Shown one piece after another: positions 1 through 64,000 of a stretch of DNA of 64,000 nt. The notes below the pieces were generated by a model. It ran no database searches. It was not told the origin of the DNA and saw only the letters and a program-made list of their open reading frames with translations. Every line of letters starts with the position of its first letter. Positions within the stretch are counted from its first letter, which is position 1. Origin of the DNA: Branchiostoma floridae (taxonomy: Eukaryota; Chordata; Leptocardii; Amphioxiformes; Branchiostomatidae); NCBI RefSeq assembly GCF_000003815.2, contig NC_049981.1, forward strand, positions 5,413,226 through 5,477,225, in the 5' to 3' direction. The position numbers were made by a program, and so were the translations under genes.

Positions 1-64
1 TGATACCACACATACACACATATACGTACACATACGCACACACAACCAAACATACATACATACA
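1..64. repeat. CA/TA-rich simple repeat
   Basis: The first 64 bases are an imperfect (CA)n/(TACA)n microsatellite. No gene is visible here. Confidence 0.8.
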
Positions 65-299
65 ATTTTCTTCGTCTTCATTAGAAGTACCTTTGCAAAT
101 CTGATTTGGTGAGTCAGCCTCGAAATATAACAAAATTGATGTTACATCCGTTGCGTACGGTGATGCAATGATTTATTCCCGTCCATTTCCCTTTCGCACG
201 TTCGCTTGACACGCAAAGTGGCAATAAAGTTCACAATCTACCCTTGAGACATCGTTAAGAATTCACCTAAGCTGACATTTACATTGATTGACATTTACA

Positions 300-1000
300 C
301 AGTAGAGACATTCTTTTAAGAGCTTTGCAATTCCCATCCCACCCCAGGTCTTCAAGTCTCTCTGCTAAAAAAATATCGGTTGACCCGGAGAAGACAAAAA
401 GTAAAACAAACCCCGGACATTTCTGCCCAGACGAAGATTTCTACTACCAGTTTCCATGCAAAGCTCACTTAACTGCGCCATTCGTCTTGAAACCTCACTT
501 CCACGTTTGTGTCTTAAACTAAAATTGCCCAAATCTTCACATAGGCTAGTTTGCACAAAAGACACGCTGCTAAGAGCTTTTCAAAGCTGACACCTGTCAA
601 AGTTCAAGTCCTATACGAACTGTTTTGTTTTGAAATTGAAATTGGCTAAAACTTGACCATAGCTGATTTATACAAGGAGGAAAACTAAGAGCTTTTCAAA
701 GCTAACCTAACCCAGGTTCATACAAGGTCCTGATTCCTTGCTAAAGCATTTCTGCTTCAAATGGAAAATTGGTTAAAAGACATATGGTTCAAATCCGACA
801 GGACACGTACCAGAGAGCTAAAGATACCCACGAGGATTCCTTAATAGCCACCTTAGACCAGGAGGTATCCTTAGGCCCTAATATTTCCGTCTTAGAAGAG
901 TGCACATGCGTCTTGAAGATGACACCCGGCGGGTTAAGATTTCTTTTTCAAGTCTCCCTTCTGGAGCAAGGAGATAACAAGAAATTCCCTTTGAACATGT
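300..1000. repeat. Decayed tandem repeat, period about 115-125 bp
   Basis: The stretch AAGAGCTTTTCAAAGCT occurs at about 570 and 689, with weaker versions near 315 and 812. A partner block of the form AAATTGGCTAAAACTTGAC recurs near 522, 635 and 760. The order of blocks is the same each time, so this looks like a diverged tandem array with a unit near 120 bp. A 155-codon open frame (769-1236) crosses it and runs into the MITE that follows. I do not consider that frame a gene. Confidence 0.5.
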
Positions 1001-1107
1001 TGAAAGTCGTTTCCGTGTCACGTTCAAGTTCATCAGCGGGTGAAGAATGCGTGAAGATCGGACGTGACTTGGTTCTAAAATTTCGGTCTGTTCAATCTTT
1101 AAAACTA

Positions 1108-1281
1108 CAGTGGAAGCCGCTTAATTGCACACCCAATTTGCCAGGGAATACCGTGCAATTATCCGGCGTGTGCGATAATGCGAAGTTACCCAGTTGGACC
1201 GCACCGCCACGGGATTTTGGGATTCCGTGCAATTGACCGAAGTGTGCATTTATCCGACGTGCAATTGACTGGTTTCCACTG
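1108..1281. mobile_element. MITE with TA target duplication (Tc1/mariner or pogo type)
   Basis: A 174-bp element begins CAGTGGAAGCCGCTTAATTG and ends with the inverted form GTGCAATTGACTGGTTTCCA plus CTG. It is flanked on both sides by TA. The interior repeats GTGCAATT several times. TA duplication with CAGT ends is typical of Tc1/mariner/pogo superfamily elements. No transposase is encoded, so it is non-autonomous. A diverged copy in the other orientation lies at 62283-62453. Confidence 0.75.
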
Positions 1282-1283
1282 TA

Positions 1284-3225
1284 TTTCGTATTCTTCTGCA
1301 AACCTTTTGTTTGGATAGTTCTGGAAAGTTCTGGATAAAAAGTTCAGATTTAACTCAGTGTATCTAAAAACACACGGACAAGCATTCTTTTCCAAAGCTT
1401 ATAAAGTGTAAACTGATTTGTCGATGTAGGTTAGACATCCAGGTAATAAGATACCCCAAAAAGTAATTACTCAAGCAACTGGATATGGTTTGGAAACGGT
1501 CAGACGTTTCAGCTACCATCAAATAGTTTTCGTCAGTGACATTAATTAATATTGTAAAATGATTCGTTTCAAATGATAAGTTGATCACAGTAATGTCTTG
1601 ATAAAATACGTTTTTCCCTAAGATTCAGTAGCAAATACAAAACCTAAAATTGCCATTATCAGTTAAGTTTATATATATGATATATATTGTGATTAGTATG
1701 ATTGGTTTTAAAAATGTTAACAAAAGGCATATGAACTCCAATGAACTTTTAGAAAGATTATTGACTCATGATTAATCTCACAAACTGATTTATTACAAGC
1801 GAACCTTTTCGCAGCTGGCAGCTGAATTGTCTGGTGTATACAAAGCACACGGCTATTAAAGATTGATAACACTACAATCAATAATTCATAGAATCTCACA
1901 GTCTGGACACACCCTTTATTCAGTACATGTATAGTGGACACACCCCTCAATCCATAGACACCCCCCCCCACACACACACTAAGTGTAGCGTTTTACGATA
2001 CAAAAGTATTACAATTTCAATTTCTCATCCACTCTTCTCTCCTATGATTAAGTTTAGAATTTGTACAATTTCGGTGTAGTTCGTCGCTTAATGTTGGACA
2101 TAAATTGGAAAATTATACCTATCGAAAATGCCAAGCATGTATTACGCATTTCCCTCCTCAATACAACAGTGCCATTTTCAGTATCGTCAGCATGCAGAGC
2201 ATGTATGCCGATAGCGTTGCCTACCTTGCAGATATATATTGATCAAAGGAACATGCAATGCTCTAACCCATAACCTATAACGAATGTAAGGTGTAATTGA
2301 AAAAGGCGGCGGCTATGGTTTAAGAAAGGCGCTTAGAGAATACCGCATTGCGGGCAAGCCATAATTTGCGTCCCTGTGTGTAGACATCGCCGGCTTAGGC
2401 TATGTGTGAACTACCCATGTGTTTTATTGTATGTGGCTTCTGTGAAAGTCTCCCATAATCTTACAAATGGGTTCCAATATCATATATTTTCCAACAAGCT
2501 AATTAAGGAAACTAAGATAAAAAGCACGTAGTACAGGGATGCAAACGCTGTACCAAACCTTTTTTTCGTGGTCTAGTCAAATTATAGCGTTCCGTTTTTA
2601 GTTTGAAGTGGAGCTGCAATAAACAAAAAAGTTGCTAGGGGGTGACCTATTTTTCTGTAAAACGGGTCTTTTGAAATTACCACACACAGTTAAGATCTAC
2701 CCAAATAGAATAAAAGATAATCCTCTTTATAAACCAATTAACTAATCAACGTTTCAACTAACAAATTGTCAACCGTCTGTGACTCATTGCCTTCTTAATA
2801 GCGAGGTAAAAGGGTTACATGCTACAATGATTTTCCCTCTAATCCAATACACCACGCTCTGACACCCATACAGTGCGTGTTACGCCGAAGTTAACACAGT
2901 TAGTGCAATGGTTAAGACTGACAGAGGATGGTCTTCAGCGAAAATAGGAGGAAATTGGCAGTAACGGCTAAGAATGAGTTATTCAGGAGATGAGGAAGTA
3001 AGCTTTGCCAAAACATTTGTGTAGGCAAAGCCAAAATTCGCAGCATTTCCTCTAGCTTGCCGTCCAAACACACATATGGAGCCATGTGGTTTAACTTTTA
3101 TATATTTTACTATTGTTAGTTCTATTTCAAAGCTGTAAGTTGCAAAAAAAAACCCCAACAACATAGGAATATGTCACAATCTAGGCAAAATCCGTCCATT
3201 TAATTCTTTTTAATGATATTTTCTT
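1284..3225. other. No gene recognised
   Basis: This stretch has no convincing exon on either strand. Around 1426-1470 there is a dispersed repeat containing TTAGACATCCAGGTAATAAG, also seen near 23797 and 45290. A short run of C followed by (CA)n lies near 1960-1980. The rest is AT-rich and unremarkable. Confidence 0.5.
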
Positions 3226-3332
3226 TGATTCCCAATAATATCACAATGGAATGAACTCTCGCGAGATCTCCACTCGCGTGAGTTCATGACATGTGATATA
3301 ACTCCCTCTATTCACAAGTGAATCATGAGCCG
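3226..3332. repeat. 107-bp palindrome-rich terminal segment, copy 1
   Basis: This segment is identical to 7365-7471. It contains the palindrome CTCTCGCGAGA and two nested inverted repeats able to form one long hairpin. Confidence 0.8.
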
Positions 3333-4473
3333 CACGAACAGGACGTTGCCAAGCAGAGCTCCTGTAGCGCTGTACCAGCCATGTGCAAGCCGGTGACATC
3401 TTTAACTTCGGGGAACGTATACCTTGCTGGCATCAAAGGACTGAGTAGTTTCCCATGGCGTTAGTATCACTAACCTAGAAGGTACGCAGTATTGCCTTGC
3501 TGCCTTATGGCGTGTTCTGGAATTTTGTTTGGTGGTCTGTTTTTCCCGCGCTTTGGCGGGACAGTGTTTCTCAGAGACGTTTTGCTGTCTGAATTTTGTT
3601 CCATTATTCTGTCAATTTGTTTGCTCACCCTTCCTAGGGCGTGCAGCTTGTGCTTTTAGAGCATATTCGAGTTTTCAAATGCATCAAATGTTCTTTCTGA
3701 TGCTTGTGTCATTTTTGTGTGGAATTTGCATCTGAATGTGGATCGCACGTGTTCGGGTGCGCAGGTGAGATTGATTCAACTTAGCATGGTTAACTTGGCT
3801 TCGGATGCATTTTGATTTCCTTCTTTTCTCACATGAGTTAGGTATTCAGACACGGCTGTATCACCACCAGGACTGCCGTATTCCTTGTCTTCCCGCCCAA
3901 GGAGGCTAATGGAGCAGAACAGCACTGGGCTGATCACCGTGGGCCTGGAGGAGCACCTGACATTCCTCTCCTGACGACAGTAGTGGTTAAACTTATTACT
4001 GACACCGCTGTGGGTGAGGGTAAGCCATTTTTGGAAACTTTGGGCAGTGGTCAAAGTGGGTGTCAGAGTTTTCTGTGTGTGTCGAAGCGCCATGTTTCGG
4101 GAAGAGTTGCCTGATTGGGCTGCTCTCGTTTTGGCAGTGTTGTTTGTCTGTTTTACCGTACAATTTGCCATGTTTTTCTGTGCTAGGCCAGCAGTTCTGC
4201 AATCTGTGGAGCAGTCAACAGCCCGGAAAATGGTTGGACCAGGCTCGAAGACTTCAATACTCGGGCAGCTGTCAACAATTTGCAGCAGCGATCCCAAGTT
4301 GACTGTGACATCCTTTCTGAAAGTGTTTGCTTTTGCACTTCAGATTGTCGGACAGCCTGTACGCTGGTAAGAGGTCTTTTAACCGTCGTGATGTTTCTGT
4401 CTTTCAATAATTTTTGCCGCGATGACGTAACAGGTGATGTGCCCTTCTTCGAGTTTACCAGGAGATTCTTCTG

Positions 4474-4845
4474 TCAGGCTGATCGGCGGGGCGCAGTTCA
4501 GCACTAACCCGGCGTTCTCTCCTCCCCAGCTCCTGTCAGGCTGACTGGCGGGGCGCAGTTCGGCACTAACCCGGCGTTCTTTCCTCCCTGCCTCCTGTCA
4601 GACTGGTCGGCGGGACGCAGTTCGGAATGGTTCGCAGTTCGGCACTACCCCGGCGTTCTCTCCTTCCCAGCTCCTGTCAGGCTGATCGACGGCGCGCAGT
4701 TCGACATTAACCCGGCGTTCTTTCCTCCCTGCCTCCTGTCAGACTGGTCGGCGGGACGCAGTTCGGAATGGGTCGCAGTTCGGCATTAACCCGGCGTTCT
4801 CTCCTCCCCAGCTCCTGTCAGGCTGCTCAGCGGGACGCAGTTGTC
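4474..4845. repeat. GC-rich minisatellite, units about 62 and 79 bp
   Basis: Units of the form CTCCTGTCAGGCTG...GCGGGACGCAGTTCGGCA, then TAACCCGGCGTTCTCTCCTC, repeat about six times. Some units carry an extra GGAATGGGTCGCAGTTCGG insertion, which gives an alternating short and long pattern. Confidence 0.85.
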
Positions 4846-4939
4846 TGATTTCTTAGTACCGAGGACGTAATTTTTGTGGGGTAACTTTAGGTTTTGCCTC
4901 TGTATGACTGAGGATCGTCGATCAATTTAAAGTTTTAAT

Positions 4940-6080
4940 TGTTTGGAATTCGCTGTCGGACAGCGGCACCGTCGGACGATGTAATACAGTAATTGTTGTA
5001 TGTTGTATTTGCTGTCGGACAGCAGCACCGTCGGACGGTGTGGCACAGTAATTGTTGTATGTTGTATTTGCTGTCGGACAGCGGCACCGTCGAACGGTGT
5101 GGTATAGTACATTGTATATTGTATTCGCTGTCGGACAGCGGCACCGTCGGACGGTGTGGTTCAGTACATTGTTGTATATTGTATTCGCTGTCGGACAGCG
5201 GCACTGTCGGACGGTGTGGTACACTACATTGTTGTATATTGTATTCGCTGTCGGACAGCGGCACCGTCGGACGGTGTGGTACAGTGTGGTACAGTACATT
5301 GTTGTATATTGTATTCGCTGTCGGACAGCGGGACCGTCGGACGGTGGGGTACAGTACATTGTTGTATATTGTATTCGCTGTCGGACAGCGGGACCCTCGG
5401 ATGGTGGGGTATAGGACATTGTTGTATATTGTATTCACTGTCGGACAGCGGCACCGTCGGACGGTGTGGTACACTACATTGTTGTATATTGTATTCGCTG
5501 TCGGACAGCGGCACCGTCGGACGGTGGGGTACAGTACATTGTTGTATATTGTATTTGCTATCGGACAGCGTGACCGCCGGACGGTGTGGTACAGTATATG
5601 GCTGTATGTTGTATTCGCTGTCGGACAGCGGCACCGTTGGATGTAGTACTTTGTTGTATATTGTATTTGCTGTTGGACAGCGTGACCGTCGGAGGTGGTA
5701 CGGTACATGGTTGTATGTTGTATTCGCTGTTGGACAGCGGCACCGTCGGACGGTGTGGTACAGTACATTGTTGTATGTCGAACAGTTCTATTTGCCGTTG
5801 GACAGCGGCACCGTTAGACGGTGTGGTACGTTGTTGTTAACTTGTATGTTGTATTTGCCGTAGGACAGCGGCACCGTTGGACGGTGTGGTACAGTACAAT
5901 GTTGTATGTTGTATTTGCTGGTGGACAGCGGACACCGTCGGACGGTGTAGTACAATACATGGTTGTATGTTGTATTCGCTGTTGGACAGCGGCACCGTCG
6001 GACGGTGTGGTGTGATTGTTGGACAATCATGTCGAGAATTCGTTGTTGGACAGCGGGGTAGGTCAGACGGTATGTATAGT
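4940..6080. repeat. 60-bp-unit minisatellite, about 19 copies
   Basis: The unit is close to ATTGTTGTATATTGTATTCG, then CTGTCGGACAGCGGCACCGT, then CGGACGGTGTGGTACAGTAC. Each unit carries two adjacent near-palindromes, CTGTCGGACAG and CACCGTCGGACGGTG. Copies are most uniform from 5100 to 5600 and decay towards 6080. Long open frames on both strands are a by-product of a unit length divisible by three and few stops; they are not proposed as genes. Confidence 0.95.
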
Positions 6081-7365
6081 GGATTTTCGCTGTAGGGCAA
6101 CGGGCGCCGGTGGACGGTAATCGTAACTTTGTTTGATTATATTTGAGTCGATGTTTCATTTGATCGGACGACAGGTTGTTGGACAACCTCAGATTTTGTT
6201 TGGTTTGTTGCATGGTTGGTGGACAAACCCAGGCAGGTAACAAGACCGTAGTACAGTGAAGACCTACTTTGTGGGACAGTTCAGACGTAATGGTCAAAGG
6301 AATGGAGGACACAACAACCATCGGTTAATTTATGCGGCGGGAACAATGGAACTTTGTTTTGTCAGAATTAGAGTTAGGCCTTGGACGACATGCTGTTTTC
6401 GTTAAGGCCTTCAGTGTCTGCACGGTAATGTTGGAGGGTGATTTTTACGGTTAACTGAACCGTTCTTTGCGTTTCTTGTTAGGCAAGCTTTGAATAAAGA
6501 CAAAGATCATGACGTGTTTCTTGTGTCACATTCCTTCCTATCAATGTATTTTCGGTGTTCCTGTTTATTGGCTACCTTTAGCTGGCCTAGTTCTCACTCG
6601 TGGACCGTGTTCAGCTCCCTTAAGCTGTTGCCACCCATACTGGCTTCGGCCTGGTGGTCCGGGAAGCGAGTGGGGCCTGTCCAGACTGAAATACATAGAA
6701 CTGTGCGTAAAGGTCGACAGTTTACAGGTTTGACACTGGGCAAGCATTGTGGTGATGGCTTTCTCTGCAGCTGGAGTATTGTTCTTGTACATGCAGAGAA
6801 ATCAATGTTTGATTTCCAACACGACAGAAGATGAGTTGGAATACTTTCAACCTGGGAGAGGTTGGTCTAAGGTAACTTTTGAGGGTTCCCTATCGGACTG
6901 GTCGTCGACCATTCCACTGAGTTCGGATTTGGACAGGTCCCACTCGAGTCGGACCTCAGGCGCTCAGGGATAAATCCGCATTCTTGAGGAACACCTAAAG
7001 ACGAGTAATGACTGTTACTGTGATAGACTTACACCCAGCTTGTTGAGAACAGCAAGCATGCGCAGCAGACCGTAGGGGACGCTGCTGTGTTGTCAAGGTG
7101 GCTTAAGGTCAATGTATACGTAGAGGGTTTTGTACGGAAAGGCACAGAGATGAGGGAGTAAATATAAAGGATTGGGGAAGGGAATGAAGACAATTAGGAT
7201 TGGGAAAAGGGAATGGAGAAGAATAAGGATTGGGAGAGGATTAAATAAAGGGAAAGGCAGGAACTTAAATTAGGGGAATAATGGCACTCGGGAGAAGCGG
7301 GTGCCGAGGTCTTCTCACCCAGTCCTTAACTCTCCACTGAGGCAACGTGAGTGGGAATATATTAT

Positions 7366-8190
7366 GATTCCCAATAATATCACAATGGAATGAACTCTCG
7401 CGAGATCTCCACTCGCGTGAGTTCATGACATGTGATATAACTCCCTCTATTCACAAGTGAATCATGAGCCGGACGGGAGGGACACAGCCTAGCAAGAGTA
7501 TACTAGTCTACAATCCACGGTCACGAAGGCACTGTATGTTTCCAGTGTAGCCGCTTTTCACCAGAGAGACATCTCCGATCTGTGTGGATTATCCAAAGCG
7601 CCGAAGTTATACCCAACTGTATAGTTTGGTATATACAGTCAAGGATTGCTAGGCAGGGTTTTACATCATGGTTAGCATCTGCAATACTTTCCTGTTTAGG
7701 CATGCTTAACTATCACCGAAGTAGTGGGTAGTATCTTTTATCGCCGACAATCATATGTATGCGCCCCTAAGAGTGTATTGCTCCTTCTCATGTGGTACAG
7801 CAGTCGGAATAAAACCTATAGTATCAGTCATTTGGTACTTTGCGCAATAGTTGCCATACATTGTAGCATGTACAATTGTCGTGCAATAAAGTTCTGTTCA
7901 ACTGTAGATGTCTTTTCTGTGTGATATCTGAACAACAGAACAGAACACAACACATCAAGTTTCTGAGCAATGTCTCTTCTTTTCTGCTAAGGAGGATATC
8001 ATTAGATGAAAATTTAAAGGGGAGCACGGGAAAGAAGTTGTCAGAAATTTTCAGCCCGCCCACCCACCCACCCACCCACCCTGATTTGATTTAAGGGTAA
8101 GCATGGAATCTCGGATATCCACGGTGCCTCGGTCTTCTCACCCAGTCCTTAACTCTCCACTGAGGCAACGTGAGTGGGAATATATTATAA
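7366..8190 (+). mobile_element. Short copy (0.8 kb) of the same element
   Basis: It starts with the same 107-bp palindrome-rich sequence and ends with the same 57-bp sequence as the long copy. The interior differs. It holds a retroelement-like 3' end near 7858-7895 (GCATGTACAATTGTCGTGCA then ATAAAG) similar to the LINE end at 60545-60585. It also holds a (CCCA)n run near 8056-8080. Confidence 0.55.
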
Positions 8191-8673
8191 TTCTTTGAAG
8201 TGTTACTTAGGGCCCCTTGCAGCTTCATTTCAAATTGCAGCTTTTACCTCTTATGTTGTAAAATCTTTAAGACTTTCTGGCTGCTAGGGAGATAAACTTT
8301 GCCTTTGGAAGGCCAAGGGCGCGCTGAAAACTTGAAGTACTTGAAGCCCTCCCATAATACCAGCTTCCCAGTGTTGAAAGGCACAGACGTCAACCCAGGT
8401 CAGAATTCACAACCACGACTTACAAGAGACGATCTATTTTTAGTCACCGCTCGAAGTTTATCTTTGACGTGTTTGCTCGATTGCGCAACGCCCTGAAGAA
8501 CCGTTCAGCATGGTTAGCTAGCGGGAAGTTGACACAAGTAAAGCCCTTATCGCATATTTGTGTCGCCATGACTCAGAAAGGAGGCCCCGGTGTACGTGAA
8601 AACCTGCACGTAGGCCACTTCCGCCTCGACCAATCACAGCGCGGAGCGTTCTCGCCGTTTTTCTGGGGACCTG

Positions 8674-8681
8674 TGACGTCA
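8674..8681. promoter_or_regulatory. Full CRE (TGACGTCA) upstream of the first NMES1-like gene
   Basis: TGACGTCA is followed by TGTGACGTAGCCTGGTTTC and preceded by a CCAAT-type box (GACCAATCACAG at about 8629). The second paralogue has a related block (ACGTAGCCTGGTGACGTCA at about 18388) with AATCACAG beside it. The sites sit about 0.7-0.9 kb upstream of each TATA box. Confidence 0.5.
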
Positions 8682-9473
8682 CTGTGACGTAGCCTGGTTT
8701 CTGGGACGGTAGCGAATCGCTTGGCGTTCAGCTGCGTCTAAGAAATACTCAAGACGGTCTTGCCAAGTAGATTCTTGTTGAAGTTAAGGAGATAGGTTGA
8801 CGCTGGAACATTTCAACTCTCAAGTTGTCAAGTTGTGTGGGAAATACATGTTCTAAAATTCAATATTTCACTCCAAGCTATTTTGACAACTTTTGGTCAG
8901 TATGTTAAAGGGCGACTCAATGATAAAGCCGGTCCCTCCAAATATGGTCTAGAAATTTCGAGACATTTGAAGAAGAAAAAAATACTACAACTATTAACTT
9001 AAAAGTTATAAATGTATAAATAGAATATATATTTCACACGTTTGTTAACTGGAATAGACCGGTTTATAGCTAATAGTCACCTGACGTGGAAAAATACCAG
9101 ACTAATTGTGAGTGTCGTCAAGTGTCTCTAGCAACCACGCCATATATGGGCATGCGATCCCGTCAGGCCGTGTCGCACGTAAGCAGTAGTAAGAAGGTCA
9201 TTTCAATTATGGGCACGCTAGGGGTGGATTTAGAAATTGAGCTTGTGAAACTTGCTAAGTTGACAAATTGTAAAATGATTTTAAAATGATTATCTGTAGA
9301 AATACTTTTAGATCGATGTAAGCCATACCAAATGAGCTATCTAATGCAAAAGCAAGGAAGAGTTGTTTGCCCGAAGTCGACCTTGATTTCGCCGGCTCCC
9401 CCATGCCTAAATGGGACGGTCCGTTTTGTTGTGTTTTACGTGTTGTAGTAAGTTCCGTATCCGACATGGGTAG

Positions 9474-9546
9474 CCCACGTGGGTCTACTCACCCTCTGAC
9501 GTAAAACGCCGGTTACACGTTTGAATCTCACCCGCCGGTATAAATA
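9474..9546 (+). promoter_or_regulatory. Core promoter of NMES1-like gene 1
   Basis: A palindromic E-box CCCACGTGGG (9474-9483) is followed by TGACGTAAAACGCCGG (9497-9512), a CRE-like motif identical over 16 bases to one in the second gene. A TATA box TATAAATA lies at 9539-9546. The start codon is about 95 bases downstream of the TATA box, leaving a short unspliced leader. Confidence 0.75.
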
Positions 9547-9637
9547 CAACCCACACACGCCCGTACCGGCACAAACTCAGAGATATCTACTACTTCCACC
9601 GTCTCAAGAAGCGTCAAGTTTTCTTAAACCAGGAACC

Positions 9638-12600
9638 ATGAGGGTCAGTCGCGCACTCCTTCAACAAGCCGCCAAGATGTATCTTGGTGGTCCCGACAGT
9701 TTCTTCAAATACGCCGGCAGCTCAGTCCTTAAAGACCCATCGGTAAGATTACTTTCTCTTTCTTATGATATTTCTTTATACTCTAACAGGTATCTGACAC
9801 GTACTGTAAGAAGCATGCGACTTACACCTCACTACTTAACCCGGACCCCGTTCTACAAATTTGCCTTCGGTTCGGTCAAAACTGGGAAGGAGGTAAGTGT
9901 ATAGGTACGGATATGCATGGCGTAAAGCCGGTGCATTGTATCTCTAGGAGTGTACACGAGTCAGCCGGTAGTCGCAAACCCCTCATTAAAATTGTGGATT
10001 CTTGAAAATTATATATTGCTTTACCTGGCCCTAGTATCTACTTTTGACTACTAGTAATTCTAATGTTGAATTTTAAGTGGTCGCACGTTTTTTTCCGGAA
10101 GTTTTGGTCGGTTGTTATTAGGGATTGACAAATAGTACTAGTGTACGGAAAAAAAACGTCGTCTTTAATATTCAGCTTTGAATCATTTCAATATAATAAT
10201 TGTAGGTTTTACTTTTAAGAAGTTGTGAATTTTACAGGGCGTGTTAGACGGTTAAGAATTGCTGGATACGACACGGCTGAAAGTTGCGCAACCCCCTTAG
10301 TAGAATCCTTTGTTTGAACTGTAACGATTTTGCCGGGTCATGGCCAATACGTGAACAGGATTTAAAATCTCTAGTCTTTGAATAAATGAAGGTAAATTCT
10401 ACTTTGACATTATTTCAAAGAGAATTTTAACGGTAAATTTTACTTTGACATTATTTCAAAGAGAATTATAACGGAACCAGTGCTATGTTTATTCAGGCCT
10501 GGTTTACCGGTAAATATAATACTGCATTGGTTTTGAATAGGGAAGTGGCGACCGTCGCGGTCGTTGCTCAAATACAGAAGTGCTACGTTAAAAAACTAGT
10601 TGATGTTCAACGTGAAAGCGGTAAAAAGCAAACAGCTTAGTCAATGCTCAGATTCACAAATGTATAAGGATATTTGTGGAAGAAACAATTTTTGAGCAGC
10701 TAGCAGTGCAATTTGAAAAATATCGTCATAATCTAAACACTAGCCGTAACAGAAAAAGATTCTGTTACTGAACTATGAAAATTTTGTAGACATTTGTCCA
10801 ACGACATGTTGAAGTCAGACTAGGACTGGTGTTCCATTGTTCATGTGACATGTGCATGGCCACCCAGAACAGCGTATTTCCTGTAGCTCAAGTTCTATTC
10901 GTGGAATTTGCTATGATGTCATGTTGGCCGAACAGGAAGTCTATGAGGAAGTTCAAGTCCATTTTTCCTCCTATCTTACGAGACTGCGCAAGTGGCTAAA
11001 AAAGCATATCAAAAGGAGCGAAACAGGTGAATAATTAGTTAGCTGGTTGACGTGGTGTTATTTCCCCCATGCAATTTTTTTCACAGTATGTGACAAATTT
11101 GGTCTTATTTTTCTACCCGCCAAATTTGTCTGATAGAGATAGACAGGGCCGGTGCTGTAGTTGTTTTTTCTAGGGTGCTTATTTGACAATGGTTGCTCAA
11201 AAGGCGAATGGCGCCGGTTTTATTTATACACGTGAAATTTGCAGTGGCGGGACACACGTTGGTCACGTACGCACAGAGCTAGTGCGCAGGCGCATCTCAA
11301 GATGGATGACGTATTCAGGCCACCCAGTGCGCAAGCGTGTCCTTAGATCTGTGCCGAAATTCGATACTCGGAATTCATTTTAATTTGAGCTTACAGGTTT
11401 TCTTCCCTATTGGGATCCATTTCTTTTGTCGCGACCAAATTTGATAGTACATTTTTTCGTCAATTCAGAAATAAAAAAAAAATGCTTCGTCACACTTGTG
11501 CAACAGCCGTTATACCTACGTGACTACATTTTGCCCCACCCATAATTATTCTATTTTAAAACCCAGACAAGACCAGCCGGTGCCAGGTGTTCAACGATAA
11601 ATACCCATTTTCATTTTTATGAATATGTAAAACCCCGGCTTTTCGGTTTACTAAAGGTTGCCATTTATTGATTTTTTTCCGGCGCGAACAAAAGCTTTGT
11701 CCCAGAAAGCAAGCCAAACCCGGTCGTAAAAAAAGACTTCTGTCTTCACAGCTGATTTCTTCTTGTTTCAAAATAGAACAGAGTCAAGCAGTTCCTCCCA
11801 ATGCCTATTATTTCAGATGAATGGCCGATTTTAAACAGTGATTAATAAAAAACCGTTGGGGGTTTGGAAATGGAACAATGGGAAAATGATTTATGAAAAC
11901 ATTACAAATGTAGGACATTTCGAAAATTTGTAACAAAAGTTTAATTTTCAACCCGGTGAACGTAATATGCAGACGCAGACTGAAACATAGAATTTCACTG
12001 ATGAATTTGGTATTTTGGAGTTAAAGTCTAGGCGGAAAACAGAGCCTCTGATTTTTAACGACATTTTAACATTATCAGAGAACTCAAGTTTACATTGTGA
12101 GCATTATGTCTTGGTCTTGGACACTAGCCATTGGCGAAATTCTGCCCATATGTAGTGTTATTTATGATCAGATAGCCCCGCCAATCAAGTAACATTGGAA
12201 CAGTTTTATGCAACAGTAGAGCCCTTGTCATAGTACTAGTGTCTTCGTTGTGAAAACTTGGACACCAGCCACAAAATAGACTGGCTGCATTTAGCTACAT
12301 GTATATCTCAAATACAGCATTGTGTTAACCCCGAAATATGCAACACAATCACTCCTCTGTTCATTGCAGCTACTCAAAGTATTGAACCACATTTTTACAC
12401 CCTCTTTGTCATTTTAAATCCACCCCACAGTGATTTGGAAGCTATTCACAAAAGTACAACTGCATTTGGCAGTGTCCCACATACTCCCACTGTTGTGTTA
12501 ACCCGCGGCATAGTTCACTGATGGCCTGCCTACTATGCCCCTCCCACCCTAGTTACATCCTTGTTGACCGTTTTGACCTTGACTCGCCCTACAACTCGTA

Positions 12601-13949
12601 AAACAACACGTAAATCCTTTAAGTCGCTGCCATATTTGTCTTTAACGTTCCACGGATTCTTGGGGGGTAAACCGTTTCTTCTGTCTGACGCCGAGACAAG
12701 GACACCGGAAATTTAGCCTCGATATTCAGACCTTTCCGCAAGGATGTTCCTTTCTGCGTCTTGTATATGCGCTTTTGAAATACCTAAAATATTTTCAACC
12801 CTACCCCGCGGCTAAAGTGTAAGTTTAGTAGGATTTACGCCTGGTGGCACGTAATTTGAATTTCTCGTGCCTACCACGTTGCATTTCCATCACTCGGCGA
12901 CATTCAAATTATTGCCATGCATATCCTATTACATCTATTAGACAATACCGCCTACGTTAACTAGATATATATTGTGAATTACATTCTATCATATATTACA
13001 GAGAGTCACACAACTTAGCAACGTTGATTATAGAAATCTGTAGTGTGAAAATTCTGATGTGTATTGTTCCTGTCGTTGCTAGGTGTGGCCCCTGGTGACT
13101 ATCGTGACCGGTGTTGGGTGTATGGCGGTCAGCGCTCTGACGTACACAGCCATCACAAAAACTGATGTTGTGTAAGTATCCCTACATCGTTTTACGTCTA
13201 GAAAGGGATTAAAGAAAATAATTAAGGGAATCAGAAAATACTTTTGTTACATAGAGTTCGTATAATATGTTTACAACTACTAGCTAGTAGCTAGATTTAT
13301 GGTGAGGTCCCCATGCAATTTTTCTATCTTGGAAATAAAAAAGTATGTTTTCATGATTTTGAAAACTTTTTTCTGATGTTGCTTTTGTTTTGTAATTTTC
13401 AATACAACTCAACAAATTTAAGATATATGCAGTATACCTTATATCAGACATATAGTATCACTATATACCCACGATGCTTATACTTATCCTGCGTTTTTTA
13501 TCTTCACAGTTTCGACAAGAAGACAAAGCCTTGGCTGAATGTGCCTTTGGACAGACCTACGCAAAAGGTGTGTAGACTTTTAAACTACTCTTTCCATTAT
13601 GTGAACAGAATAGCTGTATTCTTTATTGGATAATTTCGAAATCTACCTTTTGATTGAAATATCATTTCTCTGGTGTGGTTTGACAAAGGAAGTCGCAAAT
13701 GACTTTTGTACTTTTCAATGAAACCACAGGTTCCTTTGACATAGTAGATTACAACTATTTATGACTTTAATGGTGAATAAAGTATAGTTTACTTTCGTTC
13801 TTCGTGACAATTTTCTTGTTTCATTTATAATCTTATAATCTAAACTCTTTTCATTTTGTTTCCAGTTGGTCACAATTAACCAGACCTACAAGGACATCCC
13901 CCAGCTGAAGGTCATGAGCGAGATCCGCGAAATGGAGAAGCAGCAATAA
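9638..13949 (+). CDS. NMES1: NMES1/C15orf48-like (NDUFA4-family) small mitochondrial protein, paralogue 1
   Basis: Four exons, 9638-9742, 13083-13171, 13510-13567 and 13866-13949, join in phase to give 111 residues. All introns are GT-AG. Exon 1 encodes 35 residues ending VLKDPS. Exon 2 encodes the single hydrophobic segment, from VWPLVTIVTG onward, and the KTDVV that follows it. Exon 3 ends PLDRPTQK. Exon 4 begins LVTINQTYKDIPQL. The order WPLV / TM / KTDV / DR-K-PW / QK-L-TINQ matches vertebrate NMES1 (C15orf48, COXFA4L3) better than NDUFA4 itself. Proteins of this family sit in the inner mitochondrial membrane and associate with cytochrome c oxidase. The N-terminus is about 18 residues longer than in vertebrates and has basic and hydroxylated residues, fitting a targeting region. 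Alternative: a generic B12D/NDUFA4 member. Confidence 0.88.
10391..10472. repeat. 41-bp direct tandem duplication
   Basis: Two nearly identical 41-bp units beginning GGTAAATTCTACTTTGACAT lie head to tail in intron 1 of gene 1. Confidence 0.9.
12555..12800 (+). other. Intron 1 block shared with the paralogue
   Basis: GACCTTGACTCGCCCTACAA and the following CCTTTAA are matched by GACTTTGACTCGCCCTTGCA...CCTTTAA at 22704-22765. Weaker similarity continues (AAGGAC, GCGTCT, GCGC). Both blocks lie 0.3-0.7 kb before exon 2. This is either residual homology from the tandem duplication or a conserved intronic control element. Confidence 0.4.
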
Positions 13950-14680
13950 CACCCCCTGCACCTCCTCTGAAATCCGCCAGGAGGCGTAGTAAATGGCAGC
14001 TGACCGAGGCGACTAGAAGTTCATTGGGGCCACGCTGCTATAACGTATTTAGCTCAAAGTACATGCTGTCGTATATTTGCCTCAGAAAAGATAGACAAAC
14101 TCTTAGACCACAGAGTTTAGAGGACCAAAACTTTTCCGGATTGAAAAATCTACCAGCAACTCTTTATGTCCAAACCAAAAATCGGCAAAAAGATTGAAAT
14201 TTTAGTTCCGTCCACATAGATATCCATTGCACGTGTTGCTATATGAGCTGAGAAGAGAAAACCTTCTAGTAGACTTATCAGTATTTTAAGGATTTGACAA
14301 CTGTATACAGAAGTTCTGACTATGAGAGTGTCTTTTGGAAGATGTGCCTTAACTTGGCACCATGCCTTAACTTGGCACCATACATGTTGCGTTTCTCTTG
14401 TTCATAGCGACACCCTGTAGCAATAATTGTGACACGGTAACTAATTTATTGTCACTGAAAATATTTATGACACGTGCAAAACTGTCAATTGTTGCATTTG
14501 TTGAATTTCAGGGACACAATATAGCAAATATGAATGATGAGAAATGAGAAAATTATTGGTATTTCACGAGCACGTACTTGACACTTGAATCAGGAAAAGG
14601 GTTTTGATGTGTGTTATGATATATATATATATATATATATTGTCTGTCAATGAAAACAATAAACAAATAATAGAGTATTT
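13950..14680 (+). other. Probable 3' UTR of NMES1-like gene 1
   Basis: No other coding sequence follows the stop. An AATAAA signal is at 14658-14663, just after a (TA)n run. The sequence ATGCCTTAACTTGGCACC is duplicated in tandem near 14345-14383. I looked for the miR-147 hairpin carried by the vertebrate C15orf48 3' UTR and did not find its sequence. Confidence 0.45.
14619..14641. repeat. (TA)n microsatellite
   Basis: Uninterrupted run of about 11 AT dinucleotides. Confidence 0.95.
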
Positions 14681-15157
14681 ATGGTGAGCTCTATGTAAGC
14701 AAATGATGCTGAGCAATCCTGTATGTGTGAGGTGACTTCACAATAGATCTATTGTTTGAAAGAAACTGGTTTATTAATCTTTGTAAACTAAGTCGAACAG
14801 GAAGTGACAGTTAGGAATTGTCATACTTCGTCGAAACAAAAATAATAAGAAATAGAGTGAAAGTAATTTTACCAGTTACTTCTGAAGAAGTCATAACAGA
14901 TTTCTTTATGATTCTTACCAGCCTAACAGGTGATACTGGTTCCAGTTACCACGTTAACATTGGTTTGAAAAATAAACAGCCTTGGACGTTGCTGTAAGAC
15001 TAATCAGTTTGACGGAATAGCCAATCAGAACCACATCTGTAGTACCTTTCCTGGTCAAAGATACTTTACCTTACCCAGAGATGACATTCTGCTAGGAGCT
15101 TTCCATAGCCTGATTCTAATGGTCCTAATGCGGTCAGATACCTGGTCCCCAGTGTAA

Positions 15158-15542
15158 GGCCATGTTGATTTGATTATATGGATGACATCTTTTGGGAACC
15201 AAAAAAAGTGATGCGAGCGTGCGAATAAAAAGGTTGACAAAAAGTGCTTTTATTATAAAATCTAAGTGGTCAGGGAAGTTGAACAAATGACAGATATACC
15301 AAACAATGGATTATTGATAAATTCGTTCCTATTCTTACGCATATTCTTTGACATTAGGACATTCTATGACATTCGTATACATTTTCTGATATTTGCTTTC
15401 GCAATACACACAAATATATTTGCTTATTTTGAAGCTGCTTTGCACGATTTACGGTATGGCAGTTGAAAACTTTTCATTTTTGGAATCGGTCAAAAATTGA
15501 TGCGCACGCGGATGACATCCATATAATCAAATCAACATGGCC
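15158..15542. repeat. Perfect 32-bp inverted repeat pair of a dispersed family
   Basis: Positions 15158-15189 (starting GGCCATGTTGATTTGATTAT) are the exact reverse complement of 15511-15542. A third copy, beginning GATGTCATCCATATAATCAA, lies at about 23749, and a partial one at about 40733. The pair brackets about 320 bp with no gene, so this may be a foldback element. Confidence 0.65.
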
Positions 15543-17273
15543 TATAACTGGAAAGAGAGTCCAAAAACTCCTTGGGGCTTTCTACTGCATTACTATAGAA
15601 GATGTTTGGAAGCCATTACGTCCAAGAAGAGTGGCCATGCTTCATATGCACCCTGGGGTCAAGCCTTTCCGTTCTGGTCTGTCTAAAGTGGTCAGGGAAT
15701 ACCAGGGTACCCTTTGAAGTCTGGCCAAAATGACCAACAGATAAGAGACTTTCCTTTTAGAGCCGAAAGTCACTTTCATGCTACATTTACGCTCGCCGGT
15801 TGCCCTTTATGTGGTGTTTTTATTACAAAGTGGAAACCGCGCGTGAATTGTTAATGGACATCCAAGCAGACGTTTGAAGGGCTTTTTTGCAAAATGATTC
15901 CTCCAATTATATCCCTACTTAAGAAACCATTTTATTCTGAATTAAGGCATAATATTTTTCTCAGATGTTGCTCTTAGAAATACTCAAAACGAGGTTTTTT
16001 ACTACCCTTTACAACGCATTGCTAAATCAAAATCAAATATAATGGCTGCCACATGATATATTTTCCCGTTTTGATACTTTGTCATGTTCACCATCTGCGC
16101 AGAAAAAAATCAGGCGCAAATTGATGAGTTCCCTGATGTCATGCATAGAATTTACTTGCTGTGACCTAAGCTTATTACCCGTTGACGGTTGGGTATGAAA
16201 TATAAGCGTTATTATATCCATTACTTCGTCTCCAAACCGTATAAAATGTCGCGTATTTGACGACATAATCAAAGCTAAATGCGATATCTAATCTCAAGTG
16301 ACGAAACTAACAACTACATTCAATTACTTCATTGAAAAATGAGAGCCTACAGACAAAATTAGGGTAATAAAAAACAATTTGAGGATGGAAATTAAAGCAG
16401 GAAAAGTACTTCATACTTTATGATAATGACCACTAAACTCTAAACTCTACTGATTTTGATAATATTGTACAATGATATGTCACTTTTTATGTAATTTCTT
16501 TGCTGTATATATTTTGAATAATCACAAGGTACGCGCATAGTAACAATTCAATCCCGGGACTACAACTTTGATTAATTGTAACAATAAAGTTAACATGTTT
16601 GAAGCTAAACTTCTGCTTGTCAAAGAACCCATCACAGTAGAGCTGACCCAGTGTGCTTCATTAATGCCACAACAAGTGAGATTAATGGATTACATTCTTC
16701 TCAGACTGCTCAAATAATAAGATGGAGCGAACAAAAGAAGGTTTCATTAAAAAAAACATACACGTTGTAACAAGAACTGAGTTAACAAAAAAACATGGTA
16801 GCGCAGCCAAAATGCCTGTATTCAAGAAGAGAACTAAAATGTGACAGTAGTGTGGTAGACTGATATCACTTACTAATTTGGCAACGTACACTCCACTCGT
16901 GACTTCCAAAGTAGTGCAACTTTTACAACTATTCAATAAGTTTCACCTTTACACCTATAGTCATGGCTACCTCCCAGTGGCACCTCAACAAGTATTATCA
17001 TCAGGTTACATCGCATTTTCCCATTTTAGTTTAAATGCTTTAGATACCATATTTGTTCAGCTGACATACAGAAAAAAAAGTTGTACTTACTACAGCTAAT
17101 CTTCCTGGACATATGGCATTTAGTTCTTTCTCGTTTTGTTGACCATCTCCAGACAAGAAGAAAAAAAATTTAAATCAGGCGCAGTAATGCCATCCATAAA
17201 ATCTACTTGCTGTGGCCTATGTAGAAATGTGAACAGTAGCGAAACCGCATATAGATAGTTAATACTAGTGGTA

Positions 17274-17501
17274 TCTCACTGCACTTGGGGCACCGGTGCG
17301 CCATTGTAGGGTTCTTTCACTACGGCACTGTTGTGTTATTTATGCCAATTTTTATAATCTAGGTATTACGTAATACGTAAAGGTATGAATTAGAAGACAA
17401 CAAAATACACAACACGTAAGATAATTTGTTCTTCATCTCTGAAATAAATTGAGTAATTTCTGAACCCCGCACTGCACACCGGTGCCACAAGTGCAGTGAG
17501 A
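17274..17501. mobile_element. Foldback MITE with TA flanks
   Basis: The left end TCTCACTGCACTTGGGGCAC and the right end GTGCCACAAGTGCAGTGAGA are inverted repeats, and both sides are flanked by TA. CACCGGTG occurs inside each arm. The 228-bp element encodes nothing. Confidence 0.7.
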
Positions 17502-19045
17502 TACAATCTTACTGATACTTGAAATAAGCTTCTTTCTTCACTCACGGACGGCGTATTTACCTTGTACTTTGAGAAGCATTGTGCACGCTCTCATGGGAGA
17601 CGCTTACTGTTTGTGGTCATTCGAGGTCAACAACCTTCAATGGGGTCAACATCCGACCGACCGCAGGGTTCGCCGTCCTATTATTCAGACATCGCCGGTC
17701 GCGAAGTCTACCAAGGTCGGACTTGTATGTGGATATGCAAGTCACTATTACTAGCTGTTTTATATAGTCCATATAGTTCGTAGTTAACGGAAAAAGCGCC
17801 ATCAGTGTGTATACGTATTGACAGTTTCTTCATACGCAATCGCACGCACAATACGCCCCTTATACGTATCTCAAACCTTTCCGTCAGTTTTAGGTACGCA
17901 TGCGCACTCACAGTCACAATACGCCTACTGACACAGTGGCACTGGACGATTGATATGCATACGGGTTGCAAACTGAGCGTACGATTACGTATGATAAAAA
18001 TGTCAGTACTGACCTGAGATACACGCTTGTGTGACTGTACCTTAATGAGCGCCTGGTGTGAAGCGTATGAAGCTAAAGTAGTCTACAGTTAACGTATTAG
18101 TACTTAGTAGCTGCCTTCCTGAATCTAGCGAAGAGTCTGTAAGCTCTTTTCTGTAAGGCGTAGGTAGCCTGTATTGGTTTCCCGTAATTCGTAGGGAAAG
18201 CCGTCTTTTTTATGTTATTCGTAGCAAACCTACCAAACATACGGTCCCTTGGTTTAAGTTACTCAATACCATTCAGTTCATTCTATGTTGGCGCCAATGA
18301 TCTTCTGACCAAATCGAACCCGTTCAGAATTCGAACCTAATTTGTGGTGAATCCCAGTCACGGGGTAGCGTAATGTGCGAGCCGGCACGTAGCCTGGTGA
18401 CGTCACGACGAATCACAGAACAGCAACTTCCCGCGCCTTTGTCTAATGGTAATCTTATAGCCCGGTTTCTCAAGGATTTCAATGGCTTGAAGGTCGTAAG
18501 TGTGTTAAAATTACACTCTTACCAAACAAGTTCTTGTGGCTAAGAGGTTTAGATCTAGATTGAATAAAGCACTTACACCTTTTGTGTTCACATTGTGTTA
18601 GGTGAGAAAATAAAGTTAGCTCTCTTTTGTACGTTTGAGTCTTAAAAGAAAGATATTTAGACTACTTGTAAGTGGCACCCATCCCTTGTAACCAAATAAG
18701 GGATACCATTTCGCCGGCCGTGACCTCTTTAACAAGCGCACGTAGCCAATCGTTAAGGTAGGACCAACTCGAAAATATAGGGTAGCCTTTAAAATGTAAA
18801 AAAAGAATTAGACATCTAGCATTGAGAAAGGGAGGGTTAACATTTCATCAAAAAACTAAATTACCACATTATGTTGAAGAATTGAATTGCATTCTAAGAA
18901 ATAAGGATTGCTGAATGCGCAGTTTTACACCCAATGGACCTGTGACCCCTATTCTTTAAATGGAATGTCCCCGGCCGGTGTGCTCCAATACATGAACTTG
19001 CACATAACGTTCTCACTCGTCACTAGAACCCACTCGGGTTGGCTG

Positions 19046-19110
19046 TGACGTAAAACGCCGGCTACAAGATCCCCCTCCTCAACATTCTGATACGAAACAG
19101 CCGGTATATA
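19046..19110 (+). promoter_or_regulatory. Core promoter of NMES1-like gene 2
   Basis: TGACGTAAAACGCCGG (19046-19061) is identical to the motif in the first gene. The TATA box TATATA is at 19105-19110, in the context GCCGGTATA shared with gene 1. The E-box of gene 1 is degenerate here (CCCACTCGGG at about 19030). Confidence 0.75.
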
Positions 19111-19195
19111 GGCTGTGTGTGGACAGCATTGCAGCATTGAAGCCTGTGGTGTTAACGTTACATCTTCAACACATAGATTTCTTCCCACCATCGCC

Positions 19196-22100
19196 ATGCG
19201 GATTACTCAAGCAGTGCTCGCGCTACCGAAGCTAACCCAGCGGTTCAAGAAGGGCCCCTACAAGCCTGACAGCTTCATGAAGTATGCACGGCTATCAGTG
19301 CTGAAGGATCCTTCGGTAAGATTTCTATATCTTCCTTAAGATTCTTGAAATGTTGTCACTATATTTAACAGGTAATTCATTGTGTAGCCGTATGTACGCG
19401 CTTGCGGTTTGCATTGATATATTGCAAGTTAAGCACGTCGTTTTTGCGGCATGTAACGTTGCATACGCCGGCCTATATATTGAAAGGTGGGGCGAGCAAA
19501 AATTTACGTGCACAACGTACAATCAGGATGAGTTGCGTTGAAGCTTTATCCTAACATCTACTTAAAGAATAATCAACCACACCTTACCAGATTTCGACAA
19601 ACTACTCTAATCATTAGCCTCTACCAGGCTTCTTGGGGCGCTAAAACTAGTAATTGGCCAGAAAAACAACCAGCTAACTCTTCTGGCATGTTATCTGTAT
19701 GTATGCTATGTTTTCTACTATTTTGCCAGTGACCTGTTGAGCCTGGTAGAGGCTATATAATTCTTCACACTAGCTTAAAAACAAAGCTATACATTGAATT
19801 GGATCCGCCAACCTGCAATTACGCTTTACGTTAAAGCGTCCCAGTTGCACATTACATGTGACTAACATGGCTGGTTACATGTAACGTTACCTACTGGAAA
19901 AGCATGTGTTTGTCCCAATTGATTCCGTGTTGAAAAATGTAATGTTTCACAGAATATTTTTGGTCTAAAAACATAACAATACTCTGAAGCATTGGTAGTG
20001 TAAATGAGTTGATCCTTCTGTAGGGTAAAGACATGATTTCACATAAAGCTTTGTCATTCTGTAAGAAAAATCTTTAGTAGTAACATTGCCACCCCTTTTC
20101 ACCCCTTAACTTTCAATGGAACATCCCAAAAATTATGTTTTATTCCGTCTATCCGCCATATTGATGAACATTACGTCAATAGATCACCGTCAAGTGCGCG
20201 GCGACGTCATGCACGTCCTTATACGGTTTTGCGTACGTGACCGACGTGTGTTCCAACGACGTTTACGACGTTCCACGTAATTTCCATACACGTATCTCCG
20301 CATGCTCCATAAAACCACGGGCGCCGAGCCGGCTGTTAAATACCAATATCCCAATGGAACCCCCGAATAATAAACGACACATACTAGTAAATATAAAAAT
20401 AAAAGGAAAACCCGTTTCTGAAATAACTTATATCATCTTCTTACCCAATAACAAATGGGAAGCTGTAAGACTGTGAAGGTATTAGAATTTTTTCTATATG
20501 GTGTAGAGGCCTCATGTATAAATACATTTTATCGCTCCTTTGCAAATTTCTGTAACATACATTTGCATAATTCCACCAGGTGCCATTATACCGCCACCTC
20601 AAAAAACGTTGTTATAGTGGCCTTCTCAAGATTGTCTTCAACACCTAAATATCTGAATTGTATTACATTTAGGATATTTAACATTCAGTGTTCAAGACAA
20701 TCTTGAATCTTGTGAAGACCTCTATACTAACGTTTTTTAGGTGGCGGTATTATGGCACCTGGTGGAATTATGATAGTCGATGTTATAGTCTATTTATGTT
20801 TCGGGTGTGTTTTGTACAGTAATATTTGTGAATGGTCGACCATTGAAAGAATGCAACGTCAAGCTCAAACTCATATTAAGCCCAACTCCTAGGCCTATAG
20901 GAACAGTATAATATGCTGAGTCATTCGCGTGGATATCCAACAGAATGACTCAGCAAATTTACTGATAACCTATTGAGTAAGGCCTAGGGCAATGCCCGGT
21001 TGCGCAACGCAGGATTGTAACGTTCTAATTGTACCGGCTCATGACAAAAGGTATGCAGACCAATACACTACACTAGAACAGCGCACGTGCCGTGAGTCTT
21101 AATCACAAAACAAAAACTTATCTCATAGCAGATGTACAGTAACGCTTGATTTCTTGGCGAATTTTTTGTTAAACTAAAATGAGGTGAGAATGGTAATGTT
21201 ATAGCGCCGCCCCCTCCCCCTTTCTCTCTGGTTGTCCGCATATTTCTTTCTCCAACCTACCACTAAGAAAGACACGTTCAGACGTATGAAAAGCCGCAAT
21301 ATACCCACAAAACAACATACATCATGCAACTGATACACGAAGGTCTGCATGGGGGATCGCGACAACGCTTATCGCGAAGAACCCCCTACGTATAACGCTA
21401 AAATCAAGGAATGTACAATTACGAAAAATGTGGTCGCTAAGAATTCTGTGAATAAAACGGCTTACCGGGAAATTCGGGGATTGAAAACAGGATACATACA
21501 CCATACGGAAAAGAAACATGCATACCCTCATACATCTGCTTGGTGATGAGTGAAAGGTAGCAAAGAGCAGGGTTCAATCGAGGGCATTCATTATTGACGC
21601 GCGTTTTAGAAAAGCGTCCCCCGAAATAGGCCAACTATGGTCTTGAAATTTATCTTTAGCATCGATCTCATCTTAATGAAATTGTGAGTGAACTTCCGAC
21701 CGACATCAGTTAGCCTGTACCCAGTACGAGATAACGGCATTCTTGTCACAGTCGATAATGGACGAATTAAAGAATGAATGAATGAATGCACGATTGAACG
21801 ACTGAATGCACAAATGAATGAAGAAAAGAATAAATGAATGAATGAATGACGATTTTTATTTTACAATTTAACTGACCCAGCTAATTACAGGTCACAACAA
21901 AGACAAACCACATAAAAGACGAGTCAGACTAATTTTTTTTCAGTTTTGACATAGCCTTACTGATTATGCCATAGACTTATGAAATGGACTGTGTGATATA
22001 CTGGTATTACATATCGCATCATGATATTTTAGACTATATTCAATATTTGTTTCAGCCTCCTAGGATATACATATACAGTGTATATGTTATGCGTGGATCA

Positions 22101-24303
22101 CCGTTCACAATAGCTGCTCATGACCCACGTGTATTAAGGTCGCAAAATAGGTCGTCGCAGTTCTTGAAAAGCCATAGAAATTTTTCTGTGCACGTCAGCG
22201 AGTCGGAAACTGTGGTGAATAGTAGAGGGATACGTAAGTTTTGAGGCTGTATGAGTTGGGTTACGATGTTTGTTTGGCTGGGTAGAATTTCGCGCACGAA
22301 TCCCGTTCCCGCTACTTCCGTGTGTCGGCTGCAGTATGGTGACCTCCGCTGGGGATCATTTCAAAGTGTTCTTTCTGGGAAAACGAGCAGGCAAACTTCA
22401 TCTCATTTTCACATATGTTGTAGATTCTACCCTCAACTCCAACATATCGAATTCTTGTTAATTACTTTTGCACCCTGATATATTTTTTAGTCGTCGAACC
22501 ACCTCACTTTAGGGTCCTTAACCATGTAAATCCCCATAGGCGAAAAACTGTGTTCTGCTACCTTAATATTGTATGTCTTGTTACAATTTCAATGAGATTA
22601 AATAATCAATGCAAACGGTATTCTAGCCGAGCAATTTGACATCGCAGTGACGTCTTAACGTTGTGATAACACCTGCTATATCCAGACTGATCTCGGTGGA
22701 CCTTGTGACTTTGACTCGCCCTTGCAGTTGTAGAATAACGCAGAGATCCCATAAGCCTTTAAAATGATTACTATTTAACATGACTGGAATATCGTCTCAA
22801 GGACGTTTAGGTGAGCCTTTTAGCGTCTGAAAGACACAAAAAGCGCACAGCAGGGAGTTGGCTTTCTGGGTATTTGCCTTCCCCAACGAAACAACTATTC
22901 AAACAGATATCGAATCAAAAAGCATAGTAAATTAGGCGGCGGTTAGCCGAAATGAGCTAAATCGTATTGCTTATCCAATGTTTGAGTGATTTGTGACACA
23001 AAATATGAGACAAATTAGAAAAAAAACATAATGAAATCAACAAGATATTGCCATCATCATTGCAATAACATGACTTTATTCATTATTGTTGCAATAGCAT
23101 GACTTTTTTTACAAGAATATGTATAATATAAGTATGTACAATATAAGTAAGTAAGTATATCTATACCGTAAATACATGAATATTTATAGCGGATATCTAT
23201 ATCGACATCTACATTCATACAATGTATATCTATAACGTCATATATTGATACATATATTTTATATTTATATACGTATACATCTATATATCTATATCATTCT
23301 ATCGCTCAATTATTAAAATAGATATATATACTGATGTAGGTAAACTTCGTTTCTTTGCGTGTAGTTGCGATCATTATAACATTTTTTTTTTCGTGTACCT
23401 GTGCGTTTGTTCCCGCCGTTTCTAGGTGTGGCCCCTAGTGACCATAGTTTCCGGTGTGGGTATGTTGGCGCTAGCTGCAATGGGTTGGACGGCCTACAGT
23501 AAGGTTGATGTAGTGTAAGTATGGTCAGGTCTTTACCGTGCGTTCATCAATTTGTTGTTATCGTCCGTTTCCGAAAAAAAAAAACTTCAAATCATACTGC
23601 AAATCATACAAAGCACAAAAATTAAATATATTTGTCGTAAATTGCAAAAAGAAAAATCGGGAAACCAAGTTGAATACTAATCTCCTTTAATACCAAAACC
23701 AATTCTGTTGTCAATGAAAAAGATGTAAAAGAACAAAATTAAACGAGGATGTCATCCATATAATCAAATCAATATTGGCTTTCGTCAATGAAGATTAGAC
23801 ATCAAGGTAATAAGATACGCTAAAACAGTTAATTGTAAGCTATTTGGTCAATTAGTTAGCTGGTTAGTTAAGCAAAGTATACACCTCTTGATAGGACGTT
23901 TGGTAGTGAGTTAGTTTGTGAGTTAGTAAAATACTGCTTAAATACATGCATTTTTCCACACCCATAATGCCAAATTCTTACTCTGTTATTTCTGATTTTC
24001 ACAGTTTTGACAAAAGTCACGAACCGGCGTTGAACGAGGTGCCTTTGGACAGACCAACGCAAAAGGTATATGAAGAGTTGTCCTTTATTTCAGCATACAT
24101 CCTTTATTTGACTAACTCCTTGTTGTTATAAACATTAAAACACATTCACGGATTGCATTATCTACAGAAGAAAACCGATAATTATGTCAAAAAATTAAGT
24201 GAATGGAAGTGTCATCTTTTCCCAGTTGCTTACAATAAACCAGACGTACAAGGACATCCCGGAGGTTCACGTCATGGAAGAAATCGAGAAGGACGAGCAC
24301 TGA
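19196..24303 (+). CDS. NMES1: NMES1/C15orf48-like small mitochondrial protein, paralogue 2
   Basis: Four exons, 19196-19315, 23426-23514, 24005-24065 and 24226-24303, join in phase to give 115 residues. Exon sizes and intron phases match paralogue 1: exon 2 is 89 nt in both. Conserved pieces are VLKDPS, VWPLVTIVSGVG, the single TM segment, KVDVVFDK, VPLDRPTQK and LTINQTYKDIP. The N-terminal 25 residues and the C-terminal 10 differ, which suggests different import sequences or partners. The likely role is a cytochrome c oxidase-associated inner-membrane protein, by family. It lies in the same orientation about 5 kb downstream of paralogue 1. Intron 1 has expanded by insertion of several MITEs. 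Confidence 0.88.
19615..19755. mobile_element. 141-bp MITE
   Basis: The ends TAGCCTCTACCAGGCT and AGCCTGGTAGAGGCTA are perfect inverted repeats. The element lies in intron 1 of paralogue 2. Confidence 0.75.
20566..20772. mobile_element. Foldback element with long terminal inverted repeats
   Basis: The left arm starts CATAATTCCACCAGGTGCCA and the right arm ends TGGCACCTGGTGGAATTATG. Homology between the arms continues inward for about 75 bases, including CAAGATTGTCTT and AAGACAATCTTG. It encodes no protein. Confidence 0.8.
20880..20990. mobile_element. Small foldback element carrying AP-1/MARE-like arms
   Basis: TGCTGAGTCATTC (20914-20926) and GAATGACTCAGCA (20943-20955) are perfect inverted repeats. 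Weaker arm similarity extends outward to CCTAGGCCT on both sides. Each arm holds TGAGTCA in a TGCTGAGTCA context, the recognition core for AP-1, Maf and NRF2 type factors. Function is unproven. Confidence 0.55.
21766..21850. repeat. (GAAT)n microsatellite
   Basis: Interrupted array of GAAT/AATG units. Confidence 0.9.
23095..23330. repeat. TATA-rich low-complexity stretch
   Basis: AT-rich sequence with many overlapping TATATCTATA-like words in intron 1 of paralogue 2. Confidence 0.7.
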
Positions 24304-24840
24304 AAAGTCCCTGCCATGTTGCACATAATCGCTAGGTGGCGCCCGTGAGTGGTGAAGCTGCGTCGCGCATCGTGATCAGTATGCTAAAGCGGCCATGGGT
24401 GTTTTCAAATATCTACAGTGTATGCAACACTTATCGCTTAAAATTTGGAAAGACACTGAGGACTGAAAACAACATTAAAACAAAAAATAACAATATACGA
24501 ACATTTGATAGACATACGTCGTAACAGAAGTATGAACATGTCCTTTCAATTGACAGAGTCAAATTTACGTCATTTACATAGTCAACTACAAATGTGAAAT
24601 GTGCAACATAAAATCTATGGCACTTTTGTACATTGCAAATGTCTTTCCAATCTAAGAGTGATTCCAGTGTTTCATCATTAAGTATTCCACTCAGAGAGCA
24701 ACTACATGATGCACAGCAGAACTTTGATATTTTTATTAGAGTTAGAAGGACCAAAACTTAGAGGGACATTCTACTCCAGAAGGCAGTGTTACTCGGCGAC
24801 AGATACTGATATTTGGAATTAATAAATGTATTCTATTTCA
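24304..24840 (+). other. Probable 3' UTR of NMES1-like gene 2
   Basis: An AATAAA signal lies at 24821-24826, about 520 bases after the stop. No coding sequence is seen between. Confidence 0.45.
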
Positions 24841-26806
24841 CATATAAATATAGGATATAAAGTTATTACTACTCAAAAAGGTATATCCAGTCTTCTACAA
24901 AACTCCTCAAGTACTTTCTGATGAAATTAATCTATCTCACAATTCTCAGTCTATGGCTTGACAACGCCTGACTCAATTTAGGTTACAAAACTAAAAAAAA
25001 ATCATGTTATGTTGTCTTCGATATCTTACGCGCAATGTGCCCTCTTTGTATGATTATCACTCCTCATATATTGCGAAAATACGTACGATAAAGGAGGTGC
25101 ATTGGGTTTAGCGAGTAAGAGTGTCATATTGTTTTACAAACACACATCGCGTAATTCACCACAAGTCAAGTGAAATCCAAAAAAGGGCGGCTGAAATTAA
25201 TGCATTCATTGATACATGACCTATCATAAAAAATAACAGCCCCTTCTGGAGTGGAATGCCTTTGGGTCCTACGGATCCATGGATCCGAGTCATCTATCTG
25301 CCAACGAAATGTTCCATTTGTAAGATACTGACTCCTGTCCAAGTTGAGCTATTGTACAAGACCATAGACCATGTTTGTCTCCGAACTGAAGTTGAAGAGA
25401 GGCATAATCAGTTGGACCAAGAAAGGAACTAAAACATAGGAGTAAAAATTAAGTGCTGTTAGTGATTTGAGGGTTTATAAAAGGAATAAAGGGATAGGAC
25501 ATACGGAAGAAACAGGGATGCCAATCTGGACACAAATCCAGCTCAAGATATAAGATTATAAACTATATAGCTATATCTGGGGAGAAGCAAACCGTCAGTA
25601 TTGGTAGAAGGTAGGAATGGCACGTTTTTGGTGAGTGAAAAGTGAGATTTTTTTGGCATGTACTGATAACAAGAGAACTGTGTGGATATGGTGTAGAGTA
25701 TCTAGTTTGGACATATTTATCTATACAATAATGAGTCGTGACTTAAGAGTGAATGTTTATTTTCGTATCATGGAAGATATATCGTTATCTGGATTTGTTT
25801 GTGCACAATTACACTTGAGCTCGGCAGATACGTAACTAAAAAGTAAATTTATAGTTCAGTGTACATAGTTATGTCAATGATAAGTGATAATCTGTAGTAC
25901 ATGTAATATAATTTGCCGTATGATTGAATATTCTATTGATTCAAGTATTGCAGAGCAATCTTGTATGTTTGAGACTGGAGAAAAAAATCCCAAACGATAC
26001 GTGCGTCCATGTCTTGATATTACGATGAAACAGAACATGACTTACACAATTATTTATTGCAAAGACTTCAGCGTTATATTTGGTCAATTAGCTAAAATGC
26101 ACAACTAAATAGCTTGTTCCCAGACATAACTAAATAAATTACAAACTACGCACACCTAAATAGCTCATACCTCAAGAACGTCTGCTAGCCAAACAAAAAG
26201 GAAACGTCACAAAATTGAATTCCCGTCATAAACACCTGACACAGACGTTTACTTAATAAAATCCCTATCCTACCTTTTAATATTGGTAAGTATATTGACA
26301 AGATATGGTGACGGCATACTCAAGTCGATATCATTTGCATGCCGTCATAAACACTAGTACTACATGAGTACGTATTACAAAAATAAAATATAAAACAGAA
26401 TAGGAAATTTACAAACATTAGAAAAAGGATATAAAATGAGGTTTCGAGTCCCCGAAGACTGATAGGTTGGCAGTGATAGATTAGTTGTTTGAAATATGTC
26501 AAAATGTTTGAACACAAAAACAATTTTGACAATTTTTGGGTATAGATATGGAAGAAGAACCTCTTCAAAGAAAATATTAAAGTGTCATCAGACGGATTAT
26601 CTTTGCCTGTAACAAAACCTACTTGTCTTTTCAAATTGCCAAAGACTCATTAGGACTTTAAATGGTATCTCTGTTATATGCGTTGTCACCTTGCCTCTTT
26701 CCCCATGACCTCAATGAAAAGCGGCCTGCAGGCCGATTTGAGCTTTCATGAATAAACAAAGGTTAAAACAAACAAACAAACAAAACTGTACTCTCGAACT
26801 ACCAAT
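24841..26806. other. Convergent intergenic region and 3' UTR of the polycystin-like gene
   Basis: I see no exon of either strand. In particular, nothing resembles the six-TM channel region of polycystins. The minus-strand gene ends at 26807 and its 3' UTR must lie here. Minus-strand poly(A) signal candidates are near 26276 (ATTAAA) and 26050 (AATAAA). Confidence 0.45.
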
Positions 26807-27073
26807 TTATCTACGACGGGGTACGAGAGACTGGTATTGGCGCATGTTGCTGTGCTGTTTAGAATCCTTCACGTTGACGTACGGTGGGTTAGACGTGTTA
26901 ATGTAGGTGTGACGCGGAGGTGGATGATACGGGGCAGTGTTGACGTACGGGGCAGTGTTGACGTACGGGGCAGTGTTGACGTTGGAGGCAGTGTTGACGT
27001 ACGCAGGCCCGTTTGCTGGCCGTCGCAAACGGCGGTCATGGTCCATCTGAAGCAGGTATCTTCTCCTTCGTTC
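26807..27073 (-). CDS. Last exon: cytosolic tail with five YxN motifs
   Basis: The exon begins [15 protein letters not shown] and ends VPRRR-stop (TAA at 26809-26807). The tail contains YVNT three times, YINT once and YVNV once, plus a degenerate NVNT. Part of this comes from an 18-bp in-frame DNA repeat (GGGGCAGTGTTGACGTAC on the plus strand). pTyr-x-Asn is the established Grb2 SH2 binding consensus, so the tail could recruit such adaptors. That is inference. The acceptor is at 27074 and the phase is 0. Confidence 0.85.
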   Translation of the reverse strand, partial: ERRRRYLLQMDHDRRLRRPANGPAYVNTASNVNTAPYVNTAPYVNTAPYHPPPRHTYINTSNPPYVNVKDSKQHSNMRQYQSLVPRRR

Positions 27074-30000
27074 CTGTGAACACGAACCAAATAAAAAAAA
27101 AGGATCTTTGACACAACCTTTGCTTTATTTCCACTGACGTTTCGGTGACCGTCTGTCACCTTCCTCGTGGTTATTCTGACTGGTTTACTCCATCTGTAAG
27201 CAGCGACAGCTATACTGCAGTACAATGTGTAAAAAAAACAAGTACAAACTGCCCTGAGTAAGGTGGCAGACGGTCACTAAAATGTCGGTAGAATAGAGCC
27301 CTTTGTGTTAGCCATAGGCTAGTTGGGCAGCCCTGTCTGTGCGTTCTGAACAGCCAAACCAATAAAGAAATACAGCAACAGTTGTGAAAAATGGGTTTAT
27401 TTATTCCAGACAAAATTAACACGCTAAGAAAGCCATCTTAACCAGAATTACTGAATTGTTTTATATAAGTGAATAGCGATTGATAATAAAATTTATTACA
27501 AATTCTTGCCCGTGGGCTAATTGCAGGTAACATAAAAGATTCAAACAGTGTAAAAACAATATCACAAGTGCTAATCAAGTCTAAAGCTAATAAAAGCTAA
27601 CTCTAGATCCCGGGTTCGACTCCTTTTTCGAATACAGTGGAAGACGAAAGATACCACCTTTTCTATTATGTGTGAGTTTTGTGATGTTAGAGGGAGAACT
27701 GTTTTCTTGGGCTAGGGTCTGCCAAACAAGGCAGGCCAATAGAAACATCCTCCAATCCGACATCTATTTGTAGACTACTGGTAAATTCTCATCGCGACGC
27801 TTATCTTCATGTAGTATTTATGTTGGATTATGTTTTGTTTCGAGTTCAGGGCACAGTCATTTTCCTACATTACAGACGTGTATAACATAGCACAAAGCCA
27901 GAACAAATACAAAAAGTACAAAAATAAGAGAATCCATCAAAGCAGATTTTATAAACCTTACCCATTCTGTTTCGATCATATTATCCACCCGACGCTGTAT
28001 TTTAGAAACGGTTTCTGGTGACGGTTTAGTTTTCTGAAATGAACCGGATAGATAAAAAATGTAAAGCCGCATGATAACTTAACGTAGCGTCAATGCATAC
28101 AATTAAACTGTCAACAAGGAAGCAGGAGACAAACACAAAGTAAGAAAATATTCCAAGGTTTAGTCTGACTCGGTGGAGCTAGGGAGCCACCTACCGATAG
28201 ATGACGGTAGTGCACCGTGTCCAAATTACAATGCTACCATCCATACATAGCTTACATTGCATACGCACATCATTCCTAGTAATAGAACCATCGTTTTGTC
28301 TGGTGACACTTCCAATGCTATCGTCTATTTTGTTCAGATGTGATGATGAAGAATAATCCACATCAAACTTTCTACGTATTGTTGAACAATAGATATGTAG
28401 CTAAAGTCGCAAGGCTTGGTAGTTTTAGATAGTAATGGATATGTAAATTTGCTTACGACTTAGCTTTTCCTACAGAATCCTAACTCATCAAAGGTTTGGA
28501 AATTTCACGTTAGAAGAGCATTTCATTGATAAGAATCAACCTTACCTTGGTAACTAGCTTGAAGAAGATGATGACCAGAATGATCTTGACCGGTTGGAGG
28601 AGGATGAAGTCAGTCAGGAAGGAGATGAGGAAGGCCAAGAGCCAGGCCTGAGACTTGGCCCTGCCGTAATCATTACCGTACAGGACAGTAAAGGCACCGG
28701 ATACTATAACTATGGCAGCAACCAGGAACCAGGCTGTAGGGAAATTTGTTAGATATGTTACATGTTACTACATACCTCTGGTCTGGGACCTGCTGTAATC
28801 ATTACCGTACAGGACAGTAAAGGCACCGGATAAAATAAGCTTGGCAGCAACCAGGAACCACGCTGTAGGGAAAAATGTTAGATATGTTACATGTAACTAC
28901 ATGAGACAGGTCTGGGACCTGCCGTAATCATTACCGTACAGAACAGTAAAGGCACCGGGGTATTATAACTATGGCAGCAACCAGGAACCAGGCTGTAGGG
29001 AAAATATGTTAGATATGTTACATGTAACTACATGAGCCTGGTCTGGGACCTGCCGTAATCATTACCGTACAGGACAGTAAAGGCACCGGATATTATAACT
29101 ATGGCAGCAACCAGGAACCAGGCTGTAGGGAAGTATGTTAGATATGTTACATGTAACTACATGAGCCAGGCTTGAGACTTGGCCCTGCCGTAATCATTAC
29201 CGTACAGGACAGTAAAGGCACCGGATGCTATAACCATGGCAGCAACCAGGAACCAGGCTGTAGGGAAAATATGTTAGATATGTTACATGTAACTACATGA
29301 GCCTGGTCTGGGACCTGCCGTAATCATTACCATACAGGACAGTAAAGGCACCGGATGCTATAACCATGGCAGCAACCAGGAACCAGGCTGTAGGGAAAAT
29401 GTGTTAGATATGTTACACGAAAGTACAGTAAACATAAAGAGCCAAGCCTGAGACTTGGCCCTGTCGTACTCATTATCGTACAGGACAGTAAAGGCACCGG
29501 AGATTGTAGCTATGTCAGCAATTAGCAGCCAGGCTCTAGGAACAACAGGTGAGAAATTATACATGTGACCTTTTAACCATGAGTTGCAAGGCTAGATGCT
29601 GCAGGAAAAGGGATGGTGCAGACGTAACTAGCTTTGGGCCACCATAAAATGAGATACCAGGCATGATTTTAAGACAGCTTGTCTCCTCACGTTTCTCTTA
29701 GAAACAGCTGTGGTAAATGTGATGAGCAATCCGTTATATGACAGACGCAGAGGTTCGGCTCCGACTGTTTTTTATGTGTTTTTTTGCCGTTTTTATTGGG
29801 CTTTTCTGTTTGCATCGTTATCTCTACGTCTCGCGGCCATGAGATATAGTAGAAAACAGTAGAAAAGAAAACAGTAGAAATTTTATAAAAAGCCAGATAC
29901 ACAGTCATACACAGAGCCAATCAGAAACAAAAGCTCAATTTTTCATGGAGGAAAAAAGGGACATTTGCCAGTTGGTGTACTCACCTACGATAACGCTCCA

Positions 30001-33000
30001 CCAGGGCAATGGGCGGTACGGTTTCTCACTCACGGCAACCTTCGAGCCGTGTTTCTCTATGTCATACCGGGCATCGGATTTCTTCAGAGCTGAAACACAC
30101 AGGGACAAAAAAGAGTAACAAAATTTTACTTTACCGGTCTAGGCTATATTTGAAGTGATAAACGAATCCCAGACTGGCACTACATTTGCAGATCAACGAT
30201 AAACTAAATATCATGAAGGTAACGTTGACAATGCATGCGCAGATTGTTTTAGAATCGAGTTAAAGTAACTGTAACCAGAAAACAAGCATAAACATCTAAT
30301 AAAATGTGGCGTGTTCATTAAGATTTCTCATATCTTATTAATAATCTTAAGATTTGTAAGGTTTTATGTCAATGACGTGTACACTATATTTTGATTTCTG
30401 TCAAATATCGTAGTGTGATTTGTGTCCAGGACTTAGTATTGCATTTTAGAATTTGCATCCTTGAAGATTTGAGAAGATATTCAAAGTATCATGGAACCTC
30501 GTCTGTGTAAGTAGTCATTATAGTCTCGAGGTAGAATGCTAAACTTTCTTCCAACATCAAGGCGTACATGATCGAAATTTTTATGACCAATGTCTGGATC
30601 AATAATGGCCAATCACTTCGGAACGTAAAATCTTATGGATACGTGACGTCAGCAATTGGTCAAACGTGCCAAGTTTATAACGACCCCCGTGTCTGTGTAT
30701 TTGCCCTCATTGATACCTCTTACAAAGTAGTCCTGTTCAGTGTCGGGTATTCTGACTTTTTCCAGTGAAATGGTATAGCCATGTGATTCAACGTGGATGT
30801 GTTAAGTTTATTGATTGATTGAAAGACCTTTATTGTACATTCATGCCTCGACGGGCTAGGTACAGGTCACTGATAAAGAGACTTATCTTACGTTAGAATA
30901 TACAATCCACTTAATTTTGCTACAAGACGTGGAGTAATAAATGTAAGGTCATCTGTGACGGTAGGCAACATTAATTTTGAAAACCCCATACCCGTACACA
31001 AAATAAAGCGCTTACCAACAAGCTTTCGACCAGTCGTCTGATCCTTATTACTTTCTCAGGGGAGTGAAAGAGGCCATTTACATCCGAGCCCACCAACCTT
31101 CCCTCAACCGAGATGGGGGACGATACAGACTGCCACGCACCTTTGACCCTTTGCTGACGTCACACTTCCGGTCTGGATTGTGACTTAGGCTTTGGGTTAT
31201 TACAACTTGATAAGAATCAGAGGACTGATCGAAAGCTTGTTGGTAAGCGCTTTATTTTTTATAGGGTTTTCAAAATTGTAACATAGTGGAGTAATGAATT
31301 ATACGTGCTCACCTCCTTGCTTCTTTAGCTTCTCGATATGTGCGGAAGGATCTGCAGTGTACTCCCTACCGTTCCCACTGGGCAGGTAACGGGGCAGATC
31401 CACGACTCGACCCTTCCGCGGAGTGACGTAGTCGTTCTTGTCCTTCGGGTGGGACCCGTTTGCTGACGATGGAGTGTCGTGACGTGGCCCAGCGTAACGG
31501 AAAAGCACCACGACGATGACGTTGATTGGTAAGGCGATCAGAGAACTCTCCAGGCCGATGATGAACTGAAATATTAGAAAGATAAAGGTATATTAGGAAT
31601 TCTTATGGATTATCATAGTTTGAAAGATAAAATAGGAAATTTTACGACTAAACATCAGATATTTACTAATATATAGTCATTATTATCAGAAACTTGTTTT
31701 TGGTCAAGAGGCATAGCTGGAAAAAGCATGCGATGTTTGCACATTTATCGTAAAACTCAAAATTTGGAAAAAAACACCATATTTCAAGCCATTTCGGTAA
31801 AATACCAGGCACAGAAGCGCAAAATATAATACATTTTTGGTCTGCAAATGGCCAGAAATGCAATGAAATCAATTTTGGGAAGAAATTGAGATGCCTCCAT
31901 CTAAAGTCGTTTGAAATACATTAAAGTACATGTGTGTCAAATTTGGTGCCTTTAGACAAATTTGCACAATTTTAGAGCTATGAGCCTATGTCGCTTGACT
32001 ATCGGCTACCTATAGCGGTGAGAAGCTGAGAACTAGAGTTAGAAGCTCTGACGAAGGTGTCTGAGAGACATCGAAACGTAAGCAATATAAGTACCTGCTG
32101 GTTGTGTAAAAGGAATTCTTCTATATCATATGTTCTGCCAACCTGATGAAACAATTCTTGGTCGCTGGACTACTTGAAAAGAAACGTAATCAGAACCTAC
32201 CGTATCCCAGCTGAACAGTTGTTCCAGTTGGACCCTCCCTCCGGTAACCCTGGGTACGAAATTCCTGTCTCCCCGGTAGAACATGATGTTGACTAACATG
32301 AAGGACATGAGGAGGGACAGACAACAGGAGATCCTCTGCACACGGGTGAAGTGGTTGGAGGGGGGTTTCACCACAGATATCCACAGGTGTTCCGACAGAA
32401 AACGTTTTCCAGTCGTTGTCTGGGGTACATTCTTGTATTCTCTTTGCTGATGGACCCTGTATTCTCTCTTACGCTGACGTCTGTACGCACCCTTTTTTCG
32501 CTGTAAAATTACAACAGACTTATCAACATAATGATAGACATCAATGGAAAACCCTTTTATTACAAGTAGCGATTCGGTAGCCTGATTAAATCTCGTTTAT
32601 AGCGGCCCATCCAGCATCCGACCGGCTCCCTAGACGGAGAGGGGTAAGTCATAGGCCTGGACAGCAGAGTTTGCGTTACACAGACTAGAAGTTGGGTTGA
32701 CGTTGCAATTCTCTTCTTGGTGTCATTTTTCCGTCAGACTCTGTCAGATTTTTCTGCATCATATTCATAGTATTCATAGACATGAGTTCGGCATCCAAAT
32801 GACTAAACTATCGGAATCAAACGTCAATAGTTTCCAGCAATGTTTCCGGGGGGTGGGGGTGGTGGCGTCTTGCAAATGAATCTAAATTTCATGCGCCACT
32901 ATCAAGTATTCAACACTACATGTGTATATGTTTTTATTACAATAGCCATTACGCCGTATGTCTTGTTATTGGATGCCCAAGATCATTTCTTAAAAGAAAA

Positions 33001-36000
33001 CTGAGAAATGCAAACCCTTCGTTCATCATCAAGATCCAAGCTTCTCCCGATGAAAACAGCCACAATATACAAGGCCATCACGACGCACACGGTCACCAGG
33101 GCTATCAGACTTCTGTCCAGGTCAAAGGTGAAAGAACTGCCCAAGTCCAGCGGGTTGGGCGCAACAAAACCAGCAAAGGCTGTCAGGTGGTCACAGTTAC
33201 AGTGGAGCTGCTCATCGGTCGTCTGGGAACCAACCTTGAAAAAATTATTTAAAAAAAATGGATAAATAAATATGGGAAGAGCGTTGGGACCACGAGTTAA
33301 CCCTCAAGCACCCGACCTTTTTTTGCGACTAAAATGACCAAGTGGGGTCCAAACGGACCCCAAAATGTTTTGTTCATAAAATCTCAGTTCCAATTACTAT
33401 CGGTGATCATTGTACATACATTGCTTCGTCAATGTAAGAGGAATATTTTGACATATTAAGATGTTTCTAATGCCACCTCATTATCATAATTTATGCAAAA
33501 TATCAGAAGGACTATGTTTTGCACTAAACCTATTCTGACCAGAAGAGGAATTTTGAGGCCCTCAGCAACTTTTATGTCGCGTAACTCATGAACGGCTAGT
33601 GCTAAAACTACGAAACTTGGTGATATATCACAAAATATTGTTAGCAAAATGTTTTTGTCAATAAAGTAAACTTATCATTATTTGGGGTTGCCATGGCAAC
33701 GGAATTTTGACAGGCATATTTTTGCAAAAAATTTCCAATTTCGATTTAAACATGGTTTTCTTGGTAAACCATGCTTGTTTTCTTACAACAATAAAATTCT
33801 ATGAAGTTCAATGCTATTTTCATGATTCAAAATTTATAATTTATGCTAATTTCATGACGTCATTAGTCAAAATCCAAGATGGCCGCCCTTATTAGCTAAA
33901 TGACGTCATAATGTCGTCATATTATATGGTGATGACACAGAAGTTTCTACGAGGATTTAGTTTTACATGTTTATTATCCCCTAAAAATTTGGTGGTGATA
34001 GGATAAGTAGTTAGGGAGTTAGACTCAACAGTTTGTTTCAAAAACTGCACTTTTTGGCTGGGGTCCGTTTGGACCCCAGACGGACTGATCACGGACTTTC
34101 TTTATAGCTTCCACAGTATTGTACCAATCATCATTAAAACTTAGGAGAAGGTATAGAAGTTATAGACTGACAAAGTCACGGAAGGAATTTTTCTTCAGAT
34201 CAAAAATGTTCAAATGGTACTTCACAATTTACGCCTGGGGTCCAAATGGACCCCACTCGGGTGTTTGAGGGTTTTAAAGACCTCATAAACTGTATCATTT
34301 ATGGTAGAAGATAAGATTTTGTAATAGCCAGAATGTTTGATTAGAAAAATAACACAGTCATTATATTGAAATGTACGGTTTCTAGATTATGATGTTGTGA
34401 ACATTTTCCAAATTTCATAAGTTTCAAAATCTATACAACGAAAGTTACAAGGGAGCTGCGTTTGACAGAATAAATTGATCATAGAATAAGAGAACAGTGG
34501 CAACCTTTTGTCCATTAGCCGAGAAATCACAGGATGTTATAAGCCTAAAGGGATCAGGGTAAGAAGTGAGAAAGTGTGGAGGATGAATGATCATAGAATT
34601 AGTAGGTGCGGATACAAAATACAAATACAACCCACCTCACATCCGCTGTCGGTCCAAAAACTTGACGTTTCGTCGAAGAAAAGACATTTGGATGCTGTGA
34701 TGCTCATGGTGTAGCGAACACTGGAGTCTGACGTCTGTCCGTTCTCGTCAGTGGTTGGAACCCGCTGGAGGCCTACATTTAAACGTATAGGATTCGTTAG
34801 ATAAACTGTCTATTTATCTATTCATCTATTACATCTTGGCCCCTTAAACTTTTAAAAAGCTGACTTCCAAGAGGGGCCTCCATACATGTAAACAGGACAG
34901 GATGTGTTACATTTTGTCAAAGGTAAAACGCCAGTGGATACTAAAAGCGTAAAGGTATAAAGGTAAGAACTTCAAAGCCAAAAAAAGTTAAGAATTTTGA
35001 AGTCTTTAAGAGACTTTGGAAGATAGGTTGATATAGTAGGATGTGACAAAATTGATCAATGGTTTGCTATCTATCGATTACCCTAATAAATTATTTATTC
35101 ATAATGGTAAGAGTCTCATGGAATGTTTTGTCTACTGACACGACATTACCTTATTGATGTATATGATGACAGATCCCATTCAATCGTAAAATGTTAAAGC
35201 AGAATTTAAGCAATACATTCTGAAGGACAGATATATTAAATACATGTCAACAATATGTTCACTTGCCTATTGCCCACTCTTCTCGTTCATTCCCGATATT
35301 TAAAGCTTCCTGGTTCAGAAACCACGTGTACGGGTGTGTAAAGACTCCATTATCTGTTAGAGTAGCATGATGGCTGTAGTCAACAGGTGAGACCACGGCA
35401 CCACGCTTCAGGTAAGCCCTTAACGTGACGTTAACGTCATTGCTGATGACGTCAGGGATGACGCGAATGTAGAGAGCAACACCCGGTTCTGTCGTTTTGA
35501 AATTGTGTAACTGGTGGACCAAAGAAGAGAAAAGGGATCTTTTAGTTAAAGGATTGAAAATGCATAATCACACAACAACAAATAATCCTCTGTCTCGCAT
35601 GAGAGTGTTGATTTGCCAAGTTATTAAGTACTTTAAGCAAAATTTAAGTACTCTGAATATAGTTTGGAATCTTGCAGTACAATTAGGATCTCCTAAATTT
35701 CAACAGAATAGAAGATGGGAGACATGTTTTGTTTACAAATAAGTAGACTAAAAGGTTATTGTACTTTGAGCAATGTGACGTGCTAGTAAGCGATGATCTT
35801 TTCGATGATGATGGCAGGTTCGATCGGCGAAACGAAAACATTGATACACTTTATCAAAACTAGACCTACAGATATTTCCGAAAATAATTCCTTCAGATTG
35901 GCAGAACATAGAATACAGGAATTCTCTTTTACACAACCAGTAAAATCTTGCCTACCTTCCTTTTTAATGCCTATCAGAAATCTTCCTCAGAGAAGAACCC

Positions 36001-39000
36001 GAGGGGACAAGGCGAGGGGATACAAACTTAGACTCTCGCCGCCTACATCGGCTACTTATAGTGGCGAGAAGCAGCACTACAGTAAGAAGCTCTGAGGAAG
36101 ATGTGTGATAGGCATCAGAACATAAGCAGATGAGACGTTACTGGTTGTGTAAAAGGCAACTCTAATGCCTTACCGATATTTGTCTGGTGCTTGATGACGT
36201 TGCCGTGCCGTTTACAACTATTGGATTCTCCAGAGTTATGGGGCTGATATACTCGATACGTTCGTCTTCCTGAAGGTTGGTAACAAGGACTTTCTGTCTT
36301 TCGCCGAGGACAGAAAGTCCCAGGACTGGGGTTCTGACATCTTCGGCGTTATTTCCGTATTCGAAAGGGTTGCGTGGTGTAAAGTAAGTCTGCAAGATAA
36401 AACACACAACATCAAAGCAACACATAAGTTTTACCAATTGTCAGAAATGCAGGACGTTTCCCTTACACTTCGTTCTCTAGCTACAGTGATTTTTGGATAC
36501 AGTTCTGAGCCTCAATATCCAAGGATATATGATTATGTTTGGTTGTAAAGATCCACCTGGACAGTGTATAACAAAGTTGAGTTCACGCGTGGCTTGGACA
36601 GATATCGCGAGAAATAGGACATCAATACTAAATGTGTAGAATTTGTAATTTTGGAATATCATTGAAGGTCCTCATTGATGAATGATATTCTTAATTCCTT
36701 GTATCTCATTTTATGAGTATTCAAACATACAGACCTGAGATCCGATAGTTCCGTTGACACAAAGCTTCGACGAAGTGTTCTCCGGGATTTGAAAGTACGC
36801 CCTCGTATCTACCTGGGTCTGTATTACCCGCGCCCCGAGTCCGTCACAGCTGGACCTCGCCAAGGACATCAGGAACTCCTTGGCCTGGACCAGAGTCGGC
36901 TTCTCGTCTCGGTTCTTCCTCGAGATCATTGTGAAAGACAACTCGTCGATAGTTTCGAAGGTGGTGGTGGTTGCCTGCTTGTTCTATTTGTATATAAGGG
37001 ATAACAGATGTAAAATCAAAGCAGCATTGTTCTTGATCATGTTAATCTATTTACAAAATCTCCACCATCTTTAGAGCATTTGTGTGGGTCAAACGTGGCT
37101 TAAACTTGATACAATCCACCGCCCAAGTTGAGTGGTGATCTGTGGTTCCTATGAAATATACAACCACTATCTTACCTTCACTACATTGATGCTATTGATC
37201 ATGTAATGTGTGTGTGTGTGTCATTTGCAGTCAAAAGTGGACAGACTTCCATAAGGGAAATCGATTATAGTGTCACCTTTTGGAAGTCTGTGGTCTTGTT
37301 TGTCAGTTGTGCCTCCAACCTCCCTCTGTCCACGCTTTGACTGGAAGCGTCCAGAATGTTTACGGCACCTGGAATAGGAAACTGACTGCGTAAACTGTCG
37401 TCTTATTCAATAACTGTCATAAATTTGCTTGCTTGATAAAGAGCAAGTTTTATTGGTTCTGTTGCAAGCGTCGTGGGCCATGCAAATTTTCATCCTGGGA
37501 ATCTTCGCCGTTCTTTCCTTGAAGAGGTTCATCAGTCACGTATGAATAGAGTTACTCCAAATTTTCTTCAAGCAATGACTGTTTTTGAAGGTAAGGTACA
37601 TAACTCCAAATTTCCGACAGCTGACAGTCCATCTCACTCACGTGCACGGATTATGACCTAGTCTCGATCTCTCGAGATAACACGAGAACTAGGCTAGGCT
37701 TGCGTAGACGTCCCCGTGTTCTCTCGCGAGTCTAGGTCATTCTCTGTGAGCAAGATGGACTGTCAGCCGTCAAAAAGTTATCGCCGTTCTCTAATTTATT
37801 TTGTCTGTTTTTACAGCAAGACAATGCTGTATTACCTGTGACCAGGTGGGCCGCTATGCCTTCCAGCTCCTCCGTTCCAATCTCTGATGCCTCAGTCGTC
37901 AGCACTTCTCCTAACGTCTTTAAAGTGTCAGCCGCCCTTACCTATAGGTACACACATGTGTGTCAACCAATTGAGGGGGTAGAGGTTATTGCTTACTGAC
38001 TATAAGGTATAGGAACGTTCGTTGTGTCTGTGTTTCTTTTTTTGTTTGCCTTTTGTCAGCAGGACTACTAACTGGTTGAGTTACTAGTGTTATGTCTTTT
38101 TTTCTTAATAGTCCTCTTTAAGAAAATGGAACACTATTCTGAAGCAACCACTTTTCGGCATTAACTGGAAAGTTAATCTGACTTGTTAGTCATTCTGTAT
38201 GAACTGTAATATGCAACACAAAAATGATCTTTTTGACTAATTGACTCCAGTCTAGTATTTGTCAAGAAATGTACAACCCTGCTTCTATGGCGTCACGTTC
38301 TGTATATACCCCCACCTTTCAGCATGTTATAAACTGCAGATCGCATATCTTACTCTAAGCTACACATAAAATCAACTAACCTGAGACTCATCCGACAGTT
38401 CTTCCGGCTTGTTGGTCACGTGTTCCAGCGTGCCTGACACCTGTTTCACCTGCTGCACGTCCAGCACCTGCACCTGCTCCAGGATGTCAACCATTCGATC
38501 ACGTGCCTAAAAGTTAAAAGAAAACAATGGTGAATAGTGTATTTCGCATTGAATAACATCATAATTGTAAACTTAATGATCAGCTTGTGTGTTGTCGTAG
38601 TTATTGCTTTAGTCATCGCTATCTTTGTTGTAACGTAAAACGTCTCAAGAGGAAGAGAACACTATAAACAACAAACAAACAAACAAGAACGATTTGATAC
38701 TTGGAACCAATGATTGTTCATTTTTAGAACTACTAAATACAAGGCAGCCTATCAGAAAAAAAATAAGCAGGACATATTCATGTAATATTCTACACAAAAT
38801 TGACCAAATACTACACTGGTGAAGGTATAGTTTCTATTGTGTTTTTCAAACACTAGATAAACTATACCTTCACCAGCAACTATATCTTAAAAGATGTATT
38901 TCGTCTCCTTACTTTAGTATATGCCTCTGTTGTATTGTCGACGTCGGTTCCGTTGACGACGTTCAGCACAGACGCCGCGCTGGCAATTGATGACGTAGTC

Positions 39001-42000
39001 TGTTGTACGTTATCGACGTCCGCGTCATCTAGAACAGTCTCAACAAACTCTTCAATATTTTCCGGTGGTCTTACCTGCATAATGGTGGAATATTCAGCAA
39101 AGCTGTAAATAATAACAATGAACTAAACTGCAATACGTAAAATATTAGAATAAGTGTAATGAACTAATTATATCAATCAAACTCAAACACGTTCAGAATA
39201 CGGTGTTTCGTCACTCTCCTTAGCAAACAATCTAATACCGTCAAACCTGTCCAAGACGATCAACCGGGGGACCGGGAAAAACGGTCGATTTGGGCAGGAG
39301 GTCGTTGAGAAGAGTATCGACTTAAAACATGCCCGATGCAAACTGTAAATTGTAAATTTAACCCCAAGCTTTTATCGAGCTTTTATGCGATACAGTGTTT
39401 TAAAGCTCAATATTTGTACACTAACGTTTTAGACAGTAAGGGAACTTTGATGCTGTCAGTTACTATACAAGCCTTCATGCGTCGCTGTGTTCTTGATCGC
39501 CATATCTGAAATAACTAAGCTACGGTGCACCTTTCGAATTCGATGCCCGGTACGTCCTCATAGCGTACTTACCCACGAGGGTGAATGTACAGTACAGTTG
39601 GACAAAAGCATTACACAGATCTTTCTTTAAAAAGTATGAGGCTATAAACGTTTCAGCAGTCGTTCACTTCATAATGATATAGATTAAAAAAAAAAAAAAC
39701 TTCTGTAACAACTAAAGTCGGATTTTCTTACAACGAAATTTCCTCCCATATTACAGTAGACTGCCCGATTGAACCACCCATTGACCGCCGCCATCCTTAT
39801 TCTAAACATAACATTGTAATGGCAGTCAAAATCCGATGCAAACTGGCCTATTCGGCACAAAATCGCGCTAGTAATCATAAAAAATCGACGAAAACCTCAA
39901 TTTTGAAAATGATGCGGTCGTTATGGGTCCCAATTTGGGCCGGTCGCGGTCGCGTTGGCCAGGTGGTCGTTGAGAAAAGGTCGCTTAATGCTTACGTCAA
40001 TGGGGAAAAAAATCGGGACCGAGAAAAAGCGGTTGAAATGGCAAGGTGGTCGCTGAGAAGAGGTGGTCGCTCGGGCAGGTTTGACTGTATGTCATAAATA
40101 TATGCGTAAACATTTTCACTTGCTACACTGTGTATTAGCCTGGTTTCCAGCAGCATTTTAGCTGCAGGTCTCCTTCGTCCTCTTCCGTTCATGGAACGGA
40201 CAAGATAACTAATATAGTTGGATACCAGAATACTATTTATCGCATGTACCCATACAAAATTGCACTCTCACATTTGTTGTGACACTTGTGATGCTAAAAG
40301 CACCTACTGCATCGGTCACACGGATGACTATCTCCAGCTCATAGTTCTCGTCTGGATCTCCTATAGGTAGTCTGATAGGAGGGGTGCTGGGGGCCTGAGT
40401 CATGAACAACGGTAAAGTCAGATTATGTCGACTCCTAATCACATGTTTAGTCGTAATAATATTAAACCATCAGTTTTCATTCGTTTAACAAAAAGATCAA
40501 CCATTTTATGAATCGCACATAGTAGCTGCAAAATGAAAAAATAGGAAAACAGTTATAAAAAGTGAATGAACAAAAGTGAAAAATCTATTGATATGTTTCC
40601 TTAATCCAACCATAATCTCTGTGATTATTCATACTCTTCAAGTTCAACCTTCCAGATTACTTAGTATTCATATTTTAAAAAGTACTTTTCATTCGCATGC
40701 TGGCATCAGTTTTGGAGTTCCCACACGTTGTCATCCAAATAATCAAATCAACATAAACTTTCCAACAAACAATGTGCCTCTCCAATTGCCTAGTCCGACC
40801 TCTAAACACTGCCATGTAAAAAGGTACACCTACATTTCAAAAGGAAAGTTCTTTGACTTTGACTGTTCTTTGAAAGTTCTTTGACTTTGATTGATGCAGA
40901 AATAGATTGTATGATATAGATACAAGAGATTAAGAGAGGAGAGATAGATCACAGAGTTAACAATGCATTATACACATGCTAAAGACATCTTGCTGACGTG
41001 CTCGTTTAGTTATAATATACACAACTATGCAATAATATATTCAGCCATGGGATACATGTACATAGCAGAAAACTCACGGGCCCGCTGTATAGAAGGTATT
41101 GGTTGGATCTGGTGGTTGAGTTGACGGAGGCCACTTTGACATCTGCTGCCGTGTACTCAAAGTCATAGCGCAGAGGGAGATCCGGGTCGCTGAATCCTGG
41201 AAACAATGCACTATTATCTACCTGAAACACTGGAGCAAAGTGTCGGTGGCAATCTCAGTAAAGCTCTAGTTCTCACAACTCTCGCGAGAGGTAGATCACT
41301 CCGTGAACAAGATGTACTGATAACCATAAAAACGGGTGTTTACCTTTAAAAATGTAGTCATTGCGTGATTAAAATTCTATCAATTGTGTACATTCGTGAC
41401 TAGTGAATCTCTTCAACGATATTCATGACAACTGACATTGTAAAGTCACCCAGAGGAGACTTGACATTGATAATGATGTATTCAAATGATACACACTGAA
41501 TTGTCCCGACTTAAACCATTTAAGACACGAATGTACCAATAGGTCTGATACAATATCTTAGGTTGAAACATATTTTCAAGAATTACCTTGACAGTGTATC
41601 TCAAAGAATCCAGCCGGGTTACCCAACGAGTGGACTGCACAGGTCCCTACAGTCGGTGGTTGAGTAACTGTGAAAGAGTACTCGGCAGAACCAGACTCCC
41701 CTGTGTTAATGTCCGTCACCATAGACGTCACAATGTACTGGACTTGCTGCTTGAGATAAAGTATAAAGTGTTAATCATATGCACATAGAATTTGTGAACT
41801 TCTAGGACATCGACATGATCTATCACGACGCGAAACAAGTAACAACTACAGGCAGAAAGGGTGGCAATTTAGAGGACAGCCAGAATATGGAAAACAAGTC
41901 TACTTTGCTAAAAGCAAAAACAGCACCGTAATTTCTTTTACTTGTCTGGAGCGGTTAAGCGAATGAAAACCGTATCGACTCTGTGGTCACATTCAAAGTT

Positions 42001-45000
42001 TATTCATATAAATTAACATACCGGGTGAAAGACCTCCGCCCTGAACGTCACGTAGTCTTGACTTTTGTCATTCAGTATGTTTGTCCTCCAGTCTGCGTCT
42101 GTCCAAGTCCTAGCTCCTCCCTGTGTCTGCACCAATGTCCAGTTGTACCTGTAGTTGTCGGGATCTGCTCGACAGTTGCTGCACAGCACGGACAGTCTCA
42201 TCTTTTCACCGGAGTTGATTTTGGGACCGCAGGTTCCGTAGATTGTGTCACAACTGTGGAAAATATTTACACAAAATATATGACAGAACCATACAAAATA
42301 TTACAATTCTTTTCACTTCCTCGTTATTCTTGTAGTAGGAATAAAAAGGTACATTTATATTATTCTGCCCCTGTACAATCTCAATGTTTAAAGCCTACAC
42401 AGTTGGAAAAGAGACTGTTAAAAGCCCGCGAAAATCATTACCTATTGCAGACCAGGTAATACTTGTAAATGCAAACAAAATGATTACATCTGCAACCATA
42501 GGGGTATTCGGCTAGAAATACAATCTTTGAAACTATGAACTGATATTTTAGACTTACATGACTGATGACTGTGGAATGGTCGAATTAACCACCTTTATGA
42601 CCTGACTTGCAGAAGCACTGACCCTGTTGGGTGCTGACACCTCCACGGTAAACGTCAGCTCAGAGTTAAGTGAATCCCGGTTGGTATTTACTGTAAGGAG
42701 ACCATCGGTTCCTCCATGCAATGCTGGGCAAACTCCATCTGAAAAATACATACATTTTACACAAGATGTTGTATACTTCAATGCAATTGCTTATGACCTA
42801 ATACGTAATCTCGTAATTGTCTCTTAAAAGAGAGCAGGGTGTATTCTAATGAAGACATTGATGGTGCCATGAAGATATGCCAGCGGTCAGATCTTAGTGC
42901 GTTGGGCGTAGGCGTCGCTCCACAATGAGACTAATAAAATAAGCTGCTTCTATGTACACAAAGCATTAGTGCTGTAACGGCGGGGTGTTTGGTCCATAGC
43001 GCAGATGTTCTGAGTTCGAATCAGTTGGTGTGTTACGTATCTTGTGAGTCGGGTGGAAATGCAAGCTTCAGTCTGGGCCGTCCCGCAGATAGGACATGAA
43101 ATGGAGGCCTTGTGTTTGTCACAGTTTGGGCAGAGCCATACCCCGGCCACGCTAAATATCACTTATCGAGCAGGGGTCTTTCCTGGTGTGAGTCACCTGT
43201 TATATCAATTAATTGTGGTATATCTCAATAATAAACATTACTTACTGATAGGATCACAAGACCAGCTATAGTCCAGGTCCGCGCTCCTTGATATGATACC
43301 GTCTGGATCCGATGACAGCGCGGCCGCATCTATGGTAAATGCACCAACTCCGACCTGCCTTCTGGCCCCTCCCAAAATTCCAGCAATGAGAGGGGAGGGC
43401 GTGATGGTCACCGATGTGTTATGACTTATACCCGATACTACAACCCCTGTGGTAGTCTCAGTCACATTCACAGTGAGTCTAAACAGGTGTACACCATAAT
43501 CGAGTGTTCTAGGAGGAACCAGAATGTCTGCTTTTGTGGAAACAACACCGGCAAGGACTTGCCAATCTTTTCCACTAGGAAGAATTGCCTCCCATTTGTA
43601 ATCAAAATTACGTTTCTCAATGCAGTTTTCACTAACGCTGAGTCGACTGTTCAGAGTAAAGGCTCGACTGCGCGCGATTGGTGTTCCCCCACCCAAAATA
43701 TTTACATCAGGTGAGCAGTAGGTGCATCCGTATCCACCAGGTGTATTTATGCAGGTAGATCCTTGAGGACAAGCGGCTACCGTTGTGTTCTCTGTACACT
43801 CATCGAGATCTGAAATACAGGGTGTAGTAACTGTTATAACATCAATATCATACAAAGCAAACAATTGATATGATAACAATTGAAAGAAGTGAAGTGCCCC
43901 TTTGTTTATTAAAAGTCACATATTGATATTCGTGATATACATCGTCAACAGAATATGCTCAATAAATCATAGTTCCTAGATTATAACACATCATTCTATT
44001 ATTCCATAAGGTACTTGGGGGTCTATATTTTCGTGAACTAAAAACAGTACCTGTCACTGTTGCCTCAACAAACGGAAATGATGAGTTTTCCATGTTATTG
44101 TCGATGTAGTTCTGCAATCGGTCCTCCAACGTAGCAGGTAACAAAGGTGCATCTCCTTCGACAAATGCCAATGACTGAACGGCAACCAAGCTGCCCCTAT
44201 CAAATCTTATCAACTCTGGGCTCCCAAATCGCCTGGTTTTCGCCATGGAATCCAACATGTAGTTAAACTGTAGTGGAAGAGGGGTAGTATTAGTGATCAA
44301 TTGTCCAATATGTCACATCATTTAAAACAATCGATACAAAGATATCGACAAAACAAAAGTACAGCGACTTTTGCAAGATCTGTACAGAACTATATACATA
44401 AAATCGATGAATGTGTAGCATTCCACGAAAAATAATATGTGTTTTGTAAGCCCAACGGACTACGGAATATTGAACAAAAATCACCAATGGCAAAGGTAAC
44501 TTTGAATAGAAAAAAGACACATTGGAGTAGCATATGTCTGGAATGGACAATTATGATGCTGGTAAGAATTGGTCAAAGACATTCGTGCATCAAGTTCATC
44601 GATTCTATTGAAATTCATTCAGATCAGGATACGGAAGGATAGAATACACACCTGACGCAAATGTTCTCTCTTGCTCTGTTCATACTGTGGTCCACTGGTT
44701 GCATGTTTGTCAGGGTCGTAGTCGAAACCATCATTATAGACAGTGTGGACGTAGAACTTGTTAAAAGCTGTGAAAAATGTGTGACACGTTTAAATGATCA
44801 TAGAAATGGCTCCATGTATTAGTAGCGCCTATGACAATCAAGCAGTAAGGATGTTTCGCCGGTGTACACATTCCAAAGCTTTTGAGAAATCAAGGAGTTT
44901 TACGCCTTCAGAATCAAGAACCTCGAGGAAGTCTCTCGACAAATTGATTATGATGATGATTATGATTTCGTAGGATTTCGTCTATTTTCCCTAAGGCCTA

Positions 45001-48000
45001 CCATCCCAACACATACACTACAGATTAAGTAACATGTCTTATATCCATCTTGAATGAATTTTTACGCTTACGAGGGGGTGGGGGGGTGGGTGAGTACACC
45101 ATATTATACCTGTACATTTGTCTTGGAACCGTACGAGCCATGGAAGACAGTCACATCTGTAGCTTCCTATTGTGTTCACGCAGCGTTCCCGGGATCCTTC
45201 GCAGGGAGACGTTCTGCACTCATCTACATCTGTGCAAAGAAGAGATTATGAAAAAAAACTCTTCGATATATAGAAAATATGCCGATGGAGTTTAGACATC
45301 TAGGTAATAGGATACGCCAAAAAGACTGAATACGTATACGGTAGGGTAGGATTGCAAGTGCAGGAATGTTCGACACGTAAAGGCCTCTATCCTTCATCGG
45401 CTTGAGCGACGTTACTATTTATGAATAATGCCAGAATGATCCAATCACAATTCTAAATAAGTATATTGCTATCATGGTGTCATTCATCTGTGTTGAACAG
45501 ACATTAGAAAACAAAGATCTTTTGTTGTCATTGCGTTTTTCACATTTTCCATGCTCTTTTCTATAAAGGTCTTCTTTTATATCATTTTTCCTTTTCTTGT
45601 ACGCGTAGGTGTTAACATTTCAAATCCTTACCTTTACAAATGCGTCCATCTCCAGCCCATCCACTGTTACATGTACAAATTGGAGTACCATCTTGACAGG
45701 AGGCTTGGTCATGGCAGGACGTTGGACACGTGGCTTGTAGGCGGGTGCCGGGTGTAGAACCTATGGTACTTATGGAAATAGGTGGCCGAATCGAAATGGC
45801 TGAGCTGATTGTTGAAGCTGTGGTACTCATTGAAACTGGTGTACGGTCCAAAATTCCTGTTTGGGTTGTTGAAATTTTGGTACTTGTGAAAATAGTTGGA
45901 CGGGTTGATATTCCTTTGCTGGGTGTTGAACCTCTGGTACTTGTGGCATCAGGTGGTCGGGTGAATATTTCTGTAAAGATTAACAACAAGATTAAACAAC
46001 AAAACAAGATTACTAACCTTTTGTGGAGGGCTTTGCTTCAGGTCTCGGAAGCTATTTATTGTCAATGGGGTAGTGAAATAGAGGTTGGTCAATAATTGTT
46101 CATTTGTGCACTTAAGATGTATGAATAGTGTCCTTCCTCCCACAAGCTAATTCTTAAACAGATAAAAAAGGTATTATGTCATGCACCATTCATTGTCTGT
46201 GTATAGTTGTTTGTAATTTTGATTGCAAGTCAACATAATTCTCTTATGTTTAGTTCTACAGATACTGAAAAGATCTTCAAAGGTAAGTTATCTAAAAAAG
46301 AAAGATTATTGGTTATGTTCAAAGTCGTCTAACCTGTGCATGTTGGGACTTTGCTGCTCCATGTTCCGTCAGCTTGGCATGTCATCAGAGAGACTCCGTT
46401 CAGTTGGTATCTCGAGTTACAGGTGACCGTAACCTGGTTCGGGTAGGAGTATGCCGGTCCGGGAGGACTCAGCGCTCCGTTAGTCGGGATTGTCAACGGC
46501 GGACATGGTCTGGCTGAAAACGGCAATGACCTTTAATTACGACGATCGATTTATGTACAAACACTTGTTGATACATACCTGTCTAACATATTTAGAACCA
46601 GTTCTCTCTAATCAGATAATCCATGATGAAAGTGTCTATACAGTAATTCAATGACAATTACTGGTATATCAACTTGAAAGAGGACTTACGTGTGCATGTT
46701 CCAACAGGGTTGCTCCATGTTCCGTCAGCTTGGCACGTCACAAAAGAGAGTCCGTTCAGCTGGTATCCCGAGTTACAGGTGACTGTAACCTGGTTCGGGT
46801 AGGAGTACTGTCCGGGAGGACTCAGCGCTCCGTTAGTTGGGGCCGTCAACCTCGGACATGGTCTGGCTGAAATGGTTTAAGAGTTTTGTTCACGAACGTT
46901 TTGAGTCAAATTATGTGCACTGAGTGACTTCTTCTGTCGACTTTTGGATTTAGGAATAAGTGTTACACGTCTAATGATCTAGCCACTACTAATTTTCATC
47001 TCCTAATGCCCTGTCACATTATCCGCGATCTTCGGGCGTATCGATGGAAGATCGGCCATATTTAATATCGACAGAGGGTTGTACGTATTTTTCACCTGAA
47101 AACCCGTCCCTGTGAAATATAAGCCATACTTTGTACCTTGTACAGTTGTTGTGCAATAAAGTTAAGATTATAACCGAGACTCGGGCGATTGCCGCAGAAT
47201 CGTCGTCCGATCGATTTTCGCCAAATGTGACAGGGTTATAAGGCCACCATCCCTCTAGACGTACGGCGATCGAGCTGCGACCTCGATGCAGCCTGGACTT
47301 CTGTAGCCATTGACTTCATATTTCATTCAAGACGTTAAAGTATGAATACAATGACCACAAAACATCCAAAGCTTGAAAAGACTTATTTTCTGTGAAATTC
47401 GATGAACACTCTAGATCTGTCAAATCGCTCGGTTACCTCCCTGGTGAAATAGTAGTATAAACGGTCTTTCTTGTTACCTGATTTGTTCTGTTCTACAGAC
47501 AGTCACTGAAGAAAGACAGCGTATGCTCAAAATCTTGACCGCTTCTATATCATCTACAGAGTGATTGTTACATCGCGTGAAACCAGTGTGCTTATTTTCA
47601 ACTAATAGTTTAGGATTAATGTAAGAGACACAGTTGACTAAATTGTCTATTGATTAAAAGTCATCTTACGTTCACATGTTGGAACAGGATTAGTCCACGT
47701 TGTGTCTGCTTGACACGTCACACTTGATGCTCCATTCAGCAGGTATCCCGCGTTACATCGGAACGTCACCGTTTCCCCGTAGGAGTTCCCTCCAGTAGGG
47801 GGTGTTCGTGCTCCGTTAGCTGGGGCCATCAACAACGAACATTTTCCGCCTGAAATTTTCAAAAAAACTTTTTATTATGGGATCTGTTTCTGTACTGAAG
47901 ATAAACAGTTTGTACGTACTATTTTGCTATTACGCTAGCTCCTTGAGAGCATCACCCAAAAGGGAAACAGATCTATGAGGTAAACAGGTTAAGATCACAA

Positions 48001-51000
48001 AAACTGGACAATGAAATTTTAAAATGAAATATACGAAGAAATACATGACTAGAAGATACAAAAAGAGTAAATAAAAATTCTCTAAAATCATATCCACGTA
48101 AAGGTACTTATTATAAAATCGTATGTACAACACACCATTCGGTAGAGAACAGCTGTCGTTTGACAGTTGTGTACAGAGCAAAGCATCCCACAGAGCGCCG
48201 GCAGCCAGAGCCCCTTGCCCACATGCGGCGTCAATCTCATTGCAAAGGGAGCGACATGGAAATCTGTAGAATAAAGAAATTCAGGCAACATTCCTAATTG
48301 TCAAAATGTTGTTTTTGCATCCTTATATCCTTTAATTATAACTACAGTTGGCAGTTGATAGGATTTTCATCAAGTAGTGACTACTTTTTAGAGGTAAAAA
48401 CACGTACCCGCAAATTTTCGATGGCTATCAGTCAATCTTGCTCACTCAGCTCTCGCGAGAACTATATCACTCCGTAAGCAAGATGCACTGATAGCCATCG
48501 AAAATTTCGAGGTACGTGTGTTTACCTTTAAAAAGTAGTCACTGATTGATGAAAATTCTATTAACTATGTGCATACGTGACTGATGGATCTCTTCAACGA
48601 ACTACGTTGGGTTTACCATTCGACGTATTGGTTGAGTTTGATTTAAATGTCGTTGAATTATTATTAGTTTAGCAAACATAATAGTATAGCCCTATTTGTC
48701 AGCTTCTCAGGATACTCACATTTGTCCTCTAGACGTGCATTGGGGAAAGCGAACCGAACACAAGAAGAATGTCAAATTGGGATGACAGTCACTGATAGCG
48801 TCAAATGGTGGGAACGCAAGTTCGGCATTCGAAATAGCAGACTGTTGAGTAGGCCAGTGAAAAAAGGGGTTGGGGAAGGATGTTTGGGAGTACGACAGGT
48901 TCATGCAACCAGGGTACCGGATAGGTTCACATCCTGTAATAAAGGAAATACAATAGCAAGTGGATGAAGCTTCATAAAAATAAGCTATGTATACCACATA
49001 TTACTGTAGTAAAACAATAAAGCTACAAATGACATAAAATCTAGGATTAGGCAGTTAAATATAAACTTATAGCGTTGAATTAAAATAATGGAATATTATG
49101 TTGCTTGAATAAAATTGTTAAATAGTTCTGTCAAATCAAGATCAAAACATCGTAACAGAATTGATATCCAACTGTTGCAGATAGGGTGGTGTCCGTCACC
49201 GTTTCTGTAGCACTTGGATTACACCCCGTGAGAGCTAATCCACTGTCACTGTGGTAGTGGTGTGTGTATGTGTGTGTTCGACTTCCAAACTTTTTTCCCA
49301 CAAATGAGGAATGTGCTCATACGCGCTGTATCTATCCAATAAGAATAACATTTTCTACAGTGCGCTAATTATAGATTCAGGCGTGCACCACTGGCAGCAT
49401 ATATATATGTGTGCAAAGTGACCTCGGGGTAATTATATATAACCTAAAGGCAGCTTTAGGAAGCCATAGGTATTTGTATAAACGTGTGCAGAGCCAGAGT
49501 AGGTGCATCACGTGATAAAAGTTTCTTACTGCTACACGAATAGACTATGAGTAATTTCTCTAAATTTATATATAATATTTAATAATAATAAGAATTCAAT
49601 AAGTTTTAGTTTGCTGTCACAGACGTGTAAGCTGAAATGCGATCTTAGGTTATGTTCTACCAAGGATCAACAGCAAGGGCAAGGCTATACAACGCAGTAC
49701 TCACTGTAACAGATCGCCTCCCCTATAGATGTTGAGTACACGTAATCCACAAGGTTTTCATAGTCTGCCAGCCTGAACACCCTGCTTGGGTCACCAGCAA
49801 TAGTCTCTAGACTATCCTGACTAATGTCCGCCTCCCATCCAACTCCCACAGCGAACACGGTGATGCCCCTCTGACGTATCAACTGTGACGGAATGGTGAC
49901 GTCGTCCTCTGAGTTATCATCGGTTATTACGACCAAGACGTCAAGAGTATTGTTCCGTCCGCCGTTTTCTTCCAGAAAAGAATTGTTGCGCACGTGATCC
50001 AACCCAAGACCAGTAAAGGTATGGCCATAGTCATAGGGAATGTAGCGAATCTCATTTAACAGCTCAACTCTGGTGTAGTTTTCATTCAGCCTTATGTGAG
50101 TAACCTGCTCGTCTATGTCGCTGTACCTGACAACACCGACCCTTGTGTCGTTTTCTCCGAGTGTAAAATAGCTAACTACATTCTGGATGAAGGTCTTTGC
50201 CTCCTCGAAACCAATCCTCCTCCAACTCTCCGAGCTGTCCAGGAGGAAGACAAGGTCTACTGCAAAGGGGCAGGTATTAACTGCAAAAAAAGTCCGACAC
50301 AGTTGTTCACTATTAGATTAGTATTAAGGTCACACCAAAAAACGAAAGAAGATAAATCTATATATGGCATATTTTTTAAAACGCCCCTTTCCCAGTACTG
50401 TATGACAGTAGATATTTACGACTGTATGACAGCAGTAAAATAACTCACAAACAATAAACCTGCATTTTGAAAAATGATCCATTTTGTTTGACCATTGATA
50501 AGTACGCGCCACACTCAAGCTTAGAACACAGCATACTAGAATCATCTGACTTTGCACTGTATGTAAATCAGACTTAATTTTGTGTCAGTGATATATTTCG
50601 ATAGCATACTCACATAGAGAAGGTGGGATCCCTTGGTCGACACCTTTGAAAAAGATATTCAAGTACATCTGGTAAGTTTGTGAAGGATTAGACAATAATA
50701 AAACACAATACATATGTACCAATTTATCTCGCTTGTTCCTACAGTGGACGGCTCTTTGACAGTTTCTGGCAACATTTACTTTGTTTATAGTACCGTCAAA
50801 TGTATGAATATCTTTAACAATGCCAATTATAATCTTTGCTATTGATTTTATAATCAAAGTCAAACATAATTGTGTAGACTTACAAGAAAACACCTTTAAG
50901 CTATTTTGAAAATTTTTCGCAGGATTTGAAGATGTGTATTATAGCTGACAAAATCCGTCTTACATAGCTCATCTGCATATCAATTTACAGGTAGGATATA

Positions 51001-54000
51001 AAACTTGCTCTCCAATCAGCCTCAGTGTCACTGACGAAAGACAGTGGATGCTCTCTAAACGTCTTACTGTTTTCACATTTATATCCAGTTGCTTGAGTAA
51101 TGCTTTTTGGCGTACGTAATATCCTTTAACCCTATCCAGACCCGGGGCGGGGGGGGGGGGGGGGGCTAAAAGTGCCTGCGCCAACTTTGACGTCGTGTAA
51201 CTGGCGAACGACGTGTGCAAGGACTACGAAACTTGGTGACTTTTCCTCAAAATATTATTTGGCCACAATTATTGCGAAAAAAATTGTCGATCCAAGATGG
51301 CGGACAATGACGTCGCTGCCGCTGTTTAGCTGATAATAACGACTGACTTCGGATTAGCTCTTTTGACCGTCGAAATCCTCTCAGACCGGGCCGAAAAAAA
51401 TGCCCTGACTTCTTTGTTGAAGGCTACATCCACTGGGCACAGTCGGTTGAGGAGGGGTCTGATAAAGTTGAAGTAAGGGCCTTATAATTTCAATCAAAGC
51501 AAAAGCACTGCATATCATTACCTTGTTGGTGGGCACGAGTGTCCGGTTTTTGACATACGGTCGATGCACGTGAAAACCAGGGTACATCTATTTGTGACTG
51601 GGTTTCTACTGCGTTTGTTGCATGCATAACAGCTACATTAATGTTTATGATAAAAGCGAAATCAAGAAGAGAGCAGCTCATGTACTCGTGGAGAGGGAGC
51701 TTGTATTACGCACCAACTAATGCGACACTTCTACAAAGTCTGCCAGTGCAGAGTTCCATATCATATACAACCCCTGCTCTACACGTGCAAGCTGCCCACC
51801 ATCAACGTAATGCTATGCAGTGGCTCTCGCTCCCACAATACCTATACTCGGTGGGTGTAGCCTTTGACAAAGAATAGCATAGCATTTTTCTTTGGCCATT
51901 CCTGTTCAACTGGGGCTATTTTTGACGGAGGTGTTCGAAATAGAATAGAGGGTTCCATCTTGTTCTATTTGTTCGATATGACGTTAGATCGGGATCGGTC
52001 CATTTAATGAAGTGTTAAACTTAACATACGGAAGCAAGTCGGTGGACCCATACTCCAGGCACTCCAGGCACCCCTCACAAGACAGGTAAGTCTGGTATGG
52101 CCGACCAGGTAGTACCCGGTGTTACAGGTGAAGGTGACCTGATCCTGGTACTGACGTCTATTTGTAGGACTCAGCGCACCGTTCGCTGGTGCTGTCAGGG
52201 AAGGGCATTGTACAGCTGGAGATGTAAAATACAAATAGCGTTATAGATTGGTAATAAAAGAGTAAACATTAAAACGTATCTAAATGTCTGACACACCTTA
52301 TTCAATCTTCTGCATTAACGACATCAATCAGACTGGAAAATAATAACATGCTTAAAGGGGAATCGTTGAGGATCCTGTAAGCGAGATCGTGTGGCGAAAG
52401 TGTTCGACCCATAACCAGAAGGTTCTGGGTTCGAATCCATTGATGTCCACTTAACACGGCTTTCCTTACTTTACTCAGGTGAAAATGAATACCTAGCTTT
52501 GGTACGGCCGTCCCTTGGATAGGACGTTAATGGAGGTCCCGTGTTCGAGCATCACCTCGAGTACATCAAAGAACCAACCAGATTAATCGAAAAGGCTAGG
52601 TGTCATTCCCGGTTTCAAGTAGCTAAAAACCTAGTTCTATTTTCGCACTGTTCTAGAGCAATTGCTGTCGTTTTGAGGTCACCTGAGTTAGTCCCGAATG
52701 ACAGCCGCTCCAGACCCTTGTGGTTGTCGTATTGAGGTAATCTGAGTTAGCACCGAATGGCAGCTGCTCCAGGCCCTTAGCCCAGCCTAGCACCTATTGT
52801 AAGCTCCTCGCAATTCAGCCCCTGGCTACGAGGAGAGAGTAGTCGGCCTAGCCAATAATAACAACAATAACAATCTTGACGAACGTGTTAGACAGCTGTT
52901 TGACAGTTTGTGGTCACCTTTACTTTGCAAATCTTTATTAATGCCAAGTATAATCTTTTTGCCACAAATTGATCATTTTTGAAATCATTTCTAGACAAGA
53001 ATTCCAGAGGCATTTTCTTCTCTACGAAGCTAGGATGGGACGATAAATCAAGAACAGCGAGTGCAAAAGGCATCATGCACGGACAGGTAAATTGGCAGAT
53101 GTTCCGTGTAAGACATCACGACTAGAACCAGTCCTGATAACCAGGGTGAGGGAATTGAAGATCAAGGGCTGAATCTTTTCGCACCGAGTTTAACAATATA
53201 AACGTAAGGACATCCAAGTTTGTAACTGGGAAAGATAAACAAAAGAGACGGGCAGTGTTGGCGGCTATTTACTTAATTTAGCCACGCAATAAACACGAAT
53301 ATTGCAACAACGCTTGCGGTTCGCATGATAGAAGTCTCACAAAGAGTATAAATTAATTTTCAAGGTAGGCAAGATTGCAAACAAAGTAAAATATGTCTAT
53401 AGAAAATGAGTCCATATGAAGTACACACATGAAATTAGTATGATTGGCAAAAAGGTATTGATAGTCACATTTGCACTACCCACTCCAAAATTTACGATCA
53501 TGACTGCAACGACTATCTCAAGGGCAAACATCATTGTGTAGCCGTACAAGAGAACACCTTTAAGCTAGGGGCACAACCCGCCGTACTTGCAAGTGCGTGC
53601 TGTCTACGTGCCAAAACGTGGGCAATCTTTTGGTATCCGTAAGTGGTAAGTACCGTCTCCGTACGAACACGTGGCGAATCACACGGATTTGGGAGCACGC
53701 AGACGCGCCGTAGAAATTTAAGTGCATGCAGAACTTTCTCTGCGTTCGGGCTGCGGATTCGCCCTCCGTACGTGCCAGTACGGGCGACGCGCCTGCCCTG
53801 TACAGCCAATGGGCGCACAACGCACTGGCTCCGTGAGTTTATTAAAGTTTTCTCATGGTCAAGTGCTCTTGTAGTTACTATTGTAGCATCAGAATCCGGA
53901 GTCTCTGCGGTGGAATGGGTGGCATCTTCCTTGAGGCAGCTGCTAGGACTTCTGGAGGCAGCCGCTAGGACCTTGAAAGGTCGTCCTATATAAACATCTC

Positions 54001-57000
54001 CGAAAAACTTACGTTCATCGCACTTGCACGCACTCACACCATGCGAGTGAGTGAGGAAACCGTACGTAAGCAGCACGTGTAAGTAGGGCCTGCATACGTT
54101 AACGTGGCACTCGCACAGAGACCGTACGTTGTACGCACGTGCAACTCACCTACCACTTGCGCAACGAACGATGAACGCAACCGCTCTCCGCCAGGCGTGG
54201 CGTGCAGACCACGTACTTACACCTTGCGCAACCGTGCGAGTGACGTGCGTTGACGTACTCCCTCCCTGCTCTTGCCAGTCGTTCTCCACGTTTTCAGGAA
54301 TACGTGGCGGACGTGGCCTCCACAAAAAAACGTACGGACAAATTGCACGCACGGCGGGTTGTGCCCCAGGCTTTAAGTAAGTCCAATGTACGTAATCTTC
54401 GCACCATTTGAAGATGTGTATCCTAGCTGACAAGATACATCTTGTTTCCAGACTTACACTTACACTTACACAAGAACTGATATTATAGACACGGTTTGAA
54501 TTAAAGACAACGTTAAGTAGTACAATGCTAAACTTATCGACGTCCTGACTCCACTAATGGTAACATCAGACTTCCATTGCACGGACACTACGTCTCACAC
54601 ACGTACGTAGGAATCTCCCGTGGAAACTCTACCGACAAAATTTGCGATCATGACTGTAGCGACTATCCTAAAGGCAAACATAATTGTGTAGCCGTAAAAG
54701 AGAATACTTTTTAAGTTAATCAAATACAATTCAAGCTCTTCAAATGGAAATTACTTCCGGACATTTCGAGTGACATCTACTCTTGAGGAAAGAAATGTAT
54801 TCTTGGTGTAAGAATGTTAATCTTAGAAGTAAAAAAAGCGATTTGTAGGCAATACGAATTGTGCTCTTAAATAAAAGAAAACTTGGTGTAAGAATATCAC
54901 CCTAGAGGAAAAAATCTTTCTAGGCGATAAGCTTTTTTGGCGACGCCTCAGGGGCGAGCCAAATGGTATATTATTGTGTTCAGTCTGCAAAAATTCTAGG
55001 AATTGTACAGGCATTTTTTCACAGGAATGCTAGTAGTCTACAGGTATGCTGGGTATGTAAGCAACTCCAAAATCTGTACAGGATGTACTAGTATCTCAGG
55101 AATACAATGGTGGAAAGTGGGTTACACTGGCTTCCCGGAAGAATTTGTCCTATGAAACTAGTCGTAGATGGGGAAACTCTGCACAATGGATCACATTGTC
55201 TTGGTTGTTTTGTTATGAAGGATACATTTTCTTTCTAGAGCTTGTTCAAGCCATACGCCACAGGTAGACAGGAAATACTTCATATAGAGGTCATGATCTT
55301 GAATGATGGGAAATGGTTATTATATTCAGAACCAAATATAACGGTTCAAGTCCTATTATATTATATCTCAGGTAGATAGGAAAGGCTTAATATGAAAGTC
55401 ACACACTGGTACACTCACACTCACACATACTCTCTCTCTCACACACACACTCACACATACAACTTACTGTGTATTGTTCAAATTACTTTTTTGGCTACAA
55501 GCAAAATTGCAAGCACAAGGACATGCATGGATGGTGGGCAAGCCAGTCATGCACCCAACAACATCCTACCAGCATATGATATACTCTTGTACAATACTGA
55601 GAAATATTTCAAACCCTGCTATGTTTGGCTTTTTGAGGCACATTCTTATACTACTCTGGCTGGAATTCCAATGGCACTGCCCAACATTGCCTCCTTCGCT
55701 GGAATTACAACATTGCCCCTCTGGCCAGAATTCCAACATTGCCACCTTCACTGGAATGCCAACACTGTTTCTCCAACACTTTAGTGGAATGTGGAATGTG
55801 GGACATGCTGGCTCCCTTGAGAACTTCGGAAGGACAAGGAGGTTACTCTTTCGTATGGGAGGTACTCGGTGTAGCGCTGAAAACAGTGCACTAAAATCTC
55901 AGAAAAGCCAGAACCTCGGTAGTAATGCAACTGCAGAGATTTGGGGATCGTCCAGTCGTGGTGCAGAGGGAGAGAGCTGTAGTCTATATAGTGAAGAAGA
56001 GGATTCTTTATACTTGCTACTTTGTGGGGCAGCTAGAGGATGCTTTCCCTTGTTTGTGACGTAGGTACTCGTAAAAGTCAGGGAGGTTCGTGCATCGACT
56101 GCTATTGCTATGGGTGGCGAGGGCGTCCATTGTGTGGAAAGTTCAACCGTCAAGTTATCCCAAGGACTGAAATATTACGAAGTAGGACAGCCATCTGGAT
56201 TAGGTGCAAGAAAGTCATTCAAGGACTGAAGTGCTGGAAAAAGTCGGTTCCTCTTTTTCTATTCTTCACTATACAGTGTAGTGCTGGCTGTAGGTTTAGG
56301 TTACTGGCAGACCATTGTGCAGTACCGGCCAGGGATAGTACATTTCTACTGGCTGTAGTTTTATGTTACAGGTGGGCTAGGTGACAGGGTTAGTGCGACA
56401 GGTCTATTCCCGATTTGAGCTGTATCGATGTTCACCTCAATCGTCGCCATGACAAGTCGTGAAATGAGAATACAGGAGAGTCGAGAACTGAAGCTAAAAT
56501 AACTGAGTTTGGGAGGGTGTACCGACGTGTTGGAAATTTTGAGTAGTCAAACGTACGAAAAGTCAAGTCAAAATTGTTCCAACCAGTGGTGGAATATGGA
56601 GTAAAAGACTTACCAATGAAAGCGGTCAGTTAAATGTTTAATAGGTCTCAAATTTCTATTGTTTCTCAAATAGTAAGTGCATATTCCAGTAATTGTATAC
56701 GAGCGTAAAGCCACAAGACATTCACGAGTAAGTCCAGTAACAATATCGTGAATCAGTAATAGACTGTGAATATGATGCGAGTTTTGGCGGGGTTCAATTC
56801 CATTAACCACTTGGTAGACCATAAATGATTTTTCCAGATCCGAGTTAAGTGAAAGTGTGGCGTCAATTGGGTTATCAAAAATTTGGAGCAGCAGCAAATA
56901 GAAATGGCTTGGAGGCAAGTCCTACGACTATGTCATTGATATAAAGTAAAAAAAAGTCAGGGGACGATCCCATTTCCTCTCTCTTCTTTGCCTTTTAAGT

Positions 57001-60000
57001 CCCCGAGCGAAGTCAGGTACCCATTATTTTACTTGTGCGGAGAGCGGAAAGTCGTGTTAAGTTCGGCTGAAGCTCTGCTGTGTGAAAAGGGCCATCCTGA
57101 CGGTTCTCACCTGTTTCGCAGTTGGGGCCCACGAATCCCGTAGTACAGCGGCACTGGTAAGCCTGGCCACCGTTGATGCTGACGCACTGGCCACCGTTCT
57201 GGCATGGATTGCTCTGGCACGGGTTTGTCTGGGCAACTGTGAGGAAGGAAGAACGGTTTTATGAGTTAATTTGGTGAACATATTTATTTTTTGCCGGCAT
57301 GAACTACAGTAAAGAGAGAAGCACTGATACCATTACCAGTAAGGCCCACTTCCCGATATCTGGTACACAGACCGATATTGTTTTGTATGGTTATCATATT
57401 CAACTCTCATTTTACATTCACGGATTCAGTACGATCCAAGACATAGCAGCAATGCGGAATGGAAAATCGAAAAATTGGCTCCAATAGCTGTCTGTAGTCT
57501 ACATTTTTCTACATGAGTTCTGATATAGACACTAACCTATACAGACAGTCTGGGCAATCTGCTTGATCTCGGCGCTCAGTGCGTTGAAGTCGGTCAACTC
57601 GATCACGTTGTTCTGGTGGCCGGCAGCGATTTCCAAAAGTTCGGTGGTATTGTAGTTGCCCACGCCGATGGCGTAGACACCCACCCCTTGGGAGGCCAGG
57701 TCATTAGCAGATGACGTCACAAAATCAGCTGACTTACCGTCAGTCACGACAATCATCACCTGAAAAGGGAGGAAGGTGACCAAGTATTTAACAAAAATCA
57801 CCTCAAGAATATGTAAATAACATAACAGCGTACATCGCCGCAAGAAGAAGATAGGTTCTAAAACTATTTAGCCAAGTCACGCCAAATCTTTTCGATACTT
57901 GTGTCGGGTTCTTTTACGTGCAAAGGTTGGAAGATTGTGGATAATGAATGACGTCGTTCCATCATACGCGGTGTCGCCGGCGCTACGTCAAGTATGATGA
58001 ATGTTTTTTTATGACCGTACTTTTGGAACACTTCCACCTCTCCATGCTGCATTCAGACGGGCGAACTCCAGAGCGGACCCGGTCTGTGTGCTGCCACCCT
58101 GTCGTGAGATGTTGTCAATAGCGGCCAAGGTAGATAGCTTGCCAGCATGGTCACCAAGGTTGAATTCCAAGCTGAAAACCAATATGACAGTTCGAAACTA
58201 ACTCTTTGCCAGTGTTTCTTTAAAACCTTGCTATGTACTATAGAAATAGTAAACTGTTCTCCAACTAAAAGCAATGGGCTCACTGGAATCTTCTAATAAA
58301 TCACTCAGTTCTCTTTAATTGTCTGTACACGAGATTTCTGTGACGGCAATAGGTCAAATGCTGTTGGAAATATACATAGAACATCTAAGTGCCTCATATT
58401 GCCTCTTCTACAGGTAGCTTTTTATAACATCCGTTTTCTATATCTAGAGAATGGGCGCTGATTTTCATCTTTCAAACGATGACCAGATGACATTTAAAAC
58501 TCACGTGTTGAAGCCAGAGTACTGCACCACACCAACCCTGGTGGCGCTCGCGCTGATGTCGAAAGGGTTCACCACGTTCTTAGTAAACTGTTTCATCTTA
58601 TCGAAGTTGGCGTAAGTTACGCTGCCGGATCCGTCCAGCACGAAGAACAAGTCCAGCGGTGCGTTACATATCGGCGCAGGGGTAGTCGGCCCTGGGGTAA
58701 ACATGAAACGATACCGACATAAAGACGTAATACACTAAGTCGCTCCATAGGTGGTTATTTTTGGTGACGCCTCAGGTGCGAGCCTAATACTAAGTATAGT
58801 TTTCGACCGTTTGACAAGGATTTCCAAAATCTCGCAGGCATGTCAGGAATTTTTCTACAGGCATGTGTAGTTGCATCATCCCTTACCAGGGGAATAACTC
58901 GGGAATGGGTTGACAGATATCTTCATGGCATTTGGAGTGTAGATAGCTTCAGAGATAACTTACATAATTAAATGGAAATCATGCAAATTAGGGGCAAATT
59001 AGGGGTAATTTGCAAAAGTGATGAGGACAGTTTATCAATACAATGCAATTCATGTTAGAATGCTAAAAAATATGCCATATGTAACTCAAAAAGAGAGAAA
59101 TATTAGGCTTACTGTTCAGAATATATCCGATTGGGAAAAATTTCCGAAATTTTACAGCAATTCGTCCGCGCGTGCGCAATTGCACCATCCTTTTGAAAGG
59201 GAATAACTCGGGAAGGGGTTAATGAGCACAGTTTATTGAGCTACAGTATTTCATTACTGATAAGGCACTTAAACATGACAAATGTAACTAGAAAAAAGAG
59301 AAATTTCGATAGACATCAATCATGCAAACTGTTACCTAATTTACATAATTAATGAGAAATCGCTATTAAAGTGTTAAATGAAAAAAGCTCAATTCTTGAG
59401 ACATTTGGTAACCTTTCATACCTTGAACACATTGTTATTTAGGTAGAGGAGCTCAGCTGATATCTTTTTATGCAAATGAGGACCTAATTTGTATAATTAA
59501 TGAGAAACATTTATGATGATAGGTCATTCGTCATGATAGATCACGTTTCTTGTTATCAGCAATGCCCTACAAACATCCATCGCGTAAAATGATTTTCATA
59601 CATAAAGCTAGGCTAAAGGGTCAGGACAAATACAACACGCATACAACAACAATAATTAATGCTTATTAACAATAAAACCGTCGCCATGGCAATAGTTTTT
59701 ATTGCCACACTTATTGCTCTTGAACATTATGAATCAATCAAACACACTAAGAGACCAGGACATAACTTTTGAGCAACCAAAAATATCATATGAAATTACC
59801 GATTTGATATTTGTGCTTTTGAATTTTTGCAAAATTTCACTCGGCGTACCCAAAAGCTCTGTCAACGCCGCGGTCAGGGGTGAATTAGGAGTTTTCCCAC
59901 TTTATATTGATTCACAGACACAGATGATAAAATACTGGCTTAGATTATATAGTCTCCCAAATGACAGACTTGTAAAGAAAGCATATAATACTTCTGTTGA

Positions 60001-63000
60001 GCTACAACAAGACTGGGCTATGCATGTGCAAGATATGTTAAGTAGACATGGTTTCCAAAATGTTTGGCTTAACCCTGCTGTTAATGCCAACCGTGGAAAT
60101 ATTCTTAAGAACCGTCTGCAAGATACCTAACGAAACTAAGGATTAGTGCGCACACCTTACAAATTGAAAGGGGCCGACACTACAACATACCAGAGAGTCT
60201 TTGTCCCACATGCCATAATGACATAGAGAGAGACTTTGTCCCACATGCCATAATGACATAGAAAATGAATTTCATTTTAAAATGGATTGTCCGACTTATG
60301 CAGAAGACAGTCAAAAAATATTGTATGTAAGTCCGATATTGTACTGCCACATGCTAAGACAGAGAAATTCCATTTGATGTTATCATGTCCTGTTCATATA
60401 TTTGCTTACGTAGGCCAATTTTATTTACAACTCCTTGCAAAAACGAGATAATGCTATATGATATCAAATAGATTGTGTATACTGTTATTTTAGATTAGAT
60501 TAGTTGCTAGTTATTTGTATTAGTATATAGTTGTTCAGATTGCCAAACATTGTAACTGTTACAATTGTCGCGCAATAAAATTCTTCTTAATGTAAGAAAC
60601 GTATTCTTGGTTTTAAGAACGTCCATCATAGAAGTAAGAAACCTTTCAAGACATTTAAAATTTTGCTCTTGAAGCAAGAAAATAGTTCTTGTGTAAGAAC
60701 ATCTTTGAAGTGAGAAAACATTTATAGCCAATAAGAATTGTACTTTTGATATAAAAAAGATATTCTAGAAGTAGCCAGGTTAATTCTGTAAGAAATACAA
60801 GAAAAAATCTCAAAAATCCAACAAAATGTCTCAAAAATCCAACAAGCAAAAATTGCTTGCCCCATGGACAAGCACGTTTTTTTTTCAATGATTTCTTTGG
60901 GACAGAATCATTTTCGTCCAGGAAGAGATTTTCTGTGAGGAGGAAAAAAAGATAAACAAGAAAAGCAACGTTAAGTATTGGCGTCCTGGCGCCACCAAAG
61001 GTAAGATAACAATTCAACTGAACGCAAGCGACGTGTGCATCTCGTGTTAGTGCGCTCCGTTAGTTGGGGTCGTCAACGTCGGACATGGTCTGGCTGTAAT
61101 CGGCAATGACCTTTATTTACGACGATCGATTTATGCACAATGAACGACACTTGTTGATTCATAATTTGTCTGTCTAATATCTTTAGAACCAGTACTATTA
61201 AATCAGATACCCGAGTTACAGGTGACCGTAACCTGGTTCGGGTAGGAGTACTGTCCGGGAGGACTGAGCGCTCCGTTAGTTGGGGCCGTCAACGCTGGAC
61301 ATGGTCTTGCTGAAATTGGCAATGACCTTTAATTTCGAAGCTCAGTCTATGCACAAAAAACGACGCATGGTGATAATACTATGTCTGCTTAACACATTTC
61401 AAACCATTTACTATTGAATCAGATACTCTATGGTAATTATGTCGCTATTCGAAAAAAAATCAGGTATATAAACTTAAATTTCCTCTTACGTGTACACGCT
61501 AGGACAGTGTTGCTCCATGTTCCATCAGCTTGGCACGTCACAGGAGAGACTCCGTTCAGTTGGTATCCCGAGTTACAGAAGGCCGTAACCTGGTTCGGGT
61601 AAAAGTACGGTCCGGGAGGACTCAGCGCTCCGTTAGTTGGGGTCGCCAACGGTGGACATTGTACGGCTGAAATGGTCAATAACCTTTTGATCTATATGCC
61701 TATTGAGTAGTTTTGATTACAGAAAGATCACGCAACTTATTTGCTATTGAAACTGCTCTTCCTATCTGTTAAACTGTCTGTATACCTGAGAAGTTACAAT
61801 TCAATGGATATCCATTGGGGGTTATATGAACTTGCAACTCATCTTACGTCTGCATGTTGGGACAGGGTTGCTCCATGTTCCGTCAGCTTGGCATGTCGCG
61901 GAAGTAGCGCCTGGGTTCTAGTCAAACTTTATGTCGTATAAGTACGAACGTATCGCGCTGTAAACACAGAACTTGGCGACCTGTCCTAAAATATCTTGCA
62001 CCACGTTTGTGATAATGATTTAAATCCATCAACAATAAATAGTATGCCAGGAATCGCTAACATCCTATGTATACAATGTCTAACTCGTCTTACGTGTGCA
62101 TATTGGAACAGGATTGTTCCATGTTCCGTCCGCTTGGCAGGTAATATCAAAAGCGCCGTATCGAACGTATCCCGTGTTACAAGTGAACCTGATCACTTCC
62201 TGGTAGGAGTTCGTTCCGGTAGCGGGTGTCCGCCTCCCGTTAGTTGGTGTCGTCAACACGGGACACTTGGCTGAAATCGATAGGTGGAAGCCCGTCAATT
62301 GCACATCGGATTAACGCACACTTCTGTTCAATGCACGGGATACCGAAATCCCCAAACGGTGCGGTCCAGCTAGATAACTTCGCATTATTGCACAAGCCGG
62401 ATAATTGCACCTAATTCACTGGCAAATAGGCCGTGCAATTAAGCGGCTCTACGTATTGAACCTTTAAGGGATCGAAATGGGTATGCTGCTTAGAACAACA
62501 TTTATGTCGAAAGACTTATACGGTACGTACATCTAGCGAATTTGGAAACTGGACGACCTATTTGCCAGTAAAAAACTTGATTTGCTTATGTTAAGGTGTA
62601 TAAATTACATTACGTTGATAATACCCAATAAGTTAAAGTTCGCCTTACGTGTGCATGTTGGGACAGGGTTGCTCCATGTTCCGTCAGCTTGGCACGTCAC
62701 GGGAGTGACTCCGTCCAAGTCGTATCCCGCGTTACAGGTGAACGTTATCTGATTCTGGTAGAGGTTCGATCCGGTAGAGGGCGTCCGAGCTCCGTTAGTT
62801 GGGGCCGTCAACGCCGGGCATTGTTTGGCTGAAATGATCAATAACAACTTTTTCGGGGATCTATTGTTTTACTCAAGATGCACCACGCCTATCGTGATTT
62901 AAGTCTATTTTGTTTCAATACACGTAGGTCATGAAATCTGTTTGTTATACTTCCTCTGCCACCTGCTTAATGCTTGAATAGTGCAATTCTATGGTAGCCT

Positions 63001-64000
63001 GAATACCATACTCCGTACTTGCTAACCACGGTTAGTAAGCGAAAGGATTGAGCCAGCGGTCACTACGGAGGATGATACTCAGGATAATTCGATGGTACGA
63101 TAGTACAATTGCTACCATATATCAAGGCCGGAAATGGTCTGGTTGAAATGGTTTATTAAGGACTTTAAGACGTGCATATAGACCTCGTAGCAAGTCTGAT
63201 TATTACGTCGGGCGGTCCAGGGGGTCACGTGGTGAGAGCACGTGGCCCTGGGCGCGCCCAGACGTCAACTTGACCACGCCCCGCCGCCTTTAAGTACTTG
63301 GATATAAGGCGCGATACGCTCTAGATAGGCTAGAAGCAGACTCTGAGAGACAGGGACAACGCATCCTCTGCCGCCATAGTCTCACAACCGGTTAGTTAGT
63401 ATTATCCATCAACAACTTCCGTTCAGGTATTTGTACCTTATATTGTTATAGTAAGTTAGTCTAAACCATCGCAACCATTCTCTTGTGAATCGAGTCATAG
63501 TATAAATAAAGATCACATCAATCTGTATACCGAACCTGGTCCTTGGTTTAGAATTTTGCTTTAAGAATGTGTCTATTTTGCAAATGTGTCTATTTTAACA
63601 TTTGATTGACATTTGTAGCATGTATCAATTTTAAACGCTATATAAAGGTACCTTTATAGAACATCAGAAAAAAGGGAAATTTTAAACTTAAACGTTGTAA
63701 ATATTTTTTTTTGGAAAATAACATAAAAATGCAAATTGAAATCTTTCAAAAAAACTTCAAATCTTGAAAAACTGCTTTGGCCGAAGATGCATCCAGGTTA
63801 AATAAATTTTTTAAAAAACGTGACTAAAAGATAAGAAAAGAGCCTAAAAAATATTCTAAAATCATACCCACAATAATGCACTAATTGTTCAAATCTTATG
63901 TTGTTCAACCCACCATTTGGTAGAGTGCAGTTGTCCTCAGGCAGCTGTAGGCAGAACCAAGCATACCGTATAGCACCGACGGCCTCAGATCGTTCCCCAC
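26807..64000 (-). CDS. Mosaic polycystin-1/REJ-like adhesion receptor lacking PLAT and channel (5' end outside window)
   Basis: Forty exons were assembled with consistent phase (5' to 3'): 64000-63914, 62828-62649, 62270-62094, 61666-61490, 58691-58505, 58171-58021, 57759-57537, 57236-57111, 52215-52030, 50280-49705, 48933-48720, 48263-48136, 47849-47670, 46866-46690, 46513-46334, 45970-45632, 45229-45110, 44767-44652, 44267-44051, 43809-43246, 42738-42558, 42253-42022, 41749-41587, 41196-41078, 40394-40272, 39074-38913, 38506-38381, 37941-37836, 37368-37277, 36974-36735, 36389-36174, 35510-35267, 34772-34636, 33234-33016, 32500-32201, 31565-31313, 30089-29985, 28733-28546, 28033-27962, 27073-26807. 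Together they give 2,615 codons and a stop. Domains in order: Frizzled CRD, three Sushi, VWA, EGF, Sushi, VWA, Frizzled CRD, three Sushi, Ser/Thr-rich linker, two EGF, SEA-like, EGF, REJ, GAIN/GPS, five TM, tail. All introns are GT-AG except one GC-AG. REJ, GPS and the TM1-TM5 motifs place it in the polycystin-1 family. Role inferred: cell-surface adhesion or recognition. Confidence 0.85.
27105..27195 (-). mobile_element. Retroelement 3'-end fragment with hairpin
   Basis: Read on the minus strand, GAGGAAGGTGACAGACGGTCACCGAAACGTC forms a short stem (GGTGAC/GTCACC) followed by GAAACGTC, then AAATAAAG. Such hairpin plus GAAACGT ends are common at 3' ends of SINEs and LINEs. Confidence 0.45.
27962..28033 (-). 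CDS. Exon 39: juxtamembrane segment after TM5
   Basis: It encodes [19 protein letters not shown] and a few more residues ending TEW. It is a basic, probably helical cytosolic segment. Its phase (0-0) links the TM5 exon to the tail exon. In other polycystin-1 family proteins the chain continues here towards six more membrane segments. Confidence 0.85.
28546..28733 (-). CDS. Exon 38: TM4 and TM5
   Basis: It encodes [20 protein letters not shown], a short charged loop, then [19 protein letters not shown] with further hydrophobic residues. The pattern SGAFTVLYG...W...SF...D..L.QP.K is a hallmark of the polycystin-1/PKD1L/REJ TM4-TM5 region. The upstream exon contributes the G of GCC, so the junction reads IVAWFL. 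This is the only complete copy: six truncated copies of its first half lie upstream at 28740-29545. Confidence 0.9.
28740..29545 (-). repeat. Six tandem truncated copies of the TM4 exon
   Basis: A unit of about 130 bp (range 129-146) recurs; the conserved word CTGCCGTAAT (or a variant) marks copies at 28790, 28919, 29050, 29185, 29315 and 29461, after the intact one at 28661. Each contains about 75 bp of the exon's first half (AWFLVAA...[10 protein letters not shown]) with its acceptor CTACAG. Flanking intron follows instead of the TM5 half. The copy at 28919 has a one-base insertion that shifts the frame. The farthest copy (29461) is the most diverged ([20 protein letters not shown]). No copy has an obvious downstream donor in frame, so they look like pseudo-exons. 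Confidence 0.85.
29985..30089 (-). CDS. Exon 37: cytosolic loop entering TM4
   Basis: It encodes [20 protein letters not shown] followed by [14 protein letters not shown]. The last base (G) completes an Ala codon with exon 38. The P-W-W entry into TM4 is typical of the family. Confidence 0.88.
30973..31277. mobile_element. Foldback MITE with ~70-bp inverted repeats
   Basis: The left arm includes AATTTTGAAAACCCC and AATAAAGCGCTTACCAACAA. The right arm is their inverted form, TTGTTGGTAAGCGCTTTATT and GGGTTTTCAAAATT. It lies in the intron between exons 36 and 37. Confidence 0.8.
31313..31565 (-). CDS. Exon 36: TM3 and following loop
   Basis: It begins [20 protein letters not shown], then LFRYAGPR. 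The GLESSL-I--PIN motif is diagnostic of polycystin-1 family TM3. A charged loop ([16 protein letters not shown]) follows. Confidence 0.92.
31960..32130 (+). repeat. Dispersed retroelement end, copy 1
   Basis: GGCTACCTATAGCGGTGAGA...GAAGCTCTGACGAAGGTGTCTGAGAGACATCGAAACG...CTGGTTGTGTAAAAG. A second copy lies at 36040-36160 in the same gene. The hairpin GGTGTCT/AGACATC followed by GAAACG resembles SINE/LINE 3' tails. Confidence 0.6.
32201..32500 (-). CDS. Exon 35: TM1-TM2 cytosolic loop and TM2 (no PLAT)
   Basis: It starts [20 protein letters not shown], reaches [20 protein letters not shown], then TM2 ([20 protein letters not shown]). HLWISV-x(n)-FTRVQR is the standard block just after the PLAT domain in polycystin-1 proteins. 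Here only about 40 residues separate it from TM1, and no PLAT exon fits in the 484-bp intron between exons 34 and 35. Confidence 0.9.
33016..33234 (-). CDS. Exon 34: second half of GPS and TM1
   Basis: It encodes [20 protein letters not shown], then TM1 ([20 protein letters not shown]) and a short charged stretch. HCNCDHLT carries the GPS cysteines and the H-L-T tripeptide at which GAIN domains self-cleave. The donor is GTTTGC, weaker than usual. Confidence 0.92.
33301..34271. mobile_element. piggyBac-like non-autonomous element
   Basis: The left side is TTAA followed by CCCTCAAGCACCCGACC and GGGGTCCAAACGGACCCC. The right end has GGGGTCCAAATGGACCCC...GGGTGTTTGAGGG followed by TTTTAA. A TTAA target and CCCT/AGGG ends fit piggyBac. 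No transposase is present in about 970 bp. An interior segment (CTACGAAACTTGGTGA, AATCCAAGATGGC) is shared with fragments at 51170-51310 and about 61930-61990. Confidence 0.75.
34636..34772 (-). CDS. Exon 33: end of GAIN, first half of GPS
   Basis: It encodes [20 protein letters not shown], then [18 protein letters not shown]-(F/W)-W-x-x-x-G-C is the first half of the GPS motif, completed by exon 34. Confidence 0.92.
35267..39074 (-). CDS. Exons 26-32: GAIN-domain region
   Basis: Seven exons (39074-38913, 38506-38381, 37941-37836, 37368-37277, 36974-36735, 36389-36174, 35510-35267) encode about 395 residues. Helix-rich, acidic sequence comes first ([20 protein letters not shown]...[20 protein letters not shown]). 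Beta-rich sequence follows, with [20 protein letters not shown] and LYIRVIPDV. This is the usual helical subdomain A and beta-sandwich subdomain B of a GAIN domain ahead of a GPS. Exon 32 ends in a GC donor (AG|GCAAGT), the only non-GT donor in the gene. Several N-glycosylation sequons are present (NTT, NGT, NKT). Confidence 0.85.
36040..36160 (+). repeat. Dispersed retroelement end, copy 2
   Basis: Same family as 31960-32130: CGGCTACTTATAGTGGCGAG and CTGGTTGTGTAAAAG are shared. Confidence 0.6.
37600..37785. mobile_element. Foldback element with TCTCGCGAG core
   Basis: The arms GCTGACAGTCCATCT and AGATGGACTGTCAGC are inverted. CTAGTCTCGATCTCTCGAGA and TTCTCTCGCGAGTCTAG lie between. The right arm word GAGCAAGATGGACTG is related to the elements at 41265 and 48354. 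Confidence 0.65.
39238..40088. mobile_element. pogo-like non-autonomous element, 851 bp
   Basis: The ends are CCGTCAAACCTGTCC and GGGCAGGTTTGACTG, flanked by TA on both sides. Subterminal TGGTCG(C/T)TGAGAAGAGG words repeat at both ends. It lies in the intron between exons 25 and 26, and no transposase is encoded. Confidence 0.75.
40272..43809 (-). CDS. Exons 20-25: EGF followed by REJ domain
   Basis: Exons 43809-43246, 42738-42558, 42253-42022, 41749-41587, 41196-41078 and 40394-40272 encode about 460 residues. The first starts with a calcium-binding type EGF ([17 protein letters not shown]) that has only five cysteines before running into the REJ region. REJ landmarks are [62 protein letters not shown] and [14 protein letters not shown] modules are found in sea urchin receptor for egg jelly, PKDREJ and polycystin-1. 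Confidence 0.9.
41265..41420. mobile_element. Half copy of a foldback element
   Basis: CTCTCGCGAGAG, ATCACTCCGTGAACAAGATG and GTGTTTACCTTTAAAAATG match the right half of the element at 48354-48565. Confidence 0.6.
42950..43175 (+). mobile_element. tRNA-derived SINE, copy 1
   Basis: A degenerate B box (GAGTTCGAATCA near 43012) is followed by GGCCGTCCCGCAGATAGGAC and AATGGAGGCC. These are shared with the copy at 52376-52600. The antisense strand has a 70-codon frame with CPNC/CPIC pairs that mimics a zinc finger but is repeat-derived. Confidence 0.65.
44051..44767 (-). CDS. Exons 18-19: SEA-like domain
   Basis: Exons 44767-44652 and 44267-44051 encode about 111 residues: [57 protein letters not shown] and [19 protein letters not shown]. 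The opening helix, the F-RGS-VA/V strand and the C-terminal helix fit an SEA fold. A GSVVV-type cleavage site is not clearly present (GSLVAV stands in its place). Confidence 0.6.
45110..45229 (-). CDS. Exon 17: calcium-binding EGF
   Basis: [20 protein letters not shown] then [11 protein letters not shown]. The DVDEC start and the C-x-N-x-x-G-Y/F-x-C pattern are those of cbEGF. The exon is phase 1-1. Confidence 0.9.
45632..45970 (-). CDS. Exon 16: Ser/Thr-rich linker and EGF
   Basis: About 75 residues of Ser/Thr/Pro/Ile repeats of the form (S/T)ISTRP or SISTIGST come first. The EGF ([20 protein letters not shown]) follows, with six cysteines. The linker is likely O-glycosylated and extended. 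The repeat in DNA is imperfect with a period of roughly 33-66 bp. Confidence 0.85.
46334..47849 (-). CDS. Exons 13-15: three Sushi (CCP) domains
   Basis: Exons 47849-47670, 46866-46690 and 46513-46334 are each 177-180 nt and phase 1-1. Each encodes one Sushi module: C-L-AP-NG-(R/L)(T/S)P, then (T/V)(F/T)[15 protein letters not shown] and P-C. Four cysteines and the Trp are intact in all. The last two are closer to each other than to the first, which suggests recent duplication. Confidence 0.92.
47009..47235. mobile_element. Foldback element with CCCTGTCACATT ends
   Basis: CCCTGTCACATTATCCGCGA and CGCCAAATGTGACAGGG form terminal inverted repeats. It lies in the intron between two Sushi exons. 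Confidence 0.6.
48136..48933 (-). CDS. Exons 11-12: complete Frizzled cysteine-rich domain
   Basis: Exons 48933-48720 and 48263-48136 encode [54 protein letters not shown] and [14 protein letters not shown]. All ten Frizzled CRD cysteines can be placed. The fold binds Wnt lipids in Frizzled and related ligands elsewhere; ligand binding here is not known. Confidence 0.93.
48354..48565. mobile_element. Foldback MITE with 90-bp arms
   Basis: The arms begin GTTGATAGGATTTTCATCAA and end TTGATGAAAATTCTATTAAC. They pair inward through GTAGTGACTAC/GTAGTCAC, ACACGTACC/GGTACGTGT and TTTCGATGGCTATCAGT/ACTGATAGCCATCGAAA. CTCTCGCGAGA is at the centre. Confidence 0.85.
49705..50280 (-). CDS. Exon 10: second VWA domain in a single exon
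   Basis: About 190 residues: [20 protein letters not shown], the MIDAS Thr in [10 protein letters not shown], and [13 protein letters not shown]. The DxSxS, T and D metal-site residues are all present, so metal-dependent ligand binding is plausible. Unlike the first VWA (three exons), this one has no intron. Confidence 0.93.
51130..51420. mobile_element. piggyBac-like fragment with poly-G tract
   Basis: TTTAACCCTATCCAGACCCG is followed by a run of 17 G (51149-51165), then GGACTACGAAACTTGGTGAC and ATCCAAGATGGCGGACAATG. These words are shared with the interior of the element at 33301-34271. The G run may be a sequencing or assembly weak point. Confidence 0.5.
52030..52215 (-). CDS. Exon 9: Sushi domain
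   Basis: [34 protein letters not shown] and [19 protein letters not shown]. It is phase 1-1 and more diverged than the other Sushi modules. Confidence 0.9.
52376..52600 (+). mobile_element. tRNA-derived SINE, copy 2
   Basis: GTGTGGCGAAAGTGTTCGAC (A-box region) and GGGTTCGAATCC (B box, near 52427) are tRNA-like. The 3' part has GGCCGTCCCTTGGATAGGAC and AATGGAGGTCCCGTGTTCGA. Confidence 0.7.
53486..54713. repeat. Duplicated intron segment flanking the hAT-like element
   Basis: 53486-53564 and 54636-54713 share AAAATTT(A/G)CGATCATGACTG and AATTGTGTAGCCGTA-like words over about 78 bp. Sequence after the element (TTTGAAGATGTGTATCCTAG near 54408) matches 50924-50950, so the neighbourhood is a patchwork of old duplications. 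Confidence 0.65.
53565..54370. mobile_element. hAT-like non-autonomous element with 8-bp target duplication
   Basis: The ends CTAGGGGCACAACCCGCCGT and ACGGCGGGTTGTGCCCCAGG are inverted repeats (18 of 20 match). Flanks are CCTTTAAG on the left and GCTTTAAG on the right, 7 of 8 identical, as expected for hAT. A duplicated intron segment at 54636-54713 carries the same flank without the insertion. A 181-codon antisense frame inside has no recognisable transposase motif. Confidence 0.7.
54938..55030. repeat. Dispersed repeat, copy 1 (copy 2 at 58762-58865)
   Basis: GACGCCTCAGGGGCGAGCC at about 54943 is matched by GACGCCTCAGGTGCGAGCC at about 58764. Both are followed by similar CAGGCAT- and TTTTTC-containing sequence. 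Confidence 0.55.
55400..55462. repeat. (CA)n/(CT)n microsatellite
   Basis: ACTCACACTCACACATACTC and neighbouring TCTCTCTC and CACACACA runs. Confidence 0.9.
55463..57055. other. Intron sequence; short imperfect repeats only
   Basis: Near 55660-55775 the words CTGGAATTCCAA and AACATTGCC(A/T)CCTT recur about four times at 27-36 bp spacing. No exon or clear mobile element is seen in the rest. Confidence 0.5.
57111..57236 (-). CDS. Exon 8: EGF domain
   Basis: [20 protein letters not shown], then [15 protein letters not shown]. Six cysteines and the GG and GF-G motifs are intact. Phase 1-1. Confidence 0.93.
57537..58691 (-). CDS. Exons 5-7: first VWA domain
   Basis: Exons 58691-58505, 58171-58021 and 57759-57537 encode [36 protein letters not shown] and [14 protein letters not shown], then [17 protein letters not shown] residues DGSGS, the Thr of GGSTQTG and the Asp of TDG are present. 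The donor at 58021/58020 (AAA|GTACGG) keeps the frame and restores the expected [11 protein letters not shown] junction. Confidence 0.92.
58870..59500. repeat. Imperfect ~310-bp tandem duplication in intron
   Basis: GGGAATAACTCGGGAATGGG (about 58889) recurs as GGGAATAACTCGGGAAGGGG (about 59200). Both are followed by ACATAATTAA(A)TG words. Confidence 0.55.
59700..60590 (+). pseudogene. 5'-truncated LINE, C-terminal part of the reverse transcriptase protein
   Basis: A 142-codon frame (59702-60130) encodes [40 protein letters not shown] and [14 protein letters not shown]. These are the block downstream of the reverse transcriptase in many invertebrate CR1/L2/RTE-type elements. After a stop or frameshift the protein resumes as [20 protein letters not shown] with a C-x2-C...H...C tail. 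The 3' end has ACAATTGTCGCGCAATAAAA near 60565. The palm domain and endonuclease are missing, so it is dead on arrival. Confidence 0.75.
61052..61096 (-). pseudogene. Sushi exon remnant (first ~15 codons)
   Basis: It reads [14 protein letters not shown] and then ends. The adjoining intron sequence (GGCAATGACCTTTATTTACG) matches the flank of the functional Sushi exon at 46513, so this is a duplicated and truncated copy. Confidence 0.7.
61211..61309 (-). pseudogene. Half Sushi exon, possibly splice-competent
   Basis: It encodes [20 protein letters not shown], then [13 protein letters not shown], and stops at a potential donor (TCGG|GTATCT). With its acceptor the fragment is 99 nt and phase 1-1, so it could be spliced in without breaking the frame. 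It would supply only two of the four Sushi cysteines. I left it out of the gene model. Confidence 0.6.
61490..62828 (-). CDS. Exons 2-4: three Sushi domains
   Basis: Exons 62828-62649, 62270-62094 and 61666-61490, each 177-180 nt and phase 1-1. Each has four cysteines and TCQADGTW. The first two carry TNG-RTP(S/A)TG-N-Y, the third TNGALSPPG, mirroring the order in exons 13-15. That supports duplication of a whole Frizzled-Sushi x3 cassette. Confidence 0.92.
61848..61918 (-). pseudogene. Sushi exon remnant (second half) abutting repeat sequence
   Basis: Minus-strand [16 protein letters not shown] and the donor GTAAGATG are intact, but the first half of the domain is replaced. The neighbouring 61920-61990 sequence (TTTATGTCGTATAA, ACAGAACTTGGCGACCTGTC) is related to the piggyBac-like elements at 33301 and 51130. 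Confidence 0.7.
62283..62453. mobile_element. Diverged inverted copy of the MITE at 1108-1281
   Basis: GGTGGAAGCCCGTCAATTGC and CCGTGCAATTAAGCGGC are the ends. It is flanked by TA and shares ACGGTGCGGTCCA and AACTTCGCATTAT with the first copy in opposite orientation. Confidence 0.7.
63200..63540 (+). mobile_element. Probable solo LTR
   Basis: The block has a TATA-like box (TTGGATATAAGGC, about 63298) and a GC-rich upstream part with CACGTG sites. A leader of about 180 bp follows, then AATAAAG (about 63506). This promoter-leader-poly(A) order in about 330 bp is typical of an LTR. The exact ends and target duplication were not resolved. Confidence 0.4.
63914..64000 (-). CDS. Exon 1 in view: C-terminal part of another Frizzled CRD (partial)
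   Basis: It encodes [20 protein letters not shown], then EDNCTLPN, and ends at a donor in phase 1. It aligns with the end of the complete Frizzled CRD ([15 protein letters not shown]). The rest of the domain and the protein's start lie beyond 64000. Confidence 0.85.

Follow-up and report, generated by a model that had tools for sequence, protein, structure and literature searches.

Analysis of the sequence confirms in outline that a 64,000-nucleotide stretch of the Branchiostoma floridae genome (the window; C3:5413226-5477225) holds most of a gene, gene A, in which the stalk and first five membrane helices of the polycystin-1 family carry an ectodomain of borrowed Frizzled (Fz), Sushi, VWA and EGF modules. 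The main oddity of this gene is the absence of PLAT and of the channel half; the preliminary description of this DNA had listed five transmembrane segments (TM) without comment. We propose, with a probability of roughly 0.58, that a single PKD1/REJ gene encodes a cleavable surface receptor of ~2,810 residues, acting as a receptor rather than as a channel subunit. Gene A looks like a real, constrained gene and is modelled as one transcript.

Flanking DNA (100 kb to the left, 140 kb to the right) was added to the window, giving 304,000 joined bases, of which 29,152 are N, including much of the stretch left of the window and upstream of gene C (see below); genome searches covered 513 Mb in 431 contigs. 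A simple gene finder based on splice sites and codon usage placed gene A on the minus strand, the plus strand yielding noise without cysteine-rich modules, and the model was then corrected by hand. It comprises 43 exons and 2,810 amino acids with a single stop at the end, and was chosen to be open. The 39 exons that touch the window agree with the 40 exons claimed earlier, and the stop codon (26,807-26,809) coincides with the start of the region described there. The 5′ end lies beyond the window, the signal-peptide exon, the whole of Fz1 and the greater part of Fz2 falling within 64,001-82,878 (window numbering, used throughout). The full order is signal, Fz, Fz, Sushi x3, VWA, EGF, a weak Sushi, VWA, Fz, Sushi x3, Ser/Thr linker with EGF, EGF, SEA-like, EGF, REJ, GAIN/GPS, TM1-5 and tail (Table 1). 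Apart from the donor of the GPS-TM1 exon, poor splice scores were seen at the donor of Sushi4 (-0.6) and at the GAIN acceptor at 36,983 (-1.9).

The signal-peptide-like exon 1 (55 bp) has a GTAAGT donor and a phase-1, in-frame join to Fz1 both in gene A and in its sister gene B, and the region around it is 83% identical to the start of B. A further B exon, 'DGALTVLSL...', was considered after the signal exon; similar pieces recur nearby on both strands, so exon 1 was taken as spliced straight to Fz1. A stop-to-stop open frame of ~1,190 aa (70394-73972, minus strand) lies inside the presumed first intron of gene A and is perhaps a mobile-element gene. Elsewhere in the window, a small plus-strand gene at ~9633-13949 has a B12D (NADH-ubiquinone reductase MLRQ subunit) domain (41.5 bits), an open frame at 19196-23514 is similar to it, and a 60-bp minisatellite (4948-6011, 17.6 copies) is open in several frames.

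Table 1. Exons and modules of gene A, listed from 5′ to 3′ of the gene, in window numbering.
Feature	Position	Strand	Remarks
Signal-peptide exon	82824-82878	-	outside window
Fz1	64831-65366	-	outside window
Fz2a	64267-64477	-	outside window
Fz2, second exon	63914-64041	-	63914..64000 inside window
Sushi x3	61490-61666, 62094-62270, 62649-62828	-	Pfam Sushi, 3 stretches
Broken Sushi pieces	~61.9 and 61.0-61.3 kb	-	
VWA1	57537-57759, 58021-58171, 58505-58691	-	three exons; Pfam VWA 141 bits
EGF exon	57111..57236	-	Pfam EGF 31 bits
Sushi4 exon (doubtful)	52054..52215	-	good donor absent; last Cys past usable splice site
VWA2	49705..50280	-	single exon; Pfam VWA 143 bits; relatives of 70-75% identity elsewhere in genome
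Fz3	48136-48263, 48720-48933	-	two exons; 10 Cys; Pfam Fz 69 bits
Sushi x3	46334-46513, 46690-46866, 47670-47849	-	Pfam Sushi, 3 stretches
Ser/Thr-rich linker and EGF exon	45632..45970	-	cEGF/EGF_3 matches; 83% identical in B
EGF_CA exon	45110..45229	-	Pfam EGF_CA 31 bits
SEA-like module	44051-44267, 44652-44767	-	two exons
EGF_CA and REJ	40272-40394, 41078-41196, 41587-41746, 42022-42253, 42558-42738, 43246-43809	-	six exons
GAIN, four of eight exons	37277-37368, 37836-37941, 38381-38506, 38913-39074	-	
GAIN, exons 1-4 by coordinate	34636-34772, 35267-35510, 36174-36389, 36735-36983	-	
GPS motif and TM1 exon	33016..33234	-	weak donor (-1.5); same exon in B-G
TM2 exon	32201..32500	-	directly after TM1, without PLAT between
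TM3 and intracellular loop exon	31313..31565	-	
Exon preceding TM4	29985..30089	-	
130-bp minisatellite	28639..29540	-	Tandem Repeats Finder; repeats TM4 acceptor and first ~72 bp of TM4-5 exon
TM4 and TM5 exon	28546..28733	-	polycystin-1 homology
Last exon, cytoplasmic tail and stop	26807..27073	-	open frame; acceptor 2.9; homologous tails in B, C, F, G

Pfam profiles were run on ten spliced pieces of gene A, with absences stated at E up to 1. They matched three Fz domains (52, 70 and 69 bits), two VWA domains (141 and 143 bits), Sushi stretches in groups of 3, 1 and 3, and EGF/EGF_CA. Ten cysteines are kept in all three Fz domains, which correspond to the Frizzled cysteine-rich domain, with no Pfam match to the Frizzled transmembrane part. 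The VWA domains are of MIDAS type by eye, and 29 N-glycosylation sequons precede TM1. Both Sushi arrays in the preliminary description were recovered; broken pieces lie beside the first, and the additional exon at 52 kb has no good donor; the reading frame survives omission of that exon. The domains named there otherwise matched their profiles, with the exception of SEA and GAIN. The SEA-like module, which may resemble SEA cleavage motifs, is modelled as two exons whose genome matches (6/6) lie in genes A, B and C only; it had no Pfam SEA match at E up to 10 and no relevant match among PDB profiles.

Closer to the membrane, REJ of gene A scores 213 bits against a cut-off of 25 (PF02010, profile positions 5-410 of 452), and a genome-wide REJ search (best 93 of 125 candidates) recovers the locus. 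The GPS scores 32 bits against a cut-off of 22.5 (PF01825), carries an HLT motif and sits in the same exon as TM1, just ahead of it. The GAIN region between REJ and GPS has no Pfam match, and we infer it from that position. The hydropathy profile shows five membrane segments, the number claimed earlier, and lacks a sixth; TM2 appears as two overlapping peaks. In a phmmer search of the PDB, three distinct sequences matched, all of them polycystin-1 (best 6a70_B, E 1.4e-16). The alignment with 6a70_B is collinear over TM2-3 and TM4-5, skips the PLAT stretch and does not extend beyond residue 604 of 1,153. Searched alone, TM1 gave no significant polycystin-1 match (score below zero). Together with two tandem sister genes, the Pfam matches and the homology to human polycystin-1 bear out the earlier description of a polycystin-1-like receptor and of its module order, except that the order begins outside the window with a signal peptide and an extra Fz.

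The cytoplasmic tail of gene A contains five YVN/YIN motifs and a YQSL end motif. Y-x-N is a Grb2 SH2 site. Y-x-N motifs are more numerous in the tails of A (5) and B (6) than in those of C (1), F (1) and G (2), and in F one Y-x-N Tyr is replaced by Phe; a YQSL or YESL end motif is present in A, B, F and G, and the tails of D and E were not found. The Y-x-N motifs of gene A come partly from a repeated 'YVNTAP' unit, so a motif shuffle test is not independent.

These tails belong to a small set of close relatives. A TM2-3 query returned at least 130 genome matches (best 150 of 191 candidates), with seven loci at 66-97% identity: A, B, C, D and E on C192, F at C3:7.60 Mb and G at C7:20.57 Mb. 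The next-best loci fall to 47-51%, and many of the remaining ones adjoin listed channel matches. Gene A is the most 3′ of three tandem genes on the same strand; B spans ~144-99.7 kb and C ~175-147.5 kb, and both end with the same REJ-GAIN-GPS-5TM part as A.

The REJ domain defines the PKD1/REJ family (PMC1934368). By its REJ, its GPS ahead of TM1 and its homologous TM2-5, gene A is a member of that family, without the channel and without PLAT, a domain that is common in the family and not universal. Human polycystin-1 (PKD1; 6a70_B) has TM2-3 and TM4-5 homologous to those of gene A in the same order, TM1 before them and REJ and GPS in front, whereas gene A lacks both PLAT and the TM6-11 channel/TOP part. 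Pfam found no PLAT, 7tm, PKD_channel or SEA match in gene A at E up to 1.

The missing half would be accounted for if this were an ordinary 11-TM polycystin-1-like gene, with PLAT and channel exons missed or placed further 3′; many other TM2-3 loci do have channel matches nearby. None of the PLAT matches listed (84; best 150 of 248 candidates) and none of the PKD_channel matches listed (of 158; best 150 of 400 candidates) lies near the seven loci; absences in these genome-wide searches, in which the best-scoring candidates were taken, are weak. In 7/7 close relatives, no PLAT lies in the interval from TM1 to TM2, where the introns measure ~390-690 bp, and in A, B, C, F and G the tail runs to a stop. 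The stop of C is only 3.3 kb ahead of the first exon of B, and 35 minus-strand ORFs of at least 40 aa between the C stop and Fz1 of B gave no Pfam match near cut-off, the sole weak one being DUF3305 (E 0.097); 69 ORFs downstream of A were inspected by eye. With no PLAT between TM1 and TM2 and no channel nearby among the matches listed, we rejected a full-length polycystin and regard missed or displaced exons as very improbable.

Adhesion GPCRs share a modular ectodomain and a GAIN/GPS stalk with gene A, and the GPS beneath adhesion-type modules could be read as belonging to one (GAIN/GPS with 7 TM). Gene A, in contrast, has REJ, five hydrophobic segments in place of seven helices and PDB matches to polycystin-1 only; with no 7tm_2 match at E up to 1, a GPCR is ruled out at the sequence level, and we give this reading next to no weight. 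Two loci beyond the seven, at C4:8.65 Mb and C18:5.28 Mb, contain TM4-5 relatives (59-60% identity) and REJ matches, with no channel or PLAT among the matches listed, and are possibly further channel-less members.

We then considered whether gene A is one gene or two. The preliminary description had taken in-frame junctions as a sign of one gene. Every outer module in our model begins and ends in phase 1, so any order of modules stays in frame and the frame is no evidence for a single gene; lancelet exon shuffling is reported to be biased towards phase 1-1 exons (PMC4284660). The weak part of the model is 57-48 kb, and continuity of the transcript there is presumed. Within it, ~4.9 kb without a convincing exon separate the EGF at 57.1 kb from Sushi4 at 52.2 kb, a gap in which the gene finder put spurious exons. 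VWA2 relatives sit at many loci without a listed REJ match (VWA2 search, best 150 of 273 candidates), and some 'novel architectures' of lancelets are reported to be fused gene predictions (PMC4967905). All of this would suit two neighbours read as one: a secreted or short Fz-Fz-Sushi x3-VWA1-EGF protein, followed by a receptor running from (Sushi)-VWA2-Fz3-Sushi x3 to REJ and 5TM.

Gene B speaks against such a division. It was modelled as a continuous run of signal-Fz-Fz-Sushi array-Ser/Thr linker-EGF-SEA-EGF-REJ-GPS-5TM, without VWA, so that both halves of A match one gene. In gene C, whose 5′ side includes runs of N, ten Sushi matches were found and none to Fz. The 5′ part of A matches that of B, and the A Sushi exon at 47670-47849 is 98% identical to the next-to-last Sushi of B; A thus resembles B with a block inserted, and looks like a B-like gene that received VWA1-EGF-Sushi-VWA2-Fz3 within its Sushi array. 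Neither B nor C yielded a counterpart of VWA1, EGF, VWA2 or Fz3, so the joining of these four modules to both flanks rests on order and strand. A separate 3′ gene would also have to supply a signal peptide. In a simple scan, the interval from the EGF exon to the VWA2 exon (50,281-57,110) contained 0 candidates for a further signal exon resembling exon 1 (ATG, phase-1 donor, hydrophobic core); the same scan recovered exon 1 of both A and B, with a background of 0.05 candidates per kb over the whole stretch. This mildly favours one gene, and we consider two neighbouring genes unlikely, though a reading to be taken seriously.

To compare constraint along the single-gene model, dN/dS was estimated between A and B by the Nei-Gojobori method on hand-picked exon pairs, with the GPS-TM1 pair cut to 64 codons. 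Left out were the Sushi exon at 47670 (98% identical, no silent change), the other Sushi exons, the EGF exon at 45110, the REJ exons at 41078 and 40272, the GAIN exon at 36735 and, for want of a counterpart in B, the VWA-Fz3 block. The outer modules (461 codons) and the SEA-REJ part (486 codons) both gave 0.55, compared with 0.23 for GAIN (359 codons, seven of eight exons), 0.17 for TM (344 codons) and 0.39 for the tail (86 codons). Counts of nonsynonymous and synonymous differences (Nd:Sd) differed between the outer set and GAIN plus TM (p = 2e-6), and both sets were below neutrality (4e-6 and 8e-21, respectively). In the TM4-5 exon, all differences between A and B are silent, leaving the protein 100% identical. 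Purifying selection that is strong on GAIN and TM1-5, together with weaker constraint outside, fits a constrained signalling base beneath a faster-evolving outer part.

Broken Sushi exons at 61.9 and 61.3 kb, the doubtful Sushi4 and a TM4 minisatellite with a broken unit could instead mean that gene A is a copy in decay, part of a tandem array that is unstable, and yields no working product. The 2,810-residue model has no internal stop, although it was picked to be open, and dN/dS of 0.17-0.23 over 703 GAIN and TM codons speaks against decay, although the A/B comparison is silent on which copy kept the constraint. The ten cysteines kept in all three Fz domains likewise speak against decay, which we think improbable.

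The minisatellite itself has 7 copies in A (one broken), 4 in B and 8 in C, with 5, 3, 2 and 1 found in D-G. In 27/29 scored units, a weak GT donor follows an in-frame 57-bp helix, and we considered whether the array supplies alternative helices. Within a locus, pN/pS among the units is 0.66, compared with 0.18 for the terminal exon across the seven loci, and at least 2/30 units are broken or frame-shifted. Alternative helices are disfavoured by these values; because the units are less constrained and partly broken or shifted, a minisatellite overrunning the start of the exon is preferred, and its upstream units are probably non-coding.

The outer modules have relatives well beyond the tandem array. 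Fz2-like exons adjoin REJ in A and B, and D and E both carry VWA2-like exons (72-73% identity) upstream of REJ and on its strand, at a distance of ~4 kb in D and ~8 kb in E. Fz matches (best 150 of 167 candidates; the GPS search took the best 150 of 195) also occur upstream of REJ on the same strand at C10:3.48 Mb (five, at 36-38% identity, directly upstream of REJ within C10:3.456-3.499 Mb) and at C17:1.69 Mb (one weak match, 38%). Both of these polycystin loci share with gene A an Fz directly upstream of REJ but differ from it by channel matches (C10:3.46-3.50 Mb and C17:1.66-1.70 Mb), C10 also having a PLAT match. Since Fz and VWA matches occur at many loci, the outer modules belong to families spread widely in the Branchiostoma floridae genome. 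Dense clusters of Fz2-related exons with no listed REJ nearby are found at C3:2.02-2.07, C4:10.19-10.23, C3:11.82-11.83 and C3:12.86-12.88 Mb and on C290. Single-exon VWA domains 64-75% identical to VWA2 are found on C192 and C198 and at C2:5.35-5.43 Mb and C3:4.37 and 4.84 Mb, and apparently form a module family of their own.

How new is this architecture? The ectodomain of gene A has Fz, Sushi, VWA and EGF, in contrast to the LRR, CTL and WSC of polycystin-1 (PMC9672506). The sea urchin proteins SpREJ1-10 share the REJ family with gene A, some members being without PLAT and channel and SpREJ1 having one EGF; the available text of PMC1934368 describes C-type lectin, SUEL, WSC, PKD-repeat and EGF modules among them, and no Fz, Sushi or VWA and no five-TM member. 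Sea urchin members of the PKD1/REJ family with 0, 1, 2 and 6 TM are described in the same source. Five TM without PLAT, combined with Fz, VWA and Sushi, is not named in that text or in the results of our literature search, in which no work on lancelet REJ receptors was apparent by title or the start of the abstract. The earlier proposal of a 'new class' of receptor is nevertheless too strong, given members with 0, 1, 2 or 6 TM, Fz beside REJ at two other loci and VWA upstream of REJ in two relatives.

Returning to the single-gene receptor, we can sketch how it might work. Gene A probably encodes a GPS-cleaved recognition receptor that works without a channel. The faster-evolving outer modules would contact partners outside the cell, with Wnt-like or lipid ligands suggested by Fz and proteins or microbes by VWA and Sushi. 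Wnts have been reported as activators of human PC1 (PMC9672506). The chain would cleave itself at the GPS, with the halves remaining associated, and pull or ligand binding would expose the stalk. For human PC1, the stalk has been proposed to work via TOP, a domain within the channel half (PMC9672506); because that channel-borne domain is absent here, the stalk of gene A would have to act on TM1-5. In the tail, phosphorylated Y-x-N motifs would recruit Grb2-type adaptors and the YQSL motif would drive endocytosis; a Grb2-linked phagocytic receptor has been reported in amphioxus and is cited as context only (PMC10199209). The HLT motif is present, and cleavage, ligand and signalling are all put forward as predictions from sequence.

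More tentatively, and as an idea we hold possible rather than probable, a branch of lancelet polycystins may have dropped the channel, PLAT and TOP, leaving TM1-5, under strong selection, as a free-standing signalling module driven by the GPS stalk, perhaps as a Wnt-type or microbe sensor signalling through Y-x-N. The polycystin stalk would then serve as a base for shuffled recognition modules. It is still debated whether polycystin-1 acts as a lone receptor or in a channel complex, and the stalk model published for human PC1 works via TOP (PMC9672506). A polycystin naturally without channel, TOP and PLAT but with TM1-5 would make the lone-receptor question directly testable. If the idea is true, the front half of polycystin-1 can signal without the channel.
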